From contig CM026561.1 in assembly GCA_015143295.1 (NCBI GenBank), positions 40,056,875 through 40,120,874 on the forward strand: DNA of 64,000 nt. The letters run 5' to 3'. How positions within the stretch are numbered: position 1 is the stretch's first letter; each line of letters starts with the position of its first letter. The notes beneath the pieces are model-generated. The model saw only the letters and a list, made by a program, of their open reading frames with translations. It was not told the DNA's origin and did no database searches. The translations under genes and the position numbers were made by a program. This document shows, piece after piece, positions 1 through 64,000 of the stretch. This DNA comes from Tetracentron sinense (lineage: Eukaryota; Streptophyta; Magnoliopsida; Trochodendrales; Trochodendraceae).

Positions 1-129
1 CACGGGATTCCTCAAGTATTCCTATTATAGAGAAATTCATGGATATCTTTCCCAAAGACTTACCGGACTTGTCACCTGATAGAGAGATAGAGTTTGTTAT
101 TGACTAAGCTCCAGGCACAACACCCATCT

Positions 130-850
130 CCAAGGCGCCGTATAGGATGGCTCCAGTAGAGTTGAAAGAGGTAAAGGATTAGATTGAAGACTTATTCAAT
201 CTTGGATTTATTCACCCAAGTGTGTCACCTTGGGGAGCTCCGATTTTATTTGTGAAGAAGAAGAATGGTTCAATGAGGATGTGCATCGACTATCGGCAAC
301 TGAACAAGGCCACTATAAAAACCAAGTATCCTTTGCCGAGGATCGATGACCTATTTGATCAGTTACGAGGAGCGAAGTATTTCTCCAAGATAGACCTAAG
401 GTCGGGTTACCACCAGTTGAAGATTAGGTCGAAGGATGGTCCCAAGTCGGCATTCAGGACCAGATAGTGGCATTATTAGTTTCTAGTTATGCCATTTGGT
501 TTGACAAATGCCCCAGTAACCTTTATGGATTTCATGAACAGGATATTCAGGCCAGCTCTCGACTCCTATGTGATAGTGTTTATGGATGATATCCTTATCT
601 ATTCTCAGACACAAAAGGATCATGAAAGGCATCTCCGAGCTACCTTAGAGACACTAAGGGAACATCAGTTGTATACTAAAATGAGCAATTGTGAATTTTG
701 GCTTGAGAAGGTGAAATTCCTAGGCCACGTGGTGTGAGGAGACGGTATTTCTATTGATCTTTCTAAGATAGAAGCAGTGGAAGGTTGGGGAAAACCAAAG
801 TGTGTCACAGAGATCCAAAGCTTCTTGGGCTTAGCTGGTTATTATCGAAG
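130..850 (+). pseudogene. Gypsy reverse transcriptase domain (broken)
   Basis: Ty3-type RT. Seen in order: a linker resembling APYRMAPVELKE, then [43 protein letters not shown], and the catalytic stretch VIVFMDDIL at about 570-597, so the YxDD-equivalent aspartates (FMDD) are intact. It continues through LGHVV and [11 protein letters not shown]. In-frame stops fall at several places, including around 465-480 and at 735. RNase H follows at about 950. Family assignment rests on motif order and is firm; function is lost. Confidence 0.92.
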
Positions 851-949
851 ATTCGTTGAGGGATTTTCCAGTTTGACAACCCCGCTTACTCCTCTAACTC
901 GAAAGAACTCCCGGTTTGAGTGAAATGAGAAATGCGAGAAGAGTTCTCT

Positions 950-1350
950 TGAGTTGAAGAAGCGTCTCACCACCGCACCTATCTTGACTCTACCATTTGG
1001 TAGTGGAGGTTTTGTGGTATATAGTGACGCCTTACTCATTGGGTTAGGTTGTGTTCTTATGCAATACAGGAAAGTGATTTTCTATGCTTTCCGACAGTTG
1101 AAAGACCACGAAAAGAACTATCCTACTCATGATTTGGAGTTGGCAGCAGTAGTCTTTGCTCTCTAGATCTGGAGACACTACTTGTACGGTGATCAGTTTG
1201 AAGTATTCATCGATTACAAGAGCCTGAAGTATTTGTTCTCGCAGAAGTAACTGAATTTGAGGCAACATCACTAGATGGAGTTCCTCAAGGATTATGATTG
1301 CTCTATCCAATACCACCCGGCGAAAGCAAATGTGGTGGCAGATGTGATAA
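950..1350 (+). pseudogene. Gypsy RNase H domain (broken)
   Basis: RNase H of the same gypsy copy, which would degrade the RNA strand of the RNA/DNA hybrid. Recognisable pieces are [11 protein letters not shown], a VVYSDA-type segment holding the first catalytic aspartate, GCVLMQ, the stretch [16 protein letters not shown] with the catalytic glutamate region, and [16 protein letters not shown] at the end. Stops occur at 1164-1166 and near 1248 and 1272. Some family-typical residues have changed (for example ISRR where ALSRR is usual). Confidence 0.88.
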
Positions 1351-1649
1351 GCCGAAGACCTACTAGATTCTTGGCACATTTGATGGTCCAAGAATGGAAG
1401 CTACTTGAAGAGGTATCTAGCTTTGATGCGGGTTTCAGTGTTGGAACATCTTGAGCTTTGATGGCCAACATTATGGTCAGACAAATCATCTTGGACAGGA
1501 TTAAAGACCTGGAATGGGACGATAGAGAATTATATGCTGCTATGAACAAGTCGATTAGCAGCGGGTTTAAAGATTTCTCCTAGAGAAATGATGGGATCTC
1601 CTTTAAGGATAGACTTTGTGTTTCGGCTAATGAGGAATTGAAAAGAGAG

Positions 1650-2390
1650 ATTCAAGATGAAGTACACAAGTCTAAGTACACTATCCATCTGGGAGGTACC
1701 AAGATGTACCAGAACCTTAAGAAATATTTCTAATGGAAGAGCATAAAAAAGGATGTGGCTACCTATGTGTCCAAGTGTTTGGTTTGTCAGCAAGTAAAAG
1801 CTGAACACAAGAGACCGGTGGGACTTCTTCAGTCACTTCTTATTCCCAAGTAGAAGTGAGAAAATACCTCTATGGATTTCGTTATTGGTCTGCCAAGGAC
1901 AGCTAAGAACTTTGATGCTATTTGGGTCGTGGTCGACAGGTTGACTAAGTCGACTCATTTCCTTCAGTATCAAACTACGTTCAATTCCAACCAATTAACC
2001 AACATTTATATCAAAGAAGTAATCTGTTTTCATGGAGTTTCGATTAGTATTGTTTCTGATCGAGACCCGAGATTTATTTTCAGCTTCTGGAGGAGTTTTC
2101 AATAGGCCATGGGTTCCCGTATAGATTTCAGTACGGTATTTCATCCGTAGATAGATGGTCAAACTGAGAGGGAGAACCAAATCATAGAGGACATGCTGCG
2201 GGCTTGTATGTTAGAATTCTAAGGTAGTTGGAATGATCACCTGTCGTTGGTTGAATTTACCTACAACAATAACTATCAAGTAAGTATTCAGATGACACCT
2301 TTTGAGCCACTCTATGGGAGGAGCTGTCATTCACCGTTGTGTTGGGATGAAGTTGGTGAAAGGAAACTCCTGGGTCCCGAACCTATAAAT
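1650..2390 (+). pseudogene. Gypsy integrase: zinc-binding and DDE core (broken, 3' truncated)
   Basis: The N-terminal HHCC zinc module is visible at about 1660-1795 and keeps CLVCQQ. The catalytic core starts at MDFVIGLPR (1872), continues through VVDRLTKSTHF to SDRDPRF (second Asp) and GQTERENQIIED (Glu), so the DDE residues can be traced despite stops. The C-terminal domain is missing because the copy ends at about 2390. Several stops sit where relatives have Trp or Gln (for example the IPEWKWEN region at about 1850-1860), consistent with G:C to A:T decay. Confidence 0.9.
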
Positions 2391-2777
2391 AGGAACTAAC
2401 ACCATCTCAAAAATCAGTTAGAGTGCATGTGCAACACATAACAACTTTGTTTACTCAACTCTAACTGAAATTAGTGATCATGACCAGTTTAAATCACAAG
2501 ATAGAACCAACAGTTGAACTATCTTTATTTACTCAATCTTATACAAGATTAATTCTCGGAATTCATGTTCAAATATGATTTCAAGGAAATAAATTTATGT
2601 ATAATGATAAGAGAGAAGGTCATACAAACACACTATTTTTTGCAACATTTTTCAATTTTTAAAATGTTTTTGGATTTTTATAAATAAAGAAAACAAAAAT
2701 AAAATGAATTACATAAAAATAGCTCTATGACATGAATGAGACATGAAGAACACATAGGCTATAAAGAAAACACACCA
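2391..2777 (-). other. Sirevirus 3' noncoding tail
   Basis: AT-rich stretch between the pol stop (2778-2780) and the junction with the gypsy pseudogene. It has no ORF of interest. In element orientation it is rich in T and A runs, as in Sirevirus 3' noncoding regions. No clear polypurine tract or LTR start was found before the junction, so the element is truncated here. Confidence 0.6.
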
Positions 2778-4664
2778 TCACTCAACTCCACACAAACCGA
2801 TGGATTTCCTAAGGAACTCAAACCTAAGGGAATCTAAGGGTTTTGTGAGAATGTATGCAAATTGTTTATCTGTTTTGACATACTCAATACACACAACATT
2901 TTGCTCAACTAGATCACGAATGAAGTGATGCCTAATGTCAATGTGTTTTATGCGAGAATGCTGAACAAAAATTTTGGAAATATTGATGGCACTTGTATTA
3001 TCACAATACACAGTCATAGTGCCCTGTTCAATCTCATAATCATGCAACATCTGCTTCATCCACAGAAGTTGAGTGCAACAACTGCCAGCTACTATGTACT
3101 CAGCCTCGGCAGTGGACAATGAAATTGAATTCTGCTTTTTGCTAAGCCAAGCAATTAAGCAGTTTCTAATATAGAAACACCCTCCAGAGGTGCTCTTCCT
3201 ATCATCAGCATTTCCAGCCCAGTCGGTATCGGAATATCCAACTATAGTGGCATTTGTATCAAAAGAATACCAGAGGCCAAAAGATAGAGTTCCACTCACA
3301 TAGCGAATGATACGCTTGACTGCAAGCAAGTGAGACTCTTTTGGGCTCACTTAATAGCGGGCACATGCTCCAACACTAAAGGCAATGTCAGGTCTAGTGG
3401 CAGTTAGGTAGAGCAAACTACCAATCATGCTTCTATAAGAAGTTTGATCAACATCATTGCTTGAAGCATCTTTACTAAGTTTTGTAGTAGTACTCATAGG
3501 AGTCCTAGCATGCTTAGCAGAGCTCATGTCAACTTTTTTCACCAGATCTTTAACATATTTGATTTGAGACACTGAGATCCCAGAATCCAATTGCTTGATT
3601 TGAAGACCAAGGAAGAAACTCAGCTCACCAACCATGCTCATTTCAAATTCATTTTTCATTTGATCAGCAAATGAAAGAGCATGTAAGTCTAATGTGGAAC
3701 CAAACACAATGTCATCAACATATATCTGGGTGATGACAATATCACATTTCACAGTTTTTATAAAAAGGGTTTTGTCTACTCCCCCTCTCGAAAATCGCTT
3801 TTCCAAGAGGTAAGTAGTCAGTCTCTCATACCAAGCTCTTGGAGCTTACTTTAAACCATAGAGGGCCCTTTTTAATTGATAGGCTTGATCAAGGTGATGT
3901 GGATCTTCAAACCCTTTTGGTTGTTCCACATAGACTTCTTCCTGCAGAATGCCATTCAGAAAGGCGCTCTTGACATCCATTTGAAAAAGCTTGAATTTCA
4001 TATGGCAAGCCACAGCTAGAAGAATTCTGATTGATTCTAGCCTGGCAATAGGAGCGAAGGTTTCATCGAAGTCGATGCCTTCAATTTGGGTGTATCCCTG
4101 TGCAACTAACCTAGCCTTATTTCTTATGATAGTACCTTTTTCATCAGATTTGTTCTTGAAAATCCATTTGGTACCTATCACATTTGTATTGTTAGGCCTA
4201 GGTACTAAATACCAAACATCATTCCTAGTAAACTGAAGTAACTCTTCTTGCATTGCATTTATCCAATTATTATCTGCAAGGGCTTCAGCTACATTCTTGG
4301 GTTCAAAAGAAGAAGTATAGCAAATGTAGCTAACTTCATTTTCAATTTGTTTCCTCATTCTCACTCCACTTTCAAGATCATCAATGATATCAGTGGAGGT
4401 GTGAGGACTCATGACCCTAGGATGTGTAGGTTTTAATGGAGATGATTGCTTAGTAATAAGTGGAGTTGAAGCAGTTTCAACATTTTCATTTCCAGCACTA
4501 TCATCATCCTCAAGTTGCACATTTTCAACACCGGAGTCATCCACAACTACATTGATGGACTCCATGATCGTATAGGTTCTCAAGTTATACACTCGATAAG
4601 CTCTATTGTTGGAGTAATACCCAAGAAATATCCCTTCATTACTTCGGGATTCAAATTTGCCCAA
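2778..4664 (-). pseudogene. Sirevirus reverse transcriptase and RNase H (broken)
   Basis: Copia RT begins around 4270 (minus) with [12 protein letters not shown], then [20 protein letters not shown] and [12 protein letters not shown]. Catalytic IYVDDIVFG lies at about 3706-3733, followed by FFLGLQIKQ. RNase H shows YSDTDWAGNADDRKSTSG, LSTAEAEYI and YCDNTSAI, with pol ending at CGVE before the stop at 2778-2780. Stops at about 3846 and 3351 split the frame, but the pieces 2778-3350, 3351-3806 and 3846-4664 are all in one frame. Upstream of the RT (4660-4400) is the variable linker after integrase. Confidence 0.93.
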
Positions 4665-4679
4665 TTGCTCTCTATCCTT

Positions 4680-5268
4680 AAGGATATAACATTTACTTCA
4701 GAATTCTCGAAAGTACTTGACACTGGGTTTCTTGTTATTCCACAACTCATATGGGGTTTTCCTTGTTCCAGGCCTTAGAAAAACTCGATTAACAATATAG
4801 CAAGCAGTGTTAGCTGCCTCAGCCCAGAAATGAGAAGCTAGATTGTTACTATGAAGCATAACTCTAGCCATCTCTTGGACTGTTCTTCCTCTCCACAACA
4901 CCATTCTACTGAGGTGTAATGGGTGCAGAAAATTCATATTTGATACCCGACTCATCACAAAAGTCGTTGTACTTAGAGTTTTCAAACTCTTTTTCATGAT
5001 CACTTTGAATTCGAGTGATTGGGCATCCTTTCTCATTTTGAATTTTCAAACAAATACTTTTAAAACTTTCAAAAGCATTAGATTTCTCTCTTATAAATGC
5101 CACCCATGACATTCTGGAGAAATCATCAACCATGACTAGGACGTATCGCTTTCCACCTAGGCTTTCAGTTCTTGTAGGACCCATAAGATCCATATGAATT
5201 AATTCCAGTGGATGTGTAGTAGCAATACTTAAAGTCTTCTTATGTGGGGTTCTAATTTGTTTACCAAT
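4680..5268 (-). pseudogene. Sirevirus integrase core (frameshifted)
   Basis: Copia integrase core: HMDLMGPTRTESLGG (first Asp), VMVDDFSRMSWV, IQSDHEKEFEN (second Asp; Asn-Gly replaced by His-Glu in the usual SDNG/SDHG motif), then the TPQQNG-type stretch and VQEMARVML, FWAEAANTACY and TPYELWNNKKP. The frame changes between about 4906 and 5036: upstream domains (gag, protease, start of integrase) use one frame and the rest of pol another, so at least one indel lies there. Confidence 0.88.
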
Positions 5269-5778
5269 CTAGCATGATCCACACACAGCAGTAGAAGGCT
5301 TTCCTAGTTTGGGCACACCTCTCACAAGTTCATGCTTTGAGATTTTGCATAGATCTTTAAAGTTCATGTGACCTAGTCTTCGGTGCCACAGATGAACCTC
5401 CTCAATTTTAGCCCTATTACAGACATTTGAGGGATTAGAACTAAGGATTAAGCCGTAACAATTGTCAGTGGTTCTCAACCCTTCTAGAACACATTTACCT
5501 TTACCATTAATGACTAAACATTTATTTTGGGTAAAGTGCACAACATGGTTATCATCGCACAATTGACTTATGCTAATTAAATTAGCTTTCAGTCCTTCAA
5601 CAAACAAGACATTTTTCAATTTTGGTATGCCTAGTGAATCGATGATACCCTTCCCTTTAACTAAAGACTTGCTTCCATCACCAAAAGTAACAGTCCCATC
5701 TGGACAGTTCTCAAATTGAGTGAATAGGGACTTGTTACCTGTCATATGCCGAGAACACCCACTGTCGAAGTACCACAT
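5269..5778 (-). pseudogene. Sirevirus protease and pre-integrase domain
   Basis: An open 169-residue segment. WYFDSGCSRHMTG at its start is the copia aspartic protease active site (Asp-Ser-Gly); the protease would cleave the polyprotein. The C-terminal half carries LWHRRLGHMN, the GAG-pre-integrase motif, and ends at VCGSC, part of the integrase zinc-binding module. It follows the gag segment 5779-6732 in the same frame with one stop between (about 5779-5781). This is the least damaged part of the element. Confidence 0.9.
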
Positions 5779-8040
5779 TTATGTGTTTTGGGCTTTCAAG
5801 GCAGTATGAATGACAAAGCACTTAAGGTCATCCTTTCTCACATACAAAGTTTTTAAACTTTGTTTAGACCTTTGAATATTGTTCTGTGTAGTAAAGGCCT
5901 TTTTCTTTTTAGACCTTCTAGACCTCTTCCTGTTTTGTTCAGTTCTAGCATTTTGATTTGTCACATTCTTTCCTCTTGAGTAATCATAAGGAGTGAATGG
6001 ACCATTTTCAGTTCTAGACATCCGAGCAATCCTATTGACATCTTCGCTCAAAATTCTAGATTTTTCAGCCAGAACTTGAATCTGCCTTTGAAAATTCCCT
6101 TGACTTTGATTTTGATTCCATAAACTATTTCGGGGAGCTCTCCTAAACGCATTACAGTTTGGTCGAATGTGACCTTTCACACCACAAAAGTGACATGTGG
6201 GTATGAATCTAGGGAGAGGAGGAGGATTTCTTCTAAAAGGAATTTGATTCCTCACATCATTCACCCTAGGAGCTGCATTTCTAGGCTTTAAAACTTTTGT
6301 ATAAGCCTTAGTACTTGATGTAGAAGGTACATTCACTTTAGGATCAGAATGAATTGGTTCAAACATAACACTAGCCATTGTTCCAACAGTTAAAGGACCA
6401 GCTGGTGTGTCAGCATGTCCTATCCCAGATCTATTCGAATTTGAACCATATTTTCTAACTAATTCATCTAGGCAGCTAGTGTTTCCAAACATTCTTACTT
6501 CTTTCTCAAGAGTATAGACCTTCTGAATCATGTCAGTCTTGTCTTTAAGGGTAATATGATGTTCTTTTTCAAGAAATTTCACCTTATCAACAAGAGAATC
6601 TTTTAAAGATTCCAGCTCCACTAACAGAGTCCTTGACTCTTCAACTTCTTTCAAGGAAGTGTCTCTTTCAACTTCTAATCTTCTGACCATATTAGTCAAT
6701 GAGACATTCTCTTCCAACTTTCTCTTTTTCAAGCTGACTAATTAGAGCACTCTTCTTCTCTGCTTCTAGTTTACAAGTATCTCTTTCATTTTGAATGATT
6801 TTGAGTTTTTTGCTCAAAGAGATTTTTGCTTTAGTCAGCTTCAAACTTTCAGAATACAACTTATCATAAGTTGTTTTCAAATCATCATCACTTTCAGAAT
6901 CAGTATGACTCTTCTCAGTGTCTCCACTAGACTCAGTGTGAACACTTTTATCACTTCTATCATTCTCATAAACCACTGAGGAAGTCTCAAGAATCCTAGA
7001 AAGGGATACAGTGAAAGCAGTATTATTATCAGTTTCTTCACTTGAAGAGGAACTGTCCGATTCTTCATTTTGGAATCATTGTCATCCCAGCAGGCATTCA
7101 TCACTTTGCCCTTACTCTTCTTCTTGTTAGGGCAGTTAGGTGAAAAATGACCGAAGCCATGACATTCATAACATTGAACACCTTGGGATTTCTTGTTGTC
7201 ATTCTTGGAATTTTTCTTGTTTTTCCAGGGCTTAGACTTTGACTTCTCTAAAGATTTTCCTCCCTATTTGGGATTGAACCTCTTTTTCGCTCTAAAAAAT
7301 ATTTGAAATTTTTTAACGAAGAGAGACATTTCTTCCTCATCCATCTCTTCATCACTGTTATCCTCATCCAAAGATTCCTTGATTGATTTTAAGGCTAAAG
7401 ATTTGTTCTTCTTGGATGGACGAAGATTGAGTTCATAAATTTGGAGGGAACCAACTAATTATTCAATCTTCAGAGAGTCAACATTTTTACTCTCTTCAAT
7501 AGCAGTGACCTTGGGTTGAAATCTCTCAGGTAGAGATCTAAGGACCTTTCTAACTATCTTGGACTCAGTTATTTTTTCACCTAAGTTGAAACTAGCATTG
7601 ACAATGTCACTAAGTTTTGCATAAAATTCATCAAATGTGTCATTGTCTTCCATTTTCAAGTATTCAAATTTGATGGCTAACATTTGGCGTTTTGAGATTT
7701 TAACAGTGGTGGTACCCTCATGGGTGATCTCAAGAATGTCCCATGCCTCCTTTGCTGTTTCACATGAAGAGATTCGTCTGAATTCCTTAGCGGTGACTGT
7801 AGTAAAGATAGCATTGAGACCTTTAGTATTCCATCCACTTGTCTCAAGCTCTTCTCTGGTCCATTCATTAGAGTATTTGACGACTGTCAATTCACCTACA
7901 GTTTTCATGGGCGTATTCCACCCATTTTGTACTGACATCCAGATTCTCTCGTCAATTGATTTGAGAAAGGCTCTCATACGAGCTTTCCAGTATGCATAAT
8001 TATTCCCATCAAAAGGTGGGGAAGAGAGACTGAACCGTCC
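5779..8040 (-). pseudogene. Sirevirus gag: UBN2-type N-terminus, zinc knuckles, coiled coil
   Basis: Gag starts near 8040 with FDGNNYAYWKARM, typical of copia gag N-termini (DUF4219/UBN2); a stop lies just upstream, so the original start is lost. The segment 7459-7977 includes AKEAWDILE and SLPERFQPKV. A CCHC knuckle, CYECHGFGHFSPNC, lies at about 7133-7180. The region 6980-6500 encodes a Glu/Lys/Leu-rich heptad-like coiled coil, and a second CCHC knuckle, CHFCGVKGHIRPNC, sits near 6150-6190. Long coiled-coil Gags are a known Sirevirus trait. The part at 6692-6976 is in a different frame from its neighbours, and stops occur near 7459 and 7265. Confidence 0.87.
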
Positions 8041-8042
8041 TC

Positions 8043-8122
8043 TCTAAGAGTACTTATGATCACAGAGTATACAGGATAACACTCAAGGGTTTAGTCTTAA
8101 AGGTGAACCCGCTCTGATACCA
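8043..8122 (-). repeat. PBS plus leader, minus-strand copy
   Basis: Leader of the Sirevirus: PBS followed by GGTTCACCTTTAAGACTAAA and onwards to ACTCTTAGAG. Two further copies lie beyond the other end of the LTR in opposite orientation (9434-9514 and 9515-9596), so the LTR is flanked by inverted leader copies. Confidence 0.85.
8111..8122 (-). promoter_or_regulatory. Sirevirus primer-binding site (tRNA-Met type)
   Basis: On the minus strand this reads TGGTATCAGAGC, the classical initiator-Met tRNA primer site of plant copia elements. It lies 2 bp downstream of the LTR end (8125). Confidence 0.93.
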
Positions 8123-8124
8123 AT

Positions 8125-9415
8125 TGAAATTACCCTGATCAATGATCTCTATGACCTAGAGGGGGGGGGGTGAATAGGTCTATCTAAGAATTTCTAACCA
8201 ATTTTAAAATTTTTAGTTATTTGTTTAGAAATCAATAAGTGATTCACACAAACAATCCACACAAATCTAACACATCAGATTTTTACATGGAAAAACCTTC
8301 CGGGAAAAACTACGGGACCTTGTTCAGCAACAAACTTCACTACAAGAAGAATTCAAGTACAAGACAAGACCTTACCCAAACCGGACACGACGTTCATAGG
8401 TACAGACTCTTACTCTTGATTTCCATGAACTAGCAGGTTCGATCTCCGCTGTAGCAGTTTTGGTTCCACACCGACCATATCTTCTCAAGCTACTTCAATA
8501 CCACGATCTCTCACGATCGATCTCCTTTTGAGAAGGCTCCAGATCATACACCAGACACACACACAAGGTGTAGGGTTGTGAATCAATTTAGAAAGCTTCA
8601 AACCCTAGAGGGATCTCATACAGATCTGAGATCACACAATGCAAGATCAAAGGAATAGATCTATACTTGTATTCTCTAGGATGATTGAAAGAGGAGGGAT
8701 CAATAAAGATCAAAAGATAAGAATGGATAAAACCCTAGATAGGTTTCTTAGACCTCTACTCTTTCAAAAATAGACCATGGATCCGAATTAGGTCTCCAAA
8801 AGTTGTTTATATAGGGTTTAGAAAAGAGTCTAGAAAATTAAAAAATCCTGTTTATAGGGACCGATCGATCGGTGCTCATAACCAATCACTCGATCTAAAA
8901 GGGATCGATCGGTCTTCACACCGAGAGATCGGTTAAAAATAACCTCTCTGGAAAAATACCCATACAGAATTTTAGACCAGTCGATAGCCACCGATCGATC
9001 GGTACATATGACCGAGCGAGCGGTCCAAAAACAACTCTCTGGAATTTTAGCCCATACAAAAATTATCACCAGTCGATAGCCACCGATCTCTCGGTAGGCC
9101 ACCGAGCGATCGGTCTCAACACCGAGAGATCGGTGGAGATAGAATTTTGGCTAAAACTTTTTAAACTTAATTTTTGTTTGATTCAATTAAGACCAATATT
9201 CATTGTTAGGCTTAAAACTATCATCCTAGGTATGTTTAGGGTTATCTAAGTCAAATCCAACCTAGGTAAGGGTCTCTAAGTCCATTACCTGTTTAGATCC
9301 AGAGTAAAAGCTTTTTCTTCAGTTTCTTCACTCTTCTTGAAGCTTTAGCTCTTATGATAAGTTGAACAAGACTCAACACACATGACCTATCAAATGATCA
9401 CGGAATTTTCCAACA
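8125..9415 (-). mobile_element. Sirevirus 5' LTR (1291 bp)
   Basis: In element orientation the LTR begins TGTTGGAAAATTCC at 9415 and ends GGTAATTTCA at 8125, next to the PBS. It contains a block of GATCGATC-type palindromes (8866-9135), a TATATAAA box at 8806-8813, and a C-tract followed by TCTAGG near 8157-8170, a motif shared with the solo LTRs at 54704-54737 and 63307-63349. Only one copy of this LTR is in the window, so its age cannot be judged from LTR divergence. Confidence 0.85.
8866..9135 (-). repeat. Palindromic block in Sirevirus LTR (GATCGATC core)
   Basis: About eight near-identical self-complementary motifs such as ACCGATCGATCGGT, ACCGAGCGATCGGT and ACCGAGAGATCGGT, spaced 15-45 bp apart. 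They lie 50-330 bp upstream of the TATA box (8806-8813) in transcription direction. Variants often alter both halves of a motif or keep it nearly palindromic. Confidence 0.85.
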
Positions 9416-9433
9416 CCGAAGTAGGGATTTATA

Positions 9434-9596
9434 ATTGGTATCAGAGCAGGTTCACCTTTAAGACTAAGCCCTTGAGTGTGATCCTGTATACTCTATGATC
9501 ATGAGTAGTCTTAGAGATGGTATCAGAGCAGGTTCACCTTGAAGACTAAACCCTTGAGTGTAATCCTGTATACTCTGTGATCATGAGTACTCTTAG
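9434..9596 (+). repeat. Two tandem plus-strand copies of a Sirevirus PBS and leader
   Basis: Each about 81-bp unit (9434-9514 and 9515-9596) starts with TGGTATCAGAGCAGG and ends with AGTCTTAGAG or ACTCTTAGA. Both match the element leader at 8043-8122 but point the opposite way. Only 18 bp separate the first unit from the LTR edge at 9415. The second unit joins the 3' end of the minus-strand gypsy at 9597. No plus-strand LTR precedes them. Confidence 0.85.
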
Positions 9597-9599
9597 ACT

Positions 9600-10740
9600 T
9601 CTCGAACTTCTAGTGGTTTCAATTCAATGACATGAGATGGGTCCGGATTGTACTTTCTCAGCATGGATACATGGAAGACATTATGGATTGCTTCCATATA
9701 AGGAGGTAAAGTGACCCAGTATGCTACTTCTCCTACCCTTATGATGATTTTAAATGGTCCAACTTACCTTGGACTTAATTTGCCCCGCTTTCCAAACCTC
9801 ATTATTCCTTTAGTAGGAGATATTTCGATAAAGACCTGATCTCCAACTTGGAATTCTAAATCTCTTCTTCTGATGTCTACATAACTTTTCTCCCTAGTCT
9901 GAGCAGTCTTCAACCTTTCCCTGATCAGATTAACCTTGTCTATAGTTTGCTCAACCAACTCTGGGCCTACGAGTTTTCTTTCCCCCACTTCATCCCATCA
10001 AAGAGGAGATCTACAACTCCTACCATACAATGCTTCAAAAGGAGCCATCTGGATACTAGCATGGTAGCTATTATTATAAGCAAACTCAACCAATGGAAAA
10101 TGTTCATCCCAACTGCCCTGGAAATCAAGCATACATGACCGGAGCATATCTTCAATGATCTGATTTACCCTCTTTGTCTAACCATCTCTCTGTGAGTGAA
10201 ATGTTGTGCTAAAATCCAGTCAAGACCCCATGGCTTGCTGAAAGCTCTTCCAGAATCTTGATGTAAACTTGGTATCTCTATCAGAAACGATACTGACTGG
10301 TACTCCATGCAATCAGACTACTTTCTTTATGTATAGTTTTGCCAGTTTGTTAGAATTATAAGTGGTCCGATAGAGAAGAAAGTGAGCCGACTTAGTTAAA
10401 CGATCCACTATGACCCAAATTGCATCGAAATTCTTAGATGTTCTTGGTAAACCCACAATAAAGTCCATGGATATATTTTCCCACTTCCACTCGGGAATGG
10501 GAAGAGACTGTAGTAATCCGGCTGGTCTCTTGTGTTCAGCCTTGACTTGCTGATAGACTAAACACTTGGACATGTGTGTAGCCACATCTCTTTTTATGTT
10601 CTTCCACCAAAAATATTTCTTGAGATTTTGGTACATCTTTGTACCTTCGGGATGAACTGTATATTTAGATCTGTGTGCTTCATCCAAAATCTCACGCCTT
10701 AACTCTTCATTTGCTAGTACACAAAGTTTACTCCTGAAGG
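9600..10740 (-). pseudogene. Gypsy integrase with C-terminal region (broken)
   Basis: The zinc module at about 10690-10520 reads HRSKYTVHPEGTKMYQNLKK..., with CLVYQQ where CLVCQQ is expected, so one zinc-binding Cys is replaced by Tyr. The core has MDFIVGLPRTSKNFDAIW (first Asp), then SDRDTKF and a degraded glutamate region. The C-terminal part includes GERKLVGPELVEQTIDKVNL, FQVGDQVFIEISP and KRGKLSPR, and ends with a chromovirus-style HNVFHVSMLRKY followed by NPDPSHVI at about 9625-9690. Stops lie near 10313 and 10180 and elsewhere. Confidence 0.9.
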
Positions 10741-10774
10741 ATATAGCTCCATTCCCATTCGTAGAGAAATTCTT

Positions 10775-11430
10775 TTACCCAATTTCCAAGGATTTAGCTT
10801 GATAGGCTAAGAGTTCTTCATCCGATCCCTGCAACTCTTTAATTCTACCCTGAATATATGGTCTGACTGAAAGGTTGGCCATTAATACTCTACCGTGGTA
10901 AACACTGAAGCTTGTTTTGTTGTTAGACATGTCTTCTAACAACTTCCACTCCTTGACCATCAAGTGTGCAATTAAACCGGAGGGTCTTCTACTAAGTGCA
11001 TCAGTTACTACATTTGCTTTCCCCGGATGATACTGAATCGAGCAGTCATAATCCTTCAAAAATTCTACCTAGCGGGTATGTCTCAAATTAAGCTCCTTTT
11101 GTGAAAATAAATATTTGAGACTTTTATGATCCGTGAACACCTCAAATTGCTCACCATACAAACAGTGCCTCCAGATCTTAAGGACAAAAATAACTGCTAC
11201 CAGTTCCAGGTCGTGAGTAGGATAATTCCTCTCGTGATCTTTCAACTACCAAGAAGCATAAGCGATAACTTTCTCGCGCTGCATTAGAACACATCCTAAA
11301 CCCACATGAGAAGCATCGCTATACACTACGAATCCTCCACTACCCATTGAGACTGTAAGGATGGGTGCTGTGGTGAGATGCTTCTGCAACTCTAAGAAGT
11401 TTTCTTCGCACTTCTCATTCCATATAAACT
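10775..11430 (-). pseudogene. Gypsy RNase H domain (broken)
   Basis: Minus-strand RNase H between RT and integrase. Visible pieces include a stretch like [20 protein letters not shown] (about 11340-11270), [16 protein letters not shown] with the catalytic glutamate region, and [20 protein letters not shown] at about 11050-10990, ending at LSRRPSG. Stops occur near 11440, 11250 and 11070. The family assignment is secure. Confidence 0.87.
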
Positions 11431-11440
11431 TGGCATTCTT

Positions 11441-12193
11441 CTAAGTCAAGTAGGTGATCAGTGCTGCCAAGCTTGAAAATCTCTCTATAAACCTTCTGTA
11501 ATACCCAGCAAGGCCTAGGAAGCTTTTTATCTCTGTCACACTCTTCAGTCTCTTCCAATCTGATACAACTTCGATTTTCGCAGGGTCAACTAAGATTCCA
11601 TCCCCAGAAACCACATGGCCTAGGAATGCCACATTCTCTAGCCAAAATTCACACTTACTTAGTTTAGCATACAACTTATGCTCTCTTAGGGTCTCAAGTG
11701 TGATCCGGAGGTGATGTTCATGATCCTCCCTGGTCTTGGAATATACAAGGATATCATCCACAAAGACTATAACATAACTATCAAGGGCTGGCTTGAACAC
11801 CTTGTTCATCAAATCCATAAATGCTGCAGGTGCATTTGTTAACCCAAATGGCATCACCAAGAATCCGTAATGTCCATATCTTGTCCTGAATACTGACTTA
11901 GGAATATCTTCTGATCTAATTTTCAACTGATGATATCCTGACCTTAAGTCAATCTTGGAAAAGAATTTTGCCCCTTGCAATTGATCAAACAAGTCATCTA
12001 TTCGTGGTAAATGATATTTATTCTTGATGGTGACCTTATTCAATTGCCTATAATCGATGTACATTCTCATCGATCCGTCCTTTTTCACGAAAAGCACCGG
12101 GGCTCCCCATGGTGATACACTTGGTTTGATGAAACCATTGTGAAGAATTTCTTTGATTTGTTCATTCAATTCTTTTAACTCAGCTGGAGCCAT
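11441..12193 (-). pseudogene. Gypsy reverse transcriptase domain (250-residue open segment)
   Basis: The best preserved RT in the window: 250 codons without a stop. In order: [66 protein letters not shown], catalytic [13 protein letters not shown] at about 11760-11800, [11 protein letters not shown], and [18 protein letters not shown]-type catalytic aspartates are intact. It could encode a folded domain but lies in a broken polyprotein, so I call it a pseudogene fragment. Confidence 0.92.
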
Positions 12194-12249
12194 CCTGTAA
12201 GGTGCTCTTGATATTGGTGTTGTTCCGGGGGCTAAGTCTATTATGACTT

Positions 12250-12752
12250 CTACTTTTGGCTTGAAAGTTCTTCTGGAAACACGTCCATAAATTCACTAAC
12301 AATTGGAATGTTTACCAACTCTGGCATTTCTGAATTAGCAATGCTCAAAGCCGCAAATCGAGTAAGGTCCTTTTTCCTTAATCCCCGAAAGTGGAAAGGA
12401 TTTCCATTGACTGGTTTGAAATCAACTCTCTTCTCGAAGCAGTCGACATTTTCGTGGTAGGTTGAAAGCCAATCCATTCCCAGAATCATATCAAAATCTT
12501 GAAAGTCGAGTATTATCAAATCCGCTCGTAACTCTGCAGCCCGATACGGATAATACAAGCTGTGTACACCTCACTAGTGATAACTGAGCCACCGAGGGGA
12601 GTGGCAATGGACAACTCACTATCTAGTCGAATCGACTTAGATGGAAAGCCTTGGGCAAACCTAGGTGTGATGAAAGAGTGTGTTGATCCCGTGTCAATCA
12701 ATACGTGTGCTAGACAATCGTTTATTAATAGCGATTCTGAGTTCATAAATAA
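12250..12752 (-). pseudogene. Gypsy aspartic protease (retropepsin), frameshifted
   Basis: LAHVLIDTGSTHSFITPRFA at about 12720-12660 carries the Asp-Thr-Gly active site of a retropepsin, which would mature the polyprotein. The downstream part, LRADLIILDFQDFDMILGMDWL (DMILGMDWL is the conserved hydrophobic loop), is in another frame, so an indel lies near 12540. The linker to RT (12193) includes [12 protein letters not shown], as in other Tekay-like elements. Confidence 0.88.
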
Positions 12753-12919
12753 CTAAGTGTTAATTTATTATGTCATAATCAAAATCACACAATGTACATA
12801 TTTTCATAAAATCATATATATATATATATATAATATCATGTTTCTATAAGTACCATGCTATACAATCAATCTGCAATATGCAATTATTTATACTCAATTA
12901 AATTATAAGTCATTCGTAC
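12753..12919 (-). other. AT-rich intron-like interruption between gag and protease
   Basis: A 167-bp AT-rich stretch, including an (AT)n run at about 12818-12833, separates the gag end (motif like ASDDVVQG) from the protease. On the minus strand it starts GTACG and ends CTTAG, so GT..AG splicing is formally possible, but a plain insertion is equally likely. Confidence 0.4.
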
Positions 12920-13990
12920 CCTGGACCACATCATCTGAGGCTAGAGCATCCTGCTCTGAGATGGCAAAGACTCTCCCCTGTGTGTTCTGGCGAGGGGGCT
13001 GAGGGGCCTGCTGAGTCTTTGGTGCCAGAGGAGGCTTTGGCAGTGGTGCCTGTCTAGTTGGAGGCCTGTTTCCTTGCATCTAGGACTGTTGAGTTGCCGG
13101 CTGTGACCTCTGAAAGAAGTCCCTAATCTGATGTCCCAAATCACGACACTGAAAACATCAGCTAGTGAGAGTGCGGCATTTCCTAGCCTTGTGCTTTTTC
13201 CCGCAATGAACAAAAGTCTCAAATACTACTGGAGGAGTAGGTTGGGCAAGACGATTGACTGATGCTGTAGTTGTCGTAGGACGAGGGGCAAGTGTAGGCC
13301 TCTGAGTATTTTGCACCGGCCTTGTAACCGGGTATGGGATAAGCCTGGCCCTCTTCTCTGGTTGCACTGGCCCACTGGTTTGACCTCTAACCATCTTCCT
13401 GTCCCTTATGTTTGTTGTCTCTCCTCTTAAAGAACTCCTCAGAATTCTTCTTAGCTATCTTTGCCTTGTTCACTAGCTCTCCAAAATATCCTATTTGTAG
13501 TATAGAAACCATGTCCTTGATGAATATGGCCTTAGACACCTTTCGAACTTTCTGACCTTCATATTCTCATTCGAGATCAGTTAGGGTGCAAATCGAGATA
13601 GTTCAGCAAACTTTGCTTCATATTCCACCACTATCATTTCTCCCTGTTCCAAGGTGAGGAACTCAATTTCTTTCTGTTCCTTGACAAATGTTAGAAAATA
13701 CTGCTTATAGAATAAGTCCAGGAACTCAGCCTATGTCTATGGCTGTCTTGTCCTTGCCATATCCCTTTGCCTTACCGTAGCTCTCCACCAATGCTCGGCT
13801 TCTCCTTCCATAAAAAATGCAGCCCAATCAACCCTTTGTTCTTCTGTTCACCGGAGCACCCTAAAAATTATCGCGACCCAAAACCCACCCTAGGAGTTAG
13901 AGTGAATCTTGGAAGACTTATCATGACTTACATAATATGCTTGACAAACCATCCTGCAAAACACTAGGAGCATATACAATACTGATTTTG
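12920..13990 (-). pseudogene. Gypsy gag with zinc knuckle (badly decayed)
   Basis: Capsid-type segments such as FRVLRC, DWAAFFMEGEAEHWW and EYEAKFAELSRF can be followed across several frames from about 13870 to 13590. A Pro/Arg-rich linker, a zinc-binding remnant (FETFVHCGKKHKARKCR at 13158-13230) and a knuckle-like stretch at about 13085-13155 follow, then GRVFAISEQDALASDD near the gag end. The beginning (13990-13880) is poorly recognisable. This gag is related to the one at 39461-40528. Confidence 0.75.
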
Positions 13991-15848
13991 GCCAAATCCT
14001 TTCAAGCTTCATAACCTTCGGTGGATCTCTTCCCTGGGAAGCTGCAGCTCTCTCAGTTATCCATTGTCTCCGGCAGGCTTTAATCCATTCCGGTAGTAGC
14101 CCCCTATCTTTAGATCAGCAGAGATCTCGGCTCGGTTCGAGCTCCGGCCATCATCTCCAGCCATCCAAAGTGGCAACAAACTTTGCATGCTTGAACCGCC
14201 ATTACAGCTTCGTCGACGGTCCCGCACAGCACATCTCCACCAGCTATTTTTCGTCGGCAACAGCTCTGTCTGGCGATTTCTCCTGCAGATCTTATCTCCA
14301 CCCCTTTCATTTTGGCTCAGCGCATCACCACCCAACCTGCATCTCAATATCGACAGGCCATTGCGACTCCGATCGTCCTCTCCGATCACTTTCCTACTTC
14401 TGGCGAGTTTTCACTATTTTCGACCTTTGAGGGCAGAGTTGTTCTCTGCATCAGTTTTCACCAGATCTATTTTTTTTGAATCCGACCAGAGTCTGATCCG
14501 ATCTCAATTCTGGCCAGCTTCCAATTTCAGGCAGGTATAATTCTTCCTTTGTTTATTTATTTATTATTATTATTATTTTTTTTTCTTCTTGTGTATTCCT
14601 TTGCTATGGTATGTTAATTTGTGATAGTTTGAGATTTAAGGCTAATGGTAGATCTGGCCGGAAATATGGGGATGTCAAATCTGGTTTAATAATGTTTAGA
14701 CCGAGGCCTGCTGGTCAGCCTTGAGCCTCCCAATGTTGTGCTTGATGATCTTAAAGAAAGAAAATGGGAGGGAAGGCTTGTTTGAACGTTTCCCATTTAC
14801 TTGTTCAGTCCAATATGCAAGGATGGCCTGTCTAAGCCCAATTGAGACAATGGGCCAGTTTTGGGCCTTGGTGATCTCATTATTAAATCAGATCTGATCT
14901 TAGTCTCTCTTCTAGTGGGCTAAAGCCGATTAGATCTTAGTCTCTCTTCTAGTGGGCTAAAAGCCGATTAACCAACTTTCACAATGGTTCAATTGGCCTT
15001 AGCACATTAGTTGATCCTGGCCCAATCTCATCTAATTTTAACTATGGTAATTATTTATTTATTGTAATCTATTTCATGCCTGTATGTGCGTGATAGGATT
15101 AAGCCTTATTTTCCTTTTTGCCTACCTTGGGCACTTAGGTTAGTTCTTGTCTAGTTAAACTTGCCAAAAAAAAAATACAAAAAAATACAAATTAAAAAAA
15201 AATACAAAAAAATCAAAAAATACAAAATAACAAAAACATCCAAAAAATCTAAAAGAAATCTACCTTAATAAGTGAACGCCCCCTAGAGCTCCCCCACGAG
15301 CACCTAGCTACGCAACTATCTCTCGAAATGAGATTCATAAATCTCAATTCCACATCCCCCCAACTCAAACACGAGTTGGAAGTGACCACACTCCGAAACG
15401 AGTATAAAAACAGTCACGGATCCCGAACTACTATGAGGGTCTGATTCCGACTAACTGGATAAGTAGGTAGCCCGAGCCAGGGTTCGACCCCAACCTAGGA
15501 TAAAGATCTTATACCCCTTTATGATTGTTTATGTTTGATTAGCAAAATTAATAATTGTTTTAGGAAATTTTAAGTGATTTAAATGTTTGGCTTAGACCTA
15601 GTGAGTAGGTTACCATCATTGGATGGAGGTCCTGGGATGCCTAACCCCTTCCCCAGGACCTAAATGGATCTCTTACCTAGATTACTCTGGACCGCAGACC
15701 CCTTATTTTGGATTTATCTTGGGATCCTACTTCCCCTAAGTAGGTGGCGACTCTTAGAATAAATTTAGCGTTATTCCTCTACTCTCGGACCTTATCTCGA
15801 CACCTAGAGATGAGAGGGGAGGAAAGACGGTAAATTTATGTGTTTACA
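13991..15848 (+). mobile_element. Tat/Ogre-like LTR, 5' boundary unresolved
   Basis: No coding region is supported. The right 400 bp match the end of the solo LTR at 52883-54574: both have a GTTCGACCC segment, a 'ttggcttaracctagtragtagg' type stretch, a block of 'gcctaac.ccttcc..gg', then GGTGGCGACTCT or AAGTGGCGACTCT. The end TGTTTACA at 15848 is a plausible LTR terminus. Inside are A-rich runs (15160-15240) and a direct duplication of about 37 bp at 14896-14969 (GATCTTAGTCTCTCTTCTAG). There is no PBS after 15848, so this is a solo or truncated LTR. Confidence 0.55.
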
Positions 15849-16679
15849 ATATACTTGAAAAGTTCTTAAAAACTTCAACATATTCATATAATTTTCAATT
15901 TATACCTTAGTGCTTGCATACATAGGCTACACAATCCATTTATATAAATAAACATGCTTTTCATTTCACTTTTTCATATTTAAAGCATATTAATGTAAAA
16001 TAGTGGAGGGTATACAGTCATGGAAGATCATACATATCTACATCGTCCAAACCAAACCTTTAATCATAACTATATTAACTAGTAGGGGGTGCATCTACCA
16101 TTTTTATCAAAAAATATACATAGAATCCCACTTTTTTCAATATTTGTATCATAGCAAAGCTAGGTAGTATGAAGGTACCTTGCAAGGATTGAATCCCTTT
16201 AGTATAGAGCTTGAGAAAGGAGAAGGTTGACTCTCCGCGATCCAATGCTTTAGAACACCTTGGAAGGGATATCCAAGCTTGAGAAATGGAAATCCAAGCT
16301 CCAATCTTGATCACACAAGCAATCCCCTTTGAAAGCCTAGCTTTTCCTCCATTTTCTCTCCAAAACTCTCCCTTAGGTTTGTGAACCCTAAAATCCAAGA
16401 AATAGGTTGGTCTTTATAGGCCAAGGGTTTAAAACCCTAATCTCCTCTTAAAATTTGCAAAAAGGGGAAAAACCCCAAATCATAAAAGGGCGGTCGACAA
16501 GCTGGGAGGGACGGTTGACCGACCAAGGATAAAACTCTACTGTTGCCCCATTTTGAGCAATTTAGGGACAGTCGGTCGACCGGCCAGAGGGGGCGGTCGA
16601 CTGGCCTCTGAATCATTACACACTATGGCCCATTTTGGGCCACTTTCGAGACAATCGATCAATCGACCACCTGTAGACT
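15849..16679 (-). mobile_element. Gypsy LTR fragment (minus), U3/R part
   Basis: Its layout matches other minus-strand gypsy LTRs in this window: a TATA-like CTATAAAG on the minus strand at 16412-16419 and, upstream of it in transcription direction, a GGTCGACC-type palindrome block at 16491-16668. Left edge abuts the Tat-like LTR and right edge the LTR at 16680. It may be the displaced 5' LTR of the gypsy at 9597-13990, but no PBS links them. Confidence 0.5.
16491..16668 (-). repeat. Palindromic block in gypsy LTR (GGTCGACC core)
   Basis: Motifs such as GGTCGACC, CAGTCGGTCGACCGGCC, GGTCGACTGGCC and ATCGATCAATCGA occur at short spacing, about 70-260 bp upstream of the TATA-like box at 16412-16419 in transcription direction. 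Confidence 0.75.
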
Positions 16680-17635
16680 TGTAACGACCCCAAAATCCTA
16701 CAAGGCTAAAATAGGACTTTGGAATCACCACATTACTTAAACCTGCTTAAAATCCATGACATGCAAGACACACTAACACGAGTCTCCAAAAATGAGGATA
16801 ATAAAATTTCCGATATATCAACTGTAACCAACTAAATAGCACGAGTCTATAGTCAACAAATACAACCCACTAAAATCAAAGAGTCTGATACACAACTATA
16901 AAAGTCTACTAAGCAACATCTACTCAAGTCTAATACAACTCTCTCAATCAAATGAAATAAAAACTAAGAGGTGTAGCCACATGAATAGCGGAAGCATAAA
17001 CTAACATAGCACAATGGAAGTCTAACCAAAACCTCTATGTATATACATGTGATCCAAGTTTGTACAAAAGAGAAAACAAAGTAAAGAAAGTGCGGACATG
17101 CCCGCCAAAATACATGGGTATAAATCTCACATGCTCAGCCACACTCACCTAGAATCTACCACCTAGTAGTAACCATCTACAGGAGGCTCCTCCTTAGGTT
17201 TCTCAACATACTCCTCCTCCACCCATGGGCCAGGAGCATAGATGTCAAAAGGAGCAGCTGCTCCACTAGCACCTGCCAACATAAGATGTACAGTTAAGCA
17301 TGGAATACTCAGTGGGTACCAAATACTAACCAACAATCATAACATAATATTCACAAAATAAAGCACGAAGGAGTTTGTATAATTGATAGGAAAGTAAACA
17401 GTTTATATTTCATGCTTGCATCACATCAAAGTCGGGAAAAACATCTTGAAATCATCGTGTACTTGACTTGGCTTGAAATACTTTTTCGTGCTTGAAAACT
17501 TGTCTTGCAATGTTCCGTCTTGCTTGTCAGGTCATGTTCTGTCATGCTTGTTATGTCGTGTCATGCATGTCATGCCATGAAATTAAAATGTTCATGCCTA
17601 CTTGCTTGTTTGGAATTTAAACATGCTCATGTACT

Positions 17636-17851
17636 TGTGAGGGATGCACTTGTGAGGGAGAGTGGTATAGAACCCCCTCTTTCTTGTGAGATGCACTTGC
17701 GAGGGAGGGTGGTATAGAACCCCCTCTTTCTTGTGAGATGCACTTGCAAGGGAGGGGAGACCCCTCTTTTCAATGAGATGCACTTGTGAGGGAGGGTTGT
17801 GTAGAACCCTCTCTTTCTATCTTGAAGGGAGGGAAGTGTAAACTCCCTCAT
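17636..17851 (-). repeat. Tandem hairpin-unit array, about 54-bp period
   Basis: Four to five units of 'gatgcacttgtgagggaggg...' followed by 'aaccccctctttc'. Each unit pairs a GAGGG(A)GGGT-type arm with an ACCCCCTC-type arm. In later units both arms change (GGGTT with AACCC; AGGGGAG with CCCCT), so self-complementarity is kept. Confidence 0.75.
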
Positions 17852-18660
17852 ATGCAATGCTTGTTCTTGTTCTTGTCAAAAGCGAGACAAAACATATTGT
17901 AAGATATGTCCTACCTCTAATTACCAACCCTTACGTTTGGCCTTGTAATGTGTTCATGAATCAAGAATAAGACCTTGTTCTTGAAAAACACCGATAAACC
18001 ATGTCATGCATGCCGTGCTCGTTAAGTCGTGTACATGCTTTAGCTTGTAATTAAACGTGACATTTGAAGTTCAACAATACATGGACTAGCATTCATTTCA
18101 ACTCATGGGAATATTCACGCTGTTATAGAAAGTGAATAAATTTATACATGCATTTCTAGAATTAATTCTTCACCTTGGCATTTCATCAAACACTTAGTGT
18201 GTACATTATGGTTAAAGCCTACATCATGCTTTTCTAGATGGATTAATGTTCACAACATACATGTATGTTCATTATTGGTACAATGCCCTTCCCATTTCAT
18301 TCATCACAAAACATACCCACGGCATCCATCGCCCTTACACGTCCACACAACCATCCATCTAGGGAAAACAAGAATAAGAAAAAAGGAAGAGGGCAAAACA
18401 TGACTAGGAGGGTAGCATTGGGTACCTACCTTGAAAAGAGAAGAAAACCCTTGATTGAAGCTCCCCAAATCAGTAGAGGTGATCCCTCTTGAAGAAAAAG
18501 CTTCCAAGCTTGAAATAGGGAAGATCCTTGCTTGAAATGCAATTCCAAGCTTTAGTTGAGCTTCACTCTTCAATCCCAAGCTCTCTTGAGCAAAACCCTA
18601 ACTTTCCCTTCTCTTCCTTCTCAAATCTCCCAAAATGCAAGTTGGTTTTATATAGAAAAA

Positions 18661-18682
18661 GGGGGGGGGGGGGGGGGGGGGG
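18661..18682. repeat. Poly(G) homopolymer
   Basis: About 22 consecutive G directly after the TATA-box region of the LTR. Its length is likely to vary and may be inexact in the assembly. Confidence 0.9.
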
Positions 18683-18743
18683 TCAAAGACCATCATACCC
18701 TTAATGATCTGCTTAAAAGGACCAAACTGAGCAAATTCGTGAA

Positions 18744-18912
18744 GGAGCGGTTGACCGGTCCAAAAGACCCTCTCTGGAAAAATCCCCCATACAAACTTAG
18801 TGTAATAGCGGTTGACCGGTGGGTAGAGCAGTCGACCGGTAAGCGAGCGGTCGATCGGTCCTAATAGAAGTCGAGCGGTAGGCTATCGGTCCTGGGAGCG
18901 GTCGACCGGTTG
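18744..18912 (-). repeat. Palindromic block in gypsy LTR (GGTCGACCGGT)
   Basis: Six or more motifs such as CGGTTGACCGGT, AGTCGACCGGT, CGGTCGATCGGT and CGGTCGACCGGT, upstream of the TATA box at 18647-18654 in transcription direction. Confidence 0.82.
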
Positions 18913-19941
18913 GTCTGTGTTTTGCCCATTTTGCTGATTTCACTCATTTTTTCTACTTCGGTTTTTTTTGGCCATAACTTTTGACTCGTTCATCGGATTT
19001 TGACGATTCAACTTGCGTTGGATTCGTATTTCGAATGGGAACATTTCTGGTATTTTAGAATTTTCAAATTATTTTTTATTTATTGATGAAATTGCCCCTA
19101 AAGTTGACTGGTTGGCAAATGGTTTTCAGCTGTCCGGGTTTTCGACATATTCGACTTAGGAAATCCCACTTTTAACACTTAGGGTGCTTTAAAATTTCTC
19201 ATTTCATAGAAATGGAAGATTACGAAGGTTTAAAGCCTTGCCACGAGTTCCAACACATGGACAAAAGTTTTCGGGGCTCTACAAAAATTTTCTCCAATTG
19301 CATGATCCATGCTTCAGCCGCTATTGGATCACTGGTACAATAAAACGTTGGGGGTTTCAGTCTTTCTTACTTACTTTACTTTTAGTCTTACTAAATATCT
19401 TGTTAAGGTCTTTAATTCTCTCTTCATACTTTTACATATTTTTCATTTGTGAGTGCATTATGATATACCTCTTGTTTAAATTGCACTTAAGACTAACCAT
19501 CAAGAGCCATAGGACATCTCATCATAACGTCCCATAGCACTATGTTAACCAGGCCTAGGCAAGCTTAACTTTCATCAGAGGTTCGTTTACTCAATAGTAT
19601 ATCATGTATTAAGAAGTATAATAGAAATACACAACCTCTCACATTTCCTATAATTCGACAATCAAACATTACAGTTGCTATTAAGATATTCATAAATCAT
19701 GATCTAATTAAATATCAAAAACTCCTTTTTTTTTAATCATGATCAACATCCTAATTATAACACATTTCCTCAATAATAATTCTCATGAATTTTAAACATA
19801 AAATTAAACTCACATATCATTAAAATACTACAATTAAATCCTCTATTCAATTTCATCCATCATTCCATTCTCCTCATAAATCTACGTACTTCAAATAACT
19901 TTCCCACTCCCCTTGTTGAATCATAATTAATTTAAACATAG

Positions 19942-20300
19942 TTCTTCACATCATAATTTAACGATTCAAGAATAATGAAACAATATCATTAATAGGTGTT
20001 TCACATCCTATTTTAACGATTCAAGAATAATGAAACAATATCATAAATCGGCTCTTCACATCCTATTTTAACCATCAAAGAATAATAAACTGAAATCATA
20101 GATATAGTTCTTCACAACCTATTTTAATCATTCACGAATAATAAGCTGAGATAATAAATATGGTTCTTCACATCCTATTTTAACTATCCAAGAATAATAA
20201 ACTGAGATCATCATTATGGTTTTTCACATCCTATTTTAACCGTCCAAGAATAATAAACTAAGATCATAATTATGGTTCTTTACATCCTATTTATTCCAAT
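19942..20300. repeat. Tandem repeat, about 56-bp unit, six copies
   Basis: Units start at about 19942, 19999, 20053, 20108, 20164 and 20221 with TTCTTCACATCCTATTTTAA and contain AGAATAATAAACTGAGATCA. Units differ by scattered substitutions. It sits in the transcribed half of the gypsy LTR. Confidence 0.85.
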
Positions 20301-20654
20301 ATTCTTACTTAGGTTTCCTCCTTTTAATTTATCATTTAGGTTAACTATTCAAAATATTGAATACTAGATATGTTATTTACCTCACTTGATCGTCTCCTTA
20401 CGATCTATCACTTGCGAATAGGGTTCTATCTTGATCTTCACGCATCTTTTCTCATTTTTCTAATCAAAATTTTGAACTCCTTCAATTTCCTCCTTTTTGA
20501 TCTCTTAGAAACACTCCCTTTTCTCTCTTTTAGGTTTAGAAGCCTTTAGAAACCCTAACTCCCGAGTTGGAGGGTTATTAATAGGGTTTGGGGACCCCAG
20601 GGAGTTACAAAAAGTCAAAAAATCACGCAACACGGCCAAAAATCACCACGCCGA

Positions 20655-20715
20655 GCGATTGATCGCTGGCGTCGAGCAATCGATGGCCTCTGGTGGGCGA
20701 TCGATCGGCGGCGCC
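20655..20715 (-). repeat. Short palindromic block (GCGATCGATC core)
   Basis: CCGAGCGATTGATCGCTGG, GTCGAGCAATCGATGG and GGGCGATCGATCGGCGG follow each other, about 70-140 bp upstream of the TATA-like box at 20575-20583 (minus). Confidence 0.7.
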
Positions 20716-20939
20716 GATCCCCATTTTTTTTAAAAAGTCTTTTGCTAGTTTTTTGTTCTTCTTTTATTTCATGCAATTTATTCTTCCGAATTAGTTAAAT
20801 TGAATGAAATAAATGAGTTTTCTCATCCAAGATTTTAACACATTAATTTCTCCTAGGATTTATGAATAATTCATGCATATTTATTTAGAAAATTAAATTA
20901 TATAACCGGGAAACATGGGATTTAATTTAGGTCATTACA

Positions 20940-21298
20940 ATAACCCTCTTTTAACTATGGTTATGCTTACCTAAATTGAAATTAATATTTTTTTTCTTCT
21001 AAAAACCAATGTAAGATAGGCGAACCCTAGGGATGAGTGAATTTAAACCATAGTTAGTGGTTGTTAAAAAGGGGGGTGTGGACCAATGAAGACCGCGTAT
21101 ACACAGTCCGTTAAACATTTTCCTTATATTATTACCAATATGGTTAATTAAAATGTCTGGATGACTGAGTTGTCTAAGGTGTAGACTCAATTTCTGTTAT
21201 TTGAGAGAGGGCGTGGATTAAAACTCCACTTCTGATATTTTGTAATTTTTTTGGTACGTGTAGTCTCAAAAAGGCTCAAAAAATCCTGCAGTCAAACA
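20940..21298. other. Noncoding stretch with a weak inverted repeat
   Basis: No gene seen. CCCTCTTTTAACTATGGTTA (20944-20963) is partly complementary to the segment 21047-21077 (ACCATAGTTAG... AAAAAGGGGG), suggesting a degraded MITE. The right end carries the target site of the hAT element. Confidence 0.4.
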
Positions 21299-22117
21299 CA
21301 GGGCGGAGCTAGGATTTTCTAATAGTGGGGGCACGTGATCGGGGTTCGGGTTTAGCCCTGATTTTTTTTTTATGACTAAGTTTTTGGGTCATTTCGCCCA
21401 TATATTTCGTACATATCTTACATGTATTATATATTTCTTTTTTATACTAGATAGCTATCCCCTTCCCTCATGGCTCTCACCGTTAAATAATTAAATAACA
21501 TGATATAAAAGATATATTTTGTTTTTAATATTCAAGGAACGTTGCCCCCTTTTCTCATGGCTATACCTATTAAATAATTAAATAATATAGTTTTAAGGAC
21601 AATTGTCCCTTACCATAATTACGCCCAATAAAATAATTAAACAACATAGTATAAAAATACCTTTTTAAAGTTCAATGGCACCTGCATGGAGATCGGATCA
21701 CATTCAATTGCGATTGAACTCGGGGAGAGTTCAATTGCACCCACATGTATCCCTTTTAACCTCTATTAACTGTGGTTAAGATTTATTAACTATTGGGCTT
21801 CGATCAACAATAGAGGCCTTGGTTTTTAGAAGAAAGAAACTATTTAACTTCAGTTAGGAACTTTAAATCTTAGGGTTAATATTTTTATTATTATTTTAGC
21901 AAAACCAAGGTTATATTTTTGAACCCCAAGAGTTAGTGAATCTTAACTACAGTTAAACAAAGGTTAAAAGGGACATGTGTTGACTAAGTGTGATTGAACT
22001 CTCCCCAAGTTCGATGGCAATTGAATGATCCGCCCATTCCCATGGCTTGCATAAAATAAAGGGAAAAAAATTCAAAAAATTCAGTGGGGCACGCGCCCCC
22101 ACCTGGCTCCTCCCCTG
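21299..22117. mobile_element. hAT-type non-autonomous DNA element (819 bp)
   Basis: Terminal inverted repeats begin CAGGGCGGAGCTAGG on the left and CAGGGGAGGAGCCAGG (reverse complement) on the right, typical of plant hAT elements. A perfect 8-bp target duplication GTCAAACA flanks it (21291-21298 and 22118-22125), the size expected for hAT. There is no transposase ORF. The centre contains a second, longer inverted repeat (21693-21799 and 21922-22032). Confidence 0.9.
21693..22032. repeat. Internal inverted repeat inside the hAT element
   Basis: Arms of about 105 bp (21693-21799 and 21922-22032) are complementary with scattered mismatches: left begins CGGATCACATTCAATTGC and ends near AACTATTGGG, right is its reverse complement. 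The spacer is about 120 bp. It could be a nested foldback/MITE or part of the element. Confidence 0.75.
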
Positions 22118-24006
22118 GTCAAACACAAACAAACTAGTGATGTCGTTTTGGAGGCAGAGAAAACCCTGCAGCCAAACATACCCTGAAACAAATTTTTGAT
22201 GTCTCGGTACCAATTAGGCAGAGAAAGCTCTGCAGCAACACACCCTCAAACAAAAAGAAAACAATGTCGGAAAGAAAAAGCAACTGTTGAATGCATCCTA
22301 TTAAAGTAGGATGTGGAGAAATAATGGCTAAAAAGACACAATCAAACATACCTATCCCTTTCAATTTACCTATGAAAGGGAATGTTCGTACATACATACC
22401 AACCATATGTGTCGATTTCAAATATGGTAGTAAATTAACTGAAGTGAAATAGGCCCTCTTCTAAAATTATTGAAATATCAAAAAAACCCATTAAAAAAGA
22501 GGGCCTTTATTTAAAATTATTGAAATATCAAAATACCATTAAAAAAGAGAGCTTTTTTTTTCAAATTATTGAAATATTAAAACACCCCAAATTTATTGGT
22601 TAATGGCTCAAATGCCACCACTCAAAAGCAAAGGGTAATTTGTGAACGGAATTTCTTCAATTACGAAACAGAATTTCTTCAATTAACTTAAGGAATGTTC
22701 GTACAAACCCCTATTATTAAAGTAAATGATAACTGGCCCCGTGGGGCCCACCAAAAGAAAAATAATAATAATGACAATTATGATCATTTGAGTTAAGTAC
22801 CGTTTTGTGGCCCTAAACAAAAAATATCTCTTCTTAAGACATGATTTGAAAAAAATTACCAAAGAGGGTATGCATTCCAATTTTACCCTTATAGTTTTTG
22901 GTGTTTATATGCATAGCTTAAGGGTAAATATGTCAAATGCATGCCCTTTTCTAGTATTAAAAATACAAATGATGTCCTATTTGATAAATATGTCAAAAGT
23001 ATGCCTTTTTAGGTAATAAAAATACAAAGCATGCCCATTTAGGTGAAGCGCCCTTTTTTTTTTTAATACAAACCTCGGAAGTAACAGCATCGATGATAAA
23101 CCTCCACGGTTTCAACTTCTCGACCATGACTTTTGCAGCCCATGACTTTAGAATGATCTAGGGGTTATATCTTATCCTTGTTTGTCGAAGATTTGTCATC
23201 TTATGCCTACATTGTTATTATTATTTATCTGCAGTTAGTTATTAGTGTCGCATACGAACTCATTGGTAGTTTCCCTCAACTCATGACCTCCTTCCAACAA
23301 GGAGAACAACTTCACTATCCTAGCTAGACGGGCAGACGAAATGATTTGTCATTAAAACGACATTAATTGCAACAAGCGATAATAATTCAAGTGTACATTT
23401 TGTAACAGTCCCTTTACAACCTCTTAGCCTAAGTGTGGGAGTTCACGGCCAACAAAAACAAACTAAAAATCAAAATAATAAGGAACTGGGAAGGAGCTAT
23501 ATGCAAGAGAACTTAATGCAGGGACTTATAGGTAAAAACAAACTTACACAATGAGATAAATAAAAACTACATCACCGAAGAGTAATAGACCCACCTTCTT
23601 CCTATTACACTCTCCTTTTGGGGAAAGAAGAGGATGACTTTGTGTCAGGTACGTGTGGGAATTCTCGCAAATGGGGAGAGGGGGGCAAGCAAAATCTTAA
23701 ATCAAAACATAGAGATGTCAAACAAGGCAAACTAGAACTGCATTGTAATTTGTTTCAATACTTAGACCAAACAATACAAGGAATTAAGCATACTATAATT
23801 GAATTTTTCTGAATATTATTCCTCTAATAAAATGAATGCTGCGTACAAAGAAAATGCTAAGCACTGCCCTTGGAGGAACTTCTTATTATCAAACGCCAGC
23901 CATTGCTTAAGAATGAAAAACAGTGCTTGGAAAGACTAATTCCAACTCCATGGGAAGTCGGTTATTCTCGTTGCCCTTTTACCTGCTTCAAGATATAATT
24001 GTGTGC
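22118..24006. other. Intergenic DNA downstream of the extensin gene
   Basis: No protein-coding gene supported. Contents: a diverged duplication around GGCAGAGAAA..CTCTGCAGC (22150-22260), a three-copy tandem repeat (22452-22592), and a diverged two-copy repeat with AAATATGTCAAA..ATGCC (22925-23035). The last about 200 bp before 24007 are the extensin 3' UTR region. Confidence 0.6.
22452..22592. repeat. Three-copy tandem repeat, about 55-bp unit
   Basis: Repeats of AAATTATTGAAATATCAAAA followed by ACCATTAAAAAAGAGgGC; the third copy is more diverged. Confidence 0.8.
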
Positions 24007-25266
24007 TTAGTAGACACTGGGAGGTGGGGGTGACTTGTAGTAGTAGGGTGGAGGAGGAGAAGATGATGGGGGTGGAGGTGACTTGTAATAATAAGGAGGA
24101 GGTGGTGATGGAGATGGTGGAGGTGGAGACTTGTAGTAATAAGGAGGAGGTGGTGATGGAGATGGTGGAGGAGGTGATTTATAGATATAGGGAGGTGGCG
24201 GTGAAGGAGATGGTGGAGGTGGTGATTTATATACATAAGGAGGTGGTGGGGACGGAGATGGTGGAGGTGGTGATTTATAGACATAGGGTGGTGGTGGCGA
24301 TGGAGATGGTGGAGGAGGAGATTTGTAGACATAGGGAGGTGGTGGCGAGGGAGATGGCGGAGGTGGTGATTTGTAAACATAGGGAGGTGGCGGTGACGGA
24401 GATGGTGGAGGTGGTGACTTATAGATATACGGAGGTGGTGGTGAAGGAGATGGTGGAGGTGGTGACTTATAGAAATAGGGGGGTGGTGGCGATGGGGATG
24501 GTGGAGGAGGAGATTTGTAGACATAGGGGGGTGGTGGCGAGGGAGATGGCGGAGGTGGTGATTTGTAAACATAGGGAGGTGGTGGTGAGGGAGATGGCGG
24601 AGGTGGTGATTTGTAGATATAGGGAGGTGGTGGTGAGGGAGATGGCGGAGGTGGTGATTTGTAGACATAGGGTGGTGGTGGGGGTGGGGATGGAGATGGC
24701 GGAGGTGGTGATTTGTAGACATAGGGAGGTGGTGGCGATGGAGATGTCGGAGGAGGTGATTTATAGATAGAGGGAGGTGGTGGGGATGGTGATGGTGGAG
24801 GTGGTGACTTGTAGTGGTAAGGTGGAGGAGGAGATGGTGATGGCGGCGGTGGTGACTTATAGTAGTAGGGTGGTGGTGGGGATGGTGATGGTGGAGGTGG
24901 TGACTTGTAGTGGTAAGGTGGAGGAGGAGATGATGATGGCGGTGGTGGTGACTTATAATAATTTGAAGGAGGAGGTGATGGTGATGGTGATGGTGGAGGT
25001 GGTGATTTGTAGTGGTAAGAAGGAGGTGGTGATGGGGATGGTGGAGGAGGAGGAGGAGACTTGTAGTAATATGGTCGAGGAGGTGATGGGGATGGTGGTG
25101 GTGGGGACTTATAGTAGTATGGTGGCGGAGGGGACGGTGATGGCGGCTGCGGTGGTGGCGAAGAGTAAACATAATGGTTATCAGCAACTACATTTGTGGC
25201 TATCAGGCAAAACGCCAGAGCATAAACTAGGCGAGGCCATTGCCACGCCTTCTTCGAATTCATCAT
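24007..25266 (-). CDS. Classical extensin (hydroxyproline-rich cell-wall glycoprotein)
   Basis: Uninterrupted 419-residue ORF on the minus strand, one exon. Residues 1 to about 29 form a secretion signal with a hydrophobic core (LVYALAFCLIATNVVA). After a short DNHYVYSSPPP entry the mature protein is about 23 repeats of (Y/S)-X-Y-K-S-P-P-P-P-S-P-S-P-P-P-P, ending KSPPPPSVY. Family knowledge: Ser-Pro3-5 blocks are hydroxylated and arabinosylated, while YXY motifs (YYYK, YVYK, YIYK, YHYK, YFYK) form di-isodityrosine cross-links that insolubilise the protein in the wall. X is Tyr or His near the ends and mostly Val/Ile in the middle, suggesting repeat expansion from a central unit. The start is chosen because it precedes the signal peptide and lies about 95 bp from a TATA box. 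It is the only intact gene in the window. The number of repeats may be collapsed or expanded in assembly. Confidence 0.96.
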   Translation of the reverse strand: MMNSKKAWQWPRLVYALAFCLIATNVVADNHYVYSSPPPQPPSPSPPPPYYYKSPPPPSPSPPRPYYYKSPPPPPPSPSPPPSYHYKSPPPPSPSPSPPPSNYYKSPPPPSSSPPPPYHYKSPPPPSPSPPPPYYYKSPPPPSPSPPPPYHYKSPPPPSPSPPPPSIYKSPPPTSPSPPPPYVYKSPPPPSPSPPPPPPYVYKSPPPPSPSPPPPYIYKSPPPPSPSPPPPYVYKSPPPPSPSPPPPYVYKSPPPPSPSPPPPYFYKSPPPPSPSPPPPYIYKSPPPPSPSPPPPYVYKSPPPPSPSPPPPYVYKSPPPPSPSPPPPYVYKSPPPPSPSPPPPYVYKSPPPPSPSPPPPYIYKSPPPPSPSPPPPYYYKSPPPPSPSPPPPYYYKSPPPPSSSPPPPYYYKSPPPPSVY

Positions 25267-25360
25267 TTCAGGCGACTTGACCGATCTCCGGTGGCGACTA
25301 AATTTTCTGTATAGCTATTGATATGAGACTTGGATATATGGTAGGAATGGGGGATTGACC

Positions 25361-25369
25361 ATTATATAG
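25361..25369 (-). promoter_or_regulatory. Extensin TATA box
   Basis: On the minus strand CCTATATAATGG, about 95 bp upstream of the extensin start codon, leaving a plausible short 5' UTR. Confidence 0.7.
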
Positions 25370-26518
25370 GAAACCCTAGAATGACTGATATCAAAGATAT
25401 ATTTGTTTAATGAAGTGAACAGACTGGATCAAAGCTAAGTAATATCATTTTCGAATGTCTGCATTTTTCAACCATTCGATACTGAGTTCCCACTTACATT
25501 TTCATTCATGGTTGGCCATGAACAAGTCAAGACCAAATATCCTAGTGAAAGGAGGGATAGGTATGGGTGTAGTACGTCTGGCTAAAATACATTTTTATTT
25601 TTTCTGGCGTAGCTGTGTTTGATCTGGTCAGATCGGAAGTTTCTTCTACAAAGACAATGAGAGAGAAAGCTTGTTAAGTCAAAATGTAAGCTTGCTTGAA
25701 ACAGTTTTTTTATGGACTTTTGGCTCCTCCTTGCAAATGGCTAAGGCAGCATTGGAGAAGGCTTAACTTAAGGTCTTAATACAGATTGATGCTATATTTA
25801 AGGAATTAAGCTTGTTATGAACATTAAGCTCCTATGTACGTTCTTAATTAAGATAGCTCAATGGTTTTTTACACTTATTATCATGAGCTTTACAATTTAC
25901 CTAATAGTTTGACTATTCCTTTCTTATAAACAATTTAAAATCTAAAAAAAATAAAATTTACCATCGTGCCTTTTAAAATTGTTCATTCTCTGATTATTAA
26001 CCATACAAGCTTACATGTTAATTTAATAAAATGATCTTGTGCTTGCATCTTAATCCACAAAAATATGAAAAACTTTTTCTTTCAAAACAATATTGTATTT
26101 ACTTACGCATTCCTTTCTTTTTCATCACTTTCTCTCTCTCTCTTTTGACTCATTTACATCTACTCCCATTAATTAGTTGTCACTAATACAAAAATTAAGA
26201 AGAAAGATGTTTAACTTTTTCTTTCGTATCTTGATTATATTATAATTGGAGTGTAATTATAAAATATATAAATAATTTTTGTTATTTGTGTGTACCAGTA
26301 ATTTTATGTATTTAATGATTTGCAGTCAATAATTTTTATTAATGAGGTGCAGTTATCATTGGGGTGCGCCTAACACCGCCCTTAAATTTTCAAGAATTTG
26401 CTAAATGTTCTCCACTCGTTGGAAAGATGTAACAAGTTATAAATGTTTGAAATAGCAAGTTTTTTTTTTGGTACGAGAGATCCCCTATGTGGGACTGCAT
26501 CTAATGGTAGGTCCTAAT
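25370..26518. other. Extensin upstream intergenic region
   Basis: AT-rich DNA with no supported gene. It holds a CT-rich microsatellite at about 26130-26145 and ends at the target site CTAAT (26514-26518) of the Ale-like copia. It is the likely regulatory region of the extensin, but no specific element beyond the TATA box could be assigned. Confidence 0.6.
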
Positions 26519-26701
26519 TGTTAAGACAGCTATTAGATGAATACTAATTCCGTAATTAATAATTATTATAATTAGTAGTTTTCTTTATTGTACTTACTTG
26601 CTTGTAAAGGTTGCTTGCTCTACACTCTTGTATACTTGTATAAATATACATGTCATAGAGAAGAATAAAATATCAAAGCATTACCACCCTAAACTTTATC
26701 T
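26519..26701 (+). repeat. Ale-like 5' LTR (183 bp)
   Basis: Starts TGTTAAGACAGCTATTAG and ends CTAAACTTTATCT next to the PBS. It matches the 3' LTR at 31122-31304 with few differences and has a TATAAATA-like signal (at about 26639-26646). Confidence 0.92.
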
Positions 26702-26713
26702 TGGTGTCAAAGC
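26702..26713 (+). promoter_or_regulatory. Ale-like PBS
   Basis: TGGTGTCAAAGC, a two-mismatch form of the tRNA-Met primer site TGGTATCAGAGC, directly after the LTR. Confidence 0.85.
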
Positions 26714-26769
26714 AGGTTGTTGCCCTTTATTATTGACATTGAAGTCCAACAGTTTCTTTTTATCAACTA

Positions 26770-27084
26770 TTGAAAGAGTTGCAGAAAAGCACAGTTGCAG
26801 AAAACGATTTGTTGATCTCAATTGTTGAAGAAGGAAATTCAGAATTAACCTGCTCCCTTGTGTTTGCAGGGAAAAGTCTGAGAGTAAGAAGACGTGTGGA
26901 GCCTATTTGTGTTCAGCCAGATTTTTTACCAAATCAAAAGGAAGAAGTAAAAGGTGTATTTGAAAAACGTGCTAGAGAAATTGGAGGAACTCTAATCAGT
27001 AACACAAAAAGTATAGCAAACATTCTGGGATTTGGGAAGACGTGTTCTATTTCAAAAAAAAAAAAAACATGTTGGTTCTCTTGA
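26770..27084 (+). other. Unassigned coding-like segment in the copia leader
   Basis: A 104-residue open segment between PBS and gag where Ale gag would be expected, but it does not resemble gag. The peptide includes SLRVRRRVEPICVQPDF and KGVFEKRAREIGGTLISN. TTGTGTTTGCAG at about 26859-26870 looks like a plant 3' splice site, and a 15-A run ends the segment near 27067. It may be a captured or inserted host gene fragment; I do not recognise the protein. Confidence 0.4.
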
Positions 27085-27600
27085 ATGGACTGAATTATAT
27101 CCCCTGTAGTGTTGCCACCCACCAGTGCTGCCGTCAACCACTGTTGTCCGCTTATCAGTGTTGCCGCCAGATCACCACCGAATGAGCAGGTACCCCCATT
27201 AAATCCATATCACCGAATCCATATACCAATAAAGCATCCATATCACCTCCATTAAATCCCTATCACCTCCATTACCGTATCACCACCACTTAAACATTTA
27301 TCATTACCAACCATACCATACCATTAAATCCCATCCTCCGAACCCATACCATTACCTGTACCACCCAAATCCCTTAGTCCGATCATCCATACTACTTACT
27401 ACCTTAGATCCATCCATAGCACTGCCTCATCCATACCTCAGATCATCCATACCATTTACTGCATAGATCACTTGCCACATCATTACCTGTAATCTTTATA
27501 ACCATACTAATCCGCCCATACCAATCCGTCCAAAAACACCCATATCTCTGATTTCGCCCATATTCAATATGAAGGTTCATATCACCAACCCGAATTCTCA
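27085..27600 (+). pseudogene. Degraded gag C-terminal/linker region with short repeats
   Basis: Low-complexity, C-rich stretch with repeated CCATATCACC and TCCATTAAATCC motifs. It is likely remains of the Pro/Ser-rich end of gag, because the zinc knuckle follows at 27622. No open frame. Confidence 0.45.
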
Positions 27601-28380
27601 CCAGCCATGTTGGCTAAACTGTGTACTCATTGTGGTGAAAATGGATATAGCAAGTCACATTGCTATGAGTTAATTGGATATCCAGAATGGTGGGATCCTA
27701 CCAAAGCACCGAGCAAATGAAATTCAAAGTCAAATCCCTGTGCCTCTGATGTTGTTGCTGAATCATCTAGTTTGATTTCTACTTCAGGTAACTTTGGTAA
27801 GGCTCTTAATGTTTCTGCATCTGATAGGAATAGTACATGGATTATTGATTCTAGTGCTACAGATCGTACATGACCTTCGATATTAATTGTACTCAGTCTA
27901 TGAAGTCGTCCAAACAACCTATAGTGTCCATAGCTAATGGTACTCCATCTCTTGTAATTGGAGAAGGTTCAATTACACGGAATAAGAATTTGAATTTGGA
28001 CTCTGTTTTGGTTGTTCATTCCCTCAACTATTACTTGTTTTTTGTTGCTCAAATAACCTGCACTCTCCATTGTATTGTGATTTTTTGGCCTAATTATTGT
28101 GTTCTTAAAGACATCCGGACTCAGAGGACAATTGGTTATGATACTAGAAAGGGAAAACTCTATCATCTTGATCTGACACCGAAAAGTTCGAATCAGTTGA
28201 CTCAAGCATTCTCAGTAGATAGATCGGCGCCTCTATAGAATTCCGAAATTTGGTTGTGGCATTGGCGTTTAGGCCATGCTTCTTTTGGGTATTTAAGAAA
28301 ATTATTTCTGAAGTTATTTGTTCAGTCGAATGTTTCTGATTTAAGTGTGACATTTGTGAGTTAGCTAAAAGTCATCGTGT
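27601..28380 (+). pseudogene. Ale-like gag knuckle, protease and pre-integrase (broken)
   Basis: A CCHC knuckle CTHCGENGYSKSHC lies at 27622-27663, followed by YELIGYPEWWD, as in Ale/Retrofit-type Gags. The protease site reads WIIDSSATDR at about 27838-27870 where DSGATDH is usual, so both the catalytic Gly and the later His are changed. The pre-integrase motif LWHWRLGHASFGYL is near 28256-28300. Stops and frame changes separate these pieces. Confidence 0.82.
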
Positions 28381-28399
28381 TTCCTACCAATTAGTATGA

Positions 28400-29340
28400 A
28401 GAAAAGTCCAGTACCATTTATTCATTCTAATGTCTGGGGTCCAGCAAAGATTCCTTCTCTGAGTGGTACACATTGGTTTGTTTCATTTATTGATGATTGT
28501 ACTCGCATGACTTGGATTTGTTAAATAAAATCAAAAAGTGAAGTCAGCTATCTCTTTCAGAAATTTCACAAGACAATAGCCACTTAGTATCAACATCATA
28601 TAAGGGTTGTTCGCACTGATAATGATGGAGAATTAGTTAATCAGGACTTGAAACAGTATCTGCAGCTGCATGGTATTGCTCATCTGGCAACTTGCCCCTA
28701 CACCCCTCAACAAAATGGGGTTGCAGAGCGTAAGAATCGCAATCTTCTCGAAGAATTGTTCGTGCTTCCTTGTTAGGGGCTCACATGCCCACCAGTTATT
28801 GGGGTGAAGCTGACACCGCTGTGGCCTACCTCATCAACCGAGTACCTTTCAATTCCATACAATTTCAGACCCCCCTGGACACTTTACATGAAGCTGTAAG
28901 TGCCCCTACAGTGTCAAATTTGTCACCTAAAGTTTTTGGGTGTGTAGCATTCGTACATCTTCACAATCCTTTGTGAAGTAAATTGGAACCTCGAGTTCTC
29001 CGATGTGTATTTGTTGGCTACGCAGCGCATCAAAAAGGCTATCGGTGTTATCACCCCCTTTCTCGAAAAATATATGTCACTCTGGATGTCACCTTTCATG
29101 AGGATGAAATGTATTACTCTGGCTCTAAGTCTCCACTTCAGGGGGAGAGTAGCAATGAAGTGAGCAATGAAGAAGTGCAGACTCCGAATCACCCCCTGGA
29201 CACTTTGGATTCGCTCAGTAGTGAAGCCAAAGTTTGTTTTGAACCGTTCAAGCAAAATTCAGATTTCTGCACTGAACCATATGATCGGACAGGATCGACC
29301 AATCGATCGGTGGTTGGAGGAAAATTCTGAAGCTATACCA
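28400..29340 (+). pseudogene. Ale-like integrase (broken)
   Basis: Integrase core with NVWGPAKIPS (first Asp replaced by Asn), SFIDDCTRMTW, VVRTDNDGEL (second Asp) and TPQQNGVAERKNR (catalytic Glu retained). Then PTSYWGEADTAVAYLINRVP and SPKVFGCVAFVHLHNP (28770-28976), and RCVFVGYAAHQKGYRCYHP (28983 on). Frameshift near 28750 and several stops. Confidence 0.86.
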
Positions 29341-29609
29341 CACGTAGCAGAGATCCCCTGTCAAGCTGTACCATTTAACCAATTTCCTTTTGAAGCCTGA
29401 AGCTGAATACACTCCTGAGCCCTAGGTGAGTTCTGAATCCCACATAAAATTGCTACCTGATCGAGTCACTAGAGGAATACCTAAAGTAACCTATGAACCT
29501 GTTCTTAGTTCCAAAACTAAGTATCTCTTGAGTAACTTTGTATCTTAGTATAGACTGTCAAGGGAAGGTGAATCAATTATCTACTGTATCTATTCCTAGT
29601 AGTGTGTAG

Positions 29610-31114
29610 GATGCTTTGAATGATCTCAGGTGGAAGGAAGTAATGAATGAAGAAATGAAGGCTCTCCAAAAGAACTCATTGTGAGAAATTATTGAGTTAC
29701 CTAAAGGGAAGAAACCCGTTGGATGCAAGTGGGTCTACAACATTAAACATAAAGCCGATGGAACTATTGAAAGATTCAAAGCCAGACTTGTTACCAAAGG
29801 GTACACACAAACGTACGGAATTGACTATGAAGAGAAGTTCGCATCAGTGGTAAAAATTAACACAGTTCGTATTTTGTTATCTCTGGCTGCGAATCTTAAT
29901 TGGCCATTACACCAGTTTGATGTGAAGAATGCATTCCTGCATGGAGATCTCAAAGAAGAAGTATATATGGAGTTGCCTCCTGGATGTAATATGCAGACTG
30001 AAAAAAACAAATAGGTGTGTAGGCTGAGGAAGTCCTTGTATGGCTTGAAGCAATCCCCTAGAGTATGGTTCAGAAGGTTCATGAATACTATGAAGGCATT
30101 TGGATACAGACAAATTAACTCAGATCACACTCTCTTCTTAAAGCATAATCAAGAAAAGATCACTGCTCTTATTGTATACGTTGATGATCTGGTAGTGACT
30201 GAGAATGATCCGGAAGAGAAGAAAGCATTATAAGATCACCTTGCCCGTGAGTTCGAAATGAAGGATCTTGGTCTATTGAAGTATTTCCTAGGAATTGAAG
30301 TTTCAAGGTCAAAGAAAGGTATTTTTCTTTCTCAACGAAAATATGCCTTAGATTTGTTGAAGGAAACTGGTATGATAGCTTGTAGCCTGATTAACACTCT
30401 TATAGAAGAAAATCTGAAACTGGGTTTGCATTCGAATCAAGTTCCTGCCAACAAGGAACGCAACCAAAGACTAGTGAGAAGATTGATGTATCTTGCACAT
30501 ACTAGACCCGATTTGGCTTATGCGCTAAGTGTTGTCAGTCAGTTCATGCACTCCCCTAGTGAAGAACATATGAATGCTGTAGTTCGTATATTACGCTACT
30601 TGAAGTCATCCCCTGGAAAGGGAATTATGTTTACAAAAGGAGAGAATTTGGACATTAAAGGTTACATCGATGCTGATTGGGCTGGGTCAATAGATGATAG
30701 ACGTTCTAAGTCTGGATATTTCACGTTTATTGGCGAAGTAAAAAAAAGGAAGTAGTAGCTAGATCCAGTGCTGAAGACGAATACAGGGGAATGGCTAAAG
30801 GAGTATGCGAGTTACTGTGGATCAGAAATTTAATGCAAGATTTATGAATCGAGCCGGCCAATCCAATGAGGTTATACTGTGATAATAAGGCAGCATGCGA
30901 TATTGCCCACAATCCAATTCAACATGATCAGACTAAACATGTTGAGATAGATAGACACTTTATTAAGAAGAAGTTGGAAGCAAAGCTCATTGAAGTTCCT
31001 CATGTTCGATCGGAAGATCAGCTTGTGGACGTACTCACTAAGGCAATGTCAAGTCAAGCGTTCCATAGCCATCTCGACAAGTTGGGCATGAGCGACATCT
31101 ATGCACCAACTTGA
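29610..31114 (+). pseudogene. Ale-like reverse transcriptase and RNase H (broken)
   Basis: [72 protein letters not shown] and catalytic VYVDDLVVT at about 30175-30201, so the active-site aspartates are kept. RNase H: YIDADWAGSIDDRRSKSG, RSSAEDEYRGMAKG, YCDNKAACDIAHN and HVEIDRHFI, ending YAPT at 31114 beside the PPT. One frame covers 29600-30740 with stops at 29683, 30013 and 30231; a frameshift near 30745 moves the end to another frame. Confidence 0.93.
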
Positions 31115-31121
31115 GGGGGAG
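31113..31121 (+). promoter_or_regulatory. Ale-like polypurine tract
   Basis: GAGGGGGAG immediately before the 3' LTR; overlaps the pol stop codon. Confidence 0.85.
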
Positions 31122-31304
31122 AGTTAAGAAAACTATTAGATGGATACTAATTCCGTAATTAGTAATTATTATAATTAGTAGTTTTCTTTATTGTACTTAG
31201 TTGCCTGTAAAGGTTGCTTGCTCTACACTCTTGTATACTTGTATAAATATACCTGCCATAGAGAAGAATAAAATATCAAAGCATTACAACCCTAAACTTT
31301 ATCT
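31122..31304 (+). repeat. Ale-like 3' LTR (183 bp)
   Basis: Same length as the 5' LTR and ends CTAAACTTTATCT. Its first base has changed (AG where the 5' LTR has TG). Target duplication CTAAT follows at 31305-31309. Confidence 0.92.
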
Positions 31305-31977
31305 CTAATCCCATGTATGTGCGAGTATGAGGACAATTGGCCACCCTTTGGGTCGGCCCAAGTGAACCCGAGATGTGATCTTCTATCTTCATCAATGTAG
31401 CATGGGGTTGAGCCCTTGTGTTCTAGTGTCTAGTCCCCATTGTCCTTCATGTAAGGACGTAGTGAGGAGTACAAACTCGTCGATGTATAACAAAGAGCAT
31501 ATAGTACTTGCTTATTACAACAAAAATAGTATCCTTCTGTAACATTGTAATTGAACAGGAATTTCATGTAATAAACTCAAGTGATTGAAAGATAATTATT
31601 GAAGATGTGCATTTCTTCTAAATCTTCTTCTCTTTGTCGAAGATGTAATTGATCATGTGTTTGTGTTGTGTCGAGCAATGCTTGCCCCAGATGCAAACTT
31701 TCAAACTCTCACAAATAAACAAATGTTCTAGTGGCTCAATCCTCTCCAGTAGGTTTTAGGCATGCTACTAGCACCTAGTCTCTAGATTACATATAGGGTT
31801 TGGGTTGAGCACCTAGCCATTAAGACAAGGCTAACCCAGTCTAACCCATTTGATAATTATTTAACCTATTGATTTGACCTATTTTTTCCAAGTTATGGTT
31901 GACATATTCTAAACCCAATTTAAAAATGGGCTACTTTCCGTTTTTTGCATTTGCACAATTTTGACCCTGACCGACAA
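31305..31977. other. Noncoding flank of the Ale element
   Basis: Continuation of the sequence before 26514. No ORF, repeat or TE signature was recognised. It ends with GACAA (31973-31977), the likely target site of the Angela-like copia. Confidence 0.5.
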
Positions 31978-32311
31978 TGTTGGAAATAATGCCCTGAAAA
32001 GTCATTAAGCTTCTAAAACTTTATTGATATGATTAATAAAGACATCTTCTTACTTATCTTATACAATTAATTATGGGTAATTGATTAAGATCTTGGCATG
32101 ATCTATAAGATATAATAAACCGGGTAAGATCCTTAGGACACATTGTAGAAGTGTTAAGAGATTGATTATGGACTGACACTGGTAGATTTAGCTCTTTAAT
32201 TCGGTTCATTATGCCTAATATAGTCACAACTACTGGTAAAGCTGGGCACTTCATTTATGTGACTGCCACAATGTTTAGGTTTTCTCAAGAGTTGAGATGT
32301 ACTTGAGCTAT
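31978..32311 (+). mobile_element. Angela-like copia LTR, first fragment
   Basis: Begins TGTTGGAAATAATGCCCTGA, the typical start of Angela/Tork-type copia LTRs. It stops at GCTAT (32307-32311), where the gypsy derivative 32312-49073 is inserted, and resumes at 49079. Confidence 0.7.
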
Positions 32312-33091
32312 TGTAATGCCCCAAAAGCCCACCTTGGACTTAATGGGACATTGGGCCCGTTACATTGCTTTAACCTACTCAACTCCATAAAGGCAACACT
32401 AAAAAGGCGAGTCTACAAAAATTTCTTCATAAAACTACAATAGTAATAAAACCTTCCTTGTATAAAATGAAGTAACCTTCCTATACAACCTGTGACCAAT
32501 ACTAACTTTACCCACAATTAGATCATAATGATCCCCATAAGTGATTTAAACCTAAACAACATCATAACCTCAAAAGTATCAAATACTTAATACAATTCTT
32601 GTAATACAATAGAAATCTAACAATATGCAAAAGAAACTGTCTAAGTCAACTCCTCCTCTTGGAGATCACCTACTCGCTCTTTCTCGCACAACTTCCTTAA
32701 CCTATGACTCGACAGCTCGCTTCGGCTCCAAACCTGTCGATAATAACAGGTCGACTGAGCATTGACAACACTCAGTTGATATCCAGTCTAACTAACAATA
32801 ACAAGAACTCATGCTCATAACCAATATCAAATTCATGCAACAGTTACAACATCAATAAATTGTTCAAATGACATTTGCATAATCCATGACAGATTTATAT
32901 AACATAATCAATAACAGATTCATATGACATTTGCATAATCCATGACAGGTTCATGTAGCATAATCAATAACAGGTTCATATGACATTTACATAATCAGAG
33001 TACGAAAAATATGTGAGTATATCATGACATGTTTCATTGCCCTTGTAATTTCGTGTTCATGATTCAGTATTTGTAATTCAGTGTTAATGTC

Positions 33092-33249
33092 CGACAGCGC
33101 ATGATAAGTTCCCTATCCATGTTTCAGTACTTGTACTTTAGTTTTAATGTCTGACAAAGCATGATAAAATCGACAATGCATGATAAGTTCTGACATCGCA
33201 TGATAAGTTCTGACAATGCATGATAAGATCGACAACGCATGATAAGTTC
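33092..33249. repeat. Tandem repeat, about 20-bp unit (GACAACGCATGATAAGATC)
   Basis: About six near-identical units with alternating ...AAGATC and ...AAGTTC ends. The matching array in the partner LTR (46047-46252) has more units. Confidence 0.85.
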
Positions 33250-33775
33250 AGTATTCATGTAACGCATGCATAGCATTCTTGAACTTGTGACTTTTGGACT
33301 TGTATCATGAATGTCATGGATGCTTGTTTTCACATAAAAATAGTCATCGAGGTTTGTGTATTTAGATCCATGGAGGTGCATCAACAGAGGCGTAAACCCC
33401 TGAAGCTCTTAAATCCCAAATGCCCATGATAATTATCTAGGACTTAAAATCTTATCCATGGAGAGCATCAACGAATACCAGGAGCTACTTGAATTTCAGG
33501 GTTCTTGTAAAATCATGTAGTGTCCTTGATGTCATACCTATATACTCATGAGACTTGTTATCATGAATGTCATGCATGCTTATTTTCCCATAAAAATAGT
33601 CATTGGGGCCATTGTATTTAGATCCATGGAGGTGCATCGACAGAAGCCTAAGCCCCTAGATCTCTTCGATCCCAAATCTCCATGACAGTTATCCAGGACT
33701 TGAAATCTTATCCATGGAGAGCATCAACCAATACCGGAGCTACTTGAATTTCAGGATTCTTGTAAAATCATGCAG

Positions 33776-33970
33776 TGTCCTTGTCCATGTACTTGTATTT
33801 CAGTATTCAGAGTCTTTGTACTTGTATTTCAGTGTTCAGAGTCCTTGTACTTGTATTTCAGTGTTCAAAGTCCTTATACTTGTATTTCAGTGTTCTGAGT
33901 CCTTGTACTTGTATTTCAATATTCAAAGTCCTTGTACTTGTACTTGTCCTTGTATTTCAGTATTCAGTGT
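33776..33970. repeat. Tandem repeat, about 29-bp unit (GTCCTTGTACTTGTATTTCA)
   Basis: About seven units. The partner LTR has only about three to four (46750-46860), so copies were lost or gained after insertion. Confidence 0.88.
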
Positions 33971-35785
33971 CCATGCAATGTCCATGTTCATGCTTGTGTA
34001 CACGTGAGACTTGTAATCTATTACACATGTGAACTTGTGTTTGAGTGTTGTAATTAGCATCCGAGCTCGGTCATCACTTAGATTCCAATCTCCCACCATG
34101 GAAACTCCACCATACTGTCTTATACCATATGATTAGAGAATTCCCGATTCGGAAGACCTTCCTCTAAGCTTGGGCCTACCCGAATATCAATCACCATGCA
34201 ATATAGATAGGCATAATTTAACATTCGTAATTCATATTCGAACTCGGTCATCACCTAGACTTCAGTCTTCCGCCAAGAAACTCTGCTACGTTACATCTCA
34301 CTAGTTAGAGAATTCCCAACTTGGAGGACTTCCTCTAAGCTTTGGCTAATCTAAATATCGATCACCGTAAAGTATAAATAGGGTATAATTTAGCATACGA
34401 GTGTTTAAGGCATAATTTATATAGTCATAGTAAACAATACATTATCATGATTTCACGATTCTCTTCACCAACTTCATAAATTGTAAACCCCATCCCATTC
34501 CCCTCATTCATAGAACATCATAATAGTAGAATCATACTTAATAAAATTTGCATCACAAGTAAAACCCTCATGTCATGGATAAAATCCCCAATTCATTTCA
34601 GTAGAATTTATAATACATGCAAAACCCCCATGTGATAGATAAAATCTCACATTCATTTCAATAGAATTATAACACATGCAAAACCCCCATGTTATATAAA
34701 TAGCACATAATTTAGCATGATAAACCATAATATCTCCTTAGCTTAGTTTCTCAATTCTCAATAATATCATATTAACATTAAAAACACTTTCAAGCATTTA
34801 AACAAACACCTTAAGTGTAATTGTTATGTGTACATTGTTCTTCCCCATTTTTCCATCATACAATAGTCATTCACATAATCCATAAGCATCCAATTCAAGC
34901 TCAACCCCAATCCATGCATCCATAATCCATGCTTCTACCATTTTAGCCCATCCACCATCATTCCCATACTTCTATAACCCATAAAGCATGACCCATAATC
35001 CAATTTAAGCTTCTAACATACAAATCCATCTATATCCTTAGTTAAACATGCAATATCTCATACAAATTCATCATTTATCATACTTAATCAATAAACATAA
35101 TAATACATGGTTTAGATTAGAGAGTATATCGACCATTCATACACAATAGAGCTTGTAGCACATGCAAAACCCTCATTTCAAGAGTAAAATTCCTCATTCA
35201 TGCTTATTACCTACTCATTTTTGCATAATCATGTAATACCCTTGACAATCCATAAACATTCTTATTTAAAGCATGCAAAACATTTACTAAGAGTTGATTA
35301 GAAAAGATATCGACCTTAGAGATCGTTCCATTCGATCCAAATTGCTTGAGAATGCTCCTCGAGGCTTTAAGGATGATCTCTAAGCTAAGCATCTTCTCCT
35401 CTAACTAAAACTCTTCTTCTCCAAGCCAAAACTCTCTTAGAATTCTAGGTTTTCTCTCTTCCTTAGCCAAATTAGTGTAGCACCCCGGATATTTTTGACA
35501 TGTATTAAAGCCTTAAGGTTATTTCTTTGAATTATAGCTTGGATTTTTGAAGTCGGATCTATTGAAAATCCGGGTTGCTGAACTCCAATTGTAGATTAGT
35601 CAACCTTGGGATAATTTGGTCTATAAATAAAGAAGAATTAGAAGATTCTAAAATGTCAGAATTTTTTCCCTTCGAAAGACGAATCCGACGCAAGTTAAAT
35701 CGTCAAAATTCGACGAACAAGTCAAAAGTTATGGCCGAAATACTAAGATAAGGAAAATCAGCAAAATGGGCAAAACACAGACCAA

Positions 35786-35942
35786 CCGATCGACCGCACT
35801 CACCACCGGTTGATCGCTTGCCTACCGGTCAACCGCTCTACCCACTGGTCGACCGCTCTCACACTAAAATATGTATAAGAGAATTTTCCAGTGAGGGGTC
35901 TTTGGACCGGTCGACCGCTCCTCATGACCGGTCGACTGCTCC
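35786..35942 (+). repeat. Palindromic block in 5' LTR (GGTCGACC core)
   Basis: About seven motifs, including CCGATCGACC, ACCGGTTGATCG, TACCGGTCAACCG, ACTGGTCGACC and GACCGGTCGACC. It lies 75-230 bp upstream of the TATA-like box. The partner LTR (41168-41275) keeps only about three. Confidence 0.85.
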
Positions 35943-36916
35943 TTGAGTATTTTGCCTATTTTGGTCGATTTTGCCAAAATTTTAAGGATAGGATGGTCAC
36001 TTGACCACCCCTTTTTCTATATCAACCCAAATTCATGGGTTTGGATCCTCATAAACCCTAAGCTCAATTTTTGGGAGATTTAGAGAAGGAAAGGAGGGAA
36101 GAAACTAGGGTTTTGGTGCAAGGTGGGTTGGATGATCCATTGGAGCTTGGATCTCTTCTCTCAAGCCAAGATCCTTCTTCTTTGAATCTTGGATCCCATT
36201 TCTCTCAAGTTCCCTCAAGATCTCCTTCAAGTATTCAAGGTTAGTACACCCTACTAACTACTTTAGTAATAACCTAGGTTTTTTTAAAACCATGATTGTA
36301 GATTGATTGAGTTAATTCATTTTCTTGAATTGCTTGATTAAACCCCTCAATTAAACAAGACAAAGAAGAAATTGGGTATGTGTGAATGCATGGTTGAGGT
36401 GATGGATGCCATATGGTGTGAGGAATGTTTTGATGAAAAATGGAGGATGGGCATTGTACACATAATGAACATATGTGTATTGTTGATGAAATGCATGAAC
36501 TAAGGATGCAAATAAATGGTTAGAAATAAGTTGTATACCAAGTGTTTGATAAAATGTCTAAATGAGAATTAAACGAATTAAATAAAGACTATGTAAGCAT
36601 CATATAATTTTCCTAATTAGTGAATTTGATCAAATGTTCTACTTGTTTTCATTGCATTACATCCCTCTTGTCTATGAAAATACAAGAAATGTTATATTTT
36701 ACTTTATTGTTCCATGTCGATATGATATCACAAAGGGTCACACACAAGTACACATGCATGCATGAATCAAGTTTTTATGTATAAGTATATAGAAAGAAAC
36801 ACCAAGAACAAGAAACATGAATTGTGAAACAAGCATGAATGTCAAGGATAGGGCATATCTCTAGGATATGTCATACCTGGCTTACAAGAAAACAAGACAA
36901 GCAAGAAAATCAAGAT

Positions 36917-37430
36917 GCTAATGTATTCCGTTCCATCATAGTCCGGGCACTAGCTAAGCAAGTAAATTTACTAGTGTGTTCCGTTCCATTATAGTCTGGG
37001 CATTAGTAAAGCAGGTCAAGATACTAATGTGTTCCGTTCAATCATAATCCGAGCATTAGTAAGCAAGAATAACTAGTGTGTTCCGTTCCACCATAGTCCG
37101 GGCACTAGTCAAGTTAAGGTAAGGATACTAATGTGTTCCGTTTAATCATAGTCTAGGCATTAGTACGCAAGATGCTAATGTGTTCCATTCCTTTATAGTT
37201 CGGGCATTAGCAAAGCAAGGCAATAGCTAGTATGATCATCCAAGTCATAGTTCGGGTACTAGTTAAACAAGTCATGAGGCTAATGTGTTATGTTCCATTA
37301 TAGTCCGGGCATTAGTCAAGCAAGAACCTAGTATGTCCGTCTATTTCATAGTTCGGGTACTAGTTAACCAAGACAAACAAGAATAACAAGCCGCTAGTAT
37401 GTCCGTCCATTCCATAGTTCGAGTACTAGC
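36917..37430 (+). repeat. Array of ten hairpin units with co-varying arms (5' LTR)
   Basis: Units of about 50 bp built as arm - TGTTCCGTTCCATTATAGTC-like centre - arm. Arms are CTAATG/CATTAG, CTAGTG/CACTAG or CTAGTA/TACTAG, so both ends change together. It lies about 0.9 kb downstream of the TATA-like box, in the transcribed part of the LTR. A matching array is at 42208-42730. Confidence 0.88.
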
Positions 37431-38114
37431 CAAATAAGATAAGTGAACAAAAGAATCTCATTAGACATGTAAGGAACCCACAAGATGTATAAGATGTAAA
37501 AAGGAAATTACAAGACTCACAAGGAAATTGAAATATGTTTTAGTTAAAGCATGAACCTAAGGTATGATTTTCAATATAATGTCCAAGATTATATTTGTTA
37601 TTTGTTGTTGCTTCCGTACTTTGATTTTATATATGTGATGATGAACTGTATCATGTGTGGAATGTTATTATTATCACTATTGTTAGCTAGTAGCTTGTAC
37701 TCGCTGAGTATTCCATACTCAACCTTACTTTTATGTCGGTAGGTACACTATGTTATATATGGACTCTGGTTCCTTGGATAAAGGCGGCCCATGGAGAGCA
37801 GAAGATTGCTCTGATTTGTCACCCAGATATTAGGGGGTTGGGTTGAGTGAGAGAGACATGTATTTTGGGATTTTCTTTTGGGGATTTTCAGATAGGCTTG
37901 AGTTGGTAACTCTAGCATTGGACTCTTTTGTACTTATTGTAATTTTTATTAAGTCGTTGGTTTATGTTAACACTTGGAAGTACATTTGTATTAAAGGAAT
38001 TTTTAGGACCACTATTTGGCATGCCTTGTATACTCTTTGCAGGTTAGTTTTAAGTATAGGTCATGTCGCCAAAGTATCCTAACTCCTAGGGGGTATTTGG
38101 GGGTGTTATAGAAG

Positions 38115-38126
38115 TGGTATCAGAGC
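38115..38126 (+). promoter_or_regulatory. PBS of the gag-only gypsy
   Basis: TGGTATCAGAGC (tRNA-Met type), 4 bp after the 5' LTR. Confidence 0.93.
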
Positions 38127-39460
38127 CTAGGCATTAGGTCTCTAGGGTCATTTAGAGTTTGATACCATGACGAATACAAGGCATTAGGTCTACGAAAAGA
38201 GTCGTATTCCAAGTGTGGACTAATTACTTAGTCTTTGTCCAAAACAGGTTGATTTCAACCGAAGTTAGTGTCTACTTTTGTTAGAAAACTGAAAATTTTA
38301 TATACTTATGCTATTATGTGTTGAATTGTTATGTGGTATTATATATTATGTGTTACGTGCATACTATAGGTATATGTTAAGTGAAAACCTATACTTGATG
38401 AATGGGTTTTCCAGTTAGGTTCATGAGTTGTTGTAATGCTCAGGTTTGAGTCTAGCCTAGTTGTTGGTTGACAAGGGTAGGTCATTTGTCATACATTGTG
38501 CTCTGGGGTCTCTGTAGGGAATAGCCTTCTGAGTGAGACTATAGGATTCTCCTTCATTTTACAAGTCTAGTAGATTTAGAGTTATTGTGAAAGTAGGGAC
38601 ATAGGTTTTGATATATACTATTATGCGTATCCAGTGTAATTTGAATTGTTCAACTATACTTAATGTGTCTTACATCACAAATAAGCATTAGTCGCATATC
38701 ACGGTATGACAATAAGTCCATGTAAGTTCATGTAACCCCACGACTAGTAGGAACATATATAGATATCAATATATTTTAAAGCAAGCTCAGGGATGTTTGA
38801 TGCACGTTTAGAGGTACAGATGCGCATTATCTGCAGCACGTCCTAGACTCAGTGCTTAGTCCCAACTGCTAAATATATTATTGGATAAGTACATGGATGT
38901 CTGATGCACGTTTCTAGGCACAGATGCGCGTTAATTCTGTAGCACGTTCGAGACCCGATGCTCGGTCCAAAATAAGAAATACATTATAACTCCAAGGATG
39001 ATCATGCATATTATGCACTTTCATATATAGCATGCACATCATGCATCGCATGAGCATCATACATTTTCATACATGGCAAGCATTTCATACATGACATGAA
39101 CATCACACACATATCATAAACATCATGTTCATATCCTGCATGCATCACGTAGATCTTAGAAGCATCTTACATGTCACCAAGATTAAGAAGATTTCACTTA
39201 AATAACTCAAATAAATGATACTAGTCATTAGTCCTAATCTTAAGCTGGTTAAGGTCTTAAGCATATAATCGGTTAGATACCTTAAAACGAGCTTGAGAAC
39301 TTAGCGTTGCTAGTAAAACCAATTGTATGACTATACTAGTATGTGTGCCTCGATGTATTATTATGTATATATAAACATGAAATGATCATTGGAATTGGGG
39401 ACGACATAAGTTGGGTTCCAAATTAGGCTCATGCTTTGCTATTGTTCTCAGGATTCGATC
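38127..39460 (+). other. Long leader of the gag-only gypsy
   Basis: About 1.3 kb of noncoding leader between PBS and gag. It contains a diverged duplication with GATGCACGTTT..GGCACAGATGCGC (38799-38830 and 38899-38935) and many CAT-rich short repeats (39001-39170). Its start matches the leader of the LARD-like element read on the minus strand (45285 downwards). Confidence 0.7.
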
Positions 39461-40528
39461 ATGAGATGTGGCAATCGGGGTCGCGGTTACCCTACTCGGG
39501 GAAACGGAGGTGATGCTCTGGTAGGCAATGAGCAACCTGACATTACACAAGTATTAGGGTCGATAGCTAAGACCTTAGCTATGCTCACAGCCAAGCAACC
39601 TGCCACTCCTAATCCTATTGCAGCACTAGTGCCGGCTCATCCAAACAGAGCATAGGAAGGGATAGAGGCATTTCGGAGGATGAGACCTCCAGTATTCTAT
39701 GGTGGCACAGACCCATTAGTTGCAGAAGCATGGGTCAGGCAGCTGGAGAAGTTGTTCTCCGTCTTGATGCATGCGGAGGTAGAGAAAGTTGCATGGGCCA
39801 CCTTTATGATGAAAGGTGAGGCCGATCACTGGTGGAGATCCGCCATCAGAACGAGGGACTTGACTCGTGTAGATCAAGAATGGACTTGGGAAGAGTTTTT
39901 TGATGTTTTCTACAAGAAATACTTCCTGGTGGGAGTTAGAGAAAAGAAAGAACTACTATTCATTACCTTGGAGTAGGGGAACAAGACAGTGGCAGAGTAC
40001 GAAGCCAAGTTCTCCGAATTGTCAAGGTTTGTCCCATATCTAATAGCCATGGAGGCAATGAAGGCCAGGAAATTTGAGAGGGGATTGCGGGCCTACATAA
40101 AAGATAGGGTTTCCATGTTTAGGCATGAGACCTACGCCAAAGTTGAGGATAAGGCCGAATTGGCTGAAACGAATTTTGAGGAATTCCACAAGAGGAGAGA
40201 AATGTTGAGAGGCCAGTCCAGTGGCTCCATTCAGCCCAGGAAGAGGGTCAAGAATGCCCCGTACGAGACCTCCGAGTCTGCACCAATTTAGAGGACTCCT
40301 TTTGCATCACAAGTCCCTAGCTCCACTACGACTCAGACTACCCAATTCTTGCAGCCCTTATCTTTTGCGTCAGGAAGTGATCACTGTGGTCACTGTGGAA
40401 GAAAGCATATTGGGGATTGTCGGAAGCTCAAAGGTGGATGTTTCCATTGTGGTGATCAAGGCCACTTGATCAAAGGTTGTCCTCACCGTCCGCCTCCAGC
40501 CCAACCTCAGGGAAGCAAGCCTCAGTAG
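39461..40528 (+). pseudogene. Gypsy Gag, nearly intact, three TAG stops
   Basis: Begins ATG (MRCGNRGRGYPTRG). The capsid core runs from MRPPVFYGGTDPLVAEAW through ATFMMKGEADHWW, FFDVFYKKYFL, TVAEYEAKFSELSRF and ERGLRAYIKDRV. A basic linker (RKRVKNAP) and two zinc modules, CGHCGRKHIGDC and CFHCGDQGHLIKGC, follow at about 40380-40485. The frame is continuous for about 355 codons apart from TAG codons at about 39653, 39974 and 40289. At the second and third, relatives or context favour Gln, so CAG to TAG changes are likely. This Gag would package the element RNA. It is the sole protein of the element. Confidence 0.9.
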
Positions 40529-40863
40529 CTCTCATCGTTGCCTCTCTAGGCGAGCTAGAATAAAGTGCTCGGATGATAATTTTTGTAAAGAATGATGTGA
40601 TGTTGTGTGTCAGAATGTTGCCTATGTGTATAAATATACTATTTTATGTTATGAAAACTTTCTTACTTTCATGGGTTGGGTTTTCGGTAGTAAATGCTTT
40701 GCTAACAAGCAAACGCCTAGTCTTGTGTTGATTGTTGATGAATGAGTATGTCTTTAGTGCAACTAGGTAACAAAGTTCAAGGTTGAGTGTGGAAAAAAGG
40801 TGTCCCTGCTTAGTTTCGTATCATCCAAATTTTGAGGATGATATTTTTGTAAGGAGGGATGAA
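40529..40863 (+). other. 3' noncoding region and PPT of the gag-only gypsy
   Basis: Noncoding; ends with AAGGAGGGATGAA (40851-40863), the polypurine tract directly before the 3' LTR. The normal 4-5 kb of pol is missing between gag and here. Confidence 0.8.
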
Positions 40864-41167
40864 TGTAGCACCCCGGATATTTTTGACACGTATTAAAGCC
40901 TTAAGGTTATTTCTTTGAATTATAGGTTGGATTTCCGAAGTCGGATCTATTGAAAATCCGGGTTGCTGAACTCCAATTGCAGATCAGTCAACCTTGGGGA
41001 TAATTTGGTCCATGAATAGAGAAGAATTAAAGATTCTAAAATGCCAGAAGTGTTCCCCTTCGAAAGACGAATCCAACGCAAGTTGAATCGTCAAAATCCG
41101 ACAAACGAGTCAAAAGTTATGGTCGAAATACCAAGATAAGGAAAATAAGCAAAATGGGCAAAACACA

Positions 41168-41275
41168 TACCAGCCGGTCGACCGCTCTCACCACCGGTTG
41201 ACTGCTCTCGTACTAAAATATGTATGGGAGAATTTTCCAATGAGGGGTCTTTGGACCAGTTGACCGCTCCTCAAG
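41168..41275 (+). repeat. Palindromic block in 3' LTR, contracted
   Basis: About three motifs (GCCGGTCGACCG, CCACCGGTTGACTG, GACCAGTTGACCG) against about seven in the 5' LTR. Confidence 0.82.
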
Positions 41276-42207
41276 TATTTTGCCTATTTTGGTTGGTTTT
41301 GCCAAAATTTTAAGGGTAGGATGGTCATTTGACCACCCCTCCCTAAGCTCAAGTTTTGGGAGATTTAGAGAAGGAAGGGAGGGAAGAAACTATGGTTTTG
41401 GTGCAAGGTGGGTTGGATGATCCATTGGAGCTTGGATCTCTTCTCTCAAGCCAAGATCCTTCTTCTTTGAAGCTTGGATACCATTTCTCTCAAGTTTCCT
41501 CAAGATCTCCTTCAAGTATTCAAGGTTAGTACACCCTACTAACTATTTTAGTAATAACCTAGGTTTATTTAAAAGCATGATTGTGGATTGATTGAGTTAA
41601 TTCCTATTCTTGAATTGCTTGATTAAACCCCTCAATTAAACAAGATAAAGAAGAAATTGGGTATGTGTGAATGCATGGTTGAGGTGATGGATGCCATATG
41701 GTGTGGGGAATGTTTTGTGATGAAAAATGGAGGATGGGCATTGTACACATAATGAACACAGGTGTATTGTTGATGAAATGCATGAACTAAAAATGCAAAT
41801 AAATGGTTAGAAATAAGTTGTATACTAAGTGTTTGATAAAATGTCTAAATGGGAATTAAAGGAATTAAATAAAGACTATGCAAGCATGATTCATATAGTT
41901 TTCCTAATTAGTGAATTTGATCAAATGCTCTACGTGTTTTTATTACATTACATCCCTCATGTCTATGAAAATACAAGAAATGTTATATTTTACTTTATTG
42001 TCCTAAGTCAACATGATATCACCAAGGGTCACACACACGTACACATGCATGCATGAATCAAGTTTTTATGTATATGTACATGGAAAGAAACACCAAGAAC
42101 AAGAAACATGAATTGTGAAACAAGCATGAATGTCAAGGGTAGGGCATATCCCTAGGATATGTCATACCTGGCTCACAAGAAAACAAGACAAGCAAGAAAA
42201 TCAAGAT

Positions 42208-42730
42208 GCTAATGTGTTCTGTTCCATCATAGTTCGGGCATTAGCTAAGCAAGTAAATTTACTAGTGTGTTCTATTCCATTACAGTCCGGGCATTAGTAA
42301 AGCAAGTCAAGATACTAATGTGTTCGGTTCAATCATAAGCCGGGCATTAGTAAGCAAGAATAACTAGTGTGTTCCATTCCACCATAGTCCGCGCACTAGT
42401 CAAGTCAAGGCAAGGATACTAATGTGTTTCGTTCAATCATAGTCCAGGCATTAGTACGCAAGATGCTAATGTGTTCTGTTCCATTATAGTCCGGGCATTA
42501 GCAAAGCAAGGTAAGAGCTAGTATGACCGTCCAAGTCATATTTCAGGTACTAGTTAAACAAGATATGAGGCTAATGTGTTATGTTCCATTATAGTCCGGG
42601 CATTAGTCAAGCAAGAATAGCAAGAACCTAGTATGTCCGTCCATTTCAAAATTCGGGTACTAGTTAACCAAGACAAGCAAGAATAACAAGCCGCTAGTAT
42701 GTCCGTCCATTCCATAGTTCGGGTACTAGC
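42208..42730 (+). repeat. Array of hairpin units with co-varying arms (3' LTR)
   Basis: Same units and order as 36917-37430 with scattered substitutions. The first unit pairs perfectly here (GCTAATG with CATTAGC), while its 5' LTR partner has one mismatch. Confidence 0.88.
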
Positions 42731-43434
42731 CAAATAAGATAAGTGAACAAAAGAATCTCATTAGACATGTAAGGAACCCACAAGATGTCTAAGATGTAAA
42801 AAGGAAATTACAAGACTCACAAGGAAATTGAAATATGTTTTAGTTAAAGCATGAACCTAAGGTATAATCTTCAATATAATGTCCAAGATTATATTTGTTA
42901 TTTGCTCTTGCTTCCGCACTTTGATTTTATATATGTGATGATGAATTGTATCATGTGTGGAATGTTATTATTATCACTATTGTTAGCTAGTAGCTTGTAC
43001 TTGCTGAGTATTCCATACTCAACCGTACTTTTATGTCGGTAGGTACACTTCATGATATATAAACTCTGGTTCCTTAGATAGAGGCGGCCCATGGAGAGCA
43101 GGAGATTGCTCTGATTTGTCACCCAGATATTAGGGGCTAGATATGTGGCCTTATGGTTGGGTTGAGTGAGAGAGACATGTATTTTGAGATTTTTTTTTTG
43201 GGATTTTTAGGTAGGTTTGAGCTGGTAACTCTAGCATTGGACTCTTTTGTACTTATTGTAATTTTTATTAAGTCGTTGGTTTATGTTAACACTTGGAAGT
43301 ACATTTGTATCAATGAAATTTTCAAGACCACTATTTGGCATGCCTTGTATACTCTTTGCAGGTCAGTTTTAAGTATAAGTCATGTCGCTAAATTATCCTA
43401 ACTCCTAGGAGGTATTTTGGGGCATTATAATTAA

Positions 43435-44191
43435 GTTAGGAATGGATAGGATACTCTAAAACCTCGAATAGGACCCCTATTTATAGTCTCATTGGTTAAA
43501 AACCCTAAAATCCGCAATTTGAATATTTTTTTTAAACTAAAATCGCGCACACCGATCGATCGGGAGTTCATTTCTGATCGATTGGACTCAACTGGGCTAC
43601 TTTCGGGTTCAGACTGATCGATCGGTCTGCCAGGGCCGATCGATCGGACCTTATAGTCAAAACTTGGCAATTTTCACTCGGAACCCGCTCTGGTAATTAG
43701 CCCGTAACTTGTGACTTGGTTGCTGGAATTGGATGATTCAACTTGAGTTGGACTCGCCATTCGAATGTGAACAATTTTATGGTTAATGGAAAAATCCTAA
43801 TTCTGAGTTTTTAATTACCTAAATGAGCTCTAAAGGTGAATGGTCTGGGATGGATTACAGCAGATCAGAATTTCAGTAGACCTGACTTCGAAAATCCAAC
43901 ATTTAACATAACATCGACTCAAAAGCTAGAAAAATGATAAACATGAACATTGAAGAGGGTTTTGATATATTTCTAATGGCTCAAGAATCACTCGATTCCA
44001 ATCCATGGTGAGACAACTAGAGCTTCCTAAAGTTGAGGGTATGTTAAGGCATCCCTCTTCTTTACAACTTTGATTATTCCTTGATCACATCACACCATTT
44101 AGATATAATTATATAAGCATTAAAACATCACAAAACCTATTATAATCATTTTACTTGCATTAAAGGTGTGAAAAAGATTCAGGTCTCTACA
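43435..44191 (-). repeat. 3' LTR of the LARD-like element, second part
   Basis: Resumes the LTR after the gag-only gypsy and matches 48300-49073. Holds TATAAATA on the minus strand (43479-43486) and a GATCGATCGG block (43553-43660). Ends GGTCTCTACA at 44191. Confidence 0.9.
43553..43660 (-). repeat. Palindromic block (GATCGATC core), 3' LTR copy
   Basis: CACCGATCGATCGGG, TCTGATCGATTGGA, GACTGATCGATCGGTC and GGCCGATCGATCGGACC, just upstream of the TATA box in transcription direction. The partner block is at 48412-48535. Confidence 0.85.
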
Positions 44192-44210
44192 TCCCCGCCC
44201 CCCCTTTAAA
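44192..44210 (-). promoter_or_regulatory. PPT of the LARD-like element
   Basis: On the minus strand AAAGGGGGGGCGGGGA, abutting the LTR. Confidence 0.85.
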
Positions 44211-45269
44211 AGAATTTCGTCCTCAAAATTAGGACTTTCACATGGACAAACGGGGATACTATTCCCACACTTCACCTTACTCTACTGAGCATACGATTTG
44301 ATATCCCTAGACATGGCACAATGATGTGTCAATCCAATTTAGACTAACACATGGACTAGGTACTCACTTACTAGCAAGGTATCTTTGATATTAACATTAA
44401 ATAATGTTCTAATTTGCACCCAGCATGTATAAATTCATACATCACAATATATGCAATATAATTATATTGTAGCATGTTCGTACATGTATAACAACCACAT
44501 CAATTTATATCACTAATTTATTGCTCAACAACTTTGATGGGAGCGTAGGCTGCTCATTGCCAAATGGAGTATCACCTCCATTCCCTCTAGTCTAGTAAAC
44601 TCTACCTCAGTTGCCACACTTCATGATCAAGTCTTGAGAGCAATAACATAACCTGAGTATAACTTAAAATCAAGCTCATAACAATTCCATGAGCATAAAT
44701 TGCCTATATAAGCGTATTGTATACATCGAAGCACACACATAATAGCATATATTTCAAAAACTAAGTCCTTAGTTCTGTAACAACTCTAAATCTACTAGAC
44801 TCGTAAGACGAATTGAAAGAGAATCCTATAGTCTCACTCGGAAGACAAATCCCTACAGAAACCTAATAACACAATGCATGACAAAGGACCTACCAATCCC
44901 TTGTCAACCAACACCTAGCTAGACTCTAGCCTGAGTATCATCACAACTCATGAGTCTAATTGAGAAACCACAATTATGTTGGAATTTTATGCTTGATGAA
45001 CTGGTTTCCAATAATTTACAACATATAATACATACACAACACCTAGCATATAGTAACACCCAACAACACAGTATATATAGTATACACACAATAAGGATTC
45101 ATAGATAACTTAGCGAAGCTAGGAATCAAGTCGGTTGAAGTATCAACCGGTTTGAGATGAAGACTATTAAGTAGTCTATACTTGGAATACAACTCTTTTC
45201 TTAAACCTAATGCCTTGTTTTAATCATGGTATCAAATACTAAGTGACCCTAAGAAAATCTAATGCCTAG
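44211..45269 (-). other. Residual internal region of the LARD-like element
   Basis: About 1 kb with no pol. 45269-44650 (minus) is leader, similar to the leader of the gag-only gypsy. At about 44632-44526 a gag start is recognisable on the minus strand (TRGNGGD and FGNEQP), matching the N-terminus of the Gag at 39461. Sequence then runs straight to the PPT, so gag and pol were deleted. Confidence 0.75.
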
Positions 45270-45281
45270 GCTCTGATACCA
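45270..45281 (-). promoter_or_regulatory. PBS of the LARD-like element
   Basis: TGGTATCAGAGC on the minus strand, 4 bp from the 5' LTR edge at 45286. Confidence 0.92.
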
Positions 45282-46046
45282 CCTCTGTAACACCCCAAAA
45301 CCCCACCTTGGACTTAATGGGACATTGGGCCTGTTACACTGCTTGAACCTGCTCAACTCCATAAAGGCAATCCTAAAAATGCGAGCCTACAAAAATTTCT
45401 TAATAAAACTGTAATAGTAATAAAAACTTCCATGTATAAAATGAAGTAACCTTCCTATACAACCTGCGACCAATACTAACTTTACCCACAATTAGATCAT
45501 AATGATCCCCACAAGTGATTTAAACCTAAGCAACATCATAAACTCAAAAGTATCAAATACTTAATACAATAGAAATCTAACAATATGCAAAAGAAACTGT
45601 CTAAGTCACTCCTCTTAGAGATCACCTACTCGCTCTTTCTTGCACAACTTCCTTAACCTATGACTCAACGGCTTGCTTCGGCTCCAAACATGCCGACAAT
45701 AACAGGTCGACTAAGCATTGACAACACTCAGCGGATATCCAGTCTAACTAAAAATAACAATAACCCATGCTCATAACCAATATCAAATTCATGCGACAGT
45801 TACAAAATCAATAAATTGTTCAAATGATATTTGCATAATCCATGACAGATTCATATAGCATAATCAATAACAAATTCATATGACATTTGCATAATCCATG
45901 ATAGGTTCATACAACATAATCAATAACAGGTTCATATGACATTTACATAATCAGAGTGTGAAAAATATGTGAACATATCATGACATGTTTCATTGCCCTT
46001 GTAATTTCATGTTCATGATTCAATACTTGCAATTCAGTATCAATGT

Positions 46047-46252
46047 CCGATAACGCATGATAAGTTCCATATTCATGTTTCAGTACTTGTACTTCAGTTT
46101 TAATGTCCGACAACGCATGATAAGATCGAAAATGCATGATAAGTTTTGACAACGCATGATAAGATCGACAACACATGATAAAATCGATAACGCATGATAA
46201 GTTTTGACAACGCATGATAAGATTGACAACGCAGTATAAGTTCAGTATTCAT
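46047..46252. repeat. Tandem repeat, about 20-bp unit, 5' LTR copy
   Basis: About eight units of GACAACGCATGATAAGATC type; counterpart of 33092-33249. Confidence 0.82.
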
Positions 46253-48411
46253 GTAACTCATGCATAGCATTCTTGAACTTGTGACTCTTGGACTTGTATC
46301 ATGAATGTTATGTATGCCTGTTTTCCCATAAAAATGGTCATCGAGGTTTGTGTATTTAGATTCATGGAAGTGCATCAACAGAAGCGTAAGCCCCTAAAGC
46401 TCTTAGATCCCAAATATCCATGATAATTATCTAGGACTTGAAATCTTATCCATGGAGAGCGTCAACAAATACCAGAGCTACTTGAATTTCAGGACTCTTG
46501 TAAAATCATGCAGTGTCCTTGATGTCATACTTATATACCCATAAGACTTGTTATCATGAATGTTATGCATGCTTGTTTTCCCATAAAATTTAGATCCATG
46601 GAGGTGCATCGACAGAAGCGTAAGCCCTTAAATCTCTTAGATCCCAAATCTCCATGATAGTTATCCAGGACTTGAAATCTTATCCATGGAGAGCATCAAC
46701 GAATACCAGAGCTACTTGAATTTTAGGATACTTGTAAAATCATGCAGTGTCCTTGTCCTTGTTCTTGTATTTCAGTATTCAGAGTCTTTGTACTTGTATT
46801 TCAATGTTCAGAGTCTTTGTACTTGTATTTCAGAGTTCATTCCTTGTACTTGTCTTTGTCCGTGTTCATGCTTGTGTACACGTGAGACTTGTAATCTACT
46901 ACAATGTAAACTTGTGCTTGAGTGTTGTGATTAGCATCCGAGCTCGGTCATCACTTAGATTCTAATCTCCCACCATGGAAACTCCACCATACTGTCTCAT
47001 ACCATATGGTTAGAGAATTCCCGATTTAGAAGACCTTCCTCTAAGCTTAGGCCTACTCGAATATCAATCACCATGCAATATAGATAGGCATAATTTAACA
47101 TTCATGATTAATATTCAAACTCGGTTATCACCTAGACTTCTGTCTTCCGCTAAGAAACTCTACTAGGTTATATCTCCCTAGTTAGAGAATTCCCGACCTG
47201 GAGGACTTCCTCTAGGCTTTGGCTTATCCGAATGTCGATCACCGTACAAGTATAAATAGGGTATAATTTAGCATACGAGTGTTTAGTGCATAATTTACAT
47301 AGTCATAGTAAACAATACATTATCATGATTTCACGATTCTCTTCACCAACTTCCTAAATAGTAAACCCCATCTCATTCCTCTCATTCATAGAACATCATG
47401 ATAGTAGAATCATACTTAATAGAATTTGCATCACAAGTAAAACCCCCATGTCATGGATAAAATGTCCCATTCATTTCAATAAAATTTATAACACATAAAA
47501 AAAACCCCATGTTATATAAATAGCACATAATTTAGCATGATAAACCATAATATCTCTTTAGCTTAGTTTCTCAATTCTCAATAACATCATATTAACATTG
47601 AAAACACTTTCAAGCATTTAAGCAAACACCGTAAGTATATTTGTTATGTGTACATTGCCCTTCCCCATTTTTCTATCATACAATAGTCATTCACATAGTC
47701 CATGAGCATCCAATTCAAGCTCAACCCCAATCCATGCATCTATAATCCATTCCTCCACCATTTTAGCCCATCTATATCATTTCCATGCATCTATAACCCA
47801 TAAAGCATAACTCATTATCCAATTTAAGCTTCTAACATGCATATTCATCTATATCCTTACTTAAACATGCATTATCTCATACAAATTTATCGTTTATCAT
47901 ACTTAATCAATTAACATAATAATACAAGGTTTAGAGTAGAGAGGATATCGAATATTCAAACACAATAGAGCTTGTAGCACATGCAAAACCCTCATTTCAA
48001 GAGTAAAATCTCTCATTCATGCTTATTACCAAGTCATCTTTGCATAATCATGTAATATCCTTGATAATGCATAAACATTCTTATTTAAAACATAAAAAAC
48101 ATTTACCAAGGTTAGATTAGAAAAGATATCGACCTTAGAGATCATTCCCTTCGATCCAAACCGCTTGAGAATGCTCCTCGAGGCTTTGGGGATGATCTTC
48201 AAGCTAAGCTTCTTCTCCTCTAAGTAAAAACTCTTCTTCTCCAAGCCAAAACTCCCTTAGAACTCTAGGTTTTCTCTCTTCCTTAGCCAAATTAGGTTAG
48301 AAATTGATAAGATACTCTAAAACCTCGAAATAGGACTCCTATTTATAGTCCCAATGGTTAAAAACCCTAAAATCCGGGCTTTAGAGATTTTTTTAAAACC
48401 AAAATCGCGTG

Positions 48412-48535
48412 CACCGATTGATCAAGGGTTCAGTTCCGATCGATCGGACTCAAATGGGCAACTTTTGGGTTCAGACCGATCGATCGGTCTGCCAGGGCCG
48501 ATCGATCGGTCTGCCAGGGCCGATCGATCAGGTCT
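48412..48535 (-). repeat. Palindromic block (GATCGATC core), 5' LTR copy
   Basis: Includes CCGATCGATCGGACTC, GACCGATCGATCGGTC and a duplicated unit TCTGCCAGGGCCGATCGATC that the partner LTR has only once. Confidence 0.86.
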
Positions 48536-49078
48536 TACAGTTAAACTGGGCAATTTTCATCTAGAACCCACTCTGGTAATTGGCACGTAACTTTTGACTC
48601 GATTGCCGGAATTGAACGATTCAACTTGCATTGGATTCGTCATTTGAAGGTAAACAATTTTATGGGTAATGGACAAATCTTAATTATGGGTTTTTAATTA
48701 CCTAAATGGGCTCTAAAACTGACTGGTCTGGGATGGATTACAGCAGATCAGAATTTCAGCAGACCTGACTTCAGAAATCCAACATTTAACTTAACCTCGA
48801 CTCCAAATCTAGAAAAATGATCAACATGAACATTGAAGAGGGTTTCGATATCTTTCTAATGGCTCAAGAATCAGTCGCTTCCGATCAGTGGTGAGATAGC
48901 TAGAGTTTCCTAAAGTTGAGGGTATGTTAAGGCAACCCTCTTCTTTACAACTTTGATTATGCTTGATCACATCACACCATTTAGATATAATTACATAAGA
49001 ATTAAAACATCACAAAAACTATTATACTCATATTACTTGCATTAAAGGCATGAAAAAGATTCAAGTCTCTATAGTTAT

Positions 49079-50347
49079 TAAGTGGTGACTACACATCAAC
49101 ATATGAGTGTTTAAATGTACACTGATTGATTGTGTATAATGAGAGACATCTTGTATAAACATTTATATTATTAGATGGATATGTCCTCTCATTAACTATA
49201 AACTCGATTTGATAATCCTTAGATCTGAGGACTTCATTCATCATTGAACAGTGATCTGATTGTTTTGATTCCACCTAAGTACTCTCTAAATTTAGAGACT
49301 ATGAAAATGTGACACAGACCTATTCGAGTGATGATGATTATCAAACATGAAATTCATGTCCATTAAAGTGGGATATTATCTAAGTTTTGGGGAATGACAT
49401 TTTTTAAGCTTAAAGTTTGCCCAGGTACTTTTGAAGCAAAAGTATTTGAAATACTAATTCTTATAAAAAAAAAAAATGTATAACATTCAACAAAAGAGTT
49501 TTGTAAAAAAATTTATCATGAGAAATAGTTCTCATGGATTAATTAATTGTCTTGGAGTCTCAAAGATTTTCATAGGCTATGGGTTAAATAATATCCTATT
49601 CTCGAAGGTCTATATGGGATAATGTGGTTGAAATGATTTATCAGATCATTTAGTTTATGTGGAGGGATCCATGTATGGTTTATATACTGCCAGTGAAGTT
49701 CAATTGCAATATGGATATCTCAGATCATTTGCAATTCCTAAGTTCTAACCTATACTTGGTCAATGTGTTAACATAGGGTTAGCCAGAGATAGTATATTTC
49801 AGAACAATTTGTGGAGGTGCTCAAGAGAGCTTACCAAGCTTGGACAATTTTTAAGTATATTTAAATGGTATAAATTCTCTAAGTAACACTATGTTAAGGG
49901 GATGAGTATGAACCAAATCCAATCCTATTTAAATGGGTAAATCAGCTAATTAGGATATTCGGTGAGATCCTTATCCATAATTAAGAAGGATGTTGGACGA
50001 CCGATTAGTAGTGGACACCAATTGTTGGATATCCCTCTAATGTGGACACCGCATATTGGACGGTCCATTAGTACTAGACATCAATTGTTGGACACCCCTC
50101 TAATGTGGACACCACATGTTGGACATCTGATTAATAATGGACACACATGTTAGACGGCCCACTAGTGTGGACACCACATGTCGAACACCCCTCATGTATG
50201 GCCCACAAGTGGAATCCTTCCCCTTTAATTGATAGAGTTGTTACATTTTGAATTTAAACCTTATTCTCTTAAGTTTGAAATTCAAATGAGATTTTAATAA
50301 TTAAGAGATTAAAGGATAAACTAGATTTTGAACTATGAGATAGGAAA
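49079..50347 (+). mobile_element. Angela-like copia LTR, second fragment
   Basis: Continues the LTR begun at 31978. No coding sequence. Contains a tandem region at 49990-50195. The Tat-like gypsy is inserted after GTGAA (50348-50352); a last short piece may be 60144-60181. Confidence 0.6.
49990..50195. repeat. Tandem repeat, about 34-bp unit (GTTGGACACCCCTCTAATGT)
   Basis: About six alternating diverged units such as GTGGACACCACATGTTGGAC. GGTGTCC and GGACACC are complementary, so units can pair. Confidence 0.78.
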
Positions 50348-50352
50348 GTGAA

Positions 50353-51034
50353 TGATGAGTGTACAAAAGTACACTCCAAACTAATTATTATGTAACCCTT
50401 TATCACCCTTTCTAGTCTGAATCAATGATTTAAAGTCTATATTCTGAACTTGTTCTCCTATCTATAAATTATGAATTCTAAGTATTATGCAGGAATTCAA
50501 GTAAAGAACTTTCATGGAAATCAACAGATGGAGAAAAGTCAAAAAGGCGATGTTGATAAGAATGATAACTCAGACCATTCTCGGGATTGAAGAAGATAAA
50601 GTCTAAAGGCCCAAGACCCAAGTCTAAGAAACCAAAGCCCACAAGTTTATGTTAAAGTTCAAGGTCAAAACGCAAGACAAGTATAAAAAGATTCTCTCAC
50701 ACATGGGTGGAGAATCTTAGCAAGATATGGAAGGATGTGATTTTAGCATAAAAAGACTAGAACTCTCTTAAATTAGAAAGAGGAGATGTGCTCTAGAGAT
50801 GTTTCTATTTTAACGGAATGAGAAAATCTAAATCAAATAAAAGCGAAAATGAAAAACGTATAACTATGTATATCTCATGTCGTATGGACATCTCACCATT
50901 ACTCTGCACACGTTGGTACTAATCCCAATCTCCTCTCTTCTCTTATTATTGTTTTAGTTTTTTCTTTGTATGAATTGCTAATTACCTAGCCTTGGCCAGG
51001 GTGGAATTCTCTTAATGAGGTGATGTTAGTTTGA
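50353..51034 (+). repeat. Tat-like 5' LTR remnant
   Basis: Closely matches 58885-59560 (for example CTATCTATAAATTATGAATT and GGTGGAATTCTCTTAATG). Starts TGATGAGTGTACAAAAG; compared with the 3' LTR about 1.43 kb after TGATGAGT is missing. Cut at 51034 by the LINE tail. Confidence 0.85.
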
Positions 51035-51647
51035 TTTTTTTTTTGTAAAAGATAATCTCATTTAACAAGAGGGGAAAAGAACAGAGACCAAAGTACAGCC
51101 AAAAAACACTAAGAAACCCTCCTGCCCACACCAAAAATACCTGGATTAAAAGGAAGGGTGATACCCTGAGTCCGCACAACAAACTCTGGGTTGTGCGGAC
51201 TTCAAGGATTGGAAGAACTTCCATCATCAGAGGAGAGGAGTCGTCGTTTATGGTATTAACCATAATAAGGGAATCACTTTCCACAATAAAATGGGCCCAC
51301 CCTCGCTGTCTACCCAAGTCCAAGCTTTCCTTGATGGCCAAAGCTTCATTAACAAGAGGGGACGACGCTTGTATAGCCCTTGAGACCCGAGAAAGCACTG
51401 TAGCTCGGTGGTCTCGAACTATTATTCCAATCCTCGCTGCTCCATCTGAGTGACAGAATGCCCCATCACAATTCATCTTGAGAGAGCCCCTAACTAGGGC
51501 CTGCCATCAAAGGGAAGCAAACTCACTGGGCCGCTCACTATGACTAGCATCGGAAGGAGTATAAGAGACATGTTGAGAAGCAATCTCTCTTGACAACTTT
51601 GAAGCCCAATCTGTTGTTCTTCTGGGATCGGCTATGATAGAGGAAAA
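51035..51647 (-). pseudogene. LINE (L1-type), RNase H end and poly(A) tail
   Basis: Minus strand. Plant LINE C-terminal RNase H (RVT_3 type): NCDGAF with the first Asp, GIIVRDHRATVL, VNEALAIKESLDLG with Glu, and HFIVESDSL with Asp. It ends LLNEIIFYKKK, then a poly(A) tail (T run at 51035-51044). The upstream part is FSSIIADPRRTTDWASKL (51647-51590), with a stop near 51507. Together with 54738-55120 it forms one copy split by the solo LTR. The left flank is the Tat-like LTR. Confidence 0.88.
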
Positions 51648-52186
51648 TGTTAGCCTAAAATTTACAACCTTAGGTACCCTTAATAATTTTAATGATAACA
51701 CAATAATGAAATGATCATTGTGTTACTAATGTCTCTATTGAGTTCATGTAAAATCAGTGTACAAAGAGCATTAGCAAAACATCAAAGGCACAAAGCATGA
51801 AAATGGCATCAAGCATGAAAAAAATGCACAAAGCAAGTCATCCAATCAAGTTGAAGATCAAGCCAATCCAAAGCAAAAGTAACAAAAACTCATGTCATGA
51901 AGAAGAAGATTCACTAAGAAGCATTCTTTGTCATGAAGATGAAGTCGAAGAAGCCAATCAAAATCAAATTTGAAGTACATTAAAGACTCTCCAACAAGAA
52001 GATTCAAGGTTTATTTTTATTGTTCTAAGAGTTATCAGAACAAATGTAACAAGTCTTCAAAGTTTGATGGTTGAAAGCTCAAAAGCCTAGATTGACCATA
52101 GGAGCCTTAAGAGCATCATTACACATCTTTATAAGGTCCTTAGACATCATATGGAATGGTTAAAAACATGATAAAGTCATCATAAA

Positions 52187-52325
52187 CCAGTTGACTAGTT
52201 TTCAAAACCAGTTGACTAGTTTAAAAAATAGTCGACTAGTTCTCACTGGTGATAAAAACCAGTCGATTGATTTGGTCTAGAAGCTACTAGACTTGACAGG
52301 CTGAAAACCAGTCAACTGATTTTAT
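52187..52325 (+). repeat. Palindromic block (CAGTCGACTGG core)
   Basis: CCAGTTGACTAGTT (twice), TAGTCGACTAGTT, CCAGTCGATTGATT and CCAGTCAACTGATT, about 80-220 bp upstream of TATAAAT (52405-52411). The related solo LTR at 61929 uses a different core at the same place. Confidence 0.84.
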
Positions 52326-52916
52326 CGCGGAGTGCATTAATTAAAGCCTCTAATGGCTAGTTTTGTATTCAATGTTACTCCAACAACCATAAAACTTCTT
52401 GGGCTATAAATTGAGATGATTTATGAATTAAATCAAGAACTCTTATCACTCCTATCATTCTATTAATCAATTCAAATCATTCATTGATTCATCTATTGAG
52501 TAAACATTAGAAACCCAAAAAGAGTCATTATTGAGCTATTCAACTCCATTATTTGAGAGACTTTAGTGAGTTTTAAAGTGATCAACTAGCTCGTTTTGGG
52601 AGCAATTACACTTCTACAAAGTGTATTTGAATAAAGAATCCTTGGATTCTTGTCCTTAAAGTGGGAAGCTTCATTGTAAGGTTTGATCTTCACCCGGAAT
52701 AAAATTGTGGTAAGTCAAAAGAGGGGAATCTCTTGCAAGTGTAAGGTTTGATCTTCACCCGCAAGAAGATCGTGCGATTAGTGAATCATGTTGAATCCTA
52801 GAGTGGGAAGCTTGAAGCATGGACATAGGCGGGAAGGCTGAACCACGATGACATATCTTGTGTTTGCTCTCTTTCTCCTTATTGTAAGCACCCAATTTTT
52901 ACACCTCGAGACCCGT

Positions 52917-53820
52917 GGTTAAGCTTAACCATGGTTAAAATTTAAAAATCTAAAAACTGCCATAGTGTTGGTAATCACATTACCGACACCTATTATTTTA
53001 TGTGACAGTGACTTTGGCCCCATACCAGGCCCATACTTGGCATCCCATGTGGCCCACAGCTGGTCCAGGGCACTCCCCTCAGTCTGGGCTTTAATTTCGA
53101 GGGTCATGGACCCCCTAATTGCACTCCTAACCATAGTTACATGGGTACAAACCACGGTAAAAAAATCCATTATTGGCGGTAAAGCATTCACCGCCAATAT
53201 GGATTTGTGAAGAATCCTAATTGGCGGAAATGCATAACCGCCAATTCCAATTTTATGCTGTTTTGGGCTTTGCAGTAAGCCACGGCCCATGGGAGCCCTC
53301 CACTAGGCCTCACCTGACCCCTGGGGTCCATTTCCAGCATCTCCAGGCCCTATCTTGCCTTAACCCATAGTTAACTCAACCATGATTTAGCATTAACCAT
53401 GGTCAGTTGAACTAAACCCCTTGGAAAAATCTTAGCAAATTCTTTGAAATCCAAAATATTCCAAAACTTGGAAAAATATCACTTTTGGACTGTATGCTCT
53501 TGCCTAATCATGGTTAGATGAGCTTAACCATGGTTAACACTTGGTTTAACCATGGTTAAACTCATTTAAGCCTTGGTTAAAATTCTAAAAAATCATGGAA
53601 AATCTCAATGGCATTCTAAATCCAAATCCAACTTGATAGTATGTCCAACCATGATTATCCGGACTAATCATGGTTAAACCCATGTTTTAACCATGGTTAG
53701 TCCCACCAAACTTAGGAAATTGGGAAAAATCCTCAAAAATGTTTAAACAAATCTAAAGGATCATAAACATACCTTGGACCTTGCCCAACCCCGGTTAGCA
53801 ACCTTAACCACGCTTAAACC
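52917..53820 (+). repeat. Dispersed TTAACCATGGTTAA palindromes
   Basis: At least ten copies or variants (GCTTAACCATGGTTAA, TTTAACCATGGTTAAAC, CTAACCATGATTA and others) scattered through this half of the Ogre-like LTR. Confidence 0.85.
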
Positions 53821-53828
53821 CTTTTTGG

Positions 53829-54103
53829 TCTACCGGGCCTAACTCTAAGCCTACCAGGCTTACCCTTGGCCTACTGGGCTTACCTTTAGCCTACCGGGCC
53901 TAACTTTTAGCCTACCGGGCTTATCCTTGGCCTACTGGGCCAAATCCAAAGCCTACCAGGCTTACCCTAGGCCTATCGGGCCTATCTCTTAATCTACCGA
54001 ACTAAACCCTAGCTTTCGGGCTTACCCTCTTGGCCTACCGGGCCTAAATCTTGGCCTACCGGGCCTAATCTTGGCCTACCGGGCCCTTTTGGCCTTCCAA
54101 GCC
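53829..54103 (+). repeat. Tandem array of GGCCTACCGGGCC-type units
   Basis: About 14 units of roughly 20 bp. Variants CCTACCGGGCCTAA, CCTACCAGGCTTAC, CCTACTGGGCTTAC and CCTATCGGGCCTAT keep ends that can pair (AGCC..GGCT, GGCC..GGCC). Confidence 0.88.
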
Positions 54104-54737
54104 CAATCAAACATAACCAAGCACTTGACCAACCCGGTCAAACACCCCTAGCCTCCCAGCTAGACCCTAAGCCACCTTTGGTGCACACACAACACTCCCC
54201 TAGCCTTGGTACGGGCTCATGTGTCAGAACTGCGCTCGGTCTGATCTCACCCCAATGTGAGTACGTAGGCAACCCAACCCAAGTTCGACCCTAGTTTAGC
54301 TTTTTCCTTCTTGGATTAGTATAAAATAAACCTAAGACATTTGACTAAACATTGACATTAATTTGGCTTAAACCTAGTAAGTAGGGAACCGTTGTAAAAT
54401 GGAAGTGTCGGGGTGCCTAACACCTTCCTCGGGCTTAACCAAACCTCTTACCCAGAACTCTAAGCAAACCAAGACCTTATCCATTACCTGGGACTTATCC
54501 CTACCGAATTAATAAGTGGCGACTCTAAACATAAACATTACACCAAATGTGGGTAACCAGAATCCGTGCTCACACTTATCTTTATTTATTTATTGTTGCA
54601 TTGATTATATAATTGCTAGAATTATTTTTCCTTGTTATTAGATTAATTAAAATTTTGCAAAAGGGATTAGGAAGAAATTTTATTTTGCTAAGGCCCTATT
54701 CACCACCCCCCCTCTAGGGTTTAATACTTGGGCAACA

Positions 54738-55120
54738 GAGAAGACAAGTTCATTGCGGGCAAACCAAATGGCCCACAGGGATGAAGCTATCACACTCCCA
54801 TTTTATAGTTCTCCACACTAAACAAAGGTTGCATAGACCAATAAGACCACCGTTTTGAGAAATCCACCATGATATCTGAATCCCATTGCCAATGGAAAGA
54901 CAAAGGCAGCCAGGTTACTCTTGCAAACTGGCAATGGAGAAATAGATGGGATACTGATTCAAACTTGTCTCGGCAGAAAGGGCATAGAGAGTTAATTGGA
55001 ATCCGCTTCTTAAAAAGGTTTTCTCCATCAAAAGAAAGCACAATGTGAAAAAAAGCAGCTTTCCTCACAAAACAAGCAAGTGCTCTAATCCAACATAGAA
55101 CTCCTCTCAAGTATGAAGAC
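54738..55120 (-). pseudogene. LINE (L1-type), reverse-transcriptase zinc-binding domain
   Basis: Minus strand, upstream half of the LINE at 51035-51647. The zf-RVT domain has LFKKRIPINSLCPFC, ESVSHLFLHCQFARVTW, then SSLWAIWFARNELVFS at the LTR edge (another frame, one indel near 54790). This motif normally leads straight into the RNase H part now found beyond the solo LTR. The copy is 5'-truncated at about 55120, where it meets the gypsy protease. Confidence 0.87.
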
Positions 55121-55830
55121 CTCAGGTGCCCTGTAATTTCTTGTATTATTGGGGATCATGATTTTGAACAAGCTTTGCTTGATCTTGGTGTAAATGTTAA
55201 TTTAATGCCCTACTCGGTCTATTTACATCTTGGACTAGGAGAAATATAACCCACTACTGTGGTGTTACAATTTGCTGACTAATCTATAAGAAGACCGAGA
55301 GGGGTAGTAGAGGATGTGTTAGTCCAAATAGATAAATTTTATTATCCTGTTGATTTTATCATCTTAGACACACAATCTGTGGTGAATGCTAATTTTAAAA
55401 TCTCAAATATTCTTGGTATACCCTTCTGTGCTACATCTAATGCTTTAATTAATTACTTGAATGGTCTAATGAAATTATCTTTTGAAAATATGACCATAAA
55501 GGTAATATTTTAATATAGGCAAATAATTGCAAGGAGATGATGAGTGCGAGACTACAAATTGGATTTAAGCATTTATGCAAGAAGAGTTGAAATCACCAAA
55601 TTATTCTAACACTCTTGAAACTCTTTTTGTTAATTCTTAAATTGATATTAATTATTTTAATAAAAAATAGTTTTCTAAAATTTGTGCTTTATTTGGTACT
55701 TCACAGGTGACACGGACAAAAGGTTGGCAACCACAATTTGAGGAGTTGCGCAAGGAAAAACAAAAGTCCCTACCCTCCAGTGTTTAAGTTCCAATTTTAG
55801 AGCTTCAACAACTGCCTACTAGTGAAATGC
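55121..55830 (+). pseudogene. Tat/Athila-type gypsy protease fragment
   Basis: Plus-strand retropepsin: CPVISCIIGDHDFEQALLDL with the DLG form of the active site and NLMPYSVYLHLGLGE, RRPRGVVEDVLVQIDKF, DFIILDTQ and ILGIPFCATSNALI, typical of Tat/Athila elements. After it, WQPQFEELRKEKQ and PSSV.VPILELQ at about 55715-55810 match the Tat linker before RT, but RT never follows. Stops at about 55248, 55281 and 55511. Confidence 0.85.
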
Positions 55831-57440
55831 CTTTAAACTGGAACGCCCAAGATAAGAGAAATTTTTTTGTAGAGGTACGTAAGTTTTATTGGGATCCTAG
55901 CAAATTAAGGTCTACCGGGATTGACTCACCTTTGTGAGTCTCCGCATTATTGTATATTAGTTTTGTTTTGTTTCTATATAATCTTGCAGGTTCCCTCTAT
56001 TGGAAGTTCACTCAAATTCTCAGGTTCTATCTACCTCTTCTCTGTGTTCCTTTTAGCTTGTCTTTTATTTATGGAACATTAACGACAACGTCAGATTTAG
56101 GTTGGTGGTGATAGTAAAATATCTTTTCCATATCTTTTTGCATGAATTATGACTTTGCAGTCATCTATGTTATTCTTGTCATCTGTTATGAGCAAACCTC
56201 AAATTTTTTCTTATGCACGTAAGTCATAGTGGATGTTGGTTGTTAAAATACATGCTTTTAGGAAACATCTCAGATTTTTGCTAAGACTTATAACACCTAT
56301 GAGCTTTTGAGCCTTTCTCGTTTTTTGGAGCGATTTATTATTATTATCATTATTATTATTATAATAATTATTATTCGGTGTTTTTATTCAAACGACATTA
56401 TTCCTTAGTTAATCTCATTATTTTCTTGCCTTGATTATCCATTGGGAATGTCATTACACGGTTTGTGGTTTGTTTGGATGAATTACCTAAGAAAGGATAT
56501 ATGTCAATGTAGAAAGATTAAGCTTATCAAGCCAACCCTTATCATTACTTATAGGAGCCACTTTGAGCCTAAAAGAAAATTTTCTTATAAAAACCACTTT
56601 TTCTTACCCACTCCACATTGGAGTCTATTTTATACATTTCACTACCTTTTAAATTGAATTTTATGCTAGGGATGGTAGTTTTGTGGTATTTAAAATTCAA
56701 GTATATTGGAAATTCAAAAGGGATTACAAGTTCAGGTTATGGAAAATTCAGTTGGGGTAATGCTTATCATTCTTAAAATGAAACCAAAAAAAAAAGTGTT
56801 GAAAAAGCAGAAGTACAAGTTTGTTCTACATTGGAAAAAATCAAAAAGGAAAATAAAGAAGGAAGTTCTGAATTTAGAAAGAAAAAGGATATAGAGATAT
56901 GTTTAGAATTGTTGTTTCATAATGAAGATGTATTGAGATTCATAACATATACCTAGGGTTTTTTTTTTTTTTTATTATCCTTACCCCTTCTTTCTTATAA
57001 ATTTTAACCCTCTAGTCCCATTACAACCCTTATTGCTGACCTTTTGATCTTAGGTGGCTTGGTGGTGTGAAAGAAGGAGTTCCTAATGGATGACATTCTT
57101 TCCTTGAGATATTATTATTTGTTATAGCTCTTGCATTCTATTTTCCATAAATTTGAGAGAAGACCCATAAAATCTCTGAATACATTATTATGAGTGATTT
57201 AAAATATTTGTGAGATTTGAAGTCAAAGCTTTTATCTTGATGTCTCTGTTATTTATATGTGTTTTAGGTTTATTGGAAAGAATGGTTATGAGCTTAGCAC
57301 ACACACAAATTCTGAGTTCGTTTATCAATAGAGAAACTTGGATAACATAATGAACTTATTGTGAAACCTTTGAATGCTTTAGCCTATATTCATGAAGATC
57401 GATTGGTTAAGTGCTTTATTGATAGGGACTAGCAATATTC
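55831..57440 (+). other. Tat-like 3' internal noncoding region
   Basis: No domain recognised; RT, RNase H and integrase are absent. A Lys-rich 62-residue ORF at 56706-56894 has no recognisable motif and looks fortuitous. T-rich runs at about 56335-56375 and 56958-56975. Confidence 0.6.
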
Positions 57441-57453
57441 AAGTGGGGGGGTG
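57441..57453 (+). promoter_or_regulatory. Tat-like PPT
   Basis: AAGTGGGGGGGTG directly before TGATGAG at 57454. Confidence 0.85.
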
Positions 57454-60138
57454 TGATGAGTTATATTCGCTTAAAAGTGTTTATTTCCACTATTATCTTT
57501 TGAGGCGTTGTCAAACTCTACTACGTAAACTTTCAATTTTACAAACTTTTCTACGTAAGAGTTCCCTCCATTACATAACACACATTTCTGGTAAAAATGG
57601 TACATTTGCATGAATTTAACATATTTTTGAAAGTTTAGATTCAAAGTTATTTTTATAAACTCTCATTACGTGCTTTAATGTTTCAGGACTCTAGATTAGA
57701 AGAAATTCAGGAACCAGGAAGCCAAAAGCAACCACCAAAACCCCATTATTGAAAGCTAAAGATCCAACATGCTATATCATGTAGAGACGTGTCAAGCATG
57801 GGCTGAGCTAGTGACTGAAGAAGGCTAAAGAACCAAAGAATACATTTCCAAGAGAAAGGGACTCAATTGATAAATATTCCATACAAGATAAAGAAAGAAA
57901 CAAGCTCAATTGGCAAAGGCCGGGGGAGATCATGTTAGAGACTAGGGTTCAAGACCTTTTGCTTCTTTTTGTTTGTTTTTATTTTGTAATTTTAAAATCC
58001 TAACCAATTTCCTCTCTAATTAATCCTAGCCACTCATTCTTCTTCTATTATAACCATCTATTTCAAATCCATACTTTTCATCTCTCACATGGTAACTCTA
58101 ATCCCACAATATCTTCCCATATTTTCTTTCCCTCTTTAGCTCTCCCTAAATTCTCCATTGTGTTAAAAATCTAATCCATTTCTCTACAAAATCCTAACCA
58201 TCCATCTCTTCTCTATCACCAAACCTTAATCCTAGCCACCAATCTCTTTCTAAAAATCCTAACCCACTTTTCTAACCATAATCTTTATAAAACCCTAGTC
58301 ATCATCTATAAATACTCACCCCTCTCTTTCCATTATAGATGGTTCCCTCCCCCCTAATTTCTTTTCTCACATCTCATTTCTCAACCCCTTTTCTATCTAA
58401 GCCTCTCAATCTCTTCTTTTCTCAACTCCTTCTCAAAAACCTCCCTCGAAATACTTGCAACTATGCTTAGTGCGAGTTTTCGGTTTTCTGAATTTTTCTT
58501 ACGGATGTAAGCGAGTTTAATTCTAGTTGTAAGTGATTTCTTTATTTTAATGCAATGAATGTTATTTTTATTTAATGCTTTGATGTCTCTTCTTAATTCA
58601 GTTTATTTTATGTTCATTTCATTTTATTAATAGATCTTAATTACCTATCCCAAAATTGTTTTAAAAATTCCAAATAATCTCCACTCTCATCCCTCCATTG
58701 TTTTACAATTTATTCTTTTTTTTGGTTTCTTTCTTTATATTAATCCCAAAGTTCACGAGTGAGGATTCGACATCCGACACAAGCCCTATACATTCTCATA
58801 TGTTTGTAGGAATTTAAAGAATCAGATTAAAAGAAAAGTTTTGATAGTAGGGTGATTCTAAACGACGTAAAAATCTTACTATCAATGAATGTGAAAAAGT
58901 ACACTCTAAACTAGTTATTATGTAACTATTTATCACCCTTTCTAGTATGAATTAAAGATTTAAAGTCTATATTCTGAACTTGTTCTCGCATCTATAAATT
59001 ATGAATTCTAAGTATTTTTATATTATTTTATACAGAGAATTCAAGTAAAGAGCTTTCATGGAAATCAATAGATAGAAAAAAGTCAAAAAGATGATGTTGA
59101 TAAGAATTCTAACTTAGACCATTCTCAAGACTGAAGAAGATAAAGTTTAAAGGCCCAAGACCCAAGTCCAAGAAGCCAAAGCCCACAAGTTTATGTCAAA
59201 GCCCAAGACAAGTATAAAAATATTTTCTCACACAGGCGGAGAATCTTAGCAAGATATGGAAGAATGTGATTTTAGCACAAAAAGAATAAAACTCTCTTAA
59301 ATTAGAAATAGGAGATGTGCTCTAGAGATGTTTCTATTTTAATGGAAGGAGAAAATCTAAATCAAATAAGAGCGAAAAGGAAAGACGAATATAACTATAT
59401 ATATCTCATGTCATAAGAACGTCCCATCATCACTCTACACACGCTGGTGCTAATCCCAATCTCCTCTCTTCTCTTATTATTGTTTTCATTTTACTTCGTA
59501 TGGATTGATAAATCCCTAGCCTTAGCTAGGGTGGAATTCTCTTAATGATGTGATGTTAATTTGATTTAATCCATTGAATGTTTATGATTTCTATTTCTCT
59601 TGTTTATCTAGTTTGAATCTCTCTTTCAATTGAATCTCTTAGATTTAAATCTTTTCACGAGTTCAATCATACTTTTTTCATAGTTAAGTAATAATTCTTG
59701 ATTTCTCAAACGAAGAATTCTAATCTCAACAGATATTATCATTTGTTGCGATATTGCCTCTAGGTATATCGTCGACCTTGGATCTTTCTGGTGAAGTTAT
59801 TACTTGGGTTAAAACTTGGTTTGGATAGTTAAGTAGAAATTGATTTTAGGTTTTTATTAAAAATTGAATTTATAGATCTTCTGATTGAGGGTTTGGGATG
59901 TGAAATCCCCAATTGAGTTATACTTTGGATTTATCGAATTGATATTACACCATTAAGAGGAGGAAACCCGATGCCTTGGTGCTTTCTCTCATTGATATTC
60001 CCTCTAAATTAATTACAACTTTCTCTATCAAAAATCTACAATCTCTTTTTTTACAAGTGTTTCCTACCTTCACTTCTCCTTGTGGACCGACAACCCTTTA
60101 CGGTACTGTAAAGTACCGCATATCTTTGAGTGACATCA
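57454..60138 (+). repeat. Tat-like 3' LTR (about 2685 bp)
   Basis: TGATGAGTTATATTCGC (57454) after the PPT to GTGACATCA (60138). The part from about 58885 matches the 5' LTR remnant. CTATAAATACTC at about 58309-58320 is a possible TATA box. No coding sequence. An alternative is two different elements meeting at 58883; the single-LTR reading is favoured by the PPT, the matching ends and the target duplication. Confidence 0.68.
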
Positions 60139-60143
60139 GTGAA

Positions 60144-60181
60144 CTCTCTTAATATTCTCTATAGAGATTGAAATTCTCAGT
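60144..60181 (+). other. Short flank, possibly the last piece of the Angela-like LTR
   Basis: 38 bp between the Tat-like element and the Athila-like LTR. It continues the GTGAA target site. Too short to assign firmly. Confidence 0.3.
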
Positions 60182-61632
60182 TGTTGGATGATCGGTGCTA
60201 AATATTCCATATTTATGCACCTTAAAAGATACTTATTAATTCCTTAGAGTAAGTTTAGATACCGTTTAATGACACTTGGATGTTTCCATCTATTTCAGAA
60301 TCAAGTGAAGAAAAGACATTAAGTCTCAAGTTTTGTGCGCTTGGAAGGCTTAGAAGAACTTCAGCCATGGCAAAAACCAAAGAATGAAGATGAAGAAAGC
60401 ATAATCAAGAAAAAGCATACAGTCTGATCGATCACAAGCTAGGTCCAATCGATCACAAGTCAACAGATCGCATAAGAGGATCCAACCGATCAGATCGCAC
60501 TAGGGGAATTTTTGGAAAAGTTCTGATCAATTAGACTGTTCAGATCGATAGATCGCACAATTACAAAAAGTTCTGATTGATCGGAACTAACTCACTGATC
60601 GATCCGAGATCGGAATTTTTGACCTTGAGATCCATGCCTGGGAATTAGAAGTTGGACCCTAATTAGAAGTCCCTAAGTCTCTATATATAGGAAAACCTTG
60701 GGCTATTCCTGGGGTTCTTATTTTTAGGAGTGCTGAGACTAGAGTTTGAGAGAAAAGGAGGCTCTGCCAAAGATATGAAGGTTGGAGGATGAAGCTTTCA
60801 TCATTGGCATTGGGATCTTCGATGTTCTTCATGAACTAATTCCTTTTCTAGGGTTTAGATGAAACCCTAGCCAAGTATCAGTGTATCTTTGCATTTTATT
60901 TTAGGTTCTTATAATTGTAAACATTGATTGCACAATGAGAGGGTATTTTATCAACCATATTTAATAGATTTAATATCCAATCTCAGTGATTACCATCCTT
61001 GTCTTAGGTTTTATATCATTGTGATTGAGTTCATTCGTAGTGATTTTCTGTGATTGTCTCTATGGATTTTGTGCAATGGTATTTAATATTCAAGGGATTG
61101 AACAGTAGGATGATCTATGCTTAGGGAAGACGATTAGTTCCACAACTGAAGATAGATCATGACCGATCGATTGAACACAGACATCCAAGTTTTTAAAATT
61201 TTCCCGATCAATTGGTCATAACCTCCAATCGATCGGAACCTAGCGGGATCAATTATAATAGGCATGTGTACATCATTTTTTTCAAAATCTCCTCTTTTGT
61301 TCCCCACTCCTCTTTCAAACCCTCTCTTTCCCTCTAAATCCACTCTCTTTCCCATCTCATTCCTTCTCAAGATCGTGGTGTGTTCTTCGTAAGCAAGACC
61401 ATTTGGTATGTGATTTTGGGTTCGGAACCATTTTTGGAAGATTGGGCGAGTTTTGGGCCTAAATACGTGAAAGGAAAAGATTGTTGGTTAAGTTTGTGAT
61501 ATTTTTATTGGAGGGTGGATTGGTGGTTTGTGTTTGTGGATTGAGAGAGCAAAGTATTTGTTTTGGTTGAGAATTTCCTTAAGGCTACCCACCAAGTGTT
61601 TGACAATTTGCCTTAGTGATTTTTAAAGGAAA
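60182..61632 (+). mobile_element. Athila-like LTR and leader
   Basis: Begins TGTTGGATGATCGGTGCTAA, then a long noncoding region with a GATCGATC block (60425-60610), TATATATA at 60682-60689, further GATCGATCGG motifs (61155-61225), and ORF1 at 61633. The LTR end and PBS could not be located, so LTR and leader are given together. Confidence 0.6.
60425..60610 (+). repeat. Palindromic block (TGATCGATCA/CCGATCGG types)
   Basis: GTCTGATCGATCACAAG, CCAATCGATCACAAG, CAACCGATCAGATCG, GTTCTGATTGATCGG and CACTGATCGATCCG, about 75-260 bp upstream of TATATATA (60682-60689). Confidence 0.78.
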
Positions 61633-61928
61633 ATGGGCCGAATGAAGAACACAGCCAAGCACTCAAGGGTTATTCAAGATCAACCGGATGACAATTAGGA
61701 GGATAGGGACTTGGGCTACCAAACCATCTTCACTATTGACAACTATTTTCGGGATCTTGAGGACAGGGCCTGGACCGTGTGCGAGCTTGAGTGGCGACAA
61801 CTCCAAGGTCTTTTCAAACCCATAATTCTCGTGCACCCTTAGTTGGTTAGACTTTTCTACCAAACCTTGCACAAGCTCAATTCGCGACAACATGATTCTA
61901 TTTGGGTCACAATAGATGGGGCTTCCTA

Positions 61929-63349
61929 TGTTAGCCTTTAGGTTTTTGACCTAAGGTAACATATTTGATTTTGATGATAACACAATAATAGAATGACATT
62001 TGTATTACTAATGTTCTATTGAGTTTAAGTATAATTCAGCTTATGAAGAGCATTAGCACATCATCCAAGGTAAAAAGATGAAAATAACAACCAAGCAAGA
62101 AAGATTCTCTATCAAGATATAAGAAAACAATTAGATCAAGTTGAACACATTGAAGATCATGCCCAAAGTCCAAGACAGATCTTGATGCTAAAGAAGAAAT
62201 CTACTCAAGATCAAGATTAAAGATGAAGACTCTCAAGAAGGTTTTATAGTTTATTATTTAGTCTTTGAGAGTACTTAGGATTTATGTAAGAAATCTTCAA
62301 AGTTTGGCTGGTTGAATTGCTCAATACTTAGATTGACCGTAGGTGCCTTAATACCCATTTGAATATCAATCTAAGAACCTAAAACATGATAAATATCTTA
62401 TTAAAGATAAGGTATAAGACCAAGGAAATCATGTCCATCATATTGATTAAGCAAAGATGAGTTTTCTGTAGAAATATAGAGGACTCGTCGACGAGTGGGA
62501 TTGTGGTCTCAACACTCATCGACGAGTGAAGAAACAGTGTTGCGGATTGATTTTGGCAGCTTCACTCGTCGACGACTGGATCGTGCATTGGAGCACTCGT
62601 CGATGACTGCTTGCGGGAAACGCCCAACGGCTAGTTTTTAATGACTCTTTGAGTTCCCATGATGCCTCCAACGGCTATATCTTTGAAATGCTATAAATAT
62701 GATTAATTTATGAATGAAATTAAGAACTCCAATACTTCCATTCATTTAATCCATTACTCTAAAGCTTAGATTTCAAATATATTGAGTTATAACCTAGAAT
62801 CCCTAAATTCAAGTTCTTGAGCTTTTCAACTCCGATCTTTGGGAGATTTCTAGAGAGTGTTAAAGGCATTTATCAGCTCGTGTAAGGAGCATTATCTGAG
62901 TGCAAAAACTACTCTTGTCAAAGAAGTTGTAAAATCAAGACGTTCGTGAGAGTATTCTCCATGAAGCCGAAAGCTTTGTAAATGTTTGGTCACTACCCGA
63001 AAATTGAATTAAGTCTAGGGAAGATTGTTCCTTAGCAAGGTTTGATCTTCACCCAGAAGAAGATTGACGATTGGGAATAAATCGTGGTGAATCCTCTAAC
63101 GAGTATAGCTTGAGGCGGGGATGTAGAGAGGTTGCCGAACCTTGTGAACAACATCGTGTGTCATTGTGTTTGCATCTCTCTAACTCTTCTCTATATATAA
63201 TTGTTTTGATGGTAGAATTGCTAAATTGCTAATTCCTTTTAACTTATTTAGTTGAAATGTCGCTTAAGGAATTAGGAAGAATTTTAATTTGTCATAGACC
63301 CTATTCACCCCCCCCCCCCCCCCCTCTAGGGTCCAAACCTTGGGCAACA
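61929..63349 (+). mobile_element. Sirevirus-like solo LTR (1421 bp)
   Basis: TGTTAGCCTTTAGG (61929) to TTGGGCAACA (63349), perfect target duplication TCCTA (61924-61928 and 63350-63354). Same family as 51648-54737. Palindrome block at 62486-62610, TATAAATA at 62692-62699, poly(C) then CTCTAGGG at about 63307-63330. No internal sequence, PBS or PPT. Confidence 0.95.
62486..62610 (+). repeat. Palindromic block (CTCGTCGACGAG core)
   Basis: ACTCGTCGACGAGTGG, ACTCATCGACGAGTG, CACTCGTCGACGACTGG and CACTCGTCGATGACTG, 80-200 bp upstream of TATAAATA (62692-62699). Confidence 0.88.
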
Positions 63350-64000
63350 TCCTACATTGTAACTATCAAGTCCATAGCCACAGCTTTGGGTTGTCCATTG
63401 GAATATCTCCTCAAGCCGGCATTTTTGGATGCACCCAAGAGACCAACGGTTGTCGAGATCGTCGATGATATGTGCGATGGGCACTGCAATGATGACACCC
63501 GATCTTGCACCCGCTGAGCCCTTCTTCTGCCACAACTGTGGCTCATTGAGTCCATCGTTAAGCGGAATTTGTTCCTAATCGGCCACAAAGAAGAGCGCCG
63601 AAATGAACTTCTGGAGGCATTATATGTGGTCTACAAGGGCTAGTGGTTCAACTCTGTCGAGCTTATATGGAAGACCATGGATCACATGCACACTGACATG
63701 GTCCAACATTGTACTAGGGTGAGCGATAGTTGGGATCTCCACTTCGCCAATTGATCACCATCCTGTTGGTGAACGTCGGCTATGTCATTGATGAGAATGA
63801 GCTGGTGGATGATATATTTCCCCAATTTGGAATGATGCAGTGGACCAAGAGCACTCAATCCATGCATGCACACCAGGGTCACTAGGAGCAAGCTCCTCCC
63901 CCTCGTCAGGCTTTGCCATAGGAACCTCAAGGCCCATTCTAGGTGACATTCGAGCAGTACGATTACCTCCACCTTGGAAATTGGAGATGATGTTAGAGGA

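Follow-up and report, generated by a model that had tools for sequence, protein, structure and literature searches.

Palindrome arrays with a TCGA centre upstream of the TATA box in Sirevirus and gypsy-type LTRs of Tetracentron sinense

Two questions about plant LTR retrotransposons are open: what activates them, and why unrelated ones flourish side by side in one host. The tandem promoter boxes of Tnt1-type elements number two or three, and we know of no TCGA dyad or spacing rule among them. Palindromic, multi-copy, CpG-rich RM (repeated motif) boxes have been described in Sirevirus LTRs (Bousios et al. 2010, PMC2829016) and reported as Sirevirus-specific, the comparison in the cited sections of that account being with other copia elements only. 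Palindromes of maize Sireviruses have been described as small-RNA hotspots (Bousios et al. 2016, via PMC5311732 and PMC10760457), and their palindrome word has been found in Helitrons too (PMC10760457). Here, palindrome clusters are analysed in a window, the whole stretch under study, of 64,000 nt of T. sinense DNA (GCA_015143295.1, contig CM026561.1, 40,056,875-40,120,874, forward strand).

Palindrome blocks and the LTRs that carry them

The eleven stretches in which a sequence-only reading had noted palindrome clusters were all recovered by scans that found next to nothing in shuffled sequence. Scanning for 14-mers with a TCGA core (at most one mismatch) and at least five of seven complementary pairs, a cluster being at least three sites, returned 10 clusters, each corresponding to one noted block (0-2 in each of 20 shuffles). 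The same scan with a CATG core also gave 10 clusters and with A+T-rich cores 8-17, shuffles being made for TCGA only; the CpG-bearing control cores ACGT, GCGC, CCGG and CGCG gave 0 clusters in the window. A motif matrix derived from the block sites, and hence partly circular, found 12 clusters (mean of 30 shuffles, 0.03), namely the eleven and one at 61169-61231, within a stretch of three palindromes (61162..61238, no strand assigned; spacings 41 and 21) absent from the earlier reading. The blocks, 1,625 bp in all, hold 42 of the 190 TCGA words in the window. Arrays of like kind also occur in a random sample of this genome (25 pieces of 10 kb), a hold-out that shares the genome and some of the families, and the proposal of a promoter architecture common to copia and gypsy LTRs is supported.

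The earlier attribution of the blocks to many unrelated LTRs does not hold: seven of the eleven lie in one gypsy-type LTR lineage, three lie in Sirevirus (copia) LTRs and one is unassigned, the last being a plus-strand array of TCTGATCGATCA type with seven matrix sites in a putative LTR (60425..60610). Within the gypsy-type lineage, two blocks form the LTR pair of a single element, TekA (35476-43429; 'Tek' is a working name only), with six sites in the first LTR (35786..35942, plus strand) and three in the second (41168..41275, plus strand), where the TATA region is lost; another pair belongs to TekB, with minus-strand arrays of CCGATCGATCGG type at 43553..43660 (four sites) and 48412..48535 (five sites). 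Both pairs have LTR sequence outside the palindromes in common with two further minus-strand arrays, one of AGCGGTCGACCGGT type with six sites in a gypsy-type LTR of the TekA group (18744..18912) and one of CGGTCGACCG type with four matrix sites in an LTR that shows homology to TekB in the TATA-box region (16491..16668). The block at 20655..20715 (no strand assigned), three TCGA palindromes at 21 bp intervals in a putative LTR, joins the lineage through a weaker link only, its flank resembling that of the gypsy-lineage locus L033 (73% over 98 bp). After insertion, the blocks of the TekA and TekB pairs were no better preserved than the remaining LTR, and no CpG protection was seen in the TekA pair (5/9 kept in the block vs 26/47 outside) or the TekB pair (7/13 and 8/17 vs 28/60 in the rest of the LTR).

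A piecewise profile search of TekA gave putative gag pieces of gypsy type at 39656..40525 (plus strand), all below curated cut-offs: two adjacent pieces matched Retrotrans_gag (PF03732) at 3-44 and 59-96 of 97 (21.6 and 20.4 bits, cut-off 24.1), and a zinc knuckle match reached 15.5 bits (cut-off 20.8). TekA showed gag only; RVT_1 copies of gypsy type lie at other places in the window and were not linked to these LTRs. No relative was found by a protein search with one TekA gag piece, or among viral contigs searched with two reverse-transcriptase queries; viral-contig searches with pattern pairs returned 9 contigs (G+C 53-69%), judged to be chance, and 0.

The Sirevirus LTR 'SireA' carries a minus-strand TCGA array of ACCGATCGATCGGT type with 11 matrix sites (8866..9135); the letters of the Sirevirus LTR/primer junction, CA + ATTGG + TATCAGAGC, occur exactly at ~8109-8128 on the minus strand, and copia-type Retrotran_gag_2 (3.9e-21) and RVT_2 (3.4e-41) matches lie downstream of this LTR. 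Used as a test of membership, CTATTCACCCCCCCCC was found at 8162-8177 (minus), 63301 (plus) and, with one mismatch, 54696 (plus), vs a mean of 0.03 in shuffles. The two other blocks lie in related, plus-strand Sirevirus LTRs: a decayed array of ACCAGTCGACTGGT type with five sites (52187..52325) in 'SireB' (~51648-54737, broken up by another solo LTR), and an array of ACTCGTCGACGAGT type with four sites at spacings of 31, 50 and 31 (62486..62610) in the solo LTR 'SireC' (61929-63349; 5-bp target duplication TCCTA). Since most blocks belong to two LTR groups, repeated independent origin of the arrays is less needed than had been proposed.

TATA placement, symmetry and spacing

A TATA-like box downstream of every block but 41168 had been claimed. 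Where direction was fixed independently of the TATA box (nine blocks), CTATAWA or CTATATM follows the closest motif centre at a distance of 53-98 bp in eight (53 bp in SireA; random positions, 3.3%), the ninth being 41168 itself. A second exception is 20655, with no TATA at 40-120 bp on either side; 60425 has one at 80 bp if read on the plus strand. The random sample shows less of this association, the strict pattern being found in 3/11 and a loose one in 8/13 (24% at random).

The core sequences had been described as differing; the centre is TCGA throughout, while the flanks do vary, mostly symmetrically. Exact TCGA sites in the blocks show symmetric pairing at positions ±3, 4, 5 and 7 (p ≤0.0175), with no overall symmetry at ±6. 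When repeated words were picked without requiring symmetry, at least four of five flank pairs were symmetric in 20/44 TCGA-word arrays (10/15 in the window, 10/29 in the random sample), as against 20/335 arrays of fifteen other words. In homologous gypsy LTRs, different palindromes occupy one slot, as might be seen if a host silencing factor recognised the arrays and flank turnover reflected element escape; escape should drop the array, yet 3-11 copies are kept in each lineage seen, and such repression is considered very improbable.

Centre-to-centre spacings in the window favour multiples of ~10.2 bp. One count covered all 11 blocks, in which LTR pairs are non-independent; a one-per-lineage count, typed by hand, left out 41168, 43553 and 18744 (bar its spacing of 31). 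Spacings of 19-22 bp are commonest, those near 31, 40, 50, 61 and 71 bp recur across different families, and 14, 28, 37, 56 and 57 break the rule. With the period fixed from the window beforehand and arrays picked by script, 10.2 bp was tested on 25 random loci, giving a mean cosine of 0.71 over ten arrays (n=41, p<5e-6) and 0.62 for spacings >23 bp (n=15, p=0.0002); a 10.5-bp period was not significant for the long spacings of this strict set alone (p=0.17). A looser set, in which four hand-picked arrays (L014 1096, L019 1826, L022 and L032 4881) were added to the ten with exact TCGA seeds, gave higher values (n=58, 0.74; >23 bp, n=26, 0.67); the L019 array with a TAAA centre was placed in the control in both sets. 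No 10.2-bp period was present in 37 arrays with other cores (n=117, mean cosine 0.01). Weakly symmetric TCGA arrays show some of the signal (n=44, mean cosine 0.33, p=0.001), so that the rule extends beyond clean dyads. Two candidates were set aside: a 14-bp spacing, found at 5 places in genome matches (backwards control, 1) and not within arrays at four loci, and a CATG palindrome array in the solo LTR at 52883-54574, whose spacings do not obey the rule (mean cosine 0.08, n=12) and which was excluded from the finding.

The arrays might instead be ~21-bp minisatellites grown by unequal exchange, with a palindromic unit caught by chance, a spacing equal to the unit length and no function. Copy number does differ between the LTRs of one element (TekA 6 and 3, TekB 4 and 5), and the commonest spacing is of this size; the recurrent longer spacings, however, misfit a 21-bp unit (period 21 on window spacings >23 bp, mean cosine -0.12), arrays with other cores lack the 10.2-bp rule, and symmetry is far commoner in TCGA arrays than in others, making slippage of this kind decidedly unlikely.

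A candidate dimer-binding platform

On the evidence of sequence, the blocks are, with modest confidence, read as enhancers in which a host factor would bind repeatedly as a dimer, in a design common to Sirevirus and gypsy-type LTRs. Each block would act as an enhancer-like array in the U3 of its LTR, in which a host DNA-binding protein would read, as a dimer, a ~14-bp dyad centred on TCGA; several dimers, placed whole helical turns apart, would share one face of the helix and boost transcription at the TATA box, which lies 53-98 bp downstream. Array copy number would shift in units of ~20-22 bp, and the flank letters of the dyads would turn over jointly among the copies in an LTR.

Either dimeric factors or hairpin/small-RNA functions had been envisaged for the blocks. 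Under the latter, neighbouring palindromes in U3 3'-end RNA would pair, feeding small-RNA production or serving the RNA, and would be kept as RNA structure. Folding lends this some support, with 9/12 folded stretches at z < -2, as do the maize Sirevirus palindromes described as small-RNA hotspots (PMC5311732, PMC10760457); yet for 18744, 20655 and 16491 folding surpasses that of shuffles slightly or not at all (z +0.7, -0.9 and -1.9), and spacing by whole helical turns and a site just upstream of the TATA box are features of DNA. In the TekA group, moreover, the outer pair carries one and the same mismatch in every site of 18744 and 35786 (six each), a direct-repeat asymmetry that a dimer site tolerates and that selection for hairpins should have repaired. 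Spacing and this asymmetry together favour a dimeric factor over hairpins, which are rather unlikely.

A non-palindromic box of 37 bp within the array is common to the Sirevirus block 8866 (two copies, ~8918-8985 and ~9010-9077) and the gypsy block 18744 (between sites 18753 and 18814), with a score of 23 (100 shuffles: mean 10.1, max 14); matches of 8866 to other TekA blocks are weaker (41168, score 18, shuffle max 19; 35786, score 15, shuffle max 14). The exchange between copia and gypsy suggested earlier thus finds support in one line of evidence, and at least this part of the array may have passed between them, perhaps by template switching or recombination. A wider picture, offered tentatively and as rather doubtful, is of a one-genome promoter platform for copia and gypsy elements, built of TCGA dyads at whole helical turns. 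The dyad flanks would change together and keep their symmetry, in LTRs that are conserved in other respects, and so track a diversifying family of host regulators that act as dimers; the superfamilies would also exchange parts of the arrays.

A rule readable from sequence, dyad plus spacing phase, offers a direct route to searching for the putative host factor and would show whether copia and gypsy elements depend jointly on one factor; if true, it would open a fast-changing symmetric binding-site system to the study of conflict between host factors and transposons.

Comparison with known systems

Like Sirevirus RM boxes, the blocks are multi-copy, CpG-rich palindromes in the upper LTR half, shortly upstream of the TATA box (PMC2829016). 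Palindromic, multi-copy arrays upstream of the TATA box are found in 8866, 52187 and 62486, with 11, 5 and 4 sites respectively as against the RM-box threshold of at least 8 copies per element, one LTR being present for each and the internal parts of the last two being absent. The word of the grape RM box, CGGTCGACCG, recurs in the TekA group, and that of tobacco Tnd-1, ACAATCGATTGT, also has a TCGA centre; the remaining Sirevirus RM boxes in the table of that account have other centres and are often of odd length (PMC2829016). Of the CGG-CCG signature, 16491 and the gypsy TekA group show the form CGG..CCG, whereas in 8866 the order is CCG..CGG and neither form occurs in 52187 or 62486; the Tnd-1 box likewise lacks the signature (PMC2829016). 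The restriction of such boxes to Sireviruses does not extend to these arrays, the same kind being present in TekA, an element with a putative gypsy-type gag (below cut-off), which, if true, would correct the published view of them as special to Sireviruses.

In maize Sireviruses, too, palindromes cluster in the cis-regulatory portion of the LTR, with another word, CACCGGACNNNGTCCGGTG, in one superfamily and with emphasis on RNA structure in the cited parts of those accounts (PMC5311732, PMC10760457). Tandem promoter boxes are mentioned for classic copia elements of the tobacco Tnt1 type (PMC2829016). These, too, are short and repeated and lie ahead of the promoter in U3. The cited sections on RM boxes do not include helical spacing, gypsy use or a shared non-palindromic box (PMC2829016), and no description of palindrome arrays in gypsy LTRs or of helical spacing was found in the portions of the literature covered (including PMC6911290, PMC11963269, PMC12016029, PMC5738225 and PMC3414828), which is weak evidence, subscription literature lying mostly outside that scope. 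Sirevirus palindromes were already published in 2010; what looks new is their use in gypsy-type LTRs, together with the spacing rule and the box that the two superfamilies share.

Palindrome blocks within a retrotransposon nest

The window (64 kb, G+C 37.9%, from a 1.16-Gb genome) consists of LTR retrotransposons inserted into one another, and self-comparison finds nested LTR pairs. The probable gypsy-type element TekA (35476-43429, + strand) is inserted within an LTR of a second element, TekB (about 49071 to 32312, − strand), each with a primer site for Met-tRNA where the LTR ends. In TekA, two gag pieces cover consecutive halves of the gypsy-type Retrotrans_gag profile, both scoring slightly below the curated cut-off, alongside a weakly matching zinc knuckle. 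A Sirevirus (copia) element (about 8128 to at least 3849, − strand) carries copia gag and RVT_2 together with the LTR/primer junction published for Sireviruses; its primer site and leader (8041-8125) recur as two tandem copies in the opposite direction at 9433-9597, directly outside the 5′ end of the Sirevirus LTR SireA. The long open frame at 24010-25314 (− strand), which contains 48-bp repeats and weakly matches Extensin_2, is perhaps a host cell-wall protein gene.

Blocks of short palindromes (dyads) proposed by the sequence-only reading are borne out at their positions: perfect TCGA-centred 8-letter palindromes number 31 vs 6 in one shuffle, and a scan for TCGA-centred 14-mers with at least 5/7 pairs (at least three sites per cluster) recovered 10 clusters, all coinciding with proposed blocks, vs 0-2 in each of 20 shuffles. 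A matrix scan added the block at 41168 and another at 61169-61231, overlooked by that reading. Other cores in the 14-mer scan gave 10 clusters (CATG) or 8-17 (A+T-rich cores), and four CpG-bearing control cores gave none in the window. Observed/expected CpG is 1.20 in blocks vs 0.44 elsewhere in the window, the decayed motifs of block 52187 (0.43) being the exception. The arrays are not universal, since TCGA-matrix sites are absent from two direct-repeat pairs: 26520-31304 (182-bp repeats with a copia RVT_2 piece in between) and 50355-59567 (683-bp repeats, candidate LTRs).

Palindrome arrays of other kinds also occur. A solo LTR (52883-54574; 5-bp target duplication CTTAT) within the Sirevirus LTR SireB holds a distinct array of TTAACCATGGTTAA, with 12 matches at 11/14 or better vs 4-10 per entire shuffled window; related CATG arrays lie in three random 10-kb loci of the genome (L018, L019, L036), and a fourth (L015:7031-7182) has an array of another palindromic unit, CGACGGGTCCGTCG, in four steps each of exactly 23 bp.

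Helical spacing and dyad symmetry

Neighbouring centres in the window lie mostly 19-22, 31, 40-41, 49-50 and 61-62 bp apart, with 14, 28, 37, 56 and 57 bp off the rule. Taking one representative per lineage, the mean cosine (fit of spacings to a fixed period) is 0.62 at 10.2 bp (n=40); for spacings above 23 bp (n=15) it is 0.48 at 10.2 bp (p=0.003), falling to 0.25 at 10.5 bp (p=0.09). Fixed beforehand, the 10.2-bp period was tried on 25 randomly drawn 10-kb stretches of the same genome, where ten script-picked arrays, each with an exact TCGA seed, give 0.71 (n=41, p below 5e-6), and spacings above 23 bp (n=15) give 0.62 (p=0.0002) at 10.2 bp and 0.18 (p=0.17) at 10.5 bp; adding four hand-picked arrays raises the values. 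Because families overlap (L036 is close to 8866, and several loci are gypsy-lineage relatives), these loci are new material from the window's own genome rather than a test in a second one. No 10.2-bp signal is found in 37 other-core arrays (0.01, n=117), and that of poorly symmetric TCGA arrays is weaker (0.33, n=44, p=0.001), perhaps reflecting decayed arrays or a composition effect. Spacings thus follow the rule strongly close to 10.2 bp and less so at 10.5 bp, and slack of roughly 1 bp in each step blurs the period.

Around exact TCGA sites, chosen regardless of symmetry, in-block flanking letters are complementary more often than by chance at ±3, ±4, ±5 and ±7 (p ≤ 0.0175), with no significant pairing at ±6; outside blocks ±4 alone is elevated (51/148, p=0.0095). 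Across the window plus 250 kb, with repeated TCGA words again picked irrespective of symmetry, at least 4/5 symmetric flank pairs are present in 20/44 TCGA arrays (window 10/15, sample 10/29), vs 20/335 arrays of fifteen other core words.

Lineages, turnover and a shared box

The supposed breadth across many unrelated LTRs contracts on alignment, most blocks collapsing into one gypsy-type lineage and Sirevirus LTRs. With palindromes masked, 18744, 35786, 41168 and 16491 each align to 48412 (z 11.6-22.7), and block 20655 is linked through its flank, which matches L033, itself related to the gypsy-type lineage; the Sirevirus polyC end is present in 8866, 52187 and 62486, of which the latter two are homologous. 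Independent cases are fewer than 11: a single gypsy-type lineage, two or more kinds of Sirevirus, and one unassigned (60425, 61169).

Six random loci (L015, L019, L020, L022, L033, L038) contain 81-120 bp matches (74-85% identical) to an anchor sequence that precedes the TekA array on its upstream side. The slot behind this anchor holds CGGTCGACCG in TekA, CCGATCGATCGG in TekB, TACGATCGATCGTA in L015 and L022, TGCGATCGATCGCA in L020, TGCGATAAATCGCA (non-TCGA centre) in L019, GCCGTTCGAATGGC in L038 and, by eye, two weak copies with a different centre in L033; the dyad thus turns over symmetrically across copies while its surroundings remain recognisable. The two LTRs of a single element (blocks 43553-43660/48412-48535 and 35786-35942/41168-41275) differ from each other in their number of complete 20-22 bp palindrome units, indicating gain or loss during or after insertion.

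A non-palindromic 37-bp box between palindromes is common, in the same direction, to Sirevirus 8866 and gypsy 18744 (score 23; shuffles 10.1, SD 1.3, maximum 14), with lower scores for 41168 (18) and 35786 (15). The box is also present in L036, which is closely related to the 8866 LTR and has a polyC end. L030 contains an alignable variant, and its LTR weakly matches that of 8866 (58 bp, E 3e-4); searches of TekB and the remaining gypsy relatives among sampled loci gave no match to the box. On the simplest reading of these alignments, the box would have moved from copia into the TekA line; its loss from other gypsy relatives is a possible alternative.

Promoter position and comparison with known palindromes

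LTR homology, a polyC end or a primer site fixes the direction of nine blocks, and in 8/9 of these a canonical TATA follows on the downstream side, 53-98 bp from the nearest dyad centre (random positions 3.3%); the proposed downstream TATA holds for these, would hold for 60425 (at 80 bp) if it reads on the + strand, and fails for 20655, where none was found. In the random sample this association is less marked (strict pattern 3/11; loose 8/13 vs 24% at random). Several dyads along a single face of the helix, shortly before TATA in elements needing a promoter, fit best with cooperative binding by a putative dimeric host factor. RNA folding is good in 9/12 stretches, and small-RNA roles of palindromes are described for maize Sireviruses (PMC5311732, PMC10760457), so protein-site and RNA roles may both apply. 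After insertion, blocks decay at par with the rest of the LTR, as expected if they matter solely during an element's active life.

Relative to the literature searched, use of the arrays by gypsy elements, a TCGA centre that different lineages of one genome have in common, the helical spacing rule, dyads that turn over symmetrically within a conserved slot, and a box common to copia and gypsy LTRs appear new. Sirevirus palindromes upstream of TATA are already published and, in PMC2829016, reported as Sirevirus-specific; CGGTCGACCG, a grape Sirevirus box there, is here the dyad of a gypsy-type element, TekA.
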